Origin: Cerasicoccus maritimus
GTDB taxonomy: Bacteria > Verrucomicrobiota > Verrucomicrobiia > Opitutales > Cerasicoccaceae
DNA length: 64,000 nucleotides
Assembly: GCA_031296935.1 (NCBI GenBank)
Contig: JAVDPD010000021.1
Span: 46,755 to 110,754, forward strand
Reading direction: 5' to 3'
The position numbers and the translations under genes are program-made. The number at the start of each line of letters is the position of its first letter. Position 1 is the first letter of the stretch. Below, piece after piece: positions 1 through 64,000 of the stretch. The notes below the pieces were generated by a model that saw only the letters and a list, made by a program, of their open reading frames with translations, had not been told where the DNA came from and ran no database searches.

Positions 1-1
1 C

Positions 2-913
2 GTCGAGACCGAGAACGAGGTCTATAATATTTCCCAGTTCGACTACGACACCAAGTACTGGACGCATCACCACAATCCCCGCACCGTGGCCAACAATCCC
101 GCGGGCGAAGTGACCATGAACATGGGCATCCACGGGCCACATTACACCATCGGCGCAGCGTGCGCGGCGGGTAACGCGGGCCTGATCCAGGGCGCGCAGA
201 TGCTCCTGCTGGGCGAAGTCGACTACGCGCTCGCAGGCGGCGTCAGCGAGTCCATCCACACTTTTGGCATTTTTGCCGGCTTCAAGAGCCAGGGCGCCCT
301 CGGCGACCACGAGGACCCCAACATGGCCTCCCGCCCCTTCGACAAATCCCGCAACGGCATCGTCGTCTCCGAAGGCGGCGCGGTATATGTCCTTGAGCGT
401 CTCAGTGATGCGCAAGCACGCGGCGCAAATATCATTTGCGAAATCGTCGGCTGGAACATTAACTCCGACGCGACCGACGCTGTGCTCCCCAACCCAGAGC
501 GCCAAGCCCAGTGCATGCGCGCCGCGATTAAGCGCGCTGGCCTGACGCCGCAGGACATCGATATCGTCAGCACGCACGCCACCGCCACGCCCGCCGGCGA
601 CATCCAGGAGGTCAAGGCCGTGCGCGAAGTCTTCGCCAACTGCCCGACGACCTACGTGAACAACACCAAGAGCTTCATCGGGCACGCAATGGGCGCCGCC
701 GGAGCCCTGGAACTCGCAGGCAATTTACCCAGTTTCAACGACAATCAGGTCCACCCGACCATCAATGTAACCGAGCTGGACCCCGAATGCGCGGTTGAGA
801 ACCTCGTTCTCAACGAACCAAAATTGGTTGAAAGGGTTGACACCATCCTGAACAACTCTTTCGGTATGCTCGGAATTAATTCTGCATTGATTGTAAAGCG
901 GTTCGTTGACTGA
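2..913 (+). CDS. beta-ketoacyl-ACP synthase (FabF-like), 5' end outside window
   Basis: The reading frame is open from the first bases, so only the last 303 or so codons are seen and the true start lies upstream. The condensing-enzyme triad is visible: Cys in AACAAG (bases 161-163), His in STHATATPAGD (575-577) and His in IGHAMGAAGAL (683-685). This is the Cys-His-His arrangement of elongating KAS II-type ketosynthases, which join malonyl-ACP to an acyl chain. The motifs are not the housekeeping FabF spelling (usually TACATG, NAHGTSTPLGD), and the gene is followed by its own ACP and a CrtI-like flavoenzyme. That suggests a secondary lipid or polyene pathway rather than bulk fatty acid synthesis; the pathway is inference. 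Confidence 0.88.
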   Translation, partial: VETENEVYNISQFDYDTKYWTHHHNPRTVANNPAGEVTMNMGIHGPHYTIGAACAAGNAGLIQGAQMLLLGEVDYALAGGVSESIHTFGIFAGFKSQGALGDHEDPNMASRPFDKSRNGIVVSEGGAVYVLERLSDAQARGANIICEIVGWNINSDATDAVLPNPERQAQCMRAAIKRAGLTPQDIDIVSTHATATPAGDIQEVKAVREVFANCPTTYVNNTKSFIGHAMGAAGALELAGNLPSFNDNQVHPTINVTELDPECAVENLVLNEPKLVERVDTILNNSFGMLGINSALIVKRFVD

Positions 914-943
914 GCCGCTCCCATATATTAGTTTATCCATCCC

Positions 944-1204
944 ATGACCAAAGAAGACGTAAAGCAGATTGTGCTGGACATTATCGCCGAGATCGCGCCC
1001 GACGAGGAGCTCAGCGACATTAAGCCCGAGGTACGCCTCCGCGAACAGCTCGATCTGGATTCGATGGATTTCCTCGATATCGTGATGGAGCTGCGCAAGC
1101 AGCACGGCATCGAAGTGCCGGAAGATGATTATCCCGAGCTCGCATCGCTCGACAGCTGCGCCGACTACCTGCTGCCCAAGTTTGAAGCCAAGGCCAGCGC
1201 CTAA
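944..1204 (+). CDS. acyl carrier protein
   Basis: An 86-residue acidic helical protein with the phosphopantetheine attachment motif LDLDSMDF, the modified serine being Ser40. Length and the all-helical pattern fit a stand-alone ACP. It starts 30 bases after the ketosynthase stop, so the two are very likely co-transcribed and partners. The motif is DSMD rather than the DSLD/DSLS of most fatty acid ACPs, another hint of a dedicated ACP for a specialised pathway. No clear Shine-Dalgarno precedes the ATG. Confidence 0.93.
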   Translation: MTKEDVKQIVLDIIAEIAPDEELSDIKPEVRLREQLDLDSMDFLDIVMELRKQHGIEVPEDDYPELASLDSCADYLLPKFEAKASA

Positions 1205-1255
1205 CTCGCGCGAGCCACCTCTCCCCGCTGCCACTCGCGGGGTAACTCCCATTAA

Positions 1256-2737
1256 ATGACTAGTGAGCTGAACGGCGCGCACTATGACTGCTTGGTCATT
1301 GGCGCAGGCATGTCCGGCCTCGCGGCGGCAATTCGCCTCGCGATGTTCGATAAACGCGTCCTCATCGTCGAGCGCCACAACGCAGCCGGGGGTCTCAACA
1401 GCTTCTACAGCATTGCCGGGCGCAAGTATGACGTGGGCCTCCACGCCATGACGAACTACGCCCCACCCGGGGCCAAGCGCCTGCCGCTCATTAAAATCCT
1501 CCGCCAGCTCCGGCTGGACCGCGATCAACTCGATCTCTCCGAGCAATGCGGCAGCAAGATCGTCATCCCCGGCTACAGCCTCAACTTCAGCAACGACTTT
1601 GCCCTGTTCGAGAGCGAGGTTGCCCAGGTCTTCCCGGAGCAGATCGACGGCTTCCGCCGTCTGGTAGAGCACGTTAAGTCGTTCAACGAGACTGCCTTGG
1701 ACATCCAGGAAGAGTCCGCCATCGCCGTGCTGCGGGAGTTTTTGTCCGACGACGCCCTCGTCAACATGCTCATGATCCCTGTCTGCTACTACGGCAGCGC
1801 ACGGGAGAACGACCTCGATTTCTCGCAATTCGTCATCCTGTTCAAGGCGCTGTTCATGGAGGGCTTTGCCCGGCCGTTCGACGGCGTGCGCGTCATCATC
1901 CGCGCCCTGCTCAGCAAATACCGCGAGCTCGGCGGCGAACGCAAAATGAAGTGCGGCGTCCGCGAAATCGTTGCCGACAACGGCCACGCATCGCGCGTTA
2001 TCTTCGACGACGGCACGGAAATCACGGCCGATAAGATCATTTCCTCGATCGGCTACGCCGAAACGCTCCGCCTGTGTAGCGATCAGCCCGGCGACGCCGG
2101 TCGCGACAACACCGGTGCCCTCTCCTTTGTTGAGACGATTACCGTGCTCAAAAAGCAGCCAGCCTCCTTGGGTTGGAAGGATACCATCGTCTTTTTCAAC
2201 AACAGCGAGCACTTCGACTACCGCCGCCCGAAAGACCTCGTGGACTGCCGCAGCGGCGTCATCTGCTTCCCGAATAATTACCAGTATTCCGACGAACGGA
2301 AGCTGGAGGAAGGCTTCCTCCGCGTCACCGCGCTGGCCAATTACGACCGCTGGGCCGCCCTCACCGACCAGGAATACGCCGATGCCAAGGACCAGTGGTA
2401 TGAAACGCTCCAACGCCGTGCGCTCGACTTTTTGCCGATGCCCCGCGTCCGAGACAAGGAGCACACCACGCCCCCTATGGTCGCCCACAAGGCACAGGCC
2501 CGCCTCGTCTTAGAGCAGTACACTGAGGCCAAAGACATGTTTACCCCGCTGACGATCACCAAGTTCACCGGCCACCTCAGCGGCGCCGTCTACGGCGCGC
2601 CCAACAAGGTAAAAACCGGCCGCACCCACCTGGACAACGTCTTCCTCTGCGGCACCGACCAGGGCTTCCTCGGCATCACCGGCGCCATGCTCAGCGGCAT
2701 TTCGATGGCGAATTTGCACGTGCTCGGGGCGGGTTAA
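1256..2737 (+). CDS. CrtI-like FAD-dependent oxidoreductase
   Basis: A 493-residue flavoprotein of the phytoene desaturase / retinol saturase type. It has an N-terminal Rossmann dinucleotide motif GAGMSG (residues 16-21), a ribose-binding Glu at the end of the second strand (IVER, about residue 39), and AGGLNS after it. The C-terminus has the second FAD-contact region typical of this family (LCGTDQGFLGITGAMLSGIS). Such enzymes desaturate, saturate or isomerise conjugated chains. It lies 51 bases behind the ACP gene, same strand, so I infer it acts on the product of the ketosynthase/ACP pair. The substrate cannot be read from sequence; a carotenoid role is less likely because no phytoene synthase is nearby in the visible part. 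Confidence 0.82.
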   Translation: MTSELNGAHYDCLVIGAGMSGLAAAIRLAMFDKRVLIVERHNAAGGLNSFYSIAGRKYDVGLHAMTNYAPPGAKRLPLIKILRQLRLDRDQLDLSEQCGSKIVIPGYSLNFSNDFALFESEVAQVFPEQIDGFRRLVEHVKSFNETALDIQEESAIAVLREFLSDDALVNMLMIPVCYYGSARENDLDFSQFVILFKALFMEGFARPFDGVRVIIRALLSKYRELGGERKMKCGVREIVADNGHASRVIFDDGTEITADKIISSIGYAETLRLCSDQPGDAGRDNTGALSFVETITVLKKQPASLGWKDTIVFFNNSEHFDYRRPKDLVDCRSGVICFPNNYQYSDERKLEEGFLRVTALANYDRWAALTDQEYADAKDQWYETLQRRALDFLPMPRVRDKEHTTPPMVAHKAQARLVLEQYTEAKDMFTPLTITKFTGHLSGAVYGAPNKVKTGRTHLDNVFLCGTDQGFLGITGAMLSGISMANLHVLGAG

Positions 2738-3216
2738 TCGCCCTTTTTCGCTGTTTGCCTCGCTTCCTCCAGTTCGCTCTCCAACCGCATGACGATCTGC
2801 CGGTAGCCTTTGCGCTCCTCATTAATCAGAGCCGCCATTGGGTAAAAGATAAGCGCGCCAATTCCACCGCCAAACAGGATGGAACGGAGTAAGTTAGCAT
2901 GCATCAAAGATGCCATTTTCTCGAATTCATAAGCCGATACATACGGCCCGATCAGCTCAACCTCGGACTCAGTCAGATCCTCAATACTAACCTCTGGTGG
3001 CACGTGACGATTCTCAAACGGCAGCATGTTAGCCACTACAAAAGTTAATGCGGCAAAGATCAAAATTCCCGTAAAACCGGCAAACCACCACACCCAATAT
3101 TTCCCAAGATACTTCTCAAACCACTTCTCACCGAACTTGGGCCTCAGCATCCAGCGAGCATAGCGCTCTTGCCAACTTCGTTTTTCGCATGTGTTGATAC
3201 CAGTTTCGGCTTTCAT
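2734..3216 (-). CDS. hypothetical two-helix membrane protein
   Basis: A 160-residue protein I do not recognise. A basic, tryptophan-rich N-terminus (residues 11-40) leads into a membrane helix at about 42-64, a short acidic extracytoplasmic loop, a second helix at about 109-131 with a glycine-rich face, and a charged, probably coiled C-terminal tail (residues 133-155). Its stop overlaps the stop of the convergent flavoprotein gene by four bases. The downstream neighbour on this strand is therefore not part of an operon, and nothing in context suggests a role. Confidence 0.7.
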   Translation of the reverse strand: MKAETGINTCEKRSWQERYARWMLRPKFGEKWFEKYLGKYWVWWFAGFTGILIFAALTFVVANMLPFENRHVPPEVSIEDLTESEVELIGPYVSAYEFEKMASLMHANLLRSILFGGGIGALIFYPMAALINEERKGYRQIVMRLESELEEARQTAKKGD

Positions 3217-3361
3217 GCCTGAATTCTGCCCAAATATCCGGCCAAAGTGAAGATAAACCGGCGACTTACGCCCAACTTATTCCCCGCCCGTTGTTAATAA
3301 ATAAACGTTGCCGCTCGGGGCGGGCAGTCTAATTTCGGCAGGCTTTACAACGCACTACTGG

Positions 3362-3440
3362 CCTAATTTTACCGTCCTCAGACTTCTGACATCCGACCAC
3401 TGATCTGCCGACCTCGGTCCTCCGACATCCGATCTTCGCC
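3362..3440 (+). repeat. word-like degenerate repeat upstream of smc
   Basis: This intergenic stretch repeats short near-identical words: variants of CTGACATCCGACC, CTGATCTGCCGACCT and CTCCGACATCCGATC follow each other without spacers. It ends six bases before the smc ATG and so replaces a normal ribosome-binding region. Similar word-like stretches with different words occur at 17252-17293 and 17942-18010, also ending right at start codons. Confidence 0.6.
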
Positions 3441-3445
3441 CAACT

Positions 3446-6400
3446 ATGTATCTCAAGGAAATCGTCATCAATGGATTCAAGAGCTTTGCCGACCGGACCG
3501 TCGTCCGGCTCGATCCAGGCGTGACGTGTATCGTGGGCCCCAATGGTTGCGGCAAGAGCAACATCGTCGACGCCTGCCGCTGGGTGCTCGGCGAACAAAG
3601 CGCCAAGGCCCTCCGTGGCTCGAAGATGCACGACGTCATCTTCCAGGGCACGGACAAGCGCAAGCCGCTGCAATCCTGCGAAGTTTCCCTGACTTTCAGC
3701 GACTGCGAGGCCGAGTTGGGCACGAATTTCAACGAGGTAGAAATCACCCGTAAAGTCGACCGCGAAGGCGGCTCGGATTACTTCCTCAACGGCAAGCGCT
3801 GCCGCCTCAAGGACATTCATAACTTGTTCATGGATACCGGCGTAGGCCGCGCGTCCTACTCGTTTATGATGCAGGGCCAGATCGACCAGATCCTGTCCTC
3901 CAATCCGCAGGAGCGCCGCACGATTTTCGAAGAAGCCGCTGGCATCACCAAATACAAGGCCGACCGCAAGGAGTGCCTCAACAAACTGGCCCTCGTCGAC
4001 CAGAATTTGGCCCGCGTCACCGACGTGATCGACGAAGTCAGCCGCAAGATTGCCAGCCTCAAGCGCCAGGCGTCCAAGGCCCTGCGTTTCCAGCGCTTCA
4101 AGCACCGCCTGACCCACCTCGACCTCTCCTACAACGCCTACCACTACGCCAAGCGCGGCGCAATCATCAGCGACTTGTCCGAGAAGGCCAACGGCCTCCG
4201 CGGCATCGTCGAGCAGGCCGAAGAAAAGCTCAAGATGGAGGAGCAATCTTTGGAACGCCGCCGCAGCGAGCGCAAGGAGATGACCACCACCCTGCAGGAG
4301 GCACAGCAGACCGTGTTTGACCTCCGCAGTGAGAAGGAAAACGCCGAGTCGCAAGCCGAATTTGCCACGATCCGCGAGCGCGACGTCGCCGAGCGCATCG
4401 AGAACCTGAAAGAGGAAGTCACCGGCCTCGAGCGCCAGATCGAAGAGCTCTCCACCAAGGCCCAAACCGCTGCCGAGAGTAAGGCCGAGGCCCAGGCACT
4501 GGTCGACTCATCCGACGAAATTTTCCGTGGCAAAAACGAGGAATTCGAGCGCATCTTGATGGAGCTCAACGGCCACGAGCGCACCCTCGGCCAGGCCAAG
4601 CAACAACTGCTCGTCCGCGAAGGCGCGATTACCCGTCTGCGCCAGCAAACGACCACGCTCGAAGTCGACCTGAAGAGTTTCCAGGTGAAGCACGCCGGCC
4701 TCGGCGACACACTTCACGAGCTGAAGGATCAGAAGGAAGTCCTCGAGCACCGCGCCGAGGAGGTCACCGCCGCGCAGGCCCGTCGCGAGCAGGAAGCCGC
4801 CGAAGCCGCGGAGGCCGTCGAAGCCGCCCGCGCCGAAACTCAGCGCCTGCGCGAAGAGTTCCGCAACCTGCAAAAAGACATTTCCGACTGCGACCGCGAA
4901 GTCGCCCGAGGCCAAGCCCAGCTCTCCACTTTGGAGGCCCTGCAACAGCGCTTCGAAGGCTTCTCCGCAGGCGCGAAGGCCATCCTGCAAGGCCAGCTTG
5001 GCGACCTCGCGCCGAAGGATAAATTCCGCCCGCTGTCGGCCGTTGTCGAAGCCGACGACGCCTACACGACCGCGCTCGAGACGCTGCTCTCCAGCTCCGC
5101 CGAGTCGATCTATTTAGACAACTACGACCTCGCCCTGCCCATCCTTCGCAAGCTCGAAGACGAGCGCGTGGGCCGCGCGGTTTTGCAGGTCGGCATCCGC
5201 ACGGACATCTACGAAAACGAGTCCCTGCCCAGTTGGATCATCCCCGCCGAGAAGGTCATCAAGCCGAAGAAGACAGAGTTCAAGGACCTCGTGCACGACT
5301 TTTTCCAGGGCTGTTTCTTTGTCGATACGCTCGATGATTTTCTGGAATATTGGAAGACGAACCCGGGCTTTAACTTCCTCTTTGTCGCCACCAAAAACAA
5401 CGAACTCGTGGACCACCGTGGCCTCGTTTACGGCGGCTACAACAAGAAGGGCAAGGACGACAGCTTCCTCAAGCGCGACCAGAACATTCGCAAGTTCAAG
5501 GCGCAAATCGAGATCGATAACGAGCGCCTGACGCAGCTCAACGAGCGCGCCTTGCAGCTGAATGCCGACATGGAAACGGCGGAAATGACTGTCGAAGAAA
5601 AGCGCGACCGCCAAAACGAAATTGCCAGCGAACTCTCCAGCCTCAAGGCCGACGCACGCTCCGTGCAAAGCATGCTGCAGGAGATTTCGCAGAACGTCAC
5701 GCGCCAGGAGCGTCAACTCGCCGACTTAGAGGAAAGCCGCCTCACCGCCGAAGACCGCCTCAACAAGGCCCGCGAAGAAATGGCCGGCGCCGAACAGGCA
5801 ATCGAAGAAGGCAAAGCCGAGATTTCCGGTGCCGAAGAAGCCATCAAGCGCCTCATGAACGAGCGCGATGCGCACAAGGACGGCCTGGCCGAAGTCCGCC
5901 TGGACCTCGCCGAAAAGAAGCAGCGCCTCGAACTTTACGAGCAGGGCTTGCGCGATGCCGAAACGCAGCGCAACGAGATCAACACTCGCATCCTGCGCCG
6001 CCGTCAGGAGATCGACAACCTGACCGAGCAGCTCGCCTCGCTCAAGGCCGACATCATGGAGAACCGCGAACGCGCGGCCGAGCTGGAGAAGACGCTCGAA
6101 TCCACGTCAACGAATTTGGCCGGCCTGCGCCAGAAATCCGGCGAGCTCGAGCGCCAGATTGCGGAGTTGGAAAGCCACCTGGGCCAGGCTCGCTCTCAGC
6201 AGCGCGAGCAGGAAACCCAGCTCAACCAATACGACGTCAAGCTCGCCGAAGAGCGTTCGCAATCCAGCTTCTTGTCCGACAAGATCATGGGCGAATACGA
6301 CCGCGAGATCGACGACATCGATTGGAAGCAGGAGCTCTGGCACGCCGACGAAGAATTCGAAACCAAGATCAAGCTCGACGAGCTCGATGAGGACGACGAC

Positions 6401-7195
6401 GGCGAGCTTCGCCCCAAGGTGAAAACCGAGCGCGGCGAACCGACCGAAGAAGACCTCGCCGCCATGGACGACACCGACTGGCCCGAGATCGACAAGGAGA
6501 TTAAATACCTCCGCAGCCGCATCAACAGCCTCGGCGCCGTCAATCTTGTAGCCATCGAAGAATACGCCGACGAGCGCGAGCGCTACGACTTCCTGAAGAC
6601 CCAAAGCGACGACTTGTGGGGCTCGAAGGAAGAGCTGCTCAAGGCAATCGACGAGATCAACGAGACCTCGCAAAAGCTGTTCCAGGACACCTTCGAGCAG
6701 ATCCGCAAAAACTTCATTTTCACGTTTACCAAGCTCTTCAACGGCGGCCAGGCCGACCTCGCCCTCGTCGAAGCCGAAGACGTGCTCGACTCCGGCATCG
6801 AGATCACCGCGCGCCCTCCGGGCACCAAGCTGCGAAGCCTATCGCTGCTCTCCGGTGGCCAGCGCACGATGACCGCCGTTGGCCTCCTGTTCGCGATCTA
6901 CATGGTCAAGCCCAGCCCCTTCGCCGTGCTCGACGAGCTCGATGCACCGCTGGACGACGTGAACATCGGCCGCTTCACCGACATGGTGCAGGAGTTCGTG
7001 AAGTATTCGCAGTTCCTCATCGTCACGCACAACAAGCGCACGGTCTCCACGGCCAACGCGATCTACGGCGTCACGATGCAAGAACGCGGCGTCACGAAGC
7101 TCGTCTCCATGCGCTTCAACAAGAAGGGCGACGACCTCGTCTCCGAAGACGACGACACCCCGATCGAACTCGAATCCGCCGGCGTGGTGGGCTAA
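3446..7195 (+). CDS. smc: chromosome segregation protein SMC
   Basis: A 1249-residue structural maintenance of chromosomes ATPase, which dimerises and with ScpA/ScpB organises and segregates DNA. Walker A is GPNGCGKSN (31-39). Long heptad coiled coils run on both sides of a hinge (about residues 510-680). The C-terminal head carries the ABC signature LLSGGQRTMTAVG and Walker B FAVLDELDAPLDD. Length matches bacterial SMC (about 1190) with an extra acidic stretch before the C-terminal head (DELDEDDDGELR, around residue 975). It stands alone on its strand. No Shine-Dalgarno is seen; the 5' leader is a word-like repeat. Confidence 0.98.
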   Translation: MYLKEIVINGFKSFADRTVVRLDPGVTCIVGPNGCGKSNIVDACRWVLGEQSAKALRGSKMHDVIFQGTDKRKPLQSCEVSLTFSDCEAELGTNFNEVEITRKVDREGGSDYFLNGKRCRLKDIHNLFMDTGVGRASYSFMMQGQIDQILSSNPQERRTIFEEAAGITKYKADRKECLNKLALVDQNLARVTDVIDEVSRKIASLKRQASKALRFQRFKHRLTHLDLSYNAYHYAKRGAIISDLSEKANGLRGIVEQAEEKLKMEEQSLERRRSERKEMTTTLQEAQQTVFDLRSEKENAESQAEFATIRERDVAERIENLKEEVTGLERQIEELSTKAQTAAESKAEAQALVDSSDEIFRGKNEEFERILMELNGHERTLGQAKQQLLVREGAITRLRQQTTTLEVDLKSFQVKHAGLGDTLHELKDQKEVLEHRAEEVTAAQARREQEAAEAAEAVEAARAETQRLREEFRNLQKDISDCDREVARGQAQLSTLEALQQRFEGFSAGAKAILQGQLGDLAPKDKFRPLSAVVEADDAYTTALETLLSSSAESIYLDNYDLALPILRKLEDERVGRAVLQVGIRTDIYENESLPSWIIPAEKVIKPKKTEFKDLVHDFFQGCFFVDTLDDFLEYWKTNPGFNFLFVATKNNELVDHRGLVYGGYNKKGKDDSFLKRDQNIRKFKAQIEIDNERLTQLNERALQLNADMETAEMTVEEKRDRQNEIASELSSLKADARSVQSMLQEISQNVTRQERQLADLEESRLTAEDRLNKAREEMAGAEQAIEEGKAEISGAEEAIKRLMNERDAHKDGLAEVRLDLAEKKQRLELYEQGLRDAETQRNEINTRILRRRQEIDNLTEQLASLKADIMENRERAAELEKTLESTSTNLAGLRQKSGELERQIAELESHLGQARSQQREQETQLNQYDVKLAEERSQSSFLSDKIMGEYDREIDDIDWKQELWHADEEFETKIKLDELDEDDDGELRPKVKTERGEPTEEDLAAMDDTDWPEIDKEIKYLRSRINSLGAVNLVAIEEYADERERYDFLKTQSDDLWGSKEELLKAIDEINETSQKLFQDTFEQIRKNFIFTFTKLFNGGQADLALVEAEDVLDSGIEITARPPGTKLRSLSLLSGGQRTMTAVGLLFAIYMVKPSPFAVLDELDAPLDDVNIGRFTDMVQEFVKYSQFLIVTHNKRTVSTANAIYGVTMQERGVTKLVSMRFNKKGDDLVSEDDDTPIELESAGVVG

Positions 7196-7227
7196 GCCAG
7201 CGCCACGCGTATTGCAGCGACAAAAAC

Positions 7228-7306
7228 GGCTGACTCCACTCAGTGAAGCCAGCCGCGAAAAGCCATTCGCACCCCGTGCGAATCTATCAATGCAACCGGA
7301 GGTTGC
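7228..7306. terminator. hairpin cluster between convergent smc and M42 peptidase genes
   Basis: The gap between two convergent genes holds two clean hairpins and a weaker one: ATTCGCAC/GTGCGAAT (7265-7272 with 7276-7283), GCAACC/GGTTGC (7292-7297 with 7301-7306, touching the peptidase stop) and GGCT/AGCC around 7228-7250. There is no T-run, so this is at best a weak bidirectional terminator or a 3'-end stabilising structure. Confidence 0.4.
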
Positions 7307-8410
7307 CTACCAGATGCCGTGCTCGCCCTTTTTAAGGCTTTCGGCGAAGGCCACGAGGAGCTGGACGGTGTATTCGATGTCCTGCAAGTCGACGACTTCG
7401 CTCGGCGTGTGCATGTAGCGCAGCGGGATCGAAATGATCGACGCGGCCACACCTTCGCGGGCCATCTGAATTGCGCGCGCGTCGGTGGGCGTCGGGCGTG
7501 GCTCGGACTCGAGCTGGTAAGGGATGTTGTTCTTTTCGGCAACTTCCACTAGGCGCTCGAAAATGAACGGGCTGATGTTCGGGCCGCGGCCAATGATCGG
7601 GCCCCCGCCCTGAACTTGGCGGCCATGCTTGCGCGGATCGCAGTCCGGGTGGTCGGTGGCGTGGCCCACGTCCACGGCGATGCCGAGGTGCGGGTTCACC
7701 TTGTAAGCAGAAGTCGTCGCGCCGCGGGTGCCGATTTCTTCCTGCGTCGTCGAAACAGCAACCACCTTCGCGGCCAGCTTTTTCTTGGACTTGGCCAAAC
7801 GGCGGACCACTTCGTTGACCACGTAGCAGCCGGACTTGTCGTCAAACGCGCGGGCGGCGCCGACGGTGCCGTGGATCAGCTCAAAGCCCATGTCGTAAAC
7901 CATCGGGTCGCCAATGGCGATGCGCTCGAGCGCTTCGTCGCGGGACTTGGCGCCGATATCGATCCACATTTCGTGGAACTCGGGGACCTTCTTGCGATCC
8001 TCGGGCGACATCAGGTGGATGGCGCGCTTACCGGTGACGCCCTTTACGTCGCCGCCCTTGGCCATGATGGTGACGCGGCGGCCGGAGATCATGATCGGGT
8101 CGTGGCCGCCCAGCGGGTCAAAGTAAACAAAGCCGTTGTCGTCGACGTATTTCACCATCAGGCCCAGCTCGTCCATGTGGCCGGCGAGCATGAGGACGGG
8201 GTCGCCCTCGGAGTTGATCGTCGCGTAGCGGTTGCCGAGGGCATCCTTTTCAAAAGTCTCGGCAATGGGCTCCACGTGCTTGGCCAGCACGGCCTGCGCC
8301 TCTTGTTCGAAACCGGTCGGCGAACGTGCTTCGAGCAGGTCGACCAGGAACTCCGGCGGGGTGAACGTATCAGTTTTCTTTTTCGTGGTTTTCGCTTTTT
8401 TCTTCGCCAT
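7307..8410 (-). CDS. M42 family metallo-aminopeptidase
   Basis: A 367-residue cytosolic peptidase of the M42 glutamyl-aminopeptidase/TET family (also annotated as cellulase M or endoglucanase-like), which trims short peptides in large oligomers with two metal ions. Visible ligand and catalytic motifs: GHMDELG (His78, Asp80), FDDKSG (Asp190/191), TTQEEIG with the Glu pair near 224, VDVGHATD, and the C-terminal MHTPSEV. I chose the ATG at 8410, giving an N-terminus rich in lysine (MAKKKAKTTKKK). A start 12 codons upstream is possible but adds non-conserved residues. Transcription runs away from hisA, with a large palindromic element lying between them. Confidence 0.93.
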   Translation of the reverse strand: MAKKKAKTTKKKTDTFTPPEFLVDLLEARSPTGFEQEAQAVLAKHVEPIAETFEKDALGNRYATINSEGDPVLMLAGHMDELGLMVKYVDDNGFVYFDPLGGHDPIMISGRRVTIMAKGGDVKGVTGKRAIHLMSPEDRKKVPEFHEMWIDIGAKSRDEALERIAIGDPMVYDMGFELIHGTVGAARAFDDKSGCYVVNEVVRRLAKSKKKLAAKVVAVSTTQEEIGTRGATTSAYKVNPHLGIAVDVGHATDHPDCDPRKHGRQVQGGGPIIGRGPNISPFIFERLVEVAEKNNIPYQLESEPRPTPTDARAIQMAREGVAASIISIPLRYMHTPSEVVDLQDIEYTVQLLVAFAESLKKGEHGIW

Positions 8411-8795
8411 GTATCCAGTGCTAACCGATGCGCCCGGCGAAACCAACTGAAATCTTTTTAACAGGAAGATCGGGAGTAACGGAAAGCTGGTGGAGCGTAA
8501 TTTTTATTGAACAGAAGGAAGCAAAGAGAGCAAAGGCTGAGAGGCAGCTTTTGAAAATCACGCGAAGCCCCCAAAAAACAAGTTTCTTCTCATATGAAAT
8601 TCCTTTGGGTCTTCGCGTAAGAAATAAAACAGTGGAGTGGCTTTGCTCTCTTTGCTTCCTTCTGTTCAAAAAATCCACGTTGCCTCTCGGCTTCCCGCTC
8701 TTCCCGATCTTCCTGTTTAAAAAACGCGCCCCCCCGCCTGAATTTTCGCGAAAAGAATAGATTGAGCCGCGAGATTTAGGCCTCATAGTTGTTTT
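8411..8795. other. gene-free divergent region dominated by a palindrome
   Basis: About 385 bases without a credible gene between the M42 peptidase and hisA. It contains the 270-base palindromic element described separately, then a C-run (8731-8736) and an AT-rich leader before hisA. Promoters of both genes must lie here, but I cannot point to a clear -35/-10 pair. Confidence 0.7.
8455..8724. repeat. 270-bp concentric inverted repeat (cruciform-like element)
   Basis: Three pairs of inverted arms share one centre near 8588. The outer pair is 8455-8475 with 8702-8723 (near-perfect). The middle pair is 8507-8535 with 8641-8669 (29 bases, perfect). The inner pair is around 8560-8575 with 8603-8618 (ACGCGAAG/CTTCGCGT exact). 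The segments between arms are unpaired. It could fold as a long hairpin in RNA or extrude in DNA; it may be a non-autonomous mobile element or two copies of a dispersed repeat in opposite orientation. Confidence 0.8.
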
Positions 8796-9533
8796 ATGAC
8801 AATTCTCCCCGCAATCGACATCAAGAACGGCCACTGCGTGCGCCTGATCCAAGGCCTGGCCGATCAGAAGACCGAGTACTACGAAAACCCGGTCGATCCC
8901 GCCAAGGAATTCTTGGCCGCTGGCTCCGAGTGGGTGCACGTCGTTGACCTCGATGGTGCCTTCACCGGTAAGCCCGCCAACATCGCTGCCGCCAAAGAAA
9001 TTGCCGAGCTCGGCCTGAAGGTCGAATTCGGCGGCGGCATTCGCTCGCTGGAAAACATCCGCGAAGTCCTCGACGCCGGTATCTCCCGCGTGGTCGTGGG
9101 CACCCGCGCCTGCGAAAGCCTCGACTTCGTGAAGGATATGGCTCGCGAGTTTGGTGACAAAGTTGCCGTGGGCATCGACGCCCGCGAAGGCAAGGTAGCT
9201 GTGCACGGCTGGGTCGACGTGACCGATATGCCCGCGATCAAGCTCGCGCAGGAAGTCGCCGCCGCTGGCATTCAGCACATCATCTACACCGACATCGCCA
9301 CCGATGGCATGATGACCGGCCCGAACTTCGAAGGCATGAAGGAAATGTGGTCCGCCGTGGACTGCAATGTCATCGCCTCCGGCGGCGTTTCGGACATCCA
9401 CGACGTGATCCACTACGCGGACCTCGCGCCGCGCTTCCCGAACTTCTCGGGCGTCATCATCGGCAAGGCGATCTACGAAAAGGCCATCGACCTGAAGGCC
9501 GCGCTCGACATCGCCAGCGCGATCAAGGCGTAG
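8796..9533 (+). CDS. hisA: phosphoribosylformimino-5-aminoimidazole carboxamide ribotide isomerase
   Basis: A 245-residue (beta/alpha)8 enzyme of histidine biosynthesis. It carries out the Amadori-type isomerisation of ProFAR to PRFAR. The start MTILPAIDIKNGHCVRLIQG is diagnostic, with catalytic Asp8 and phosphate-binding loops such as FGGGIRS and IASGGVSD; the second catalytic aspartate is in IYTDIATDGM. Length is that of the family. It is monocistronic here, not within a his operon, and is followed by a strong terminator. Confidence 0.98.
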   Translation: MTILPAIDIKNGHCVRLIQGLADQKTEYYENPVDPAKEFLAAGSEWVHVVDLDGAFTGKPANIAAAKEIAELGLKVEFGGGIRSLENIREVLDAGISRVVVGTRACESLDFVKDMAREFGDKVAVGIDAREGKVAVHGWVDVTDMPAIKLAQEVAAAGIQHIIYTDIATDGMMTGPNFEGMKEMWSAVDCNVIASGGVSDIHDVIHYADLAPRFPNFSGVIIGKAIYEKAIDLKAALDIASAIKA

Positions 9534-9552
9534 CGCCGTTCCAGATTCTATA

Positions 9553-9592
9553 AAGACAAACGCCGCCTCAATTGGGCGGCGTTTTTTGTCTT
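9553..9592 (+). terminator. intrinsic terminator after hisA
   Basis: Stem ACGCCGCC (9560-9567) pairs with GGCGGCGT (9575-9582) over a TCAATTG loop and is followed by a T-run. AAGACAAA on the left also pairs with the T-rich right flank, so the structure could also end transcription of the convergent DUF4139 gene on the other strand. Confidence 0.9.
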
Positions 9593-9614
9593 CTGGGTTT
9601 GAAATGCCAGTGGC

Positions 9615-11291
9615 TTACAACCCGCTCACCAGCATATCCTGCGGGTATTGGATCGTGTAGCTGAGTGGGGTTTTCAAATCCTGGCCGGGCTTCAGCGAGA
9701 ACTTCCACTCCAGGCGCTTTTGGTCATCAATGGTGGCGATGGCACCGCGCTTGCCGACCTCGGGCACCAGCAGCTCGACTTCGATGTCTTCGTTGGACGC
9801 CATCGGGAGCTGGTCCCAGAGCGAGAGCTGGATCGGCTGTTGGCGCTGGTTTTTGATGACAAATTCGTAGCTGGTCACCATGCGTTTGGTCTTGTTGAAA
9901 ATGCCCTCGGTCGAGTCCTTGCCTTGAAGCTTGTTGCGCTCGACAGTCACGGCGGGATCGACGCCCAGGTAGACCCAGAACTTCTCGCCCGGAGCGACGA
10001 GATCGAGGTCGGCCTTGCCCACGAAGTTGCCGTCGATGAAGATGCTACCCTGCCCCGGCAAGAGCTGCGCATTGGTGGCGTTGGCGATCTCGGCCTTCAG
10101 GTAAGTGTAGGGCGAGAGCTTCGGCACAGCGGTGTGGCGGTAGTCGGCGGCGGAGTTAAACTGCAGAATCGTGCACACGACCCGCTCGGCGGAAGTCGCG
10201 ACCGTGACCTTCGCCGGCACGTCGAATTTCGTGGCGATGAGGCCCTGTTGGATCACTGCCTTGGAGACTTCCATACCACCGAATTTTGTGAAATCTTTGG
10301 TGCCCAAGAAATCAACTTCCCCACTAATGGCTTTCTTTCCTTCAATATAATAATCGGCCTCATCGGCGGCCAATGCATAGCCGCGAGCTCTACTTTCCTG
10401 GGGCGCCGGCGCCGAGACAGGCATCGGCTTGACCTCGGCAATCCACCATGGGCGCAGTTCCGGCTCACGACCGTCGATATGCGGCTGCGCGGTGGAGAGG
10501 CTCAGTGCGACATCGGTCCAATCTTCGCCCGTGCTTTGGCGGACGTTGGCGCGGTAAACAATCTCCACGTTGCCGCCTTGGGAATCGGCCCGGACTTGAT
10601 ACGTGGGCGACCAACTGGCACCCGGCGTCTGGTACGTGAGCTGCAAGTCAGCGGGACCGCTTTGGCGGGCCTCAACCACCGCTACGACATCCGTGCGTGA
10701 ACGCTGTTGCGTGGCGCGGACCTTCTGGATTTGCTGCTCCAGCTCGCGGATATTCGCATCGAGCTCCTTGCGCTGCACTTCGAGCTCCAAGCCCTGTTGG
10801 TCAAGTGCCGCCGAGCGCTTGGACTGCATTTCGAGCAGCCCTGCCCATTGCTCCGGATCGGTGGCCACGGCGGCGCCATCGGTCGGCGTGGTGACGCCTT
10901 TCCAGATTGACTGCAGCGCCTTAATTTCCTGCTCGATGCGCGCCGTGGCCAGCTCGTTGCGGCGGCGGTCGAGCTTCAGCGCGTTGAGTTGCTTAAAGAG
11001 CGCGCGCGACTGCTCGTTGGCCACTTCCTCTAGGTAGGTCGTGACGAGGCGGATGTCCTGCAACACGAGCGGCCCGTCGCACTGCAATTGCAGCGACTGG
11101 CGGTCGGTGTTGGCAGGCAGCCCTTCGAAGCGAATGTGATGCGTGCCCGCTTCCAGATCGAGCGTTGCCTCGCGGGTGACTTCCGCGCGATCGCCAAAAA
11201 CCGTGACACCGGCAATGGTTCCGTTGGCGGTTTTATCCGCCGCGTTGAGGGACAGTGTCCCGGCCAGAAATAGACAGAATAATGCTTTCAT
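9615..11291 (-). CDS. secreted mucoidy inhibitor MuiA-family protein (DUF4139)
   Basis: A 558-residue exported protein. The N-terminal MKALFCLFLAGTLSLNA is a signal peptide; then comes a DUF4140-type region (TVFGDRAEVTREATLDLEAG), a charged coiled coil at about 85-185, and the long beta-rich DUF4139 domain (LTYQTPGASWSPTYQVRA onwards) to the end. The family is widespread in bacteria. One early report linked it to suppression of mucoidy, but the molecular function is unknown. I chose the start at 11291 because the longer version adds 12 residues ahead of an obvious signal peptide. No operon partner. Confidence 0.86.
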   Translation of the reverse strand: MKALFCLFLAGTLSLNAADKTANGTIAGVTVFGDRAEVTREATLDLEAGTHHIRFEGLPANTDRQSLQLQCDGPLVLQDIRLVTTYLEEVANEQSRALFKQLNALKLDRRRNELATARIEQEIKALQSIWKGVTTPTDGAAVATDPEQWAGLLEMQSKRSAALDQQGLELEVQRKELDANIRELEQQIQKVRATQQRSRTDVVAVVEARQSGPADLQLTYQTPGASWSPTYQVRADSQGGNVEIVYRANVRQSTGEDWTDVALSLSTAQPHIDGREPELRPWWIAEVKPMPVSAPAPQESRARGYALAADEADYYIEGKKAISGEVDFLGTKDFTKFGGMEVSKAVIQQGLIATKFDVPAKVTVATSAERVVCTILQFNSAADYRHTAVPKLSPYTYLKAEIANATNAQLLPGQGSIFIDGNFVGKADLDLVAPGEKFWVYLGVDPAVTVERNKLQGKDSTEGIFNKTKRMVTSYEFVIKNQRQQPIQLSLWDQLPMASNEDIEVELLVPEVGKRGAIATIDDQKRLEWKFSLKPGQDLKTPLSYTIQYPQDMLVSGL

Positions 11292-11377
11292 GCTGCCTTG
11301 GAACACCCGCCCCAAGGCATTGTTCAAAACCTGACAAAAACCTTACAAACGATACAAATCCGTGAAAATTGGCGGCG

Positions 11378-11662
11378 CTACATCCACTCCGTCGGGTAGA
11401 GTTTGCTGGCTTCCGGCGGCTGGTTTTCCGCGTAGTAAACCGCCATGCGCAGGTAGGCAATGGCGTCGTGCTGCAGCTCCTTGCCCTTCTTCTGCATCTC
11501 GGACAGCAGCGACTCCGGTGCCCGCCCCTCAAGGTGGTAGATCTGTGTCACGCCGATGTCGAGCAACCCACGCGCGATATCAATCTTCATTTGCGGAATG
11601 CGCATGAACGGCGATTGCAGCGCCTCGTAGTCTTTCTTTTTGTCGCGTCGTGGTTGGGCCAT
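11378..11662 (-). CDS. small helix-hairpin-helix protein (Cdd1/'pathogenicity locus' type)
   Basis: A 94-residue protein starting MAQPRRDKKKDYEALQ. The core IPQMKIDIARGLLDIGV and YHLEGRAPESLLSEMQ reads as helix-hairpin-helix units, followed by a conserved-looking AIAYLRMAVYYAEN tail; this is the layout of the PF11731 family. HhH proteins usually contact DNA non-specifically, but no function is established for this family. The frame is open further upstream (to 11821), but that extension would overlap the next gene and carries no conserved features, so I use the internal ATG. Confidence 0.72.
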   Translation of the reverse strand: MAQPRRDKKKDYEALQSPFMRIPQMKIDIARGLLDIGVTQIYHLEGRAPESLLSEMQKKGKELQHDAIAYLRMAVYYAENQPPEASKLYPTEWM

Positions 11663-11744
11663 GGCGGGGAACTTGACCGTCGTTCCCCGATCAGTCAAGC
11701 CGCCCCAATCAGATACTGCGAAAAGCGTGTTATAACACCCCGCG

Positions 11745-13274
11745 CTAAGGTCCGACCGGCCCAGTGTAGCTAACGGCCGATGAGTCATCGATCCTGACCG
11801 CAAATGGTCCGCCCAGGACATTCAGCGCCGCGCCATTGCGGATGACTGAAAGCGGTTCCGTGCCACTGTTATAGAGCTTCACATACCGCTCGGGAGTCAC
11901 GGCGTCGCCAGCGACCTCCGTGATCGTCGCACCTTCGACATCAAAAAAGACCGCATTCGATGCTGGAACCTCAAGCGTAAACTCATCTTCCGACACACCA
12001 AGCAGCACGAGTTGGATCGTTTCCAAATCACTACTGTAATCCTGGAGAAATTGACGGTATGGGCTCACGAAATCATAATACTCACGGGTGCGCGGAAAAT
12101 ACTCGCGCGTCAATTGTCGCACATAAAAGCCCTCGGTCTCAATTGGCCGGCTAAGCGCCACCTCATAGGCGGCGGTGGAATCTTTATCCAGCTCAGGCTT
12201 GCGAACCGGCTCGTCTGTAAAAATCGCCGACCAGTAGCGTAAGTCGGGGCTCCACAGGAGGTATTCATCGACGTAGATGGATTCAATTTCACGATAAAAC
12301 TGAAAGGTAAACGCGTCGCCTTCCATACGCATCTTCGGCTCAAAGCCGACATAAGACTTAGCTGGATCACCGCGAGTAATCCATACTTGGAGATTCGCCA
12401 CCGTGTCCCCAGTGTCGTCTGCCGCCAAATCTACATCGGGCACAAAGACATCAACGTAAAAAGTATAGATGCCCCATTCGTTCTTTACCGGAAATTCCTC
12501 GATATAAGCCGACTCGATCGCGCGCGACAACGTAGGCCGACTCTCGCCATCGTAGGATTGCCAGCCCATAAAGGCATCGTTCGTGGGCAGCTCCAAATCG
12601 TTTAGCGTAAGCGCATAGCGCAGGTCAGCCGGAGTTCCCTGAAAAGGCCCCGCGCGCACATAGGTCCAGCCGTCGACCACTGTAATCGTTAGATCGGCAA
12701 GATTATCGTCCTCGCGTATAATATACTGCAAATTTGCGGCGTCCCCCTCAGCCGTCTCTTGATAAACTTCCGCGCCATAGCCCGCCGGCAAAATTTCTTC
12801 GAAGGCGCAGGCTGTCCAGGACGTTCCCGGCTCATTGAGCGATATGCTAACACGTGGCGGTCTATAAAAGTAAAATGGCGCTAGCAGCACGCCTTCGTAA
12901 ACACTGGTATCGCCACCATTATAGCCTCCATCATAATGTCCGCCATCGGCCCAGACAATTTTTCCGGCCGAGGTGACCGCATTGATCGAGATCGGGTAGC
13001 CGCCGTCATCCGGCCACAATTCCCTCTGTCTCCAGGCTGAGGCAAAGGCCTCCAGCTCAACTTCAGAAATGTAAGCATTTTCGTCGAGATCCGCCGGGTG
13101 ATAATACGAGCCGCCACCGCCGCCACCCGGAGATGGGATTGACTGGCTGGGATTCGTGCCCGGTTCGTCCACGATAATAATTCCTCCCGGACTAACAACC
13201 ACGCTACCCTGACCATAGGTCAACATGGGCAAAGCCAAACAAGCAAACAAACATACGAGCGAACGAGGAAACAT
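11745..13274 (-). CDS. secreted EF-hand-like hypothetical protein, paralogue B
   Basis: A 509-residue exported protein of unknown function. It has a signal peptide (residues 1-21), a Gly/Ser linker, one calcium-loop-like segment YYHPADLDENAYISEVELEAF, a region with EPGTSWTACAFEEILPAGYG, a dockerin-like DDTGDTVANLQVWITRGDPA, then beta-rich domains. The neighbouring gene encodes a clear paralogue with the same order of landmarks (HPAD..D.D..IS..EL, SWTA.A.EEILP, QSYDG.SRPTL.RAIE, TGDPA). The two genes share a 35-base upstream box, so this is a tandem duplication including the promoter. Confidence 0.75.
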   Translation of the reverse strand: MFPRSLVCLFACLALPMLTYGQGSVVVSPGGIIIVDEPGTNPSQSIPSPGGGGGGSYYHPADLDENAYISEVELEAFASAWRQRELWPDDGGYPISINAVTSAGKIVWADGGHYDGGYNGGDTSVYEGVLLAPFYFYRPPRVSISLNEPGTSWTACAFEEILPAGYGAEVYQETAEGDAANLQYIIREDDNLADLTITVVDGWTYVRAGPFQGTPADLRYALTLNDLELPTNDAFMGWQSYDGESRPTLSRAIESAYIEEFPVKNEWGIYTFYVDVFVPDVDLAADDTGDTVANLQVWITRGDPAKSYVGFEPKMRMEGDAFTFQFYREIESIYVDEYLLWSPDLRYWSAIFTDEPVRKPELDKDSTAAYEVALSRPIETEGFYVRQLTREYFPRTREYYDFVSPYRQFLQDYSSDLETIQLVLLGVSEDEFTLEVPASNAVFFDVEGATITEVAGDAVTPERYVKLYNSGTEPLSVIRNGAALNVLGGPFAVRIDDSSAVSYTGPVGP

Positions 13275-13313
13275 TTAATGTGATAAAGAACCGCATCAAT
13301 TCACCACACAAGG

Positions 13314-13348
13314 CCAAACTGCGACATTTGCAAAAGTGTCACTGTGCT
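13314..13348 (-). promoter_or_regulatory. conserved upstream box, copy B
   Basis: 35 bases beginning CCAAACTGCGACATTTGC and ending GTGTCACTGTGCT (plus-strand spelling), 40 bases ahead of the start of paralogue B. It matches the copy at 15035-15069 at 33 of 35 positions, while flanking bases differ, so it is likely a selected regulatory or promoter element rather than just leftover duplication. Confidence 0.6.
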
Positions 13349-13383
13349 AAAGTTGATAAAACATGGGCAGCCACTAGGCGCGG

Positions 13384-15000
13384 CTAAAAATCAGTCTCCG
13401 GTGGGTCTGGAAAGACAAAGACCGGAGGCGTTTCGATGAAATATGCGCCATCGATACTGCAGTTTGCCTTCCCCGCGTGATTTTCCACCACCATTGCATT
13501 GTCGACCCGCCGGACCTCCAGCGGCGATCCCCCCGAATTACCAATTCGCAACTTCTTGCCTGAATTGACAGGGTAACTGTCTCCCGATGGATTGACGATC
13601 ACTTCGTCGATACCTGAATGGCGTAGATCAAACACCGCGTTTTCATGGCCCGGGACGCTCAAGCTGAAGGCAGTCTGAGAATGACTCAAAACGATTTCGC
13701 GAGAGCCCTCGCTATCGCCACCATTAGAGCGATAAGGGATAAGGGTTAACGTCCCGGGTGTGATTAACGGCCTCGCTTCCCGGTAGAAATCATCTCGATA
13801 AAGCAGGCAGAAGAAATTCTCCGGATAGCTCTCGCCCGGAATGATCGCTTCCTGGGCCAATGCGCCGCCGACATCGAGGTCCGGTCGGCGGTTGATGATT
13901 GGATCCGTCACTTTGCGCCAAACCTTGAGATCGCTGCTGCAAAGGATCAGTCGCGGCGCATAAAACGACTCCACTGTTTCATAGAAGCGATAGCGAATCT
14001 TCTCGGCCCCATCCTCAGTGAATCGCTCAAAGGTCGGGCGCAGCTTTTCTACGCGCGTCGCGGGATCGCCAGTCATCAGCCAAGTCGCGAAGTTGGACAC
14101 CCCGTCGCCATTGTCGTCGCCGGAAAAGTCAACATTGGGTATCTCCACATCGGCATTGCTGATGTTCACGCCGTAGTCATTAAACTGTGGGTAGAAGAAT
14201 TCAAACGCAGGCTCGATGGCGCGCGCCAGCGTCGGCCGGCTCGTCCCGTCGTAGGATTGAACACCGGAGAAGTCCTCGTTGAGCGGCAACGTCTCGCCAG
14301 CGGATTTCAGCGCGTAGCGGTAGTCCAAGTCGTATTCGCTACTTTGAAACGGCCCCCAACGCACGATGCAGCGCCCGCCCTGCTCGGTGATCACCAGCGC
14401 GCCCAAATTGTCGTCCTCACGCTCGATATCCATTGTTGGCCAGCGAGTGCCATTTTTCTCCCAAATTTCGAGGTAGGTTTCGGCAGTCCAGCCGTCGGGC
14501 AGAATTTCCTCGATGGCCCCGGCAGTCCAGGATTTCTCGGGCTGATTGAGAGCCACGGTCACTCTGGCTGGCTTGTAAATGTGGTATTGCGTCGACAAAG
14601 TAGAGTTACCGCCCGGAGACACCAAGAATGTATCATTGGTCCCTTCTGTAAAGCTACCGCTCTCGCTGGAATAAAAGTAATAGCCATCGAACTTCCACTG
14701 GAAATAGGCCGCCTGCGTCAGCGAATCGATGGGGATCTCTTGATCGTCGTGCGCCGACCAGGTTTCTCCGTAGCGCCAGGATTGACCGTAAGCGTTTAAC
14801 TCTTCGGTTGAAATCTGGTGGTCCTGATCGGTATCTGCGGGGTGATAGACATAGAAGTCCGCGAGGTATTGCTCGTAGGCGGCCTCGGTTTCGCCAGTCA
14901 GCTCATAAAACTCCTCCCAGGTCATAGGTATGTCCTCCCCCTGAACCAAACAGGTGGCAAACATCACAAACAAGCTGGCAATCGTATTTCTCAGCACCAT
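13384..15000 (-). CDS. secreted EF-hand-like hypothetical protein, paralogue A
   Basis: A 538-residue exported protein of unknown function, paralogous to the next gene downstream. Signal peptide at about 1-21 (MVLRNTIASLFVMFATCLVQ). A good EF-hand/dockerin-type loop DTDQDHQISTEELNAYGQSW follows, then VALNQPEKSWTAGAIEEILP, the shared QSYDGTSRPTLARAIEPAF, and a second calcium-like loop SGDDNGDGVSNFATWLMTGD. The latter is the pattern used by many verrucomicrobial secreted proteins before a C-terminal beta domain. Its upstream region carries the same 35-base box as its paralogue and several GTGTGACA words. Confidence 0.75.
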   Translation of the reverse strand: MVLRNTIASLFVMFATCLVQGEDIPMTWEEFYELTGETEAAYEQYLADFYVYHPADTDQDHQISTEELNAYGQSWRYGETWSAHDDQEIPIDSLTQAAYFQWKFDGYYFYSSESGSFTEGTNDTFLVSPGGNSTLSTQYHIYKPARVTVALNQPEKSWTAGAIEEILPDGWTAETYLEIWEKNGTRWPTMDIEREDDNLGALVITEQGGRCIVRWGPFQSSEYDLDYRYALKSAGETLPLNEDFSGVQSYDGTSRPTLARAIEPAFEFFYPQFNDYGVNISNADVEIPNVDFSGDDNGDGVSNFATWLMTGDPATRVEKLRPTFERFTEDGAEKIRYRFYETVESFYAPRLILCSSDLKVWRKVTDPIINRRPDLDVGGALAQEAIIPGESYPENFFCLLYRDDFYREARPLITPGTLTLIPYRSNGGDSEGSREIVLSHSQTAFSLSVPGHENAVFDLRHSGIDEVIVNPSGDSYPVNSGKKLRIGNSGGSPLEVRRVDNAMVVENHAGKANCSIDGAYFIETPPVFVFPDPPETDF

Positions 15001-15034
15001 TCAAATGTGATACACACCAACAAGCCTCACAACA

Positions 15035-15069
15035 CCAAACTGCGCCATTTGCAAAAGTGTCACTGTGCC
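15035..15069 (-). promoter_or_regulatory. conserved upstream box, copy A
   Basis: The second copy of the 35-base box, 35 bases upstream of paralogue A. Just beyond it lie further related words (GTGTGACAGGTGTGACACAGTG around 15085-15105), giving an inverted CACTGTG/CACAGTG pair in the divergent region towards dnaK. Confidence 0.6.
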
Positions 15070-15223
15070 ATGTCGCACTTTAGGTGTGACAGGTGTGACA
15101 CAGTGCGCCACCTAGCGCGGGCGCCTAGTGGGACATTAGCGAGTTCCGTTTTTATATTTCGCTCATCAACAACACTTTGTGAACTATCCACATTCAAGGC
15201 ACGGCGCTTGCATAAAAGTCGGC

Positions 15224-17197
<1,974 letters not shown>

Positions 17198-17216
17198 GCT
17201 TCGCAAAACTTTCATT

Positions 17217-17247
17217 GGAGCCCGATCCGTTCGGGCTCCGATTTCCC
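17217..17247 (+). terminator. hairpin after dnaK
   Basis: A perfect 9-base stem GGAGCCCGA (17217-17225) / TCGGGCTCC (17231-17239) with a 5-base loop. The following GATTTCCCC is only partly T-rich, so it may be a leaky terminator or attenuate read-through into the next genes. Confidence 0.6.
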
Positions 17248-17251
17248 CTTT

Positions 17252-17293
17252 CAACATCCATTCAGCACTCCGCAATCCACATTCTGCACTCCA
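17252..17293 (+). repeat. word-like degenerate repeat before the 102-aa gene
   Basis: Tandem variants of a short word (ATTCAGCACTCCGC, AATCCAC, ATTCTGCACTCC) fill the leader and touch the ATG at 17294. There is no recognisable ribosome-binding site. Confidence 0.6.
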
Positions 17294-17602
17294 ATGGCTC
17301 TTAACCACCTTGTCTTTACCGATCACGGAACCTTCCGGGTAAAGGCCGACAAGATGACCGCCAGCGAAATGCTCTCTCTCTATTCCGAGGGCAAGCTCGT
17401 TGCTTCTTTTAATAAAGATCGCGTCATCGGTGTGGGGCTGGAGCGAGCCATGCCGGATTACCTGGGAGCCAAGCTCAACGTTGTTGGCGAACAACAGCAC
17501 GAAGCACCCCCTCCCCCCCCGGCCGATGCGCCTGCCGCTCCGGCAGCCGCAGCTAGCGAAGGCGACGATATGGACGATTACCTTCCGAAAAAATCACAGT
17601 AA
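17294..17602 (+). CDS. unknown 102-aa protein between dnaK and groES
   Basis: A 102-residue protein I do not recognise. Residues 1-64 form a compact alpha/beta-looking domain (HLVFTDHGTFRVKADKMTAS, then GVGLERAMPDYLGAKL). Next is a Pro/Ala linker (APPPPPADAPAAPAAAA) and an acidic C-terminal peptide DDMDDYLPKKSQ. It sits between dnaK and groES on the same strand, 21 bases before groES, so it is probably co-expressed with the chaperones. A flexible linker ending in a conserved-looking short acidic tail suggests a docking peptide. A chaperone-related role is inference from position only. Confidence 0.75.
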   Translation: MALNHLVFTDHGTFRVKADKMTASEMLSLYSEGKLVASFNKDRVIGVGLERAMPDYLGAKLNVVGEQQHEAPPPPPADAPAAPAAAASEGDDMDDYLPKKSQ

Positions 17603-17623
17603 TAATCCCATACTAAAAATACT

Positions 17624-17932
17624 ATGGCAACCGCAACCAAAGTGAAAATCAAGCCGCTCGGCGACCGCGTACTCATCCAGGCCGTTGAGCTGGACGAACA
17701 AGTCAAGGGTGGCATCATCATCCCTGATTCCGCCAAGGAAAAGCCGCAAGAAGCCAAGGTTATCGCCCTGGGCACCGGCGCTAAGGACGAAAACGGCAAG
17801 GCCCAGCCCTTCAACGTGAAGGTTGGCGACATCGTGATCGTTTCCAAATACGGCGGCACCGAGGTTAAGTTCGAAGACGAGACCTACACGCTCGTTCGCG
17901 AAGACGACATCCTCGGTGTTGTTGAAGGCTAA
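17624..17932 (+). CDS. groES: co-chaperonin GroES
   Basis: A 102-residue Gro[20 protein letters not shown] at the N-terminus, the mobile loop [19 protein letters not shown] that contacts GroEL, and the C-terminal signature [20 protein letters not shown]. It forms the seven-membered lid of the GroEL folding chamber. It is followed by groEL after 80 bases. Confidence 0.98.
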
Positions 17933-17941
17933 TTGCTCTGC

Positions 17942-19665
<1,724 letters not shown>

Positions 19666-19720
19666 GCAACGTCCCGTTGCATCGCATCATTCCTACCAAA
19701 CGCAAAACGCAACTCTTTCA

Positions 19721-19753
19721 AAGCCCTCGGCATTACGCCGGGGGCTTTTTATT
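19721..19753 (+). terminator. intrinsic terminator after groEL
   Basis: Stem AAGCCCTCGGC (19721-19731) pairs with GCCGGGGGCTTT (19737-19748) and is followed directly by a T-rich run. Confidence 0.9.
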
Positions 19754-19846
19754 TCGTTGCTTCTCACTTACGCCGACACACACCAGCCACAATCTTGCCT
19801 CAAAATATTATGCAATGCGATATCCACCGGTACGGCGGGACGCAGC

Positions 19847-21538
19847 CTATTTGTGGCGACCGTGGCGGATGATGTCCCAGATGATCCAGCCGCCGAAGAG
19901 GATGCCAATCTTGAAACCAAATGCCGCGAGCAGCAGCACTACGTTAGTGCTGTAGAGTTCGCTCAAAGTCGCGTCTTTCGGGGCCATCGAGCCCACCACG
20001 ATTGCGGACGAAAGAATAATCGCCGCCGTGATGATCGCCATCGTCAGGCGGTTGACGCCCATATCGAAGACATCGCCCACATCGGTGAGGCCTTCGTGCT
20101 TCATCGTCACCTTGATCTCACCGTCTTCCAGATGGCGGAAAAATCGCTGAATATCGCCAGGCAACTCACGCAGCTTGTGCATGTGCCCCTGCATATTCCA
20201 CCACATGCGCGCGGCCACACTGGTCGGATTCCAACGCTCCCACTCAAGCTTGTGGAGGAAGGGTTTGCCGACTTCGCGAATGTCGAACTTCGGGTCCAGC
20301 GTCTGCCCGACTTCTTCAATGGAAATGATTGCCTTGGCCAACAACGAATAGTCGCGCGCCAAGTGAATCCCGTTCGAGCCAAAGACAAACAGCAGGTCGA
20401 TGACGATCTTGCCGATGGCTTCATTTTGATCGAACTTCGAGCGATACTGCCGCAGCACAAAGCCGACTTCCTGCTCCAACTTCGTCCGGTCAATGCGCGT
20501 CTTGCCTTGCGCCATGATCATGGCTACGCGGCAGACTTTTTCCGGATCGTTCTTGGCAATGGCGCTAAACAAGTCCGCGAGGAAATAGCGCATGTCGCGG
20601 GTCAGTTGCCCCGCCAGGCCCCAGTCGATGAAGCACAGGCGGCCATCGTCGGTGATCAATAAATTGCCGCCATGCGGGTCCGCATGGAAATACCCGCTAA
20701 TGACAATTTGCTGGAAGACGCTTTTGCCGCCAGCGCGTGCCAACTTCACGCGGATATCTTCCGGGATCTCGGGGTCCCAGGGCGGACGCCCCTCGACCCA
20801 CTCAAACACGGTAACGCGCTCGTAGGTGAACTGATCATAAACCTTGGGCGCGAAGACATCCTCGTAGGGATTCAGTGCCGAAAAAAGCGCGGCATTGTTG
20901 GCCTCGATGGTGAAGTCCAGCTCCTGCAAAATGCCTTTGCCGGTCGACTCTACAATCGACGGCAAGTCGTAGGGGCGCAGTTCTTCCACCCGATCATGCA
21001 GCAGCTTCACCAACCAGCTGATGATCTCGATGTCGGCCTTAATCGCCTTCTTAATGTTGGGCCGCTGAATCTTCACGGCCACCCATTCATCTGTGTCCTT
21101 GATCCGCGCCTTGTAAACCTGGCCAATCGACCCGCAGGCGACGGGCGTCGTATTAAAATCGTCGAAATATTCTGTGTATTGACCGCACCCGAGCTCCGCA
21201 CAAAGCATGGGCTCGATCTGATCAAAAGGAATGGGCTTAACCTGGCTGCGCAGGTTTTTAAACTCGGTGATCATGCCCTCCGGCAAGACATCCGGACGCG
21301 TGCTCATCACCTGACCAAACTTCACAAAAGTCGGGCCCAGATCTTCGAGCACGAGGCGCAGGCGCTGCCATACGTTGAGGTTCGGATCCGTGGGCGGAAC
21401 AATCTTTTCCACCCAGCCTTTGGGGATCCGCACGACGTCTAACAAGTCGCCAAAGCCATGCCGCATCAGCACCGTGACGATCTCTCGTCCACGCGTCGCG
21501 TTGCTGATAAAGTCTAGAGTCTTGAGGGCGCTGGCCAA
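19847..21538 (-). CDS. ABC1/UbiB-family atypical kinase
   Basis: A 563-residue membrane-associated atypical kinase. Family motifs: the N-terminal KxGQ box GPTFVKFGQVMSTRPDVLP, the nucleotide loop ACGSIGQVYKA, the lysine in WVAVKIQRPN, catalytic YFHADPHGGN, and metal-binding FIDWGLAG (DWG in place of DFG). Two membrane helices close the protein (LTMAIITAAIILSSAIVVGS and VVLLLAAFGFKIGILFGGWI). Bacterial relatives support ubiquinone or other isoprenoid lipid metabolism. Three bases separate it from the small phasin-like gene upstream, so they form one transcript. Confidence 0.94.
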   Translation of the reverse strand: MASALKTLDFISNATRGREIVTVLMRHGFGDLLDVVRIPKGWVEKIVPPTDPNLNVWQRLRLVLEDLGPTFVKFGQVMSTRPDVLPEGMITEFKNLRSQVKPIPFDQIEPMLCAELGCGQYTEYFDDFNTTPVACGSIGQVYKARIKDTDEWVAVKIQRPNIKKAIKADIEIISWLVKLLHDRVEELRPYDLPSIVESTGKGILQELDFTIEANNAALFSALNPYEDVFAPKVYDQFTYERVTVFEWVEGRPPWDPEIPEDIRVKLARAGGKSVFQQIVISGYFHADPHGGNLLITDDGRLCFIDWGLAGQLTRDMRYFLADLFSAIAKNDPEKVCRVAMIMAQGKTRIDRTKLEQEVGFVLRQYRSKFDQNEAIGKIVIDLLFVFGSNGIHLARDYSLLAKAIISIEEVGQTLDPKFDIREVGKPFLHKLEWERWNPTSVAARMWWNMQGHMHKLRELPGDIQRFFRHLEDGEIKVTMKHEGLTDVGDVFDMGVNRLTMAIITAAIILSSAIVVGSMAPKDATLSELYSTNVVLLLAAFGFKIGILFGGWIIWDIIRHGRHK

Positions 21539-21541
21539 AGT

Positions 21542-21844
21542 TTACTCGCCGGATTTATCTGCAGCTTCCAGCGCGGCGATGCGCGCCTCCAGCTTGGCGA
21601 TGTCCGACTGGGTCGCAACCTTGCCCTTGTGGAGCATTTCCTCGAACCACTTCTCCATTTCGGTCCGCGCCTTTTCGTACTCAGCGCGACCTTCCGCCAC
21701 GATTTTATCCGCAGCTTCCTTGGCTTCGCCTGTGGAGATTTTTCCCTTCTCCACTAAGCCGCTCAGTGCCTGCTCGGCGCTTTCCTTGGTGACTACCGCG
21801 GCTCCAACCCCGGCCAGCATACTCTTTTTAATAAGATCGATCAT
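21542..21844 (-). CDS. phasin-like small coiled-coil protein
   Basis: A 100-residue protein starting MIDLIKKSMLAGVGAAVVTK. It has a short hydrophobic N-terminus, then a helical charged body (KGKISTGEAKEAADKIVAEG) and a C-terminal leucine/alanine coiled coil (SDIAKLEARIAALEAAD). This is the layout of PhaF/phasin-type granule proteins, and similar small proteins often precede UbiB genes. I chose the internal ATG (21844) over the longer frame because the added 12 residues are not family-like. It is probably a membrane- or lipid-surface partner of the downstream kinase; that role is inference. Confidence 0.75.
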   Translation of the reverse strand: MIDLIKKSMLAGVGAAVVTKESAEQALSGLVEKGKISTGEAKEAADKIVAEGRAEYEKARTEMEKWFEEMLHKGKVATQSDIAKLEARIAALEAADKSGE

Positions 21845-21905
21845 GGCACCCACATTGAAAGCCAGAACCGCCCAAGGCACAAATCAATTCGCCACTTTGT
21901 TATAA

Positions 21906-22778
21906 TTAATTAACCTGAACGTTGAACGGCATAAATCGCTCGACGCCATCTACTTTGACCTGCGCCCACACCCGGTAATCTCCTGGAATGTGGGTATTGA
22001 GCACGAACTCCAACTGCGGCTCAGCGTCCTTTTCGCGCCCCGTGTATTTAGGGTGCAAGTGGGCAAAGCCCGACACCGATTCGTCAAAGGCAACTAGGTG
22101 CGCCCAAGCGCCCATCACCGGCTCCAGCACCGCTTGCGCGCCGTCTGCGCGGGCAATTTTCAAATGCAGGCGCGCCTCCTGGTCGACTGCTGGCGCAGCG
22201 GGATCGACGACCAAACTTGCGGTCCAACCATCGGGCAAAGCCTGCGGCGCCACCGCCGTTGCTGCACCGGCAACATCGATTGCGCCATCGGCAATCACCA
22301 CTTGCTGCGTGCGCGAAGGCACGAACTCGGCGAAGACCTGGTAAGGTCCCGGGCGGTTCGGCGTAAACGTAAATTCCCACTGCCCCGACTCGCCAATCGG
22401 CTGCGGGTGAACGTGGTGATAATCCTCGCGCGAGGGGTCGACCACGAGCACGTGCATGAGCTCGGTGTGCGTGACCGCCAGCTCCGACGGCGCCAGCGGC
22501 TCACCGCCCTTTGCACTGACGGACAACACCACCTTGACCGGCTCGCCCACGTTTAGAAATTCGCGCTCGGGCTTCAGCGTGAGCTTCACCGGATAATTCA
22601 ACGAACCGACTTCAATGAAAACCGGCTGATCATCACCGCAGTATTGAATGCCGTCGCCATCCACCACCGGCGGATCGTAGTGAAGGAATCCACACTCGGA
22701 ATCGGGCAATGAACGCAGCCCGACAAACAAGCCCACGGCCGCTACCGTAATCAATGCACACTGGACCAAACTTGTCAT
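21906..22778 (-). CDS. secreted YtkA-like/copper-type protein of oxidase assembly cluster
   Basis: A 290-residue protein with an N-terminal membrane anchor or signal (residues 4-22). It has two related beta domains, each with a histidine-rich stretch: HTELMHVLVVD...YHHVHP and AWAHLVAFDESVSGFAHLHP. Such His clusters fit copper handling in the periplasm. Its start overlaps the stop of the SCO gene by four bases (ATGA), a translational coupling that ties it to copper delivery for cytochrome oxidase. The exact role is not known. Confidence 0.75.
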   Translation of the reverse strand: MTSLVQCALITVAAVGLFVGLRSLPDSECGFLHYDPPVVDGDGIQYCGDDQPVFIEVGSLNYPVKLTLKPEREFLNVGEPVKVVLSVSAKGGEPLAPSELAVTHTELMHVLVVDPSREDYHHVHPQPIGESGQWEFTFTPNRPGPYQVFAEFVPSRTQQVVIADGAIDVAGAATAVAPQALPDGWTASLVVDPAAPAVDQEARLHLKIARADGAQAVLEPVMGAWAHLVAFDESVSGFAHLHPKYTGREKDAEPQLEFVLNTHIPGDYRVWAQVKVDGVERFMPFNVQVN

Positions 22779-23614
22779 GATCCGGCGTCCTGCTCCCGTT
22801 CGCTCAGGCGATCAAAGAAATCCTGCGGCGTCCAGGTAGAGCCTTCCTTGCGATAAATGACCTTGCCGTTGCCGTCGGTGAGGATCGTCGCCATCGTGTG
22901 GTTGATCGTGCCGTCCTCATCGATCGTCAAAATACCAAACTGCTTCATCAGGTCCTCAATCGCCTCGGGGTCGCCCGTCAGCAAGGTGTAGTTGCCGAAG
23001 TGCGCGCCGCGCTGAACACCGTATTCATTGAGGATGCCGGGGGTGTCGTATTCCGGGTCGAAAGTGATAGTCACCAGCTGCGCATCTTTGAGGCCGGCTT
23101 CGTCGATCATCTTTTGCAAACGCAGCGTACGCGCAGTCGTGGCCGGGCACATGGTCGGCATTTGGCAGCGCGTGAAGATGAAATTATAAACCGTGTTCTT
23201 GCCCTGATACGTTCCCTTGCGCACGAACTCGCCGTCCTGATTGTAGAGCGCGAAGTCCGGCAGGTAATCCCCCAGCGAGCGAAACGCCTTGCGGCCTTGA
23301 AGCATGGTGTCGTTGTGAAGCTTCTTGTTGACTGATTTTTCGACGGCCACGTTGACCTCGTCCATCGGCCAAATCGCATACAGCGTCGGCGGCTCGGTCA
23401 GCGGCTCCAACTCGCCTTTGATCGTCTGCCCAACGTAGCCAATGCGCGCATCGCCAGCACCGACTTTAAGCACGCGGCCGTCTTCGAGGGTCAGGGTCTG
23501 CGCATCGGGGTCTGCGCTGGCGACTTTGCCAGTGAGCGATTCCGCATTGAGGGTGGCGGCGCACAACCAGCAAAGCGTCGTGTGAAACAGGGTTGTCGTT
23601 TGCGGTCCAAGCAT
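22775..23614 (-). CDS. SCO1/SenC-family copper chaperone
   Basis: A 279-residue exported thioredoxin-fold protein that helps insert copper into the CuA site of cytochrome c oxidase. Signal peptide at residues 1-24, then a small beta domain (about 25-70), then the SCO fold. The copper motif is FIFTRCQMPTMCP (Cys150, Cys156), the CX5C variant common in bacteria, with the third ligand His239 in INHTMATI. It is first in a two-gene minus-strand unit and divergent from heme A synthase, exactly the company expected. Confidence 0.93.
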   Translation of the reverse strand: MLGPQTTTLFHTTLCWLCAATLNAESLTGKVASADPDAQTLTLEDGRVLKVGAGDARIGYVGQTIKGELEPLTEPPTLYAIWPMDEVNVAVEKSVNKKLHNDTMLQGRKAFRSLGDYLPDFALYNQDGEFVRKGTYQGKNTVYNFIFTRCQMPTMCPATTARTLRLQKMIDEAGLKDAQLVTITFDPEYDTPGILNEYGVQRGAHFGNYTLLTGDPEAIEDLMKQFGILTIDEDGTINHTMATILTDGNGKVIYRKEGSTWTPQDFFDRLSEREQDAGS

Positions 23615-23627
23615 ACTTACTGATTAT

Positions 23628-23651
23628 TTTACGCATTTACGTATTTTCGCA
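23628..23651. promoter_or_regulatory. three tandem octamers in the sco/ctaA divergent promoter
   Basis: TTTACGCA, TTTACGTA and TTTTCGCA follow each other without gaps. They lie 14-37 bases before the SCO start and 8-31 bases before the heme A synthase start. A direct-repeat operator controlling both directions is plausible; the binding factor is unknown. Confidence 0.45.
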
Positions 23652-23658
23652 ACCGAGA

Positions 23659-24651
23659 ATGTTCAAAGCCCCTACTAACCGACTCGACCGCTACCAACCC
23701 GCCCTCTTCTGGTTTTCCCTGTTCGCCCTTTGCTGGTCGCTGCTCCTGCTCTATGCCGGTGCCTATACCACCAGTATTCAGGCCGGCATGGTGTTCCTCG
23801 ACTGGCCGCTGTCCAACTCCTCCGTGATGCCGGACGGCTGGTGGGAAGACATCGAAATGCGCGCCGAGCACAGTCACCGCCTCCTCGGAGCCAAGCTGGG
23901 CTTCCTATCCATTGCGCTAGCCATCTGGGCCTTCCTCCGTGAAGGCAACGACACTACCCGCCGTCTGGCCTATGGGCTCCTGGCGCTCGTTATTGCCCAG
24001 GGACTCCTAGGCGGCGCGCGCGTGAAATTCGACCAGCTCAACACCGGCGCCGACGACAACGCCATCGGTTACACCTTCCGCATTCTGCATGCTTTGGGCG
24101 CGGAACTTACCCTCTGCTGCCTGGCAACGCTCACCCTACTCCTCTCCCGCTACTGGAGGGAAAAACAATGCGGCCTGGCCAAAGCGGTGCCGAAGTCTGT
24201 CCGTATTTGGGGGCTGGTCGCCGCAGCGACGATTATGGTGCAAATCCTCCTTGGCGCACTCATGCGGCACTACGGGGCCGGGCTGGCGATACCGACTTTT
24301 CCCCTCACGCCCGAAGGCGGACTGCTGCCTGCAGTTTGGACCACGCCGATCACGCTGCATTGGCTGCATCGGCTTGGCGCAGTCGTGGCGACCGTTGCCA
24401 TCATGGGCTTCCTCGGCATGCTCTGGGGCCGCAGCAACACGCGCCAAGCGATGAAAGGCTGGATAATCGGCATCACGGCGCTACTGGCGATACAGGTGTT
24501 TCTCGGAGCGGCAACGGTCTGGACTCATAAGAACCCGGTAATGGCTTCTACTCACATGCTAGTGGGCGCGCTACTATTAGCATTTGTTTGGATTACGATT
24601 ACGCAAACTTTCCGCTTGCCCCTGGCGAACAGTGATTTAACCAATAGATAG
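23659..24651 (+). CDS. ctaA: heme A synthase (COX15/CtaA family)
   Basis: A 330-residue polytopic membrane enzyme that oxidises the C8 methyl of heme O to give heme A. About eight membrane helices are visible. Conserved histidines occur in four of them: AEHSHRLLGAKLG, RILHALGAELT, LHWLHRLGAVVA and MASTHMLVGALL, the heme ligand pairs of the two four-helix halves. The ATG at 23659 (MFKAPTNRLDRY) is preferred; the frame extends upstream into the divergent promoter. It is followed by ctaB, completing the heme O/heme A pathway for an aa3-type oxidase. Confidence 0.93.
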   Translation: MFKAPTNRLDRYQPALFWFSLFALCWSLLLLYAGAYTTSIQAGMVFLDWPLSNSSVMPDGWWEDIEMRAEHSHRLLGAKLGFLSIALAIWAFLREGNDTTRRLAYGLLALVIAQGLLGGARVKFDQLNTGADDNAIGYTFRILHALGAELTLCCLATLTLLLSRYWREKQCGLAKAVPKSVRIWGLVAAATIMVQILLGALMRHYGAGLAIPTFPLTPEGGLLPAVWTTPITLHWLHRLGAVVATVAIMGFLGMLWGRSNTRQAMKGWIIGITALLAIQVFLGAATVWTHKNPVMASTHMLVGALLLAFVWITITQTFRLPLANSDLTNR

Positions 24652-24709
24652 TCTACTTTTAACACCTCCAACGCCCCCATTGCGCCAATTGCCCCGCGCC
24701 CGTGACTGA

Positions 24710-25642
24710 ATGAGCTCCTCCCCTTCCACGCCAGGCCTCAACCAAGTTGACGCCACCCCCTGGTCCGAACGACTCGCCCTGCGCGAATATTGGGAACTGA
24801 CCAAGCCGCGACTAAGCCTCCTTTCCGTCATCACCGCCCTCGTTGGCTACATGGCGGCCGACCCGCAGCGCAGCGCGGGCATTTTCCTTTCCCTCCTCGT
24901 AGGCACCTCGCTCTCCGCCGGTGCCGCAGGCGCACTCAATCAGTGGCTGGAGCGTGAAGTCGACCGCCGCATGGCACGCACCCAGAGCCGCCCCCTGCCC
25001 AGCGGTGCCGTCTCGCCGCAAGCAGCACTGATCTTCGGCCTCAGCCTTGGAATCGCCGGCAGCACCCTCGTCTGGCTCGGGGCCAACCCACTCGCCGGCG
25101 CGTTAACCGTCGCCACGCTGATTTCTTATTTGCTGGTTTATACGCCGCTCAAGCGAATGACTTCATGGAACACCCTGATCGGCGCAGTACCCGGCGCGCT
25201 CCCCCCGCTGATCGGCTGGGCTGCCGCCAATGGCCAAATCGACCCGCTCGGCTGGATCTTGTTTGGCATCCTCTTCTGCTGGCAAATCCCTCATTTCATG
25301 GCCATTGCCTGGCTCTACCGCGACGACTACGCTCAAGGCGGTTTCGTGATGAGCACGGTCAATGACCCCAGCGGTCAAAGCGCCGCCCGCCAATCGATTC
25401 TCCACAGCCTGCTCTTGCTCGGCATCAGTCTGCTCCCGGTGTTCCTCGGTTACACGAGCTGGTTCCTCTTCGGTGCCGCTGCGTTAATCTGCGGCATGTA
25501 TTATTGCTGGACCGCATTGGGCTTCTGGCGCGTCAAAGGCCAAGACCGCACGTCGGCCTCCCGCAAGATGTTCCTGGCCTCGATTGCCTACCTGCCGCTC
25601 CTGCTTGGTGCCTTGGTGCTCGACCGTTGGCTAATTGGCTAA
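24710..25642 (+). CDS. ctaB: protoheme IX farnesyltransferase (heme O synthase)
   Basis: A 310-residue UbiA-type prenyltransferase that attaches a farnesyl group to heme B. The prenyl-diphosphate motif is NQWLEREVDRRMARTQSRPL and the second is in YTPLKRMTSWNT, with the family's IPHFMAIAWLYRDDYAQGG segment. About nine membrane helices. It lies 58 bases after heme A synthase on the same strand, and the two catalyse consecutive steps. Confidence 0.95.
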   Translation: MSSSPSTPGLNQVDATPWSERLALREYWELTKPRLSLLSVITALVGYMAADPQRSAGIFLSLLVGTSLSAGAAGALNQWLEREVDRRMARTQSRPLPSGAVSPQAALIFGLSLGIAGSTLVWLGANPLAGALTVATLISYLLVYTPLKRMTSWNTLIGAVPGALPPLIGWAAANGQIDPLGWILFGILFCWQIPHFMAIAWLYRDDYAQGGFVMSTVNDPSGQSAARQSILHSLLLLGISLLPVFLGYTSWFLFGAAALICGMYYCWTALGFWRVKGQDRTSASRKMFLASIAYLPLLLGALVLDRWLIG

Positions 25643-25707
25643 GCCGCACTCACAGCAGCTGAACAACCTAACGCCTGAAGACTTCACTGAAAACGCTTTA
25701 GAGTTAT

Positions 25708-25935
25708 TCAAAGCACCGCGCCCAAGTGAACAATGCCAGTCTTCATCGCATGAATGGCGGCTTGAGTTCGGTCCTGAATTTGCAACTTAGGTAGCATGTT
25801 CGAAATTTGCAGCTTAACCTTACGTTCAGACAGACCCAAATCATGCATGATATCTTTATTGCTACGCCCATGCACCACCAGACACATCACTTGCATATCA
25901 TGCTATGTCAGAGTTCTTGGCGCATCGAGGTCATG
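25708..25935 (-). pseudogene. remnant of a LuxR/NarL-type response regulator (HTH domain)
   Basis: The last 62 codons read as an intact-looking LuxR-type DNA-binding domain: VVHGRSNKDIMHDLGLSERK, then SNMLPKLQIQDRTQAAIHAM. In the same frame upstream is DAPRTLT, then an in-frame TAG (25903-25905) where an LTxREMQV motif is expected. The receiver domain is missing, replaced by the end of the beta-helix gene. So this is the tail of a decayed regulator at the edge of the glycan locus, not a working gene, although a 62-residue product from the ATG at 25896 cannot be excluded. Confidence 0.7.
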
Positions 25936-27728
25936 AAGCTTTTTTCAAGTTCAGGCGGCAAATAATGTTCGTGCGCAGCCACTCCTATGATGGCGTTTAA
26001 CGTATCGGAGATCTCGACAGACTTCGACCAATCCCCCTGCATACCAGCTAAAGTAGCCCGCCAAATTAAGTCATATTGAACAAAGAAAACTCCAGAAGTC
26101 AGGAGCCATTCCTGAAAGTTTTTGCTGTATTGAAGCCCACACACCCTCCCAGGATTCGCCATCATAGAGAAATAGGCTTCTTGGTCATTCGCCTCGATGC
26201 TAGCGCCACCCCATGTAGAGGCTTCCGCGCCAAACTCATAAGCGCCCGCGTCCGGGCTCTCCCCTACAGTACGCTCAAGGCCATCTAAATCCCGCACGCC
26301 TGACACCTCACTCGTTGAGCCGAGATCGATAGCTGGAGAGCCTGTAGTCAGTCGAAAATCACCTGAGGCAGCACCGATAAAACCTGGCGCAGCAAACACC
26401 TCTTCCGCCCTACTCAGGGCGAGGTTATCATACGTGGGCCAACCCTCGGTCCAATCGCCCCCCAAGACCCAAACCGGTGTTTCTGGCCCGTAATAAAGGT
26501 TGCGGTTAATCACGAGCCCAACGGCATCATTATTCCATTGCACAATGAAGATATTGCACTCCCCGGACTTAGTAATGTCGTGGTAAAAGATGTTCGCCGT
26601 AATTTCGGTATCGATCACTTGGTACTGAATGTGCAGTTGGCCGAATTCATCGCCGTTGGCCTGTGTGTCATTGTTATAAAACGTATTGTGCGTAATCACG
26701 CAATTTGCCGCGCTCCCTGTGGAGCCAGACTCATAGCCGCCGATGAACAGTCCGGCCATCAAGCATTCGGTCAGCAAGTTGGACCGCACGATGACATTCG
26801 AAGTCGACTTGCCGAGATGCTCGGACGCCACCTCAACGCCGATATCACACAGGCTCACTTGATTGCGCTCGATGACGATATCCCGTCCACCATCGACGTA
26901 TATCCCTGCTGAGCATGGCCCGTTGTAGGATGGATTCCCAACCGTCGACACTCCACTGACACAGTTGCCGCTGATCCATCCGTTTCGAGCTTGATCCAAC
27001 GCATCGGTTGGGCCAACGCCTTCATATCCGATACAATCAATGCCAATGTTATCGCAGTTGGAAACTGAATTCTCAATGATGCGAAAGCCATCTACGTTAC
27101 CATTAATCACCAGCGCCTCACTGGAGCCAAGCGTCAGGTCGCGCACGATATTGCCCAAGACCAGGAGCTCACTGATCGCGATTGCATCCGTGCCAAATAC
27201 GCCGATGCCATGCGCGTCACGCCCAGATCCATTGGCTCTCGGATTCGCGAGTGTTGCGATTTGCTCAACGGTGTTGTTAACCAGTTCAACGCCTGTTCCC
27301 GATCCTTCATAAAGAATGCCAACCGGCGTCTGGTCGCGATTACTCGTAGATAAGTTACGAACAGTCAGCCCTTCGATCCGCACATAGGAGCAGTCCTGTA
27401 GTTCAACCAAGCCCATTCGCCCCGAAACGATGATCTCGGAACCGTCAATTACCACCGTTTCGCCATCATGAGCACGAATGGTAATATACGCGCCCTCGCT
27501 TCCTGATTGATTGACCAACACACACTCCGCATAAGATCCTGCACGCACATTGATGCCGTCTCCTGGCGAAACTTGAGTGAGCGCATGGGCGAAGGTGCCC
27601 CAAGGCGCATCGATGTCTCCCGTAGCTGAATCACTGCCATCGGTCGCCAGATAATATTCGGCAGCAGAGGCTCCGGTTGGAGCAATTGCCAAGGCCGTAA
27701 AGGCGACTAAATTTTCAAACCTCTTCAT
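25908..27728 (-). CDS. secreted right-handed parallel beta-helix protein
   Basis: A 606-residue exported protein. Signal peptide MKRFENLVAFTALAIAPTGASA, then a DUF1565-type start (YYLATDGSDSATGDIDAPWG) and about 400 residues of parallel beta-helix repeats rich in Asn and Val. A choice-of-anchor-like segment follows (GSPAIDLGSTSEVSGVRDLD, DAGAYEFGAEA). Such folds bind or cleave polysaccharides (lyases, pectinases). No catalytic residues can be assigned. The start at 27728 overlaps the end of the transporter gene by 14 bases, so it is the last gene of that operon. Confidence 0.82.
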   Translation of the reverse strand: MKRFENLVAFTALAIAPTGASAAEYYLATDGSDSATGDIDAPWGTFAHALTQVSPGDGINVRAGSYAECVLVNQSGSEGAYITIRAHDGETVVIDGSEIIVSGRMGLVELQDCSYVRIEGLTVRNLSTSNRDQTPVGILYEGSGTGVELVNNTVEQIATLANPRANGSGRDAHGIGVFGTDAIAISELLVLGNIVRDLTLGSSEALVINGNVDGFRIIENSVSNCDNIGIDCIGYEGVGPTDALDQARNGWISGNCVSGVSTVGNPSYNGPCSAGIYVDGGRDIVIERNQVSLCDIGVEVASEHLGKSTSNVIVRSNLLTECLMAGLFIGGYESGSTGSAANCVITHNTFYNNDTQANGDEFGQLHIQYQVIDTEITANIFYHDITKSGECNIFIVQWNNDAVGLVINRNLYYGPETPVWVLGGDWTEGWPTYDNLALSRAEEVFAAPGFIGAASGDFRLTTGSPAIDLGSTSEVSGVRDLDGLERTVGESPDAGAYEFGAEASTWGGASIEANDQEAYFSMMANPGRVCGLQYSKNFQEWLLTSGVFFVQYDLIWRATLAGMQGDWSKSVEISDTLNAIIGVAAHEHYLPPELEKSFMTSMRQEL

Positions 27729-29724
27729 GCTTATGCAAATCATCGGCATTCATTCCATTGACGACGGTGCCATCATCATCCACATCCAGCCGCACTTTAT
27801 TCAAATCTGCAAACATACGACGCACATCCCCCACCCCGCCGCAGATAAACCAGCCAGTAGTAAAGATGCCAAGGATGACAGATATCCAGAGATTCACCTG
27901 CCAGAAAACAATCCATGTTTCCTCGCTGACTCCAACGCTTAAATTAACCGCACTGCCGATCAGAAAGACACACCACCAGCCAATCACCCATACTATTGTG
28001 CCGAGGTAGATTACTTTATCCCACTTCGAAAACTCCGGCCCCATGCCCAAGTTTCGCCATGACTTAATCGGCATCTCGACAGAAGGATCGTCCACGCGAC
28101 GGAACTCTCCACGATGCAAAAGCTTATCCATGTTGTGCGCGTAGTTCTGCAAAAGCGAGCCTACCACATAGCCGATGATCGCACACAGCATCGAGAAAAA
28201 CATCATCTGACGTCCGTTAAAGGGAAAATCATCCGCAATGCTTTGTAACGCAAAGTTATCTGGGAACCACTCAAGCAGCATTGGCGCAATTTCTGACCAA
28301 TACGACTGTAGCAGGAGGCCTCCCGCCGAGAACGTTGCGCCAATAATCATCGCCGCCCATGCGCCGGCTGTCGTGCCGCGTTTCCAATACAACCCGCCAA
28401 TGATCACCGAGCCCGCCCCTCCGAGGAAAATCGCCCCAGTGATATCGAAGAACATATAAATGTAATCACGCAGAGGGAAGATCATGCTAAAACACCACGC
28501 AAAAAACGCCACGCCCAGCAAACCACAGCGTAAGAGTAAAATGTGCTGCTTCATGCTCAGCGGTTTCTTTCGAAATGGCAGAATCACGTCCTGGATAAAT
28601 ATGCTACTCCAAGAGTGCAGATAAGTGTTATCCGTGCTGACCGCCGCCGCCACGATCACCGCCGCAAGCAGACCGGTGACGCCAATTGGAAGGATATGTT
28701 GCAAGCCGACTGGCACCGTCATTTGATGGCGAATGGCAGGCTCGCTAAACTGACTCAGGTCGCGCGTAATCTCTACTGCTTGCTCGCTGAAAACAGGATT
28801 GTGCAACACAGCAAACACGCACAACGGCATCAGCAGCATTGCCATGCCCTGCGCCATAGCCCGCCAGTTGCCCAAAATGCCCGCCATACGCGCCTCATGC
28901 GGCGAGCGGGCTGACGCATTGTAGGCGCTGCTCCCTTGCCAGGCCCGCGTGGTGTAAACCACCATGAAAACACCGATCAGGTAGTAGCCGATATTGAAGT
29001 CGTCCATGCCGCCGGCCTGGAACGGATGAATCATTGACTGATCAGCAGGGCGCGTCTGTAAGCCCGCAATAATATCTCCCCAATCAAACATCCACAGAAG
29101 GAATATCAGGATCACCATAAACGCGATGAGGCTAAACATCGACTGTGCAAAGTCAGTCAGCAGCACTGTGATTTGACCACCCAGAAAGACAAACAGTAGC
29201 GCAATGAGCAGCTCGATCGCCATCACAATGGGGAACACCGCCACGGGCGTCCCGAAGATCATGACCACATCCGGTAATTGACAAAAGTGGATAAAGAACC
29301 GCGCCGTAATTGCGGGAAAAACTCCGTAGTTAATCAGCCCCGATAGAAATGCAAGCAGCCCACAAAACACACGAAAACTTCTGCTGTAGCGCATCTCAAT
29401 GAACTGCGGCATCGTCATGGAGCGCGTTTGCCTGAAGCGGTAAATGACAAAGCCCGACAGCGCAATGATAAGCCCAAGTGGTGAGAGAAAATAGCTCCAC
29501 CAGATGGGAACAAATCCGGCTTGGTAGGTGATTTCAAAGGCGCCCACAATGGTAATCGCGCCAAGCCCCGCGATTCCTTCAGAAAGCGTCAGCAGATAAC
29601 GACCGGCGCAGCGGTTGGCCACGAGATAGTCCGCCACCCCCCGCATATAGCGCCGTGAGTAAAGCACGAGCCCCAAAAGCGCGAATAGGAATACCGAGAC
29701 GATTCCCCAGTCGATAATGCTCAT
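27715..29724 (-). CDS. sodium:solute symporter (SSS family)
   Basis: A 669-residue membrane protein with about 13-14 hydrophobic helices. It starts MSIIDWGIVSVFLFALLGLV and contains the SSS hallmark region GLGAITIVGAFEITYQAGFV. The long C-terminal extension with three more helices resembles sugar-type SSS carriers of Bacteroidetes and Verrucomicrobia. It is nine bases behind the GH114-like gene, so I infer it imports the sugar or short oligosaccharide released by that enzyme, driven by sodium. It substitutes for the ABC or PTS importers otherwise used. Confidence 0.9.
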   Translation of the reverse strand: MSIIDWGIVSVFLFALLGLVLYSRRYMRGVADYLVANRCAGRYLLTLSEGIAGLGAITIVGAFEITYQAGFVPIWWSYFLSPLGLIIALSGFVIYRFRQTRSMTMPQFIEMRYSRSFRVFCGLLAFLSGLINYGVFPAITARFFIHFCQLPDVVMIFGTPVAVFPIVMAIELLIALLFVFLGGQITVLLTDFAQSMFSLIAFMVILIFLLWMFDWGDIIAGLQTRPADQSMIHPFQAGGMDDFNIGYYLIGVFMVVYTTRAWQGSSAYNASARSPHEARMAGILGNWRAMAQGMAMLLMPLCVFAVLHNPVFSEQAVEITRDLSQFSEPAIRHQMTVPVGLQHILPIGVTGLLAAVIVAAAVSTDNTYLHSWSSIFIQDVILPFRKKPLSMKQHILLLRCGLLGVAFFAWCFSMIFPLRDYIYMFFDITGAIFLGGAGSVIIGGLYWKRGTTAGAWAAMIIGATFSAGGLLLQSYWSEIAPMLLEWFPDNFALQSIADDFPFNGRQMMFFSMLCAIIGYVVGSLLQNYAHNMDKLLHRGEFRRVDDPSVEMPIKSWRNLGMGPEFSKWDKVIYLGTIVWVIGWWCVFLIGSAVNLSVGVSEETWIVFWQVNLWISVILGIFTTGWFICGGVGDVRRMFADLNKVRLDVDDDGTVVNGMNADDLHKHEEV

Positions 29725-29733
29725 AGAAAAACC

Positions 29734-31122
29734 TTAGTTGAGCGACTTGAGCCGAACCTGCTCCACCCACATGAGGTCGGGGCGACTCGGAGAACCCATG
29801 CCATCCACTTGCACCAGACGCAGAGCAACGATGTCCATCGCGTCGAATTTCAAATCGTTGCTTAACTGTTCGTTGTCCTCAACGGCAACCACCGGCACCC
29901 ACTCTTCCGCCTGATCTGCGGGCATGACTTCGACACGAAATTCACGCGCTTGGTGGTGGACCCCATTGTCAAATGCCCAGTCAACTGAGAACCCATCAGC
30001 AGAGACTGGTCGCGGAAACTGAAACTCCAAAAAGTGCTCTCCGTGCTTTTCCCAAGAAGCCCAGGCGCGGCGACGCCAATCCAGCTGCTCTCGCTCGCTG
30101 ATCCCGTCGACCACCGGCGTCACATCGTAGTCTGGATAAATCGAACTTGGAGCCACCTTCGTTCCCGCTGGAAAGCCGTTCGCTGATTCCGGCAGTTGAT
30201 AGGTCATGCGTTCGGGCGTATTCTGTAGCTCGAGGTACTTACCATCTGGTGTGGGTGAGTAATCGATGTCATAAATGGCATCCAAGTAGATGGTCGACAC
30301 CTCTGGCACGTAACCAAACGTTAACGCACGGTCCATTGCAATGCGGGTATTTTCATGATCAGCAGATTCCGCGTAATCCAGCGCCAGCACTACGATTCCA
30401 TGATTATCCATCGCAGGCTTAAGCACATCACGCCACAGCACAAGACCGTAGTCCCAAGCCGACGGTTTGAGCAGCATGTATTCCTTGGCCGCAAAATCAT
30501 AACTTGCCGTACCGCTCTCAAACATAACGCCGTCAATTGAACCTGCGAGGGCAGGAACCGTATGAAAGCCTCGGTTGATCACAATAATGCTGTCAGGCTG
30601 TTGGGCGCGCAAATCTTGTATGAGCGAGATCATTGCGTCCTTCGACTCCGGGTAAAGCTCGCTGGTGTCCACCGTATCGAGGAAAAAGCCATCAACCCCG
30701 TACTCATCGCGCATGGCGGCAGTTCTCTTCAAGAAATACTCACGCCAAGCCGGTTCACGCGCATCGGCGTAGTAGGAATTCCAGATTTTGTTTTTATCAG
30801 GTGCATCATTGCCGTCACGGTCAAAATAGCTAGAATCCATGCCTCCGGGCCCTTCGCCATCGCCCACGCGTAAAGCATCATCTTCGCCAATGCTGATGTA
30901 GCCAATGACAAGAGCGCCCCCGTCTTGCATTTGAGTAATCGAAACAGGGCTTTGTTGGCTGGTCTCGATAATGACAGCGTCTCGAGAAACGAGCTCCTCG
31001 ACCTTTCCAGGACCATAATAGCACGCATAGGAATCGATCTGCTGGAATCGGCTACGCAAATCAGAGGCAAAGCCAAGGCACGCAACCCAAAGAAAGGCCG
31101 CGAATGGAAATATTAGTCGCAT
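29734..31122 (-). CDS. secreted GH114-like endo-alpha-1,4-polygalactosaminidase
   Basis: A 462-residue exported glycosidase. Signal peptide 1-19 (MRLIFPFAAFLWVACLGFA). The TIM-barrel landmarks of the GH114/TM1410 family are clear: GYISIGED (74-81), EYFLKRTAAMRDEYGVDGFF with the acidic LDTVD (about 147-152), then VINRG and a VLALDYA strand. After about residue 320 comes a galactose-binding/F5-8-type C-terminal beta domain (FLEFQFPRPVSADGFSVDWA ... PDLMWVEQVRLKSL). The founding GH114 enzyme cuts alpha-1,4-galactosamine polymers. The longer frame adds 36 non-signal residues, so I start at 31122. Operon with pilin and transporter. Confidence 0.82.
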   Translation of the reverse strand: MRLIFPFAAFLWVACLGFASDLRSRFQQIDSYACYYGPGKVEELVSRDAVIIETSQQSPVSITQMQDGGALVIGYISIGEDDALRVGDGEGPGGMDSSYFDRDGNDAPDKNKIWNSYYADAREPAWREYFLKRTAAMRDEYGVDGFFLDTVDTSELYPESKDAMISLIQDLRAQQPDSIIVINRGFHTVPALAGSIDGVMFESGTASYDFAAKEYMLLKPSAWDYGLVLWRDVLKPAMDNHGIVVLALDYAESADHENTRIAMDRALTFGYVPEVSTIYLDAIYDIDYSPTPDGKYLELQNTPERMTYQLPESANGFPAGTKVAPSSIYPDYDVTPVVDGISEREQLDWRRRAWASWEKHGEHFLEFQFPRPVSADGFSVDWAFDNGVHHQAREFRVEVMPADQAEEWVPVVAVEDNEQLSNDLKFDAMDIVALRLVQVDGMGSPSRPDLMWVEQVRLKSLN

Positions 31123-31138
31123 ATTATTAGGGGTAAGT

Positions 31139-31780
31139 TTATTTAAAATCTGGCATGTTGCGAATCGGCACAAAGTAAGGCTCCTCTGTGGTAACTTCGG
31201 TGTAATCCAAAGTGTCCACATGGCCATCAAGGAACAGAGCCACTACAAGGTTATTGCCATAGCGGTCTGGGTCAGCCGGATGATCAGGAGCAATGTAGCC
31301 CCAGCAATCGGTCTTAGGCCCATCAGCAAGCACCAGCGTCTTCGAGGGATCGGCAAAAATGAACTGTGACAGCACGTGATCACCTTCACGGGATGTATCG
31401 CCGAGATGCCTCCCCATCACAACATAATTCCAGCCATAGGAAATGGTCTGTGCCAGCGTGTTGTAGTCAGTGTCATTAAACTCTTCATGAGCCGGACTGT
31501 GAAATATCTCTGTATCATCGCCAAGATACGGGAGCAGCAACTGCCACCAATATTGGCCGGTGTTATAGTTGTGCCAGACCGGTATGTTATTGTCGTGTTC
31601 TTGGGCATACATCTGGGTTCCGCCTCCAATGTTACGCACATTGGAGATGCTGTTCGTGAGTAGGCTTTTCTCCCGAACAGCGCCTAACACTGCGATGAGG
31701 ATACTCGCCAGTATGCCGATTACCGCGACACAGACGAGTAACTCCACCAAAGTGAACCCAGATTGCTTACGCCATTCCAT
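31139..31780 (-). CDS. type II pseudopilin-like protein
   Basis: A 213-residue protein with a class III prepilin leader: RKQSGFTLVELLVCVAVIGI, where cleavage would fall after Gly8 and Glu is at +5. After the membrane helix comes a globular domain of the kind found in the large planctomycete/verrucomicrobial pseudopilin family (NVRNIGGGTQMYAQEHDN, SYGWNYVVMG, FLDGHVDTLDY). It lies 16 bases before the GH114-like gene. These proteins are often encoded beside glycan-degradation genes; a role in surface display or secretion is inference. Confidence 0.85.
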   Translation of the reverse strand: MEWRKQSGFTLVELLVCVAVIGILASILIAVLGAVREKSLLTNSISNVRNIGGGTQMYAQEHDNNIPVWHNYNTGQYWWQLLLPYLGDDTEIFHSPAHEEFNDTDYNTLAQTISYGWNYVVMGRHLGDTSREGDHVLSQFIFADPSKTLVLADGPKTDCWGYIAPDHPADPDRYGNNLVVALFLDGHVDTLDYTEVTTEEPYFVPIRNMPDFK

Positions 31781-31802
31781 ATCGTAGCTGCGTAAGCAGA
31801 TA

Positions 31803-32489
31803 CTATGCTAAGTTGCGGCGACGAAGCAAGGTAATCGCGCCAGCCAGTCCGACAAAGATCATTGCGTAATGAGCCGGCTCGGGAACCGAAGCAAAAGTAT
31901 AAACTCCGGCACCGATAAAGTCATCCACCGTGGTCCCATTGCTATACATGGCAATCGCAATGGTGTCATTAGGGAAAATTGTGGCACCGCCTACCGTAAA
32001 GGTGGCAGAGCGACTGATAGATATTTCCTGTTCGCTGACGGTGGTGTTGTAGAGCGCAATTGCAGCGCCTCCATCGGTGATACCATTGCCGGTATTGAAA
32101 TTGCCAGTAGCCTGCTCAAAAGGGAAATCGTTTTGCCAGCCTACTTCCGAACCAACCAAGCCTAAACCATACACATCGTAGCCCGTTGAGGTATTGTTGT
32201 CATTATCTAGCGCAATGAATACTTGGGCATTACTTCCATTTACGCCAACTGGATCATTATAAACCACACGCAGGTAAAGATTGCTATCATCATTGGCCGC
32301 GTACAGCGTGATGAAGTCTACGGGATCACCATCACCAGTAGTGTCAGTGGTCAAGATCGGAACACCGACCCAATCTGAGAAATCCCCGTCGATAGTGATA
32401 TTCGCGTAGGTGCCTGCGACCGCCGATGCGCTAAGCACAAGTGAGCCCAGAACGCCGCAGATTAGTTTCGTAGTATTTGTTGATTTCAT
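31803..32489 (-). CDS. PEP-CTERM protein with CBM9-like domain
   Basis: A 228-residue secreted protein. Signal peptide about 1-25; then ANITIDGDFSDWVGVPI, the typical opening of a family 9-like carbohydrate-binding (DOMON-type) domain, with FIALDNDNNTSTGYDVYGLG inside. The last 25 residues are a PEP-CTERM sorting signal: VPEPAHYAMIFVGLAGAITL followed by LRRR. PEP-CTERM tails are cut by an exosortase and leave the protein on the cell surface or matrix. I infer a surface glycan-binding protein of the locus. Confidence 0.88.
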   Translation of the reverse strand: MKSTNTTKLICGVLGSLVLSASAVAGTYANITIDGDFSDWVGVPILTTDTTGDGDPVDFITLYAANDDSNLYLRVVYNDPVGVNGSNAQVFIALDNDNNTSTGYDVYGLGLVGSEVGWQNDFPFEQATGNFNTGNGITDGGAAIALYNTTVSEQEISISRSATFTVGGATIFPNDTIAIAMYSNGTTVDDFIGAGVYTFASVPEPAHYAMIFVGLAGAITLLRRRNLA

Positions 32490-32537
32490 AGTGATATGGA
32501 TTTGTTGAGTGATATGAGGGTTGAATTTCTGGAAGAA

Positions 32538-33560
32538 CTAAGCGCCAGTAGAAATGCCGACTGACGCGCGCTGCACGTAGTAGCTACCGATGACATGCTT
32601 AGCTAATGCTCGCGGAGATTCGCTCTCTTCATCATCGAGCTGTGAAATAATGCTATCGACTGCAGTCTTCGCGATTTGACTACGTGGAATACCAATTGTG
32701 CTCAGGGAAGGCGTCGTATAGGCGGTAAATGCCAAGTCATCCATTCCAACAATCGAAATGTCGCCAGGAACATTAAGTCCCATGGCATTGGCTTCATTCA
32801 GCGCACCCATTGCCAAAACGTCTGTCGCACAAAGCACTGCCGATGGTCGCTGCGAAGCAACCTGATGAAATGCCTTTTGGCCATCAGAAAAGCTGACCGA
32901 ACCTTCCGCAATTAACTTAGGATCAACAGCCACCTGGCAATCCCCCAGGATTCGTCGGAAGCCGTTAACCTTGGCCGTGATTCCCGTCCCCCCAATGAAT
33001 CCAATTCGCTTGTGCCCCAAACTTGCCAAGTCTCGCACCGCGTCCGCCATTCCACTGAAAATATCCAGTTCGACCACGATCTCTTTCTTAATCGGAGCCC
33101 AAGGACGATTGGTCACGACAACCACCGGACACCCCTGTACGGACTCGATTAAGCGAGCCCCACTGGTGCGACCGTCTACGACGAGGATAATACCATCCAA
33201 ACCGCCACCACCTGTTAGTTGGCGCAACCGCTGATTCTCGCCCTTACCGGTACGGCTAAGCTCAAGGTGCACCGCTTGCCCACGCTTTTCGGCCGCCTTG
33301 GCGATTTCTTGCGCGAGCTCCATGTTGTAATAGTCGAATATCGGGTCTTCCGAAAAGCTGTAATAAAGACCAATCTGATTGGTTCGCTTCGAATTGAGAC
33401 GACTCGCATGGACATTGGGGGAAAACCCGCGAGCACGCGCCTCTTCCAAGACGCGCTCACGCGTCTTATCACTAATTCGCCCACGCCCGGAAAACGCACG
33501 GGAAACCGTCGCCGTTGAGACGCCGATTTGCTTGGAAAATTCTACAATATCAAGTGGCAT
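32538..33560 (-). CDS. LacI-family transcriptional regulator 1
   Basis: A 340-residue regulator. The N-terminal helix-turn-helix and hinge read IGVSTATVSRAFSGRGRIS, then the periplasmic-binding-like sugar sensor (FDYYNMELAQEIAKAAEKRG ... SIVGMDDLAFTAYTTPSLST). An operator-like 18-mer sits two bases upstream of the ATG, implying autoregulation. The second LacI gene of the locus (start 38865) has an identical stretch VSTATVSRAFSGRGRIS, so both should read the same operator. The effector is unknown, presumably a sugar or oligosaccharide from the target polymer. Confidence 0.93.
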   Translation of the reverse strand: MPLDIVEFSKQIGVSTATVSRAFSGRGRISDKTRERVLEEARARGFSPNVHASRLNSKRTNQIGLYYSFSEDPIFDYYNMELAQEIAKAAEKRGQAVHLELSRTGKGENQRLRQLTGGGGLDGIILVVDGRTSGARLIESVQGCPVVVVTNRPWAPIKKEIVVELDIFSGMADAVRDLASLGHKRIGFIGGTGITAKVNGFRRILGDCQVAVDPKLIAEGSVSFSDGQKAFHQVASQRPSAVLCATDVLAMGALNEANAMGLNVPGDISIVGMDDLAFTAYTTPSLSTIGIPRSQIAKTAVDSIISQLDDEESESPRALAKHVIGSYYVQRASVGISTGA

Positions 33561-33561
33561 T

Positions 33562-33579
33562 TGTAATAATGTTTACGCA
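33562..33579. promoter_or_regulatory. LacI-type operator, site A (upstream of regulator 1)
   Basis: TGTAATAATGTTTACGCA. The right half TTTACGCA is exact, the left half degenerate. It lies between the Gfo/Idh gene and the ATG of LacI regulator 1, two bases before that start. Confidence 0.55.
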
Positions 33580-33592
33580 AATTATCTTGAAA

Positions 33593-34720
33593 TCAGCGAC
33601 AGTAGGCCTCTCCGACGGCGACTTGAGCCAATTGGCGAACCTCACAGAATTGTCCAGTCTCGGAGCTCTCTTTCGCCGCCAAACAGGCATAGACACTTTG
33701 CAGTCCTGCCCAGATATTCGAGATGGAAGTCGCCTCACCACGAATGACCTTGAGGAAGTTTTCCGCCAAAACCCCATCGCCACCATGATGATGCAAATCG
33801 CAATCCACGCGTATAGTGTCCTCAAACGGTTTAAAATGATGCACCAGCTTAGCCTGGTTCTCATACCAATCAAAACAGAGAGTTCCCTGATGCCCCGAAA
33901 AAGTCGCGCCGCGCCGTGCCGCGCCACGCTTCGAGTAAAACACCTGCGTGTAGACACCTTGAACACCGTTTTCGAACTCAATGAGCGCACTAGAAGCGTC
34001 CTCATTCATACCAGTTTCGGGTGTTCCAATTTGCTCAAAGAAACCACAATTCGGATCAGGCTCAACATCCGCATATTTTGAGTCGCGATAAACACGCCCA
34101 CAGGACTTCATTGCACCAACGCGAACGATCGGACTACGCATGCAATAGGCCAGATAGTCGAGATCGTGCGTTGCCTTTTGAAGAAATAAACCGCCCGTCA
34201 CCCGGTAGTCGCGGTACCAACTATTAAAATAGACATCACCATAAGGCACATAATTAACAGCCAACACATGCTGAGGAATACCGAGTCCACCTTCATCTAA
34301 GATATGCTTCACTCGTGTACAGAGCGGTGATGCGCGTAGCGGAAAACTTACCACCGCTTCTGTTTCAGTATTCCGAAATGCAGCCTCCAATGCCATCGCA
34401 TCTTCAAGCGTTGTCGCAACGGGCTTTTCTAAAAAAAGCGGCAACCCGGTAGTAGCAACCTCAATTGCATATTTCGCGTGTAAATTGCAGCGCGTTCCAA
34501 CCGCAATCGCATCAACTCCAGTTGATGCAAGCTCCTCAACCGTCCTCGCAAATTTAACGGCCCTAGCCTCTTTCTCAGGAAGAACTTCACGCACCGCTGC
34601 TTCATCGGGGTCGAGCGCAGAGACAATCGTCAGTCCGGGCTCAACTTCACGCATACAGGTATTCACCATATGATTCAGTCGCTTGCCTAGTCCAATTACT
34701 CCAATCTTCATAATCGCCAT
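33593..34720 (-). CDS. Gfo/Idh/MocA-family NAD(P)-dependent protein
   Basis: A 375-residue protein with an N-terminal Rossmann fold (IGVIGLGKR) and the family's EKPVATTLEDAM motif; a later HDLDYLAY supplies the usual catalytic histidine region. There is no signal peptide, so it is cytosolic. The family includes sugar dehydrogenases and the NAD-dependent glycosidases of GH109, which act on alpha-N-acetylgalactosamine. Either activity would fit this locus. I chose the ATG at 34720 because an AGGTG Shine-Dalgarno lies 10 bases ahead; the upstream GTG would sit almost on top of it. First gene of a seven-gene minus-strand run. Confidence 0.85.
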   Translation of the reverse strand: MAIMKIGVIGLGKRLNHMVNTCMREVEPGLTIVSALDPDEAAVREVLPEKEARAVKFARTVEELASTGVDAIAVGTRCNLHAKYAIEVATTGLPLFLEKPVATTLEDAMALEAAFRNTETEAVVSFPLRASPLCTRVKHILDEGGLGIPQHVLAVNYVPYGDVYFNSWYRDYRVTGGLFLQKATHDLDYLAYCMRSPIVRVGAMKSCGRVYRDSKYADVEPDPNCGFFEQIGTPETGMNEDASSALIEFENGVQGVYTQVFYSKRGAARRGATFSGHQGTLCFDWYENQAKLVHHFKPFEDTIRVDCDLHHHGGDGVLAENFLKVIRGEATSISNIWAGLQSVYACLAAKESSETGQFCEVRQLAQVAVGEAYCR

Positions 34721-34753
34721 AAAAATCACTCACCTAGCAATCGTCAAGATTTT

Positions 34754-34771
34754 TGTGTAAATGTTTACGCA
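34754..34771. promoter_or_regulatory. LacI-type operator, site B (divergent promoter)
   Basis: TGTGTAAATGTTTACGCA, 17 of 18 positions fitting TGCGTAAA-NN-TTTACGCA. It lies between the divergent Gfo/Idh gene (start 34720) and the sugar kinase gene (start 34843), so one site can control both arms of the locus. Confidence 0.75.
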
Positions 34772-34842
34772 TTTTCTTGCCAAATAATTCTCCATGCCCT
34801 AAAACCGCCATTATACCCCCGAATCGAAACAAAGAACACTGC

Positions 34843-35979
34843 ATGAATAACCTACCACCAGCGGACCTTTCATCCATCGCAGAGCTATTTAATATGCGGG
34901 CAGACTATGTCGCTTGCACACCATACGGCAGCGGCCATATCAACGACACCTACTGCGCCGAGTATGATCAAGCAGGACACCGGCTACGCTACATCCACCA
35001 GCGCATCAACAAGAGCATCTTTAAGAACCCCGAGGCGTTGATGGAAAACATACAACGCGTCACTGACCACAACCAGTCGACACTGATGCGCGAGGCAAAT
35101 CCTGAGCGCCTTCGCCGCGGCCTAACACTTATTCCCGCACACACGGGCAAGCCCTACGCAATCGACGCCGATGGCGAGTACTGGCGAACCTACCTATTTA
35201 TCGAAAGAGCGCGTACTTACGATAAAATCGAATCCATCGAGCAAGCCAAAGCAGCCGCAGCAGCCTTTGCCCAATTTCAAAAACTCGCCGCCTCACTCCA
35301 AGGAGAGCGACTGCACGAAACCATTCCCGATTTCCACCACACCCCCAAGCGGTATGAGGCACTACTCCTGGCGCTCGAACAGGACAAACACAATCGAGCG
35401 CACATGGTAAAAGCGGAAATCGATTTTCTACACGCACGACAGGACGACTTCGGAATGGTCGTAAAACAAATGTCCGCAGGCAACATACCTGAGCGCGTCA
35501 CCCACAATGACACCAAACTGAACAATGTCATGATTGATGACTTTTCAGGAGAAGGCGTTTGCGTCATCGACTTGGACACCGTGATGCCAGGCTGCGTGCT
35601 TTATGACTTTAGCGACATGGTTCGAACCGCGACGAATTCTGCCCTAGAAGACGAAACCGACCTCAGCAAAGTCTCGATGCAAATGCCCATGTTTGAAGCG
35701 CTCTTGCAAGGCTATCTCGGCGTCGCAGCAGGCTTCCTCAACGACTACGAAAAGGAAGGCCTGGGTCAGAGCGCCAAGCTGATGGCGATGGAATGCGGAA
35801 TTCGCTTCCTTACGGATTACTTACAAGGAGACACTTACTTCAAAATCAAGCACCCGGCACACAACCTTGACCGCTGCCGCACACAATTCGCACTCGTAGA
35901 ATCGATCGAGCAACAACAGTCGGAAATCGACCGACTAATCCAGCGAACATTTATCGAATCTGAATTAAATTACTCGTAA
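34843..35979 (+). CDS. N-acetylhexosamine 1-kinase-like phosphotransferase
   Basis: A 378-residue kinase of the aminoglycoside-phosphotransferase fold, closest in layout to NahK/LnpB, which phosphorylates GlcNAc/GalNAc at C1. Seen: YGSGHINDTY (nucleotide loop), the catalytic HNDTKLNNVM (His221, Asp223) and VIDLDTVMPG with metal ligand Asp243/Asp245, then YDFSDMVRT. The frame extends to 34753, but those codons run through operator B, so I start at 34843. It is followed 25 bases later by a nucleotidyltransferase, the next step of the pathway. Confidence 0.88.
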   Translation: MNNLPPADLSSIAELFNMRADYVACTPYGSGHINDTYCAEYDQAGHRLRYIHQRINKSIFKNPEALMENIQRVTDHNQSTLMREANPERLRRGLTLIPAHTGKPYAIDADGEYWRTYLFIERARTYDKIESIEQAKAAAAAFAQFQKLAASLQGERLHETIPDFHHTPKRYEALLLALEQDKHNRAHMVKAEIDFLHARQDDFGMVVKQMSAGNIPERVTHNDTKLNNVMIDDFSGEGVCVIDLDTVMPGCVLYDFSDMVRTATNSALEDETDLSKVSMQMPMFEALLQGYLGVAAGFLNDYEKEGLGQSAKLMAMECGIRFLTDYLQGDTYFKIKHPAHNLDRCRTQFALVESIEQQQSEIDRLIQRTFIESELNYS

Positions 35980-36004
35980 AACATTAACTTCAAATAATTC
36001 GATC

Positions 36005-36898
36005 ATGACACCTCCCACACTCCTCATTTTGGCTGCCGGCATGGGTAGCCGTTACGGCGGCCTGAAGCAACTTGATGTCATGGGCCCGATGGGCGAGACC
36101 ATGCTCGACTTCGCGGTGCAAGACGCCATCAGCGCTGGCTTCGCTAAAATTGTCTTTGTCATACGTCGCGATTTCGAAGCCGACTTTCACGAACACATCA
36201 GCAGTCGCTACGATGCGCAAATTGACCTACAGTTCGCCTACCAGTCACTTGAAGATTTACCCACCGGCTTCACGCCTCCACCAGGTCGCTCGAAGCCTTG
36301 GGGCACCGCCCAGGCGATTTATGCCGCACGTAACGTAATCGCAGAGCCATTCGCGGTCATCAATGCCGATGATTTCTATGGTAAAGAATCCTACGAAATT
36401 CTCGCCACGCAACTTGCTACAGCAAAGGGATCAGATCTCGCTATTAGCATGGTTGGCTACCAGCTAATCAAAACGCTGTCTCCTCATGGCTCAGTGAATC
36501 GCGGCGTTTGCCAGATCCACGGAGATAAATTGAAATCAGTCGAAGAATACACCAATATTTCCTCCAATGCCGCAGGCGTGATCATCGGAAAAAACCTTCA
36601 GGGCACTCAAGAGGTGCTACGCTCCGAGACCATCGTCTCGATGAATTGCTGGGGATTCACACCCGCGATATTCTCTGCAATCCAATCGCACTTCATAGCA
36701 TTCCTCAAGAAAAGCGGGAGTGAAATGAAATCCGAATGCTACATCCCCACTGTCGTAGATGAGTTGATCCGTAGCGGCGCTGCAGAGTGTCGAATCATGC
36801 AAACTAGCAGCCCATGGTTCGGCGTAACCTATCCAGAAGACAAAGCGCACGTAGTAGCGAGTTTGAAAGAACTATCAGAAAGTGGACAATATGCCTAA
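36005..36898 (+). CDS. sugar-1-phosphate nucleotidyltransferase (RmlA/GalU-like)
   Basis: A 297-residue nucleotidyltransferase. The N-terminal LILAAGMGSRYGGLKQ is the NTP-binding signature, followed by FVIRRDFEADF and the metal-binding VINADDFYG. It probably couples GalNAc-1-P (or Gal-1-P) with UTP. In the bifidobacterial lacto-N-biose route this step uses an unrelated GalT-type enzyme, so this is a different solution to the same step. Overlaps the epimerase start by eight bases. Confidence 0.88.
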   Translation: MTPPTLLILAAGMGSRYGGLKQLDVMGPMGETMLDFAVQDAISAGFAKIVFVIRRDFEADFHEHISSRYDAQIDLQFAYQSLEDLPTGFTPPPGRSKPWGTAQAIYAARNVIAEPFAVINADDFYGKESYEILATQLATAKGSDLAISMVGYQLIKTLSPHGSVNRGVCQIHGDKLKSVEEYTNISSNAAGVIIGKNLQGTQEVLRSETIVSMNCWGFTPAIFSAIQSHFIAFLKKSGSEMKSECYIPTVVDELIRSGAAECRIMQTSSPWFGVTYPEDKAHVVASLKELSESGQYA

Positions 36899-37871
36899 AA
36901 AAACATCATCCTCGCGACGTGTGCTCGTTACGGGCGGCGCTGGTTTTATTGGCTCCCATACAGTGGATCAACTTTTGGCTGAAAACGTCGATGTATTAGT
37001 CGTCGACAACCTTGCCACGGGAAGAATCGAGAATCTCGATGCAGCGTGCACCTCACCCAGCTTCCGGTTTGAACAAATCGATGTTACCCACAGTGGCACG
37101 CTTAGCCGTATCCTAGAAGCCTTTCAGCCACACGCAATCATTCACCTCGCAGCGCTCGTTAGCGTGCAAGAAAGCATCGAAAACCCAGCTTTAAATTTCA
37201 AACGAAATGTCTTGGCGACACAAACGATAATCGATGCTGCGCAACGCGGCATGGTGGAAAATATCGTCTTTGCATCCTCGGCAGCGATCTACGGCGACAA
37301 CCCGGAACTGCCGCTTCAGGAAAGCGCAAAGAAGCAGCCACTCTCGCCCTACGGCGGAGCAAAACTTGCCAGCGAAGCCCTCCTGCTCGCGGCTGCAAAC
37401 ACCTATAAGTTAAAAGTCACCGCGAACCGCTACTTCAATGTCTACGGCCCACGCCAAGATCCAAAGTCACCGTATTCTGGCGTCATGTCGATCTTTCTCG
37501 ATCGATTCGCCCAAGGCGTTGCGCCGATTGTATTTGGTGACGGCCAGCAAACACGTGACTTCATCAACGTTCAAGATGTCGCGCGCATGAATGTGCTCGC
37601 TACCAAATCCAACCAATCTGGTTTTAATGCAGTCAATGTCTGCACTGGCAAGTCCACCAGCCTACTAGACATCCTCGACGAGCTCCGTCTGCACTTTCCA
37701 GATGCGCCGGAGACTGTCTTTAAAGAAGCACGCACGGGCGACATAATTCACTCATTGGGTTGCCCCAATAGCGCGCGTGAACTACTGGACTTCACTGCTT
37801 CAATTTCCCTGCGTGAGGGACTGGCTCAGTATCTGCAAAGCACGACCAGATCTAGCGCTCTACTGCGGTAA
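36891..37871 (+). CDS. NAD-dependent UDP-hexose 4-epimerase-like protein
   Basis: A 326-residue extended short-chain dehydrogenase: TGGAGFIG (14-21), ASSAAIYGDNP and catalytic Tyr154-X3-Lys158 in YGGAKLASE, then NRYFNVYGPRQDP. It would interconvert UDP-GalNAc/UDP-GlcNAc (or UDP-Gal/UDP-Glc), feeding the released sugar into cell-wall precursors. The ATG at 36891 overlaps the nucleotidyltransferase stop; a GTG nine bases upstream is less likely. Third gene of the kinase operon; its end runs 20 bases into the convergent LacI gene. Confidence 0.9.
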   Translation: MPKKTSSSRRVLVTGGAGFIGSHTVDQLLAENVDVLVVDNLATGRIENLDAACTSPSFRFEQIDVTHSGTLSRILEAFQPHAIIHLAALVSVQESIENPALNFKRNVLATQTIIDAAQRGMVENIVFASSAAIYGDNPELPLQESAKKQPLSPYGGAKLASEALLLAAANTYKLKVTANRYFNVYGPRQDPKSPYSGVMSIFLDRFAQGVAPIVFGDGQQTRDFINVQDVARMNVLATKSNQSGFNAVNVCTGKSTSLLDILDELRLHFPDAPETVFKEARTGDIIHSLGCPNSARELLDFTASISLREGLAQYLQSTTRSSALLR

Positions 37872-38865
37872 TTGACTCACGCTCGACAAAGAATGTGTTC
37901 ACTGTGTGCATAAACTGAGGTGCCGCCGCCGCATTGCCATCGGATGCACTCATAACGCTTTCGAGCATCTGTATGGCGCTCGCAGCAATTTTGGAACGCG
38001 GGACTCCAATACTGGACAGCGGTGGAGAGGTTTGCGATGCTAGAGCAAGATCATCCATGCCAACAATGGAGAGTTGCTCAGGCACAGACACACCTAACTT
38101 AACGGCTCCTTGCAACGCGCCGATCGCAAGTAAATCCGTGCAACAAACGACCGCATCAATTTTCTTCTTTAATAATATGCCTACAGCGCGTTGCCCGTCT
38201 TCAATCGTCTTAGGACCATTTACAATGAGTGACTGATCAACTTTGATTCCAGATGCGACCAAAGCGGTTTGGTAAGCCTTAAGCTTGGTGTCGTCCGATA
38301 AGCCACGGATAAAACCGATACGACGATGCCCCAGGCGCACAAGGGTTTGAACAGCCTGCTCGATGCCGCTCTCGAAGTCCAAATGAATAAATCCGGTGGA
38401 TAAATGATTCGACCAAACCTGATTCGCAATGACTATAGTAGGGCAGTCAGAGATGACTTTTCCCAAACCGTCCAAGCTACGCTCACTATCCGCTACAATG
38501 ATCACGCCATCCAAGCCTTTTCCAGCAATGAGGTTGTTCAACTGCAAGTCAGGCTGCGATGGGCTCCTTAATACTAAGTGCAAGGAGATACCCCGCCCCG
38601 CACAAGCTTTGGCAATCTCCTGCGCGAGCTCCATGTTATAGTAATCAAAAATGATCTCCTCGCCAAACGTGTAGTAAAGCCCAATGACACCACTAAACTT
38701 GGATGATAAGCGACGCGCATTGATATTTGGCGCAAAGCCGTGCTTTCGCGCTTCCTCCAGGATTCGCTCCTGAGTTTTTTTACTGATGCGTCCACGCCCA
38801 GAAAAAGCGCGCGAAACAGTCGCGGTTGAAACACCTACAATCTCTGAAAATTCACGAATGTCCAT
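37852..38865 (-). CDS. LacI-family transcriptional regulator 2
   Basis: A 337-residue paralogue of regulator 1. The DNA-reading region VGVSTATVSRAFSGRGRIS is essentially identical, while the sugar-binding half diverges (FDYYNMELAQEIAKACAGRG is kept; LNNLIAGKGLDGVIIVADSE differs). Same operator with a different or tuned inducer is therefore likely. A weak operator-like site lies 80-97 bases upstream. Regulators 1 and 2 bracket the kinase operon. Confidence 0.93.
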   Translation of the reverse strand: MDIREFSEIVGVSTATVSRAFSGRGRISKKTQERILEEARKHGFAPNINARRLSSKFSGVIGLYYTFGEEIIFDYYNMELAQEIAKACAGRGISLHLVLRSPSQPDLQLNNLIAGKGLDGVIIVADSERSLDGLGKVISDCPTIVIANQVWSNHLSTGFIHLDFESGIEQAVQTLVRLGHRRIGFIRGLSDDTKLKAYQTALVASGIKVDQSLIVNGPKTIEDGQRAVGILLKKKIDAVVCCTDLLAIGALQGAVKLGVSVPEQLSIVGMDDLALASQTSPPLSSIGVPRSKIAASAIQMLESVMSASDGNAAAAPQFMHTVNTFFVERESITAVER

Positions 38866-38944
38866 CTACAATGCCGACCAGCTTGCTTTAGAATAAACCA
38901 AGCGTAACCATGATGGAGTGTGGGGGATGACCGTGACATGGTAA

Positions 38945-38962
38945 AGGACAAACGCTTACGCA
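38945..38962. promoter_or_regulatory. possible LacI-type operator, site F (upstream of regulator 2)
   Basis: AGGACAAACGCTTACGCA: right half 7 of 8, central CG kept, left half 4 of 8. It is a weak match, listed because it lies 80-97 bases ahead of the LacI regulator 2 start in an otherwise empty gap. Confidence 0.35.
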
Positions 38963-39054
38963 AACAGGGCTAGGCCACGCGGACAAGCCGATGAGCGATG
39001 TCGACGATCCAGTCGTGGAATCACAAACGCCCAAGATGCCAACCGAATGCCATT

Positions 39055-42000
39055 TTAGCGCACTTCAATTTCCGTCAGCCATAGAATGTTCGGTCGAATC
39101 TCTGAGCCACGTCTCGCAGGCTGGAGAATCTCTAAACTTGCCAGCTTAGTCGGCTCAAAAACAACCGTCGTCACGTCAGTCGTTGCATCGTTCTGAAAAC
39201 GTGTCAACTGACGGCGTTGCCCGTCAAGCATACACCCTTGTATAACTCCCTCCCTTGAGGTATAAGTAACGCCCCCCTCATGATTCCAAAAGAGCTTAAC
39301 TTCGCTAATCTCGATGGGCTCCGGAAACTTAAAGCGCACCCAATGCGGAGAAGCAGATTCCTCTGACGCCCAGGCAGCTTCATTGAACGCCATGCTTGCA
39401 GTCGGTCGGGTGATGCCATCGCGCAGCGGTGAAGGTCCATAACCTGGAAAATCGCTGCTCGTTTCCACAATCACCGCTGTATCGCGCACCACGCTCACCT
39501 GCTGCCCGAGGAATTGCAGTTGCACCACGCCTTCGAACATCTCGAACCCCATTCCCGATACCTTCAGTTCAATAGCGCCAGACTCACGCCCCGCCGCAGG
39601 AACCGGGATGTAAACCGTTTGCTCATCTCCAGCATTTAATGGAAAAGCCTTCCGCCCTTCCCCAAAATCGCCACTCCAACGCACATCGACCAGACTAACC
39701 TTCTGGAGGAGGTTCGTCAGTCGCAATGGAACTTGCGCGACATCCTGAATAGAAATTACTTTGCTTTGTGGCAGGGCTACATCAACAGGATTCAAACGCT
39801 GCCAGGAAAGCGGTATTGCCAAGGTTTCCGCTATGCCTTCCTTCATGACAATAAAGCGTAGAAGAAACGTATCCTCGTCAAAATCCGCAGGAACAGTCAG
39901 CTCAACCTCACACGTTTCGCCTGCGCCCAAAGTGACATTAGGCATCTTCTCAATCGATGGCTCTTCGGACAACAAACTAATCTTCTCGAATTGCAACGCG
40001 GCACTGCCGACGTTAGCCATGTCGATGCGTATTTCCTGCGCCAAACCACGCAACGCGGGTTGTGGTAAATTAACCACGAGCCTCACGCCCAGGGCTTGCT
40101 GCTCCTGAATCGACTCCAGTTGACTAATTAACTGAGCGGCTTGTCCCTTGCCGTCATACCATCCGCGTAGAAAATCCATTTCATTCGAGATTTCACTGCT
40201 TGGAAAAATCATGAAAAAGCGCACCTGCTCAGGTTCTAGAAAAACAGGGATTTCACCCCGGCCACTTGCACCAACAGAAAGCCAGCCAGCATCGCCAGCT
40301 AAGGGGTTCAGCACAATCCAATCCTGTGCCTCACCAGCTAACGTCACTTGAATATGACCAGAGGTCGGAGCCTTTGACGTGTTGCGTACAGTTATGAATT
40401 TTGCCGCATCACGGGTGCCATAGTACTGCTCGATCTCAATGACATGACTAAACGATTGCGCCTCTCCCACAGGTTGCCAGCCAACATTCGCCAAGCGCCG
40501 AATCCAAGGCATGTAACGCTGAAACCAATGCCTGTCACGCTCATACCATGCTGCGTTTTCCCAATATGGATCATTGGCAGCGTCATGGCTAAATAAGCTT
40601 GGCTGAAATGCCCAATAAAGACTGTCCTCAAAATAGCGCCGCGCAAACTCCGGTCGAAGATGATCGTATTTGCCATTCATCAAAAAGCCCCAAGCTTTCT
40701 GGCCCGACATCGCTCGCCGGTAATTCAACTCGCGGTCTGCCATACGCTTATAATTCCCTTCATGAAACCAATGCGTTTCTTCACCTGGGATATCGATAAA
40801 TGGCATAAAGAACGGAAAATTCCAGCAAGGAAAATTGCCCATTAGGTACTTCTCGGAAGCATTCATAAAACCACCTAACCCAGCAATAAATTCATAAGCA
40901 GCAATTGGCGTGGCGAGCCCTGGCGTCATGGCATCGGTCGTAAAAGTTGCCGGATAATTTGTAACTGCCATAGCCTCAGGATTGTAGTCCATGATAAACA
41001 TTGCCGAAAGCGAATCTAGGTAGATGCCATCGATCTTCTCATGAGCAACCTGTTCCCGCATAAAATAGAACTCAGCCATTGCTCGATTAACCGGTGCGTC
41101 TGACGAGGTTGGTAACTCTGGATCGGTGCTAACCTCCATTCGTGCACCGGAATTCCAGGGCACATCCGAGAAAGTCATATTGATCCCGCCATCGGGCTCT
41201 CTTGCCGCACCCAATAAGCCCCCGGATGCAAATTCATTTGCCTTACCAAAGCCATCCACCGCAAGTCGCTCCATCATGGCGATGGCGTTCTCCGGTGTCC
41301 GCTCCATGCCTCCCGGCATTGGCAGCCAGTACAGCCACGGCTCCGTGTAAGCCAAGGTAAGCACACCATTATCATGGCAGAAGTCGACATCAGATCCAAT
41401 TGCGCCACCCTTTTCGTAGTAAGCAAATCCAAAATCCTGCGGGCTCGGAATCTTTGAAATATCCGTGAAAGGCATCCAAAGCCCAACCTCATCAGGACGA
41501 CGCTCAAAAAGAGATGTATTACGCTGATAAAACTCTGAAAGCGCGTGCCGAAATGCCAGCCCCTCAACTAACGAGCGACTTCGCAAAGAAGCGTGGAAAG
41601 CAGCCTGTCCGGGAAATTTTTTGGTCAATGGTGTAAGCGCTACATGGTAATCTATAGCAAGCTGCTCTCGATCCGTGTTGGCAGATATTTTAAAAACACA
41701 AGGCTCATTTAAGTCCGTTTCGAGCACTATAGCCTGCGAGCCATTATCAACCACACCAAATGGGTATTTGGAAACACTGCCATCCATCCCGTAGGGGCTG
41801 CTGCCAACATGCGCGTACTCGATATTCTCGCGATTAATCTCACGGGCAAATTGAACATCGTCATGCCATGTCCACCCCACAAGCTGGGCCTGCACTCCAA
41901 TACTAAATCTAAGCAGTCGGACTCGCTCACTCTTAAGCCCCGCGTATAGGTCAAGGTCTCCGCGCTCAGATGATTGCGCAATCACGCGCCAGTCAACTCC

Positions 42001-43176
42001 GTCCGCACTTCCCTGCCACTCAATCATATCATCAGTTTTACGTACGCGAGCAGGCTGCAAGTCAAAGACCTCGCCGGACTTTGCATCACAAAGCTCAAAC
42101 CGCAAATTAAGTGGCTCCGCAAACCCTGGAGCATCCCATGTGGGTTCAGACAGATCTACATCATACCAAGGCAAAGAGCCGAAGCGTTCGTTGAAGGTAA
42201 TGCTCAACGAATCGGGAACAAAGGCGATGAGCTCCTCAACTAGATATTTTTTAGGCCCGACTTTTTGGTCGGGCCCATTATAAGAGTAATCACCCATGGT
42301 GTCTTTAGTAATTCGCTTGAACCCCTGCCCCGGATAACGCTCCAACACTTCCCATTGGCTGTTAGTCCTCTCCACACTGAAGTCCATCGATTCTCCGATT
42401 TCGATGTTATCAATAGAGTACACAACTCCATCAGGATTAACTTCGGGTGATAGCTGGTAGATTGGCGTCCAATTCCAGTCGTTGTCCACGCCCGAATGTT
42501 GGTAGAACGTCAGCCCTTCGATCATGTAGTCTGCACCATAAGGCGCTAAGCCCGTCGCAACATCCTCGTCATTATTAATTAGCACGCGCAGTCGTGAAGG
42601 CTCCACGCCTTCTCCTATTACTTTCACGGCCAGCCCACTTCTACCACTGCGGTAAAGACGACCAATCAAGCCATTATCCGCAGTAGGATTCGACGGCGTC
42701 AACTGCGAGTAATCGACTGATAATGCGTCAGTCTCAGGATAACGATCAACAACGCTCCAATCACTATCAACATTCTCTACATAAAAACGCATTACCTTGA
42801 ACCTTGGCAACGCGTTCACCGAGTAAGTAAGCACCCCCTCGGAAACTTCATAAGGAACCACGCCCACCTGCTTCCACTCCCAACCAGTGGCAGTATCAGG
42901 ATATGCGTAAAGCGTCGCACCTTCGATCATGTAATCAGCACCATATTCGCCAAACCCGCTACTGGAATCGCTATCGATATCAAACATCAAGCGTGTTTGT
43001 TGCACATCAGGAGCAGGCTCTTTTATCCCTACTTGCAAGGCACCGCTTTCCGCAAGCCCCACTTCTACGGAATCGATCGCAAATGCGGCTGACGTCATCA
43101 AAAAAAAGCCAGTAACCCCCTGTAGTGAAAACTTTAAGGTTCGATAAAAATCCAAAGAAGATACTACTGAAATCAT
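39055..43176 (-). CDS. giant secreted putative glycosidase with binding modules
   Basis: A 1373-residue exported protein I cannot place in a named family. Signal peptide about 1-33. Two successive modules (about 34-140 and 165-275) each contain GADYMIEG, the module also found in the larger GH114-like protein. A central region of about 450 residues looks like a TIM-barrel glycosidase (WMPFTDISKIPSPQDFG, TLAYTEPWLYW, and EKIDGIYLDSL near residue 717, an acidic strand-end motif). Next are Ig-like beta domains and a C-terminal F5/8-type galactose-binding domain (ASPHWVRFKFPEPIEISEVK). The best operator of the locus lies 38 bases before its start. Probably outer-surface attack on the polymer. Confidence 0.75.
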   Translation of the reverse strand: MISVVSSLDFYRTLKFSLQGVTGFFLMTSAAFAIDSVEVGLAESGALQVGIKEPAPDVQQTRLMFDIDSDSSSGFGEYGADYMIEGATLYAYPDTATGWEWKQVGVVPYEVSEGVLTYSVNALPRFKVMRFYVENVDSDWSVVDRYPETDALSVDYSQLTPSNPTADNGLIGRLYRSGRSGLAVKVIGEGVEPSRLRVLINNDEDVATGLAPYGADYMIEGLTFYQHSGVDNDWNWTPIYQLSPEVNPDGVVYSIDNIEIGESMDFSVERTNSQWEVLERYPGQGFKRITKDTMGDYSYNGPDQKVGPKKYLVEELIAFVPDSLSITFNERFGSLPWYDVDLSEPTWDAPGFAEPLNLRFELCDAKSGEVFDLQPARVRKTDDMIEWQGSADGVDWRVIAQSSERGDLDLYAGLKSERVRLLRFSIGVQAQLVGWTWHDDVQFAREINRENIEYAHVGSSPYGMDGSVSKYPFGVVDNGSQAIVLETDLNEPCVFKISANTDREQLAIDYHVALTPLTKKFPGQAAFHASLRSRSLVEGLAFRHALSEFYQRNTSLFERRPDEVGLWMPFTDISKIPSPQDFGFAYYEKGGAIGSDVDFCHDNGVLTLAYTEPWLYWLPMPGGMERTPENAIAMMERLAVDGFGKANEFASGGLLGAAREPDGGINMTFSDVPWNSGARMEVSTDPELPTSSDAPVNRAMAEFYFMREQVAHEKIDGIYLDSLSAMFIMDYNPEAMAVTNYPATFTTDAMTPGLATPIAAYEFIAGLGGFMNASEKYLMGNFPCWNFPFFMPFIDIPGEETHWFHEGNYKRMADRELNYRRAMSGQKAWGFLMNGKYDHLRPEFARRYFEDSLYWAFQPSLFSHDAANDPYWENAAWYERDRHWFQRYMPWIRRLANVGWQPVGEAQSFSHVIEIEQYYGTRDAAKFITVRNTSKAPTSGHIQVTLAGEAQDWIVLNPLAGDAGWLSVGASGRGEIPVFLEPEQVRFFMIFPSSEISNEMDFLRGWYDGKGQAAQLISQLESIQEQQALGVRLVVNLPQPALRGLAQEIRIDMANVGSAALQFEKISLLSEEPSIEKMPNVTLGAGETCEVELTVPADFDEDTFLLRFIVMKEGIAETLAIPLSWQRLNPVDVALPQSKVISIQDVAQVPLRLTNLLQKVSLVDVRWSGDFGEGRKAFPLNAGDEQTVYIPVPAAGRESGAIELKVSGMGFEMFEGVVQLQFLGQQVSVVRDTAVIVETSSDFPGYGPSPLRDGITRPTASMAFNEAAWASEESASPHWVRFKFPEPIEISEVKLFWNHEGGVTYTSREGVIQGCMLDGQRRQLTRFQNDATTDVTTVVFEPTKLASLEILQPARRGSEIRPNILWLTEIEVR

Positions 43177-43213
43177 AATGTAAAAGCAGGGGTTAAAGCT
43201 GTTTCAAATTTAT

Positions 43214-43231
43214 TGCGTAAACATTTACGCA
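43214..43231. promoter_or_regulatory. LacI-type operator, site C
   Basis: TGCGTAAACATTTACGCA, a perfect TGCGTAAA/TTTACGCA pair with a CA centre, 38-55 bases ahead of the 1373-residue glycosidase gene on the minus strand. Confidence 0.8.
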
Positions 43232-43328
43232 AACACTAAGAAAGTCAAGCTCTTTGGAACATTTTTCCAAGAAATACAGGAGCACAAATTGCGAACGAAA
43301 CTGCCCATAGCATGGTAAAAGCTTCAAT

Positions 43329-43360
43329 AAAAAGGCGGCGCGAGATGCCCCGCGCCGCCC
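43329..43360 (-). terminator. intrinsic terminator after the large GH114-like gene
   Basis: GGCGGCGCG (43334-43342) pairs perfectly with CGCGCCGCC (43351-43359); on the minus strand the stem is followed by TTTTTATTG. It insulates the next gene and its operator C. Confidence 0.9.
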
Positions 43361-43402
43361 AACTAATGGATCGTAATAATGGATAAATTACCCATGATAA
43401 CA

Positions 43403-45628
43403 TTAGAACGAGTACCGGAAGGACGCCCCACTGCTCGCGCCATCGGGATACCAATCGTATTCGCCCGAGACCCCGGTATAGAATTCGTTGTTACCGAAGC
43501 AGACGAAACTGATGGTGCCGGTTGGGCTACCAATCCAGCTCAACGGTAGATAAACCTCGCCCGTAGTTCCGCTCCAGATTCGGCCTACCTGAAAACCACC
43601 GGCAGCAGGAGCCGAGACCCAACTCCAGTCAAGGCCAGTGCCATTGTATTGGTAGACGTTTACGCCTTCGATCAAGTAATCTGCTCCAATCGGGAAGTTC
43701 GTGATACCAGCGAATGAGCCTTGGAAACCTGTCGCAGGGTTGTCATCAGTATCAATAAAGATCTGGAAACCCCAGCTCACGTAGATATTGGTATCATTCG
43801 TGTAGGCGAAGTAAAGTGTGCCCGTATCCGTGGCGTGCGCCACCTGAATTTGACGCCAGTTCGCTTGATTACCCGCACCGGAAATATGACTCGAATCACT
43901 AACGCCAACAACGTCATCAGGGTCACCAAGGTAGCTGCTTAGCGACCCCCATTCCGTGAGTAAGCCATCGAGCGTGATAGCGCTACTCAAGATCGGATTA
44001 CTAAGTGCGGCAGAAGCGTAATAGTTCAACCCCGTATCTTCGGTATTCTGATTTCCGAAAGCATCCTTGGCCACGACCTTAAAGTTGTAGTTCTTATTAG
44101 CGGTCAGCCCCGTGATGGTGTATTCATTTGCAGAGCTGTTTGCCGGATCATGCCCCCAAGCCGGATTTGTGTCGAACGCGACATCCGAATAAGTAGTCGA
44201 AGTGCCGGCGTCGATATCGGTCACAATGATATCGTACGTAATCGGATAGGACTGATCGATAGCGACATCCCAACGAACGATTGCTTCAGACACCGAGCTG
44301 CCCTCTCCCACTTCCTGCACACCAACGCGAAACGATGTTGAAGCAGTGTTGTAGAGCACGTTACCCGTGGTGTCCCAAGTCGGTGCATTGTTGTCATTCG
44401 ACGAGTCCGGCAGCAAGTTGGCAAAGTCAGTGTCAACTGTGATCAGGAGGCCATCCTCGCAAAGGTAACCAATGTAGCCAAACTCCCGGATGTCCGTGTT
44501 GAATGCATCGGTTACAATTCCAGTACGACCGGATTCGTACTCCAAACTAAACATGGTGAAGCCGTCGTCACGGTTTGCTTCGGCAAATACCTTGGGCGCC
44601 ACATTGTAGCGATTCTCATTGTAGTATTCAGAAATCCCACCAGGGCCATCTGTAACTGGATCACTGTCGTAGCGGAAGCTCTCAAAAAGAAAAGCATTGA
44701 TGTATGGACGGATCGAGTAGTCAATCGGATACTGACTCGTGAGAGGGCTCTGCAAGCCGGCAGTGAAGTAGAATGCGCCACGATTAGCGAATACAACTTT
44801 GCTGGTATAGTTATCGCTAATGTATTTCACCGTATCCCTCATTTCATCCACAGTCCAGGGGTACCACCCAGGCGCGTCATAAGGTCCGGCAGTATCCAGA
44901 GTATCGAGAAAAAAACCATCACAACCGAAGTTAGTCGTGCGATCACGCAAGTTCGCCGTATCCCATGCACCAGCAATCTGAGCAAGACCTGCTGTTAACG
45001 AGCGACCAGTCACCCCTGTACCTCCGATGCGCATATTATCGAGCACCCATCGCCAGTTAGTATCCGGATTCACCATGTAACCCAGGAAGATTGGGTTATA
45101 ATCCGGATTGCCGTCAGGCGTGAGACGGGCAGTCGTCGTAACGGATATTGCACGCCCCGTGGAATCGTAGGTAACCGTCTGGGAGTCCACATCAACGTAA
45201 AAGCTTTGTAGGGTATTACCGGGAGTTGGAATCAGGTCCCCAGTGGCCGAGTCGTACTTGACCATGCCAGTGCCACCCCCCAGTGGATCCTCAATTGCAT
45301 CATTGATAAAGTCCTCGCCGATACTGATGTAGCCGATAACATAATCTACGCCGTTGTCTTTCAGATACTTAACGACTTCCGGCGTGCAGTGCGGTTGACC
45401 TGGGTTAATAACAACAACATCAAACGACGCAAGGCTGCTCATAATCGTGCTATCCAGCACCCATGTGCTGGGATCGCCAGTATTGGATGAGTAGTAGTCA
45501 TCACCGTAATAGATGATAAACTTTGAGTCGGACGTGACACCCGTCATCGGGCCACGGGCTTCGGCGGGCGAAGATAGGGTAATCGCGGCAGTAAAAAGTG
45601 CGATCATGCCTACAGATACTTTATTCAT
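43403..45628 (-). CDS. secreted GH114-like enzyme with FN3 and CBM9-like domains
   Basis: A 741-residue exported protein. Signal peptide MNKVSVGMIALFTAAITLSS(PAEA). Catalytic-domain landmarks match the other GH114-like protein: GYISIGED (99-106) and GCDGFFLDTLDT (236-246), followed by VVFANRGA and an FSLEYESGR strand. A fibronectin-III-like domain (about 450-560, EYTITGLTANKNYNFKVVAK) leads to a CBM9-like binding domain starting ITLDGLLTEWG and containing FIDTDDNPATGFQ and GADYLIEGVNVYQYNG. Start 45628 is chosen by the signal peptide; the frame runs upstream through operator D. Likely cuts the alpha-1,4-galactosamine-type polymer outside the cell. Confidence 0.82.
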   Translation of the reverse strand: MNKVSVGMIALFTAAITLSSPAEARGPMTGVTSDSKFIIYYGDDYYSSNTGDPSTWVLDSTIMSSLASFDVVVINPGQPHCTPEVVKYLKDNGVDYVIGYISIGEDFINDAIEDPLGGGTGMVKYDSATGDLIPTPGNTLQSFYVDVDSQTVTYDSTGRAISVTTTARLTPDGNPDYNPIFLGYMVNPDTNWRWVLDNMRIGGTGVTGRSLTAGLAQIAGAWDTANLRDRTTNFGCDGFFLDTLDTAGPYDAPGWYPWTVDEMRDTVKYISDNYTSKVVFANRGAFYFTAGLQSPLTSQYPIDYSIRPYINAFLFESFRYDSDPVTDGPGGISEYYNENRYNVAPKVFAEANRDDGFTMFSLEYESGRTGIVTDAFNTDIREFGYIGYLCEDGLLITVDTDFANLLPDSSNDNNAPTWDTTGNVLYNTASTSFRVGVQEVGEGSSVSEAIVRWDVAIDQSYPITYDIIVTDIDAGTSTTYSDVAFDTNPAWGHDPANSSANEYTITGLTANKNYNFKVVAKDAFGNQNTEDTGLNYYASAALSNPILSSAITLDGLLTEWGSLSSYLGDPDDVVGVSDSSHISGAGNQANWRQIQVAHATDTGTLYFAYTNDTNIYVSWGFQIFIDTDDNPATGFQGSFAGITNFPIGADYLIEGVNVYQYNGTGLDWSWVSAPAAGGFQVGRIWSGTTGEVYLPLSWIGSPTGTISFVCFGNNEFYTGVSGEYDWYPDGASSGASFRYSF

Positions 45629-45712
45629 AGTGCTATTGGTGTTGAATTGGATATACGATAAGCCGCTCAACGGACACTTCCCTCTAGTAGTATTTAGAAG
45701 AAAACAAATATT

Positions 45713-45730
45713 TGCGTAAACGGTTACGCC
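45713..45730. promoter_or_regulatory. LacI-type operator, site D
   Basis: TGCGTAAACGGTTACGCC: left half exact, central CG, right half 6 of 8. It lies 85-102 bases before the large GH114-like gene. Confidence 0.7.
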
Positions 45731-45789
45731 CACAACCGCAAGAAAAATATTCTTTAGTCGCTACAGAGAGTTGCAGGACAAATAGATAT

Positions 45790-45821
45790 AAAGGGGATGA
45801 AGCACATTGCTCCATCCCCAG
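45790..45821 (-). terminator. intrinsic terminator after the GH135-like gene
   Basis: GGGGATGAAGCA pairs with TGCTCCATCCCC (one mismatch); on the minus strand it is followed by TTTATATC. It separates the GH135-like gene from operator D. Confidence 0.8.
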
Positions 45822-45847
45822 AAACACAAAAATTGTGGCTATTACAG

Positions 45848-46630
45848 TTAGCGATAGATCACATCATACATAAGCTCCCACCAAAAGCTTGGGAGTTGGT
45901 CGAAAGGATTCCCCGCAAAGGTTTCATCCGTTATATAGACGTATCGAGTATTGCGACTACGTGCGATATCGGAAATCTCATTGACGTAATACTCTGACGG
46001 CGTTGCGACCATTGAATGTACAATCATAGCAAAGCAATCCTCAGAAAATACCCAACGCCAACTTGGCACGGAGTCCGAGTAGTAATCCCACGAATAACCT
46101 TCGTAAGTCACCAGCACATCGACTACCGACCACCAAAGGTAGAGATCGGTGGCGTCGTTACCAGCATTGCCCATCACCAGGAACCCCGGATAGTTGTTTT
46201 TAATGTAGTGATAGATCTCACTATAGTATTGAAGAGTCGACAAAGCGCCGTCACCCAAGGTTTCATCAAGGAAAATGCCGTCAATATCATACCAAGCAAC
46301 ATATTGATCAATGTCAGCTTTCACTTGGGCGATTGCTCTAGCGCCGTAAGTTGTAGGGACATAGCCGATCACCAAACCACCCTTTAACCTTAGATTATCA
46401 ACTGCATTCTCATAGTTAACATCGTAGGAAAGCCCAGGCCCGCTCGCCGGGTTCATCACGGTGATAATATCAGCCCCAGCATCTAAACCAACGCCAATCA
46501 TATCCCAATCACTCCCCGAAGGGGTAGGATAAAAATACGCCGGTACAACAACTGACAACGGTCCTGCCTGAAGGAAATTAGCTGCGACTATCCCTAGAAA
46601 GACAAGTGACATTTTGAGATTATAAATCAT
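45848..46630 (-). CDS. secreted GH135-like (spherulin-4 family) glycosidase
   Basis: A 260-residue exported protein. Signal peptide about 1-23. The spherulation-specific family 4 pattern is clear: VVPAYFYPTPSGSDWD, GLVIGYVPTTYGARA, AWYDIDGIFLDE, YHYIKNNYPGFLVMGNAGND, VVDVLVTYEGYSWDYY. The named member of this family, fungal Sph3 (GH135), hydrolyses the N-acetylgalactosamine-rich galactosaminogalactan. The Asp and Glu of IDGIFLDE are the likely acid residues. Single gene with its own operator-like site 171 bases upstream. With the GH114-like enzymes it points to one class of substrate. Confidence 0.82.
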   Translation of the reverse strand: MIYNLKMSLVFLGIVAANFLQAGPLSVVVPAYFYPTPSGSDWDMIGVGLDAGADIITVMNPASGPGLSYDVNYENAVDNLRLKGGLVIGYVPTTYGARAIAQVKADIDQYVAWYDIDGIFLDETLGDGALSTLQYYSEIYHYIKNNYPGFLVMGNAGNDATDLYLWWSVVDVLVTYEGYSWDYYSDSVPSWRWVFSEDCFAMIVHSMVATPSEYYVNEISDIARSRNTRYVYITDETFAGNPFDQLPSFWWELMYDVIYR

Positions 46631-47015
46631 GATAGATATTAGTTATTAGTTCGTAAGCGCCGCGAATCAGGTAACTCTCGGCGGTTCAAGATGGGGTTAC
46701 CAAAAGTAGTCAAGGAGAACCCAACCACTGCAATGCACGTGCTTCGGTAATTACAAAAACGAACGTGTTACCCAAACCGTGCGCCGTGAGCTAAACAAAA
46801 TGCGTAACCGTTTACAATAGTTTTCTGCGCTATTCCATCACTCTACGTTTAGAGAGTTCACCCTCGCCATTCATCCAGATATAAAGCAAGCAGGAGCGTG
46901 CAGTGGGCTCTTGGCTCCTCTTCATAGATTGGGGACAAGGAATACAATATAGCCCAATGGCCGACGCGATGCGTCGTGAGATACGCAGTATCTCGTTTCC
47001 AAAGCTTTGCTTTGG
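46631..47015. other. gene-free region upstream of the GH135-like gene
   Basis: About 385 bases without a credible gene. It holds operator-like site E (46801-46818). The stretch 46640-46800 is the likely leader of the GH135-like gene, but I see no clear promoter boxes. The right end abuts the tRNA. Confidence 0.6.
46801..46818. promoter_or_regulatory. LacI-type operator, site E
   Basis: TGCGTAACCGTTTACAAT: left half 7 of 8, central CG, right half 5-6 of 8. It lies 171-188 bases before the GH135-like gene, farther than the other sites. Confidence 0.55.
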
Positions 47016-47089
47016 TGGCAGGCCCGCAGGGACTCGAACCCCGACAGAAGGAACCAGAATCCTTAGTGCTACCATTACACCACGGGCCT
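47016..47089 (-). tRNA. tRNA-Gln (anticodon CTG)
   Basis: Read on the minus strand: acceptor AGGCCCG pairs with CGGGCCT, D-arm region TGGTGTAATGGTAGCAC, anticodon stem AAGGA/TCCTT around the loop TTCTGGT (anticodon CTG, reads CAG), T-arm GGGGTTCGAGTCCC, discriminator G and an encoded CCA. 74 bases. This marks the right-hand border of the glycan locus; no integrase or duplicated tRNA end is seen beside it. Confidence 0.96.
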
Positions 47090-47202
47090 AGCAAAGCGTG
47101 AGAAGATCACGACTTCTCAACCACGCGTCAAGCGAATTTCTGTAACCAAATCGCCACCCATTCCTCTTGATAGTAACAGATTTTTGGCGTTTACTAAAAA
47201 CC

Positions 47203-47655
47203 ATGCCTAAGCCACTCGACACATCGGCGCCACATTTGTGGCTGATCAACAGGAAGGCCTACCGGGCCATCGAGAAAGTCGACCGCCAAAGCATCAAGGA
47301 CCAGGGGTTTGATGTGTTCAGTGACTTTGCCGTACTCGAAGTGCTGCTCCACAAAGGCCCCCAGCCGGTCAACACCATAGGCCGCCGCGTGATGCTGACC
47401 AGCGGCTCCATCACCGCCGCCGTGGACCGCGCCGAGAAAAAAGGCTACGTCGAGCGCCACCCCTCCCCAACCGACCGCCGCGTCGTCGAAGTACACTTAA
47501 CGCCGAGCGGCAAAGAGCACATCACCAGCGCCTACGAAAAGCACGCCGCCGCTCTGGAAGGCATCTTCAGCGGGCTCAACGAAGATGAACGCACGCAGTT
47601 TTACCACCTGATCAAAAAAGTCGGCAAACGCGCCGCCGAGCTGGCCGGAGATTAA
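47203..47655 (+). CDS. MarR-family transcriptional regulator
   Basis: A 150-residue winged-helix regulator. The core is VFSDFAVLEVLLHKGPQPVN, recognition helix MLTSGSITAAVDRAEKKGYV and wing RHPSPTDRRVVEVHLTPSG. This is the standard MarR layout, with helices at both ends for dimerisation. I prefer the ATG at 47203 (MPKPLDTSAPHLW); the frame is open to 47167. No divergent target gene; it may act elsewhere or on its own promoter. Convergent with the recombinase gene, six bases apart. Confidence 0.9.
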   Translation: MPKPLDTSAPHLWLINRKAYRAIEKVDRQSIKDQGFDVFSDFAVLEVLLHKGPQPVNTIGRRVMLTSGSITAAVDRAEKKGYVERHPSPTDRRVVEVHLTPSGKEHITSAYEKHAAALEGIFSGLNEDERTQFYHLIKKVGKRAAELAGD

Positions 47656-47661
47656 GCCAGT

Positions 47662-48573
47662 CTACAGCTGATTGCGAGGATGGTGCTTGTCGTGAGCCGC
47701 CGCCAAAGAGGAACCTTTCACGAAAGTATAGATCTGCGTCGTGGCAATATCCGAGTGGCCAAGCATTTCCTGAATCGCACGCAAATCCGCCCCGCCCTCC
47801 AGCAGGTGCGTCGCAAAGGAATGCCGCAGCAAGTGAGGCTTCACCGGGGCGTCAATGCCCGCCAGCTTGGCCGTTTTCTTAATCATCACCCAAAAGGTTT
47901 TGCGCGAAAGCGCCCGCCCCCACTGGCTCAAGAAAAGCTCGCTGCCGGTGCGCGGCTTGACCAGCTTCGGGCGCCCGACATCCAAATAACGCTCCAGCGC
48001 CGCAACGGCCTGCGACCCCAGCGGCACCACGCGCTCCTTCGATCCCTTGCCATAGACGCGCAGCAGGCCCGACTCCAGATCCACGGCTTGCAGCGTCAGC
48101 CCACACAGCTCACTCACGCGCAAGCCGCTGGAATACATCATCTCGAGCATCGCGCGATCACGCAGGCCTTGCGGCGTCGTTTCGTCGGGCGCCGTGAGGA
48201 GCTTATCCACCTCCTCTGGCGACAACGCGCCGGGCAGTTTACGCGAAATCCGCGGCCCGCGCACGAGCTCAGAAAAAACATCTTCGCGCCAGCGCTCGGC
48301 GACCAAATGTTTGGCCAACCCGCGCACCGCCGTAAGCTTCCGCGAGAGGCTGGATACCGCATAATCCTCGTCGCTCAGCGAGCCAATCCACTCGGCCAAA
48401 TGATCCCCCTGCACCGCGCACCAGTCAGGCACTTTTCTGGCGGTCAAAAACGCAATAAACTGCCGCAAATCGCCCTCGTAGCCTTCGAGCGTGTAATCCG
48501 CCAAGCCCTTCTCCAATTGCTGCGTCGCCAAAAAACTCTGGAGCTGCTCTTCAAAGACTTGGGTGTTCGACAT
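47662..48573 (-). CDS. xerD: tyrosine recombinase XerC/XerD
   Basis: A 303-residue site-specific recombinase with a SAM-like N-terminal core-binding domain and the full catalytic set: Arg152 (SSGLRVSEL), Lys176 (YGKGSKER), His247-X2-Arg250 (HLLRHSFATH), His273 (LGHSD) and nucleophile Tyr282 (TTQIYTFV). Length and context (housekeeping neighbours, no phage genes) fit the Xer protein that resolves chromosome dimers rather than an island integrase. XerC versus XerD cannot be settled from this sequence alone. Confidence 0.9.
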   Translation of the reverse strand: MSNTQVFEEQLQSFLATQQLEKGLADYTLEGYEGDLRQFIAFLTARKVPDWCAVQGDHLAEWIGSLSDEDYAVSSLSRKLTAVRGLAKHLVAERWREDVFSELVRGPRISRKLPGALSPEEVDKLLTAPDETTPQGLRDRAMLEMMYSSGLRVSELCGLTLQAVDLESGLLRVYGKGSKERVVPLGSQAVAALERYLDVGRPKLVKPRTGSELFLSQWGRALSRKTFWVMIKKTAKLAGIDAPVKPHLLRHSFATHLLEGGADLRAIQEMLGHSDIATTQIYTFVKGSSLAAAHDKHHPRNQL

Positions 48574-48691
48574 AGGCCCAACATGTCAGCTCACTGCCGG
48601 TTGACAATTACGTTCCCGACCTTGGCTAAAAAAACAGGACGCGCTTTCGCCATGAAACAAATCCCCAAAATCGTAGTCATAATCAAATACG

Positions 48692-49234
48692 ATGAAACAT
48701 ACCTACGCCCTCCTCGCTGTTCTCCTGGCCTCCACACCCTTAACTTCGGTATTTGCCGACGAAGTCCCCGTCGAGAAAACGACGTTCGAGCAAAACATCC
48801 TCAAAGACTTGGTGAAGCCCGAAGGCGACAAGCTCGCCAAAACCGACGTCACGCCCAAGGATTACTACGCGATTTATTACTCGGCTCACTGGTGCGGCCC
48901 CTGCCGTAAATTTACGCCTCAGCTCGTTGATTTTTACAACGAAAACACTCCCAAGCATGACAATTTCGAAGTCATCTTCGTCAGCAGTGATAAGTCCGCG
49001 CAGAAGATGCAGGCCTACATCGATGAAGCGCACATGCCTTGGCCCGCCCTCGAATACGGCAAGAAAAAGGAATTCAAAGGCTACACCAAACACGGCATCA
49101 AGTGGATCCCCAGCCTGGTCATCGTCGACCGCGAAGGCAACGTCCTGGCTACGAGCATCGTCGACGGCGAATACATTCACCCGTCCAAGGTCATGGCCAA
49201 CTTCCAGCAAATCCTTGACGAGCAGGACAGCTGA
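48692..49234 (+). CDS. secreted thioredoxin-like protein (nucleoredoxin/TlpA type)
   Basis: A 180-residue exported protein. Signal peptide MKHTYALLAVLLASTPLTSV(FA), then a thioredoxin fold with an active-site Cys68-Gly-Pro-Cys71 in YYSAHWCGPCRKFTP and the cis-proline strand GIKWIPSLVIVDREG. The phrases FVSSDKSAQKMQAYIDEAHM and WPALEYGKK are typical of the nucleoredoxin-like branch. It probably reduces or isomerises disulfides in the periplasm. No partner gene is adjacent. Confidence 0.9.
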   Translation: MKHTYALLAVLLASTPLTSVFADEVPVEKTTFEQNILKDLVKPEGDKLAKTDVTPKDYYAIYYSAHWCGPCRKFTPQLVDFYNENTPKHDNFEVIFVSSDKSAQKMQAYIDEAHMPWPALEYGKKKEFKGYTKHGIKWIPSLVIVDREGNVLATSIVDGEYIHPSKVMANFQQILDEQDS

Positions 49235-49301
49235 CACGCTGGCGTAACACTCTTTGTAACAATAAATAACTTTACGAAACATACCCCCAGCTTACGCTGG
49301 T

Positions 49302-51830
49302 TTGGTGAGAAACTATTTGATATTAGTTACAATCGTCGCCTTGGGCAGCCTCGCCGCGCAGACTCATCTGCACGCAGCTGACTCGGACAATGATGGCTTC
49401 ACCGACGGCATCGAGCTGCGCCACAACGCCGACCCATACGATCCGCAGAGCTATCCAAAATCTGGTCAGCTTCATGCCTGGCCCAACGTCACACTACCGC
49501 AAATCGACGTAGCACTGATCAGCGTCGACGCAGATACTGGGCAAATCGCCGGCCTCGGTATCAACGGCGAAGTCATCCAACTTGACGCCAATGGTCAGTT
49601 CGTCGACACCTCCGGCCTCCCCGAGTTGGTGGAAATCGAACTCGGCAACGACTTTGCCGTGGGCTTGGACGCGGCGGGCGGAATCCACGCCTGGGGCAGC
49701 CAAACTTCGCTCATCAATGCAACGCCTACGGGCACAGGCTACACCGAGCTTTCCACCAATACTAGTTGCGCTGTGGCGCTGCACGAAGATGGCTCCGTTG
49801 TCTCATGGGGCGCAGCCGCCCAAGCACTGCCCGCAGAGCTTGAGGGCGTCACCTTCAAAGCCATTTCCGCGGGCTTTTACTTCGTGGCTGGCCTCACCAC
49901 CGAAGGCGAAGTCAAAGTTTGGGGCCTCAGAAGCGGTGGCGATTTGACGCCCCCCGACGACTTGCCCGCACTGGTCGAAATCAGCGCCGGGTTTTCCCAC
50001 ATCATCGCTCGGCATGCCGATGGCTCGATCACGACCTGGGGCAGCAACTCAGCCAATCAATTAGACGCTCCATCCTTAGGCAAGGTGCTCCAGGTCGACG
50101 CCAAGCTCAACCTCTCCGCCGCATTGAATGCCACCAATGAAATCATCAGCTGGCCGACGGATTACATCGCGGACATGCCAACCTTCACGGAGGAAATCAT
50201 CGATTTTTCGCTGGGCTCCAACGTTATCTGCGCCATCGAGCACACTGGGCCACTGGTCATCACAACGCCTTTCGACAGCCTCAGCCCCAAATTGGGAAAA
50301 CCGTTCACTTTATATGTCAACGCCGAGCGCTACGACAGCGTTGCTTGGTATAAAAACGACGAGTTACTCGTGGGCGAAACAAGCTTGGAATACACCGACT
50401 CAGCCTTCGAAGGCAACGATAGCGGAGTCTATAAAATAGTCATCACTTTGGGCGAATACACCGTGAGCCAAGAATTTCAAGTCAGGGGAGCAGACGCGCC
50501 CAAGATCTTGCTCAACGGGCAAGACGTCAGCCACAAATCCGCTTCACCAGGCACGATCTCGCTGTCGACCACCATCGCCGATGGCCTGATGTTTTACACC
50601 ACTGACGGCACTGCCCCCAACCCGGCCAAGAACTACTACGCCACCCCGTTTGAAGTGACGTCCGATGCACTCATCCGCGCACGTGTCTACACAGCCGACT
50701 TCTCCACCTACCTCGAAAGCGAGCCCTTTGAAGTCGATATCGTATCCGTTCACACCATTCGATATAACGGCTACGCCGGCGGCTCAATGAGCGTCTCACC
50801 GCAGCAAAGTCAGTATCTCTATGGCGACGTAGTCAGCATCACCGCCAACCCTCCAACGGGATGGAGCTTTCTGAGGTGGACTGGCTCCCTGGCTGGCTAC
50901 CCACAAACCGCAGAGTTAAGCGTGACTGAAAATATCTACGCAAATCCGGTTTACGGCGCCGATGTCGGCGTAACCATCCTGCCCGGCGGCAGCGTTACCC
51001 GCTCGCAGGAAAATCCCGTAGAATACAATTCTACCTTAACCCTCACCGCGATTCCAGACTACGGCTACCGCTTCATTCGCTGGGATAAAAACAGCTCTGC
51101 CTACAGCGCATCCCCCACGATCTCAATGGTCATCAACTCCACTGGCGAGAGCTACCGCGCGGTGTTCATCCAACTGCCGGAGGTCCTCAGCACCGTCGAA
51201 GTCGCAGAGTCCCCCTATGGCTCGATCAGCGGTGCCGGCGACTACGAAGAGGAGCAGCTGGCCACCATTCAGGCCACGCCCATTCCTGGCTATGTCTTTG
51301 TGGATTGGCAGGGTGATTTTGCTGGCCAGCCCAACCCCTTCACCTTTGAACCCAGCGGCTTGGTCGAAATTGCCGCAACCTTTGCTCAGGACACCCGCGA
51401 CCCCGACGGCGACACCTTAACCAACTACGAGGAAATCATCCTCTACGGCACCCTGCCCGATAACATCGACAGCGACAATGACACCATTCGCGACGACTAC
51501 GAAGTCGCGCTCTCAGACTACCTGGACCCCAACCGTCAAGACACCGCGCTCCTCCAGTTTATCAAAGATTTTGCCCCCGCGCTGAACCTCATCCCAAAAG
51601 AAAATCTGATTGAAGTCCGCGGCAATCTCCAGCCCTACCAGGATCAATTTGCCGACTCCTTTGGCCTCGAATTCTGGCTCAGCGAATCAACCGATTTAAA
51701 GACGTGGACCCAGGCGCCACTCGAACGACTGACCTACCAGCTAAAGTCCGACGGCACGCTCATCATCTACCTGGACAGCGACTTGGGCCAACAATTTGTG
51801 CGCCTGCATGGCGACGCCCACCCAGAATAA
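49302..51830 (+). CDS. large secreted protein with RCC1-like and InlB-type repeats
   Basis: An 842-residue exported protein. The start is TTG (49302) or GTG (49305), followed by signal peptide LILVTIVALGSLAAQTHLHA. Next come a calcium-type loop ADSDNDGFTDGIELRHNADP; about 300 residues of RCC1-like repeats (DAAGGIHAWGSQ, HEDGSVVSWGAA, TTEGEVKVWGL, HADGSITTWGSN); an Ig-like domain; a chitobiase C-terminal-like segment (MFYTTDGTAPNPA); two or three divergent InlB B-repeats; and a second DSDNDTIRDDYE loop. It is a surface or matrix protein of unknown target. A CCAGC-TTAC-GCTGG hairpin sits directly before the start. Confidence 0.78.
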   Translation: MVRNYLILVTIVALGSLAAQTHLHAADSDNDGFTDGIELRHNADPYDPQSYPKSGQLHAWPNVTLPQIDVALISVDADTGQIAGLGINGEVIQLDANGQFVDTSGLPELVEIELGNDFAVGLDAAGGIHAWGSQTSLINATPTGTGYTELSTNTSCAVALHEDGSVVSWGAAAQALPAELEGVTFKAISAGFYFVAGLTTEGEVKVWGLRSGGDLTPPDDLPALVEISAGFSHIIARHADGSITTWGSNSANQLDAPSLGKVLQVDAKLNLSAALNATNEIISWPTDYIADMPTFTEEIIDFSLGSNVICAIEHTGPLVITTPFDSLSPKLGKPFTLYVNAERYDSVAWYKNDELLVGETSLEYTDSAFEGNDSGVYKIVITLGEYTVSQEFQVRGADAPKILLNGQDVSHKSASPGTISLSTTIADGLMFYTTDGTAPNPAKNYYATPFEVTSDALIRARVYTADFSTYLESEPFEVDIVSVHTIRYNGYAGGSMSVSPQQSQYLYGDVVSITANPPTGWSFLRWTGSLAGYPQTAELSVTENIYANPVYGADVGVTILPGGSVTRSQENPVEYNSTLTLTAIPDYGYRFIRWDKNSSAYSASPTISMVINSTGESYRAVFIQLPEVLSTVEVAESPYGSISGAGDYEEEQLATIQATPIPGYVFVDWQGDFAGQPNPFTFEPSGLVEIAATFAQDTRDPDGDTLTNYEEIILYGTLPDNIDSDNDTIRDDYEVALSDYLDPNRQDTALLQFIKDFAPALNLIPKENLIEVRGNLQPYQDQFADSFGLEFWLSESTDLKTWTQAPLERLTYQLKSDGTLIIYLDSDLGQQFVRLHGDAHPE

Positions 51831-51919
51831 CCAACGCTTCACCGTGATCGCCGCCGCGATGGAACCAAGCAGCCGCGAGAGAGTCATAATAAAGCAAACC
51901 AATTCCAATCAGATTTGCC

Positions 51920-52426
51920 ATGAACTCTCTCACCACGCTCTGCGCTTCACTGGCCCTCATCGGCACAACCGCGTTCGCCACGCCTGAAGGCCATTGGCTC
52001 GATCTCCAGCTCGAACAAATGGCGTTGGAAACCCAATACCGCGAGCAGCATGAGAAGATGCAAGCCTGTCGCCTTGAGCTGGCCGCAGTTCATCAGCAAC
52101 TGGACAAACCCGACTTTCAAGCCTACGCCGAACACGCGTCGGAACGCCTGTTGGAGCTGCGCTTGAGCGAAGTCGATCAGCTACAGAAATACCGCGTCAG
52201 CCACCCGGATCTGCAACTCACCCAGCGTCAGATTCGCTTTTTGGAGAGCATTCCCGGCACCCACTTGGACCCGCAGGCCATGCAATCCAAACTACTTGAG
52301 CTACAGGCGAAAAAAGCAGCGCTCGAAGTCCGCTACCGCGACCAGCATCCGGCGTTGCTCAGTCACCAAGCCAAGATAGATTACCTGCAAACCAAACTCG
52401 ACCAACAGCGGTCCACGCAACTATAG
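51920..52426 (+). CDS. secreted coiled-coil hypothetical protein
   Basis: A 168-residue exported protein: signal peptide MNSLTTLCASLALIGTTAFA, then almost entirely charged alpha helix. Two similar phrases, RVSHPDLQLTQRQIRFLE and YRDQHPALLSHQAKIDYLQT, resemble the coiled-coil hairpins of GumC/Wzz-type chain-length proteins, but membrane segments are missing. Function unknown. 89 bases after the RCC1-like gene, so co-transcription is possible. Confidence 0.7.
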   Translation: MNSLTTLCASLALIGTTAFATPEGHWLDLQLEQMALETQYREQHEKMQACRLELAAVHQQLDKPDFQAYAEHASERLLELRLSEVDQLQKYRVSHPDLQLTQRQIRFLESIPGTHLDPQAMQSKLLELQAKKAALEVRYRDQHPALLSHQAKIDYLQTKLDQQRSTQL

Positions 52427-52432
52427 ACACCA

Positions 52433-53359
52433 CTAATACTTCTCGGTAATCGCTTTGAGGCGGTCCCACTCTTCGATGTAGCGCTTCAGGTGTTCGCGGC
52501 CGCCTTCGATTTCCTTCTCGAGGAGCTCGCGGACCAGTTGTTGCTCGCACTCGTATTCCTTGGTGTCCAGGAGGCCGGAGAAATGCGCCATGCGCGCCCA
52601 GAGCAAATGCGTCGTGAAGGCGTCGAACTCGTTGTAATCGAGCACCTGCTTGACCTTGCCCAGCTCGATCAGCGCCCAGACGTTGTCGCCGGACACATCC
52701 ACCTTGCCGGGGATGCCGCAGATCGTCGCCGCCTCGTGGAGGCGCGGCGTATTCTGCCCGCGCGCGAGCAGGTATTGTAGGTCGACATGGTAGTCGCTCG
52801 ACGTCGAAAAATAATCCGCGCCCTCCCAGGGCTTATCGGGACGGTCACCAAAGCCAAAGCCCGGCAGCCCGTTGACCACCGCTCGCTGCGCCAGGATCGG
52901 CACGTCGGCGTTCTGCGAATTAAAGCCCACCAGCTGCGGCTTGCTGCGGCCAATGCCTTTAATGAACGCTTCCAGCAACACGCGCTCTTCGCACTTCTCG
53001 GGGTCAAAGGGATCACTGGGCAGCGAGACGAGCTTGAGCGTCGGCAAGCCATCCTTGTCCACTTCACGGAAAATGCCGGCAATGGTCACAATGCGGCACA
53101 GCATAGTCTTCACCCACGGGCGCGGCTTGTCCTCGGTGGCGCCGGCTTCTTTCCACATGCGGCGATAGGCGTCGGGCAGGCTGATCGGCGGGTTATGCGG
53201 CACGCCATAAAGCGCCTCGGCCGCCATCGGATCAGGCGTCCATTCGATGTCAAAAGAGAGTATGCGGGGCTGGATGGTCTTAATCACTTTTCCTAGCAAA
53301 CGGCGGACAGGCCGTGCTTGGCAAATCATTTTACGTGGGAGCCCCCTCCGTTTCCGCAT
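52433..53359 (-). CDS. predicted 3'-5' exonuclease (PolB-exo2 type RNase H fold)
   Basis: A 308-residue protein of the DNA_pol_B_exo2 family (PF10108). The exonuclease I motif is LSFDIEWTPD (Asp37, Glu39), the second is LVGFNSQNADVPIL and the third YNEFDAFTTHLLW. These carboxylates bind the two metals for exonucleolysis. A strong GGAGGTG lies seven bases before the ATG at 53359. That ATG is inside a 16-base palindrome belonging to a dispersed repeat, so the first ten residues may be repeat-derived; ATG 53329 is the alternative. Confidence 0.86.
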   Translation of the reverse strand: MRKRRGLPRKMICQARPVRRLLGKVIKTIQPRILSFDIEWTPDPMAAEALYGVPHNPPISLPDAYRRMWKEAGATEDKPRPWVKTMLCRIVTIAGIFREVDKDGLPTLKLVSLPSDPFDPEKCEERVLLEAFIKGIGRSKPQLVGFNSQNADVPILAQRAVVNGLPGFGFGDRPDKPWEGADYFSTSSDYHVDLQYLLARGQNTPRLHEAATICGIPGKVDVSGDNVWALIELGKVKQVLDYNEFDAFTTHLLWARMAHFSGLLDTKEYECEQQLVRELLEKEIEGGREHLKRYIEEWDRLKAITEKY

Positions 53360-53390
53360 GCGGAAACACCTCCCCTTAGCAAGGGGAGAA
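53335..53390. repeat. dispersed palindromic repeat overlapping the exonuclease start
   Basis: TTTCCGCATGCGGAAA (53351-53364 with its flank) is a perfect palindrome, followed by a second hairpin CTCCCCTTAGCAAGGGGAG (about 53370-53388). This combination (stem with A/T loop, then CTCCCC...GGGGAG) is the form of a short interspersed repeat rather than coding DNA. Confidence 0.6.
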
Positions 53391-53457
53391 TTCTACCAAA
53401 CCTTCGCGATGATATTTTTGAGTCATTTAGTGGTTGATTTGATGAATTGAGGCAGGC

Positions 53458-54822
53458 TCATGCTGGGCGATGAAACATCGCGAAGCGGTCAAAGTTGTAG
53501 GTGAGGTTGGTGAGCGCGGTATCAAATCGACATCGTTGTTTACCGATGCGCCTGAAGCGGTCCCCGGAAACCTCACCGAGCTCATGACCGCTTTCAAAAA
53601 CGCCCCGCCATTCGGAGCTCGGCCAATAATCCGTTCCCGCGCTCCCCTGCTCCACGATCGGCGGCAAGAGTTCGTGGAAAAGCTTTTCGTAATCCCGCTT
53701 CAGCTTGGGACGGTCGCCGAAGAATTTTTGATTGAGCTGCGGCAGCTCATTGTTGCCACACCACAAAGCCAGACATGCGCGATCACGCAGGCGGGCGACC
53801 TGCTGTATAGCCTCAACCTTCACGCTCTTTAGGAAGCTGCGGTCCGCTGGCACGAGGATGCACGAAAACATGAAATCCTGCCAAACCATCAGCCCTAGCT
53901 CATCGAAGAGATCATAGAAGTCTTCGCTCTCATAGATGCCGCCGCCCCACACGCGAACGCAGTTCATATTAGCCTGCACAGCGGCGTTCAGATCCCGCTC
54001 ATAGTCGCTACGAGTCAAGCGCGCCACAAAGCAATCGGCAGGAATCCAATTCCCGCCCTTGGCAAAAACGGGGCGGCCATTGACCACAAACTGAAACGAC
54101 TCGCCCCACTCATCCTTGGACCGGTCAAGCTTCAACGTGCGCAAACCGATTCGCTTCTGCGCTCGCCCGATCACATGATCGTCGCGATCCAAAGCAATGA
54201 GCTTAACCGCATACAGTGGCTGCTCCCCCTGCCCTGCCGGCCACCAAAGCTGTGGATTCTTGACCATCAATTCCAATGGCTCTTTGGCTGAACCCTCAGC
54301 GGAAGCAACGGTTTCATCTTCAAGGCGTAGCTCGACTTGATAGCAAAGCCCGGCTTTGCGACCAATGAATTTTGGCGTAACTGCGACACGGACACTGCCA
54401 CTATCTTCATGCTGTTGGTCGACCTCGAATCCCTCCAGACGAACGCGACTCCAGGCCTCTAGGCGAATGTCTCGCCATATCCCCGCCGTAACCAAACGCG
54501 GGCCCCAATCCCAACCAAACTGACACGGCTGCTTCCGAATCCGCACCGAGTTCCCAATCGGATCCAAGTGATCAACGGGCGGCACGAAATTCGTGCGATT
54601 GTTGCGTATGCAATCCAGCGCACTGGCAAAGCCTATGCGGACAGTGTTCACGCCTTCCTTCAGCTGCTTTTTGATATCCCAGCGATAGGCAATGTACATG
54701 TTGTCCGTTTGGGCGATTTCATGACCATTCACCCACACAGTCGCCAATCCCCCAACCGCTAGGCAAACCTGTAGGAATAAAATTGGAAAATATGAAAGTA
54801 CGGAGCGCACTACTGAATACAT
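53458..54822 (-). pseudogene. decayed GH2 beta-mannosidase fragment
   Basis: A 454-codon frame whose middle is clearly a beta-mannosidase: VWVNGHEIAQTDNMYIAYRW, QPCQFGWDWGPRLVTAGIWR, KGGNWIPADCF, CVRVWGGGIYESEDFYDLFD, MVWQDFMFSC and the acid/base motif LWCGNNE. The family is over 800 residues. About 90 N-terminal residues are replaced by an unrelated hydrophobic start, and everything after YWPSSEW (including the nucleophile region) is replaced by 45 or so unrelated residues (RFRRIGKQRCRFDTAL ... NFDRFAMF). That tail has the look of a transposase C-terminus. Non-functional as a mannosidase. Confidence 0.8.
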
Positions 54823-55176
54823 AATTACAGGTAAAGCAGCTCAGATGGATCCGCAACGACGCCAACAAGAGAACTCAGTTTCTCGCCCTACCAATGCCAA
54901 AGGGGAGCATTGAGGCGAGCGGGACAACAGGGGCAGAATGATGAAGGGAGTAAACAAACGCTTCTTTTACTAAATAGTTATATTCTCTATCCTTTTTGTA
55001 AAGGACTATTTTATGAACTGCGATAAGCAGCGTCAAAATCGTCAATTTTTAGCATAATTATAGCAATTATAGAGGCATACTCCACTTAAGATGAAGAGAA
55101 TTTTAGCATGGACAACTGGTAAAATGGATTCAAACCTGAGCACATTTAGATATATCGTTATATTCGCATCAAGAAA
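54823..55176. other. gene-free stretch before the GH3 gene
   Basis: About 350 bases, AT-rich from 54950 onward (AGCATAATTATAGCAATTAT near 55050). I see no gene, no operator of the LacI type and no convincing promoter boxes. It presumably holds the GH3 promoter and the ruined end of the mannosidase gene. Confidence 0.6.
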
Positions 55177-57426
55177 ATGAAAGACCCCTTCCCCTACCAA
55201 GACCCAACAAACGCCATCGACACGCGAGTCTCAGACCTGATCAGCCGAATGTCACTCGAGGAAAAAATCGGCCAAATGCTTCAAATGGCCTGCGGGAAAG
55301 GCGACCCAAGTGAACATATTTTCGATCGCAAGGTCGGCTCATTGCTGCACGTTCAAAATGAAAGAGTCGCCCTCGCTATAGACCTAGCCAGTCAAACCCG
55401 CCTGGGCATCCCTATTCTTTTTGGGGACGACTGCATCCACGGACATTCATTCCACCCCAGGGCCACCATCTTCCCGACCCAGCTAGGCATGGCCTCCAGT
55501 TGGAATGCCGACCTAATCGAACAAGTGGCCCGCGTTACCGCGCGCGAAGTCAGCCTAACTGGATTAAAGTGGACCTTCTCGCCCGTGCTTTGCCTGACTC
55601 GTGATCTGCGCTGGGGCCGCGTTGGCGAAAGCTTCGGCGAAGATCCATTCCTGATTGGCGAATTTGCCTGCGCCATGATCCGCGGCTACCAAGGCAAAGG
55701 CCTGAATGACCCGGAGGCGATTCTGGCCTGCGCCAAGCACTATGCGGGCTACTCCGAGACTCAGGGCGGACGCGACTCGTCCGAAGCGGACCTCAGCAAG
55801 CGCAAGCTCATCTCCTATTTCCTGCCACCTTTTGAGCGCGCCGCCAAGGAAGGCTGCATGTCTTTCATGACCGGCTACCAATCGATCGAAGGCGTCCCAT
55901 CCACCGCAAACCGATGGCTGCTCAACGACGTGTTAAAAGAACAATGGGGATTCAACGGCATCCTCGTCACCGACTGGGATAACTGTGGCCGCATGTACTG
56001 GGAGCAAAAAATCGTGCCTTCCATGAAGGAAGCCTGCGCTCTGGCCATCAAAAGTGGAAACGACCTGATCATGCAAACGGCAGGCTTCAACCAAGGCGCA
56101 ATGGAAGCCGTGCAAGATGGCTTGGTAACGGAAGTTGAAATCGACGCAATCGTCGAACGCATCCTCGCTCTGAAGTTCAAGCTCGGTCTATTCGAGAACC
56201 CGGGCAAGCCCGACCTCAACAAGCAGAGCATTGTCATTGGCTGCTCCGAACACCAGGAGGTAAATCTGGAAATGGCGCGGCGCTCGCTGATCCTTTTGCA
56301 GAACGATGGAACGCTGCCGCTCAATGCCGAGCAACCGATGCGCATTGCGCTAATCGGCCCCAATGCAGATGACCAACAAGCTAACCAAGGCGACTGGGCC
56401 GGCGCCAGCGGTCAAGTGCAATGGATGTGGGACGGGCATCCGCGCGAGTGCACCCGCACCGTGCTAGATGGCTTAAAAGCCGTCGCTCCCGCTGGCAGCA
56501 CGGTGACGTATACACGTGGAGCCGACATCACCATGACAAAGGAGGAGATCGACGACTCCTATGATGACGGTCAAGCCAAGCGTAAAGTCACCGTGATGGC
56601 AGAACCGGATGAACAGATGATCGCTGAAGCTGTGGCGAACGCCCAGGCTTCCGACGTCGCAGTCGTAGTCGTTGGCGACAACATGCACCTCATCGGCGAA
56701 TGCCGTTCCACCGCGACTTTAGAACTTCAGGGTGGACAGCTCGCCCTGCTGGAAGCCGTTGCGCAATGTGGCAAGCCAATGATCGTCGTGCTGATGCACA
56801 GCAAGCCGCATGTGCTGCCGAAATCGGTACAAAACGCCGCTGCGGTCATCGAAAGTTTCAACCCGGGCATGATGGGCGGCACAGCCATTGCCGAAGCTAT
56901 TTTCGGCCACTTCAATCCATCTGGCAGACTAACGGTTTCCGTGCCGTATCACGTAGGGCAACAGCCGATTTATTACAGCCAAGTGCGCGGACAGCACGGC
57001 CATACCTACGCCGACATGACACAGCAGCCGCACTTCCCATTTGGCTTTGGCTTGAGCTACACGTCATTTAGCTACAGCGATCTGAAGATCACGAGCAGCG
57101 AAACGCTGAAACCAGACGAAACAGTTCAGTTTGAAATCACCGTTTCGAACACTGGCTCGCGCGCGGGTCGTGAAACCGTCCAAGCCTACGTCGCGGACCT
57201 GGTGACTTCGGCCACTTGGGTCAACAAGGAGCTGAAGGCCTATCGCCAAATCGACCTTGATCCCGGCGAGACCAAGACCGTTCAATTCGAGCTACCCGTG
57301 TCGGCGTGCACCATGGTAAACGCCGCGAGCGAACGTATTGTTGAAGCAGGTGAATTTGAACTGCAAGTGGGCAGCAGCAGCCGCGATAACGACTTGCTCA
57401 AAGCAAGCTTCTTCGTCGAAGACTAG
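55177..57426 (+). CDS. GH3 beta-glucosidase-like enzyme
   Basis: A 749-residue three-domain GH3 enzyme without a signal peptide, so cytosolic. N-terminal barrel with GDDCIHGHSFHPRATIFPTQ, the KHYAGYSETQGGRD loop and the nucleophile Asp266 in ILVTDWDNCG. A second sandwich domain follows (LIGPNADDQQANQGDWAGAS, VVVVGDNMHLIGECRSTATL), then a C-terminal FN3-like domain (FGFGLSYTSFSYSDLKI). It removes beta-linked sugars from oligosaccharides; the exact specificity is not readable. It converges with the radical-enzyme operon, the stops overlapping by four bases, and may share its regulation by the AraC protein. Confidence 0.93.
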   Translation: MKDPFPYQDPTNAIDTRVSDLISRMSLEEKIGQMLQMACGKGDPSEHIFDRKVGSLLHVQNERVALAIDLASQTRLGIPILFGDDCIHGHSFHPRATIFPTQLGMASSWNADLIEQVARVTAREVSLTGLKWTFSPVLCLTRDLRWGRVGESFGEDPFLIGEFACAMIRGYQGKGLNDPEAILACAKHYAGYSETQGGRDSSEADLSKRKLISYFLPPFERAAKEGCMSFMTGYQSIEGVPSTANRWLLNDVLKEQWGFNGILVTDWDNCGRMYWEQKIVPSMKEACALAIKSGNDLIMQTAGFNQGAMEAVQDGLVTEVEIDAIVERILALKFKLGLFENPGKPDLNKQSIVIGCSEHQEVNLEMARRSLILLQNDGTLPLNAEQPMRIALIGPNADDQQANQGDWAGASGQVQWMWDGHPRECTRTVLDGLKAVAPAGSTVTYTRGADITMTKEEIDDSYDDGQAKRKVTVMAEPDEQMIAEAVANAQASDVAVVVVGDNMHLIGECRSTATLELQGGQLALLEAVAQCGKPMIVVLMHSKPHVLPKSVQNAAAVIESFNPGMMGGTAIAEAIFGHFNPSGRLTVSVPYHVGQQPIYYSQVRGQHGHTYADMTQQPHFPFGFGLSYTSFSYSDLKITSSETLKPDETVQFEITVSNTGSRAGRETVQAYVADLVTSATWVNKELKAYRQIDLDPGETKTVQFELPVSACTMVNAASERIVEAGEFELQVGSSSRDNDLLKASFFVED

Positions 57427-58127
57427 ATCTCAAACGCTGGAACCGGCATCGCCAAGTCTTCATACTTGGCGTTGCCGATCGAGTGATAAGGCAAACGTTC
57501 GAGGAGCTCAATTTCCGGTCGCCGCTCCCATTCCGCCAAAAACGCGGCATGCGCCTCGGAGTCATTCACGCCCGGCACGATTGGGCAGCGTAAATGGATA
57601 CGAGCGCCCGCCTCAACGAGCATTTCCAAGTTACGCAGAATCAACGCGCCATCAACGCCCGTCCAACGACGATGCCCTTCCGGCTCCCAGTATTTCAAGT
57701 CAAAGTGGAACAAGTCGACTAGCGGCAGCAGCTCCCGCAAGCGTTCAGTTGAAACCTGTCCACAGGTATCGAGGCAGGTATGAATCCCCTCCAGCTTCGC
57801 AGCGAACAACAATGCTTGGCAGAACGCATATTGGACAGTTGGTTCGCCTCCAGAGATGGTCAACCCGCCGCCTGAAGTTTCGTAGAACGAACGATCTGAG
57901 CGCACAGTCTCCATGACCTCTTCCACTGTCATGCTTCGGCCATAAACTTTTCCCGATAAACCAACCTCCGGCGCACGACGCTGCGACTCTGGATTGTGGC
58001 ACCATGCGCAGCGCAAAGGGCAACCTTTCAGGAAAACCGTCGTCCGTAATCCCGGACCATCATGCAAGGACGCCCGCTGGATATCAAAGACAATGCCATG
58101 TGGCTCACTGGCTTTTGAATTATTCAT
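57423..58127 (-). CDS. glycyl radical enzyme activase (radical SAM)
   Basis: A 234-residue radical SAM protein. The [4Fe-4S] motif CPLRCAWC (Cys36, Cys40, Cys43) sits after the activase hallmark HDGPGLRTTVFLKG, and GGGLTISGGEP supplies the SAM loop. No second ferredoxin-like cluster insert is present, as in PflA. It installs the glycyl radical on the enzyme encoded immediately upstream; two bases separate the genes. I use the ATG at 58127; the longer frame runs into the partner gene. Confidence 0.93.
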   Translation of the reverse strand: MNNSKASEPHGIVFDIQRASLHDGPGLRTTVFLKGCPLRCAWCHNPESQRRAPEVGLSGKVYGRSMTVEEVMETVRSDRSFYETSGGGLTISGGEPTVQYAFCQALLFAAKLEGIHTCLDTCGQVSTERLRELLPLVDLFHFDLKYWEPEGHRRWTGVDGALILRNLEMLVEAGARIHLRCPIVPGVNDSEAHAAFLAEWERRPEIELLERLPYHSIGNAKYEDLAMPVPAFEI

Positions 58128-58129
58128 CT

Positions 58130-60313
58130 CTAGTTCAGAGTGCGCGCGAGGACCTCGAGCTGCCCGGGACGCGCCAAGTCGATAAAGCGTATGCTGAAGC
58201 CGCCAACGCGCACCATTAAGTGCCCCCATTTTTCCGGTTCACGCATAGCCGCCTCCATATCTGACCGAGACACCACGGTGATCATTGCCTGCGAACCGCC
58301 GCGTGCAAAATATACCTTGAGCAGGGCTTCAAACTTTGGTCGCATGTCGCCGAACCACTCCTTGGAAAACTTCATATTCTGGACGGATCCAGCATGCAAA
58401 GAGGGATCGAGCTTAACCAATGAGTTGAGAAAAGCCGTCACACCGTTGATGTCCGACCCGGGCGATGGATTGTTCGCATTGGCCATTGGTTGACCAGCCT
58501 GACGGCCGTCTGCACTTGCACAAGTTCGCCAACCTAAGACCGTATTCGCCCAATTATTAATCACAACGACCAGGTAACTATCGAGGCCAACCACCTTCCC
58601 CTGCTCTGCCGTAGCCTGACAAATATGTTCGTGCACACGCCGGGCCATAGAATCCGCCAGCCCTTCGTCGTTGCCATATTTACTGACTTGCTTGCAGGCG
58701 TCACGAATCGCTTCGTAGCCTTCGAAATTCGCGTCCATCGCCGTAACGATTTGTCTCAGCGTGAAGCGTTTTTGCTTAAATACGAGTTCATCAATCACGT
58801 GCAGGCTATCTGCCGTATTCGTGTTGCCATAGGTTTCCAAACAGCCTCCGAGATAACGGGCGCCACCACCGAACGCCGAGCAATCGCGCTCAATACAATC
58901 CGAGGTCAACGCGCTGATGAACCCAAGTGGCGCATCCTTCGCCATGACATCGTATTCGATTTTCTGCTGCAAAGCCAAGGCCTCCACATAGTATTCGACT
59001 GTCTGCTGATAGATACTCCAAAGATCATCGAAAGACTGAATGCGCTCCACGGGACAAACATCAGGAATCAGCCGCTCGTCGGTATTAATGTCCACGCCCT
59101 GATGCAGGCACAGCTCCAGAACCTTGAGCAAATTAATGACGCCATTCGGCGAACCTTCGCTATAGTGATTCAGCACGTATTCGCCGCAGCCATAGGGTGT
59201 GTATTGCTCGGCCGTTTGCTCATCCACGCCAAACGCCTGCATGACAGCCGGGATGTTGACGTCGTCATTGTACAGCATCGGAAAAGTGCACCCTTCGCCA
59301 ATCGCATCAATCGCCTGGGCCCAGAGCTCGGGATTTTGGGTTTGGTCAAAGCGAAAAGACAGCTGCGGTTGGTTAAGCCTGACTTTGCGCGTTGCCTCGA
59401 TCGCCAATAGCGCAAAGAGATCCGCCGCATCAGCATCGTCACGCCCCCGACCACCGATGATAAGTCGGTTGTCATACATATTGTCGTAGTCGTGCATGAG
59501 TCGCCAAAGCGCGCAGGTCATCTCCAAAGCCTCGTCCCAAGTGATTCGACCGCTGTCCAAATCAGCCTTAAGAAAAGAGCCTAAAGCAACATCCAGTCGA
59601 CCGTAATTCCAAGTCCCCGAATGCAATGCAAACAGCCAAAACAACTGGATGGCTTCACGGAAGCATTGCGGGCGATCATGGCGAATTGCCTTGAGGCATT
59701 GCGAAACATCAGCACAGGGGTCCGCTTCCAAATAGCGGCCAATGGTCGACTGCAATAGCGGCACAACATAGGTGAACTGCGTTGCCTGCAATTCACGCTC
59801 CAAGCCGTCTAACCCAAGCTGTAGCAGCTTGGGAAAATTCAAGCTAGAGCCCGCCATTCGATAGAGTGGAAACGCCGCCCCGCTCTCCTCCTGCCACGCA
59901 TCTGAAGGCAGGCGCTCAGCCACCCAATCAGGATAGGCGCCACGCACCTTTTCAGCTGTTGTTTTCCCACGCCAAAAAGTTATCAGCGCCTCGACGCGAT
60001 CAGCATACTGCGGATAGTGCCGCGCGCCTTCTTGCAACGCAGCATATGAGCAGTAATAGCCTAAATTAATCGGCTCAGGACTAAGCCCGACCAAGGGATA
60101 ACACACCCGACCGGCAAAAACGTCGCCAGCTTGCATCGGCTGAAACAACTCTGGAAATTGCACAGAGAGCACAGCCGCTTCGCGATCGGCGGCAGGCGAA
60201 GCCTCGTGACGTTCATACGCCTCCGTGACGCGCTCTGCGTGACTGATTGCCCGGGCAAACAGATCGTTCGAGGAAAGCCAATATTCAGGCGAAAGTTCCG
60301 ACAAGGTTTTCAT
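58130..60313 (-). CDS. glycyl radical enzyme of unknown substrate
   Basis: A 727-residue glycyl radical enzyme (PFL/diol dehydratase superfamily), short for the family (760-850). The thiyl cysteine is Cys376 in YTPYGCGEY, with Glu378 two residues on, as in the lyase/dehydratase branch (usually GCVE) rather than in pyruvate formate-lyase. The glycyl loop near the C-terminus is RVGGFSIRF, radical Gly705, a variant of the usual RV(A/S)GY. The ASADGRQAGQPMANANNPSP stretch is typical. Operon with a TIM barrel and a PhyH oxygenase suggests dehydration or C-C cleavage of a sugar-derived compound; the substrate is unknown. Dioxygen would destroy the radical form. Confidence 0.9.
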   Translation of the reverse strand: MKTLSELSPEYWLSSNDLFARAISHAERVTEAYERHEASPAADREAAVLSVQFPELFQPMQAGDVFAGRVCYPLVGLSPEPINLGYYCSYAALQEGARHYPQYADRVEALITFWRGKTTAEKVRGAYPDWVAERLPSDAWQEESGAAFPLYRMAGSSLNFPKLLQLGLDGLERELQATQFTYVVPLLQSTIGRYLEADPCADVSQCLKAIRHDRPQCFREAIQLFWLFALHSGTWNYGRLDVALGSFLKADLDSGRITWDEALEMTCALWRLMHDYDNMYDNRLIIGGRGRDDADAADLFALLAIEATRKVRLNQPQLSFRFDQTQNPELWAQAIDAIGEGCTFPMLYNDDVNIPAVMQAFGVDEQTAEQYTPYGCGEYVLNHYSEGSPNGVINLLKVLELCLHQGVDINTDERLIPDVCPVERIQSFDDLWSIYQQTVEYYVEALALQQKIEYDVMAKDAPLGFISALTSDCIERDCSAFGGGARYLGGCLETYGNTNTADSLHVIDELVFKQKRFTLRQIVTAMDANFEGYEAIRDACKQVSKYGNDEGLADSMARRVHEHICQATAEQGKVVGLDSYLVVVINNWANTVLGWRTCASADGRQAGQPMANANNPSPGSDINGVTAFLNSLVKLDPSLHAGSVQNMKFSKEWFGDMRPKFEALLKVYFARGGSQAMITVVSRSDMEAAMREPEKWGHLMVRVGGFSIRFIDLARPGQLEVLARTLN

Positions 60314-61124
60314 TGGTTTTAAGCGCTGATTTTAAGTAGGCATTAAAGCGCACGTTGACCTCCCAGGCATCAGCCAATGGCCGCCCCGAGAACGGCTCAA
60401 CCGGCATGTAGGGCGGCGGCCCAAACTCGGGTGTAATCGTTAAAAATTCCGCTCCAGCGCTTTGTCGCGCTTTGATAATACGCCTCCACAAGGCAAGGTG
60501 AAGCTCTGTCCATTCGGAGTATTCCGGGGCCAGCGGATCTGGAACCTGCGGCCCCTCCGAAAAACCCACGCGCGCGTGGATGTGCGATGATCGCTGAATG
60601 GCGAGCTCAACGTTTTCACCCTGATTGCTCAAATCGCTTTCGTGGACACAAAACCAATGCGAAAAATCCGCATTCAGCCTTAACTCGGGAATTGCCTCGA
60701 GCAATCGCTTCGTTTGTGGCCCGCTACTCGTTAGGCGTCCGCGATGCGTTTCATGTGTGAAGAGTATGCCAGCACTTTCCGCTAATTCACACGCGACTCG
60801 AAAGATTTCACAATTCTCCTCAAAGCTAAAAACGTCGCTTCCCGTGTGGCTGTTGACCAAGAGCGGCTTCGTCTCCACCGCAAAAGCAAACCGATCGCGC
60901 ATCACCGCGATATGCTCGGCTGGCGTATCGCCTTCGGTGATAATCTGCGCAACAAGCAACAGCCCGTGATCTGCAACTCGCTGAGCAATCTCGGAGGCTG
61001 ATTCCGGTTGGGCTGGCAAAAAGATTTCCACCGCGTCAAAGCCATCGGCTACCGCCCGCTGGAGAAACTCCTCCAACGGGTCGTCCCACATTTCCCATTT
61101 CGACTTGGTGAAAATCAAATCCAT
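60285..61124 (-). CDS. sugar phosphate isomerase/epimerase (xylose isomerase-like TIM barrel)
   Basis: A 279-residue AP-endonuclease-2/xylose isomerase-like barrel. Metal-site strands are visible: VEIFLPAQ, GILFTHETHRGRLTS, RLNADFSHWF, SSHIHARVG and LTITPEFGPPPY, giving the Glu-Asp-His-Glu type set. Such enzymes epimerise or isomerise keto sugars and inositols. The start overlaps the oxygenase stop by one base, and the end overlaps the radical enzyme start by 29 bases, so it is tightly coupled with both. Confidence 0.87.
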   Translation of the reverse strand: MDLIFTKSKWEMWDDPLEEFLQRAVADGFDAVEIFLPAQPESASEIAQRVADHGLLLVAQIITEGDTPAEHIAVMRDRFAFAVETKPLLVNSHTGSDVFSFEENCEIFRVACELAESAGILFTHETHRGRLTSSGPQTKRLLEAIPELRLNADFSHWFCVHESDLSNQGENVELAIQRSSHIHARVGFSEGPQVPDPLAPEYSEWTELHLALWRRIIKARQSAGAEFLTITPEFGPPPYMPVEPFSGRPLADAWEVNVRFNAYLKSALKTNENLVGTFA

Positions 61125-61942
61125 CAGTGAGCCTTCACTCCGAGCTTGCGGCGCAGATCATTGATGTGGGCGTAGCTCTTGGTTGGGTCAGCCAGAGGCT
61201 GGTTGAGCACATTCTTGCCACGCGCCAAATACATCAGATGCCGGTCGTGGTAATCTTCACTCAACTTGGTGGCTGCCGGGATGAATCGGAGCGTCCAACC
61301 ACAGCGACGCATGTCTGAAGTGTTGGGCGGGCTGCCATGCTGAGTGCGAGCATCATGCAGTGAGCACTGGTTGCGCTCCAGCTCACACGGGACCGCGAGC
61401 TCATCCTTACGGTGACGTTTAATAATTTCGGAATCAAAGACGCTCGTATTGATGTCCACACCCTCGTATTCAGAAAATCCCTTTTGGCCGGTGTTGTGCG
61501 TCTGTGGGATCACATACATACAACCGTTCTTTGTCGTGGAAGGATCAATCGCCAACCACACGGTCGCGACCTCCATCGGGTTCAACATGCGACGCCAATA
61601 GGCGCTGTCTTCGTGCCACGGAACGCGTCGTCCATCCCCTTGTGGCTTGCAGATAAAGTGGGTCGAAAAGAGGATGATGTCTGGCCCGAGCAGTGGCTCA
61701 ACCAAGTCAACGACTTCAGGGGCCAACGCCCACTCATTGAGCTTAGGGTCGCCAAAGTGCGGCGTATCCATTTGCTCCGGCCGTTCATCTTTCGGCCAGG
61801 CCGCCAGCTTCTCATCAAAGTATTCGGCGAGTGCGGCAAACTTTTCATCGGAGAAAACTTTAAGCTTCGGGATAACATATCCCTGAGTCTTGTAGTGTTC
61901 AACTTCTTCGGGTGTAAGGCGTGGTTGCGAGGTGGTAATCAT
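61124..61942 (-). CDS. phytanoyl-CoA dioxygenase (PhyH) family Fe(II)/2-oxoglutarate enzyme
   Basis: A 272-residue double-stranded beta-helix oxygenase. Iron ligands: His110-X-Asp112 in VPWHEDSAYW and a distal His202 (or His196) in SLHDARTQHGSPPN; the 2-oxoglutarate arginine is probably in TLRFIPAA. PhyH proteins hydroxylate very diverse substrates. The internal ATG at 61942 (MITTSQPRLTPEEVEHYK) is chosen over the 61993 frame, which would overlap the AraC gene's leader. It is first in the four-gene operon, divergent from AraC. Confidence 0.9.
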   Translation of the reverse strand: MITTSQPRLTPEEVEHYKTQGYVIPKLKVFSDEKFAALAEYFDEKLAAWPKDERPEQMDTPHFGDPKLNEWALAPEVVDLVEPLLGPDIILFSTHFICKPQGDGRRVPWHEDSAYWRRMLNPMEVATVWLAIDPSTTKNGCMYVIPQTHNTGQKGFSEYEGVDINTSVFDSEIIKRHRKDELAVPCELERNQCSLHDARTQHGSPPNTSDMRRCGWTLRFIPAATKLSEDYHDRHLMYLARGKNVLNQPLADPTKSYAHINDLRRKLGVKAH

Positions 61943-62015
61943 GCCGAATAGAATAACATTTTTGCCAATGGAAATCGTCCTTCCCATTAGCAAATTTACG
62001 CTCTATTGTGATATC

Positions 62016-62840
62016 ATGAAAACAATCTGGTGGCGACATATCTGCAATAAAGATGAACACCTTCACGTCGCAACCATTGAGCTGAAGCGCATGCATACGC
62101 CAGCCATGCATCGTCATGATTTTTACGAGTGCTTCCTCATTCTGGAAGGAAATGGGAAGCAGAGCACGCCCTCAGGCGACACCGATCTTCAACGGCATTC
62201 GCTCTACTTTGTCCGCCCTGAGCATGAGCATGCCATCAACGGCCAAAGAAATCTCGTTTTTCTAAATCTAGCCTTCGAGCGACTGACTTTCGAAGCTGCT
62301 CTTGCATTAGCGGGGTTTGCGCCTAAAAACTGGCAACCACATGCACCGATACACTCGGAAATACTTGATGAAAATCAAGTTAAAGAATTCCTCAACTTAG
62401 TCGCGACCGTCGCCAATCAACGCGATCAATCAAACGCAGCCTGGCTGCTGCTCAGTATCTCCCGCGTGCTAAGCCAAAAACAAGCCAGCACGCCAATACT
62501 GCCCAGCATGCCCGACTGGATGGTCGATGGATTTTCCAAAGTTGCCGATCGCGATGTGATCACTGAAGGCCTACCACTACTCAACCAATTAATGGGGCGC
62601 TCACGCGAACACGTCGCCCGCAGCTTTCAAAATAATTTAGGCATGACCCCCACCGAATGGCTCAATAAAGAGCGCATCCAGCGGGCCTGCCTGTTGCTGG
62701 CGACAACTCGCCTTTCAGTCCTCGAAATTGCGCTCGATTGTGGCTTTGAAAGCACCAGTTACTTCCATAAATGTTTTCGCGAATTAAAGCAGACAACGCC
62801 ACGCCAATACCGCAAGGACTTGATGAGCATTCAAAAGTAA
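62016..62840 (+). CDS. AraC-family transcriptional regulator
   Basis: A 274-residue regulator. The N-terminal cupin-like sugar-sensing domain has MHRHDFYECFLILEGNGKQ and YFVRPEHEHAING; the C-terminal double HTH has SREHVARSFQNNLGMTPTEW and VLEIALDCGFESTSYFHKCF. It is divergent from the PhyH gene with 73 bases between starts, so it almost certainly controls that operon. I used the ATG at 62016 (MKTIWWRHICN); the frame is open upstream but overlaps the oxygenase. Confidence 0.92.
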   Translation: MKTIWWRHICNKDEHLHVATIELKRMHTPAMHRHDFYECFLILEGNGKQSTPSGDTDLQRHSLYFVRPEHEHAINGQRNLVFLNLAFERLTFEAALALAGFAPKNWQPHAPIHSEILDENQVKEFLNLVATVANQRDQSNAAWLLLSISRVLSQKQASTPILPSMPDWMVDGFSKVADRDVITEGLPLLNQLMGRSREHVARSFQNNLGMTPTEWLNKERIQRACLLLATTRLSVLEIALDCGFESTSYFHKCFRELKQTTPRQYRKDLMSIQK

Positions 62841-62860
62841 TCGCCCTAGAGATAACATGA

Positions 62861-63770
62861 AGTTACCGGGTCCAGCACTTGCTCAACCCGGCAACTGATG
62901 ATAGATCAAAAACAATACCTGGCCGTTAAGCTCGGCATCGATGTTCACGCTGACAGCTACGTGGTGGTTCGTCAAGTTGATGGCAGCACGCCTCAGACTT
63001 CGCAAAAGTTTCGCACTCGTGAGTCTTTTCTTCGCTTCGTGAGCAAGCAGCAGGCTGAGGCCGAGCAGGTGTATGCCTGTTACGAGGCCGGTCCGTTTGG
63101 CTATGGGCTGCACCGTCAGCTCTTGTCGATGGGCGTGACCAACTATGTGGTGGCTCCGCAGGATTGGGACGAGCAGGGGCGCGGAGTCAAAAGCGATTCG
63201 CTGGACGCGCTGGCTTTGTGCCAGCGGCTGGACCGCTACGTCGGGGGCAACCGCAAAGCCTTCACGTTGGTGCATGTGCCGAGCCTCAAGCAGGAGCGGC
63301 AACGCGCCCGCTGCCGTCTGCGCGAGCAGATCCAGAAGCACCGCAAAAGCTTGCAGGGGCAAGGTCGCTCGCTGCTGCTGACGCAGGACATTCGCGTGAA
63401 AGGCCAGTGGTGGCAAGGCGCCCGCTGGCGTGAGCTGGAGGATTCCGCACCGCAGTGGGTGTTGCAACACCTGAGCGTGCTGCGCGAGCTGCTGCAGGCA
63501 GTTTGCCAGCAGGAAAAAGCGCTGACCGAAGAGCTCGAGCAAGACGCCCCCAAGGCGCTGCCACGCGGCATCGGCGCGCTGACTTATCGTCAACTGGGCC
63601 TGGAGATGTGCGACTGGAGTCGTTTCAACAACCGCCGCCAAGTCAGCAGCTACACCGGGCTGTGCCCCAGCGAACACTCCTCGGGCAAAAAGCGACGGCA
63701 GGGCCACATCACCAAACACGGCAAGCCCGTTCTAGAGATAAGACCGCCTGCCACCCTCAAACGACATTGA
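62861..63770 (+). mobile_element. truncated IS110-family element
   Basis: A transposase gene of the IS110 type plus its left flank. The left flank holds a hairpin AGTTACCGGGT (62861-62871) / ACCCGGCAACT (62886-62896). The coding part is cut at the 3' side: it ends in a copy of CTAGAGATAA (63732-63741), and the same ten bases occur just before the element (62846-62855). The right boundary is uncertain; a further end-like stretch lies near 63880-63910. Confidence 0.65.
62898..63770 (+). pseudogene. IS110-family transposase, C-terminally truncated
   Basis: A 290-codon frame with the DEDD nuclease part of IS110 transposases: LGIDVHADS, CYEAGPFGYGLH, VKSDSLDALAL. The conserved C-terminal block NNRRQVSSYTGLCPSEHSSG, then RRQGHITKHGKP, follows. 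The protein should go on for roughly 60 residues after KHG(N)P, but instead reads LEIRPPATLKRH and stops. This is a deletion or frameshift at the CTAGAGATAA repeat, so the transposase is probably inactive. Confidence 0.85.
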
Positions 63771-64000
63771 ATACGTCATTAAGCGCCGACAAGTCGCGCG
63801 CGCATAGCAGTATAAGCCGCTTGAAAACAAGCGAGCAACCGAGGGAGGACTTCAACCAGAAAAAATAACAAACAGCATGCTTGACTCAAAAAACTTCATA
63901 GCAGCATTTTTTCTTTAATTAGACCGATCAGGCCGCAGTGATTTTTCGTGTCCAGCAAGGCGGCTTGAGCGTAGCGCACTGGAAGTGCGTGAGTGAAAAG
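63771..64000. other. gene-free end of the window, probable IS remains
   Basis: No coding signal. The phrase ATGCTTGACTCAAAAAACTT near 63877 and what follows resembles the AT-rich right flank of IS110-type elements, then GC-rich sequence resumes near 63930. I cannot define the junction. Confidence 0.4.

Follow-up and report, generated by a model that had tools for sequence, protein, structure and literature searches.

The 64,000 nucleotides of Cerasicoccus maritimus DNA analysed here (the window) appear to carry a catabolic regulon under LacI control that is directed at an alpha-1,4-GalNAc/GalN polymer similar to Pel or galactosaminogalactan (GAG), a reading to which we give a probability of about 0.7. 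The identities of the genes, the operator and the conserved set are supported by sequence, and the fold of one large protein, here called BIG1373, by prediction. The original prediction had described a locus for such a polymer, and every gene that it listed was found where it had been placed. What stands of this description is a co-regulated set with a GH135 enzyme, an N-acetylhexosamine 1-kinase (NahK), a nucleotidyltransferase and an epimerase; the assignment of two enzymes to GH114 does not. To call the locus complete-looking was also too strong, because neither a deacetylase nor a GalN-specific step (a route for free GalN) was found in the 14 cluster ORFs scanned. A Pfam scan of the same 14 ORFs gave no SusC or SusD, and we therefore set aside a canonical SusC/SusD-type polysaccharide utilization locus.

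The GH135-like (spherulin-4) enzyme was predicted correctly. This protein (45848..46630, minus strand), whose N-terminus resembles a signal peptide by eye, matches PF12138 (Spherulin4) in Pfam with 141.6 bits against a cut-off of 30.2 (E 3.9e-41) and the Sph3 structures in a PDB sequence search at 3.1e-13. The Asp of its FLDE motif and the Glu at residue 177 align with an Asp and a Glu of Sph3, and would correspond to the published catalytic pair. It is the sole PF12138 match in the genome of the window at E <= 0.001. Terminator-like hairpins, both of them pattern matches only, lie 3' of this gene (45793..45819, minus strand, 12 pairs) and 3' of the P776 gene described below (43333..43360, minus strand, 12 pairs, 10 of them GC).

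Two further secreted enzymes had been taken for GH114-like proteins. The first of them (29734..31128, minus strand; the ORF extends to 31230) bears an F5/8C domain and matches Pfam GH114 with 32.5 bits (cut-off 27), a match that cannot discriminate GH114 from GH166 because the same model gives 48 bits on the PelA-like protein of a pel operon. In the PDB it matches PelA and nothing else at E <= 0.1 (best 3.3e-25), and the Asp of FLDT and the Glu of FES are aligned with PelA. This Glu aligns with the position at which 5tcb has Glu and 5tsy, titled E218A, has Ala; a passage of PMC12054363 prints Glu223, at odds with the title of 5tsy, which is a disagreement in numbering. The other enzyme, P776 (43403..45628, minus strand), has an fn3 domain and a C-terminal carbohydrate-binding-like module; its ORF extends to 45733, and the start ATG at 45628 was chosen by eye. 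For the whole protein, neither Pfam nor NCBIfam gave a glycosidase family, and as a single query it matched no glycosidase in the PDB; its excised domain scored 16.1 bits with Pfam GH114, under the cut-off. A profile built with its relatives found PelA as the sole match (7e-16), a result that leans on the four GH166-like sequences included, and its homologue L018 matches the GH166-like enzyme at 2.5e-14. When the predicted model, a weak one (pLDDT 59.8), was searched with Foldseek, PelA took rank 1, ahead of GH191, PbFucA (ranks 4-5) and FsGH114 (rank 6). An invariant Asp and an invariant Glu are common to both enzymes. GH114 was rejected for the pair, since no GH114 structure (Ega3, FsGH114) was found by sequence at E <= 0.1 and PelA was nearest. 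In other words, the Pel hydrolase PelA (GH166) is nearer in sequence to both enzymes than the GH114 structures are, and both enzymes may hydrolyse alpha-1,4-linked GalNAc.

BIG1373 (39055..43176, minus strand), a large secreted protein of 1373 aa with two N-terminal binding-like modules and a C-terminal F5/8C domain, was missing from the original gene list. Its catalytic part belongs to no Pfam or NCBIfam family, and the domain alone gave no Pfam match even at E values as high as 10. The AlphaFold2 model (pLDDT 86.5) predicts a fold of the GH36/GH31/GH129 type, a super-sandwich plus a barrel. Among the 50 structural matches listed, the highest TM-score is that of the F. plautii galactosaminidase (0.52/0.55), with GH36 alpha-galactosidases (0.51) within 0.01 of it in query TM-score, and the GH36 and GH129 entries span query TM-scores of 0.38-0.52; ordered by E-value, MYORG and the GH36 alpha-galactosidases come ahead of the galactosaminidase. 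Identity to the GH36/GH129 structures is about 9-11%. Invariant residues are D721 in GIYLDS, which follows a strand, D795 and E800. On the strength of this model, BIG1373 is a probable alpha-galactosaminidase of a new family, and possibly an enzyme that releases monomers. No BIG1373 was found in viral contigs.

The salvage and uptake genes are those that had been predicted. NahK (34843..35979, plus strand; the ORF opens at TTG 34753, and ATG 34843 is the likely start) matches NahK structures in the PDB over its full length (4wh1, 3.2e-80; 4ocj, 3.9e-80), and published NahKs use both GalNAc and GlcNAc, according to a part of PMC6264712. It is followed by a sugar-1-phosphate nucleotidyltransferase (36005..36898, plus strand; PF00483, best PDB match 3pnn at 9.9e-90, an entry that names no function) and a UDP-hexose(NAc) 4-epimerase (36882..37871, plus strand), whose nearest PDB entries are 6wjb (7.4e-61), which we take to be PelX, and 6wj9. 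The epimerase shares 65% identity with the one that opens the pel operon of a sister species (G083). Its GDI-HS stretch contains a Ser, at a position that presumably corresponds to Tyr299 of E. coli. As stated in a section of PMC6668579, a UDP-HexNAc 4-epimerase needs a small Cys/Ser in the C5 pocket; the Ser is also present in 4zrm and 7ys8, which are named UDP-glucose 4-epimerase. Uptake is represented by a sodium:solute symporter (27715..29724, minus strand; PF00474, 3.3e-15). Divergent from NahK lies a Gfo/Idh/MocA oxidoreductase (33593..34717, minus strand; PF01408, PF22725), whose best PDB match is a scyllo-inositol dehydrogenase (1.7e-13); none of its 43 PDB matches at E <= 0.001 is named a galactosaminidase, and an assignment to GH109 was set aside. 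Two LacI regulators (PF00356/PF13377), LacI_1 (32538..33560) and LacI_2 (37852..38865), are encoded on the minus strand, as are a PEP-CTERM protein (31803..32489; PF07589 at 16.9 bits, not reaching the cut-off of 20.7) with relatives in G083, G104, G117, G094d and G050, and a pseudopilin-like protein (31139..31780; PF07963, 6e-10) with relatives in the cluster of the same five and of G054. The last member of the regulon is a secreted beta-helix protein (25908..27749, minus strand), which weakly matches Disaggr_assoc, chondroitinase B, PelN-type and NosD-type models, the Pfam ones at or below their cut-offs.

The operator TGCGTAAACGTTTACGCA was derived by reading intergenic palindromes; a first-guess LacI motif, TGNNANCGNTNNCA, had 0 matches. 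At up to 3 mismatches the window holds 3 sites against 0.01 expected, and 0 of 100 shuffles reach 3. They lie in the divergent NahK/Gfo-Idh promoter (34754..34771, 2 mismatches), upstream of BIG1373 (43214..43231, 1 mismatch) and upstream of P776 (45713..45730, 2 mismatches); the first has matching copies in relatives, and the third in G083 and G104. Genome-wide there are 4 such places, 3 of them in the locus (1-2 mismatches), and the reversed control has 3; for the exact core the numbers are 2 and 1. The count alone is thus unremarkable, whereas the placing is remarkable. At 4-5 mismatches there are 8 more matches in the window, three of which precede GH135 (46801..46818, 4 mismatches), LacI_1 and LacI_2, and the other five look like chance; weak copies also occur upstream of GH135 in G083 and G104 (4 and 5 mismatches). 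One operator had been said to link all of the genes; in the strict sense this is true of three promoters, those of BIG1373, P776 and the divergent NahK/Gfo-Idh pair. Across nine genomes, 13 of the 14 copies of the exact core adjoin genes of the set (4 copies in the reversed control). In G094, where the set is scattered, all five exact cores lie beside set genes in four separate places (control 0), and one of them, ahead of the gene, pointed to a beta-helix homologue that the homology search had missed. In 9 of 14 loci an exact core is found no more than 80 bp from the start of BIG1373, a scan from which L057 and L058 were excluded and in which L049/L050 are G104/G117 again; an exact copy in G104 (C17) and a near-copy in G117 (C42) are located elsewhere. 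Judged by its placing, the operator is real.

How far the set is conserved was surveyed in 177 genomes of the order, and in 10 of the family. BIG1373 occurs in 7 of the 177 and a full-length GH166 homologue in 6, all of which have BIG1373 (Fisher 1.8e-10 if phylogeny is ignored; 0.024 among the family's 10 genomes). Eight genomes had some GH166 match; G117 was dropped as its match was only the F5/8C domain of BIG1373, G145 as its match was a PelA-like protein adjoining a PelF-like gene, and the PelA-like gene of G083 was likewise not counted. P776 has a match in 6 of the 177, which in G054 and G117 is a module of 40-50 residues only. G117 has the cluster without a full GH166, GH135 or P776, G054 lacks a NahK match at E <= 1e-20, and the GH135 of G145 (L010/L011) sits in a 40-kb stretch without any other cluster gene. 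NahK relatives are present in 56 of the 177 genomes; the salvage step is therefore not specific, and NahK alone was rejected as a diagnostic marker. By sequence comparison, then, the set is conserved in relatives, its more conserved core is GH166, BIG1373 and the symporter, with BIG1373 as the best-conserved partner, and GH135 and P776 are accessories that are complete in some relatives only. A GC dip and a tRNA-Gln were also noted at the locus; horizontal transfer at this tRNA was set aside, as the scanned stretches of 10 relatives contain no tRNA.

We suggest that the regulon would work as follows. The polymer would first be cleaved by the secreted endo-enzymes: GH135 would act where the chain is acetylated, and the two GH166-like enzymes either there or where it is partly deacetylated. 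From the resulting oligosaccharides BIG1373 may then free GalN, GalNAc or short fragments. The sodium symporter would import the sugar, NahK would convert it to GalNAc-1-phosphate and the nucleotidyltransferase to UDP-GalNAc, from which the epimerase could form UDP-GlcNAc, which enters normal amino-sugar metabolism. One or both LacI proteins would bind operators of the TGCGTAAACGTTTACGCA type, and repression might be lifted once an intermediate appears. Fungal galactosaminogalactan and Pel had both been named as targets; the two are not separated here, and a Pel-like polymer is somewhat favoured because of the relationship to PelA and because G083 has a pel operon with a related epimerase. Pel itself is an alpha-1,4 GalN/GalNAc polymer, and re-N-acetylated Pel is degraded by the PelA hydrolase and Sph3, as described in part of PMC9135694.

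An unlikely, but the most serious, alternative is that the regulon serves some other marine glycan that contains GalNAc, be it algal, mucin-like or chondroitin-like; the GH166- and GH135-type barrels would then cut a different linkage and feed the same NahK salvage. NahK is common in the order, and in G022 a NahK/Gfo-Idh/LacI_1 block has the operator, while order-wide searches gave no BIG1373, GH166, P776 or GH135 there. The beta-helix protein weakly resembles disaggregatase-related and chondroitinase B models, PbFucA takes ranks 4-5 for the weak P776 model, brown algae carry GH114 genes (a statement in PMC11468063) and one Zobellia GH114 protein is agar-induced (a result in PMC5613140). Against this, the Pfam beta-helix matches lie only at or under the cut-offs, and GH135 together with two GH166-like enzymes indicates alpha-1,4-GalN(Ac), because the substrates of those family members whose activity has been measured are GAG, Pel or polygalactosamine, TmGH191 having shown no activity (parts of PMC12054363).

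It seems rather improbable that the host, instead of feeding, remodels or releases a Pel-type matrix of its own, the enzymes trimming the polymer that it has made and the salvage trio recycling precursors. The founding GH166 and GH135 members do serve biosynthesis (again in parts of PMC12054363), and G083 combines the cluster with a pel operon (epimerase, PelA-like, PelB barrel, PelF-like and PelG). However, the genome of the window (97.56% complete) has no match to a PelG model that recognizes the G083 protein at 368.6 bits, the pel stretch of G083 (L110) is without the operator at <=3 mismatches, and a symporter, NahK and LacI control suit uptake. Finally, that unrelated secreted enzymes are mere chance neighbours of a common NahK salvage operon is consistent with the frequency of NahK and with the differing gene content among relatives, but the placing of the operator and the scattered regulon of G094 make this a very remote prospect.

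Producers of Pel or galactosaminogalactan are the source of those GH135, GH166 and fungal GH114 enzymes that have been studied best. Why four endo-galactosaminidase families occur in bacteria is left open in the relevant part of PMC12054363, and a regulon with three such enzymes, uptake and GalNAc salvage offers a candidate answer, feeding on biofilm matrix, with a testable gene list. Extending the LacI-controlled catabolic regulon to its widest form, we propose tentatively, at somewhat less than even odds, that it serves feeding on cationic biofilm polymers of the Pel/galactosaminogalactan type in several Verrucomicrobiota and, more loosely, in Kiritimatiellota, and that BIG1373 founds a new GH family freeing GalN/GalNAc from alpha-1,4-GalN(Ac), partnered by a stand-alone secreted GH166. 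The regulon would provide enzymes against Pel and GAG biofilms and a candidate new glycosidase family. Its host would be a possible consumer of galactosamine, a sugar that in PMC11014887, where two bacteria and two fungi were cultured, was on average confined entirely to the EPS fraction.

Among the literature matches listed, in which subscription journals are thinly covered, none reports a bacterial locus for the catabolism of Pel or GAG, which is not proof of absence. The closest known systems each share a part with the regulon. The GH36/GH129 alpha-(N-acetyl)galactosaminidases (F. plautii galactosaminidase, NagBb) have the fold predicted for the catalytic part of BIG1373, which is, unlike them, multi-module, secreted and without a Pfam/NCBIfam match. 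The fungal galactosaminogalactan cluster (Sph3 GH135, Ega3 GH114, Agd3, Uge3) also combines a GH135 enzyme with an epimerase, whereas the ORFs scanned here include neither synthase nor deacetylase and the partners are catabolic. The Pel system has in common with the cluster the two secreted enzymes nearest to the PelA hydrolase (GH166) and a related epimerase; here, in contrast, the enzymes are stand-alone, secreted and equipped with binding modules inside a sugar-salvage regulon, and no glycosyltransferase or exporter is found in the cluster ORFs scanned. The bifidobacterial GNB/LNB pathway, as outlined in part of PMC6668579, likewise leads from GalNAc to UDP-GlcNAc by a NahK-type kinase, a transfer of the uridylyl group and an epimerase. 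Its GNB/LNB phosphorylase, ABC transporter and GalT are missing from the 14 cluster ORFs scanned (10 also by NCBIfam); here a nucleotidyltransferase replaces GalT, and the regulon has in addition a sodium symporter and secreted endo-enzymes.

In the 4.81-Mb assembly to which the window belongs, a unit of fourteen genes spans window positions 25,908-46,630. The original prediction had described it as two GH114-like enzymes and one GH135-like enzyme with salvage genes under one operator. The observation itself has largely been confirmed, but the "GH114 + GH135" label gives way to an improved reading, that of a GH166/GH135/BIG1373 regulon with a putative substrate and predicted activities. A tRNA-Gln gene (47016-47089, minus strand) directly adjoins the cluster, and the GC content of the cluster is 0.506 versus 0.581 and 0.552 in its flanks; together, these two features hint at an acquired island. 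None of eight window genes flanking the cluster was found in 40-kb stretches of four related genomes (G083, G104, G117, and G054); for G083 and G104, most of the DNA covered outside the cluster was on the side of GH135. In several genera, the cluster repeatedly includes genes for a pseudopilin-like protein and a PEP-CTERM protein (31139-32489, minus strand).

The placing of the operator suggests that these genes form one regulon, and is the strongest evidence for it. With up to three mismatches, the 18-bp motif TGCGTAAACGTTTACGCA occurs at three sites in the window, versus 0.01 expected; over the whole genome it occurs at four places (three for the reversed motif used as a control), and all three genomic copies with one or two mismatches sit inside the cluster. 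The exact core, GCGTAANNNNTTACGC, is present in 14 copies across nine genomes (control, 4), of which 13 adjoin genes of the set and one lies elsewhere, at G104:C17:16002-16017. This copy, and another operator-like copy outside the cluster at G117:C42:560605-560622, may mark additional members of the regulon or have arisen by chance. The core lies within 80 bp of the start of the gene for BIG1373, a secreted protein of 1373 amino acids, in nine of 14 loci (the start in G083 being estimated), and no copy was seen within that distance at L052, L054, L055, L056, and L059. A looser pattern gave three copies in G117, two of them within the cluster (control, 3), two in G054, both within the cluster (control, 1), one in G022 (control, 1), and two in G071 (control, 3).

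It is above all the placing in genome G094 that argues for a single regulon. Its set is scattered: a BIG1373 homologue lies at about 0.28 Mb, positions 3.07 and 3.25 Mb hold genes of the type of the 776-residue secreted enzyme P776, 3.45 Mb a gene for a beta-helix protein, and 4.83 Mb a block of N-acetylhexosamine 1-kinase (NahK), GH166, and symporter genes. Five exact copies of GCGTAANNNNTTACGC (control, 0) occupy four of these places, at the genes or just upstream. Two are found at 3.25 Mb, one of them inside the opening codons of the longest ORF. It was through the copy at 3.45 Mb that the beta-helix homologue came to light; this protein matches at 36% over 540 residues and had been missed by homology searching. 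The P776-type gene at 3.07 Mb has only a four-mismatch copy.

In a sample of 177 genomes from the order, four have GH135, seven BIG1373, six a full-length GH166 homologue, and 56 NahK. All six GH166 genomes have BIG1373 (Fisher test, 1.8e-10 over the whole order with shared ancestry ignored, and p = 0.024 within the 10 family genomes), and six of the seven BIG1373 genomes have NahK. The BIG1373 match in G104, of the same genus as the window, reaches 82%. The order-wide searches found no full GH166, GH135, or P776 in G117, and no NahK in G054. Named contigs contain 11 loci with BIG1373 relatives, two of which (L049 and L050) are G104 and G117 again. At 33-38% identity (L051-L055), a symporter relative is present in four of the five, the remaining contig stopping within the gene; two P776-like genes adjoin the relative in L051 (a Rariglobus MAG), and a partial NahK gene is located at the edge of L054. 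At 25-28% (L056-L059), in Sumerlaeota, Phycisphaerae, and a groundwater Verrucomicrobia MAG, no other cluster gene was recognised in the surrounding DNA examined.

The GH135 enzyme (45848-46630, minus strand) is unambiguous, by both its Pfam match and its sequence match to Sph3 structures. The enzyme at 29,734-31,128 (minus strand), predicted to be GH114-like, does score above the Pfam GH114 cut-off, but its only solved-structure relatives at E <= 0.1 are PelA rather than GH114, and one of its Glu residues aligns with the residue altered in the PelA E218A structure; the Pfam GH114 model gives a PelA-like protein 48 bits too. P776 (43403-45628, minus strand), too, lies nearer to PelA than to GH114. 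No glycosidase family was found for the whole protein in Pfam, NCBIfam, or the PDB; it has invariant Asp and Glu motifs in common with the enzyme at 29,734-31,128, and a joint profile with its relatives, GH166-like sequences included, matches PelA only. In the fold ranking of its weak model (pLDDT 59.8), PelA takes places 1-2, GH191 3, PbFucA 4-5, and GH114 6. PMC12054363 describes the endo-galactosaminidase families GH114, GH135, GH166, and GH191 as related.

BIG1373 (39055-43176, minus strand) is predicted to be an enzyme that was overlooked originally. Apart from a sub-threshold F5/8C domain it has no Pfam or NCBIfam match, and its N-terminal modules show similarity to the module at the C-terminus of P776 (BLASTP 4e-9 and 6e-6). 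Its central 691 residues, modelled from an alignment with 13 relatives, gave a confident structure (pLDDT 86.5, pTM 0.88), for which the best Foldseek matches were MYORG, GH36, GH31, and GH129 structures. By E-value, MYORG and the GH36 alpha-galactosidases came first; the top TM-score among the 50 matches listed belonged to a Flavonifractor plautii galactosaminidase (0.52/0.55), with GH36 alpha-galactosidases at 0.51. These fold matches lead us to propose that BIG1373 may represent a new family, acting as an alpha-galactosaminidase or as an alpha-N-acetylgalactosaminidase.

In the salvage part, the predicted identity of NahK is clear from its structure match. According to PMC6264712, GalNAc and GlcNAc are good substrates of characterised NahKs, and several other C2-modified sugars, including GlcNH2, are poor ones; a scan of the 14 cluster ORFs revealed no fate for free GalN. 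NahK is common in the order, and G022, from another family, carries a NahK/Gfo-Idh/LacI_1 block with the same operator (L112:5773-9195), with neither BIG1373 nor GH166 detected by the order-wide searches. The salvage genes may therefore serve other sources too.

The structures nearest to the window epimerase are 6wjb/6wj9, which we take to be PelX. In G083, of the same genus, an epimerase 65% identical to it is the first gene of a complete-looking pel biosynthesis operon (L110:7727-19787 and L124:2793-4172), which also encodes a PelA-like protein, a PelB barrel, a DUF3492 glycosyltransferase, and PelG; the window's own genome gave no match to PelG. In G145, which carries a lone GH135 as well, a PelF-like gene adjoins a long PelA-like gene (L111:6374-12223). 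A small Ser is associated with UDP-GalNAc use in PMC6668579, and the window epimerase carries it. Because two structures named UDP-glucose 4-epimerase also have Ser there, the residue permits rather than proves the use of UDP-GalNAc. As to the target, for which both fungal galactosaminogalactan and Pel had been put forward, the ties to PelA and to the epimerase of a pel operon would slightly favour Pel over the fungal polymer.
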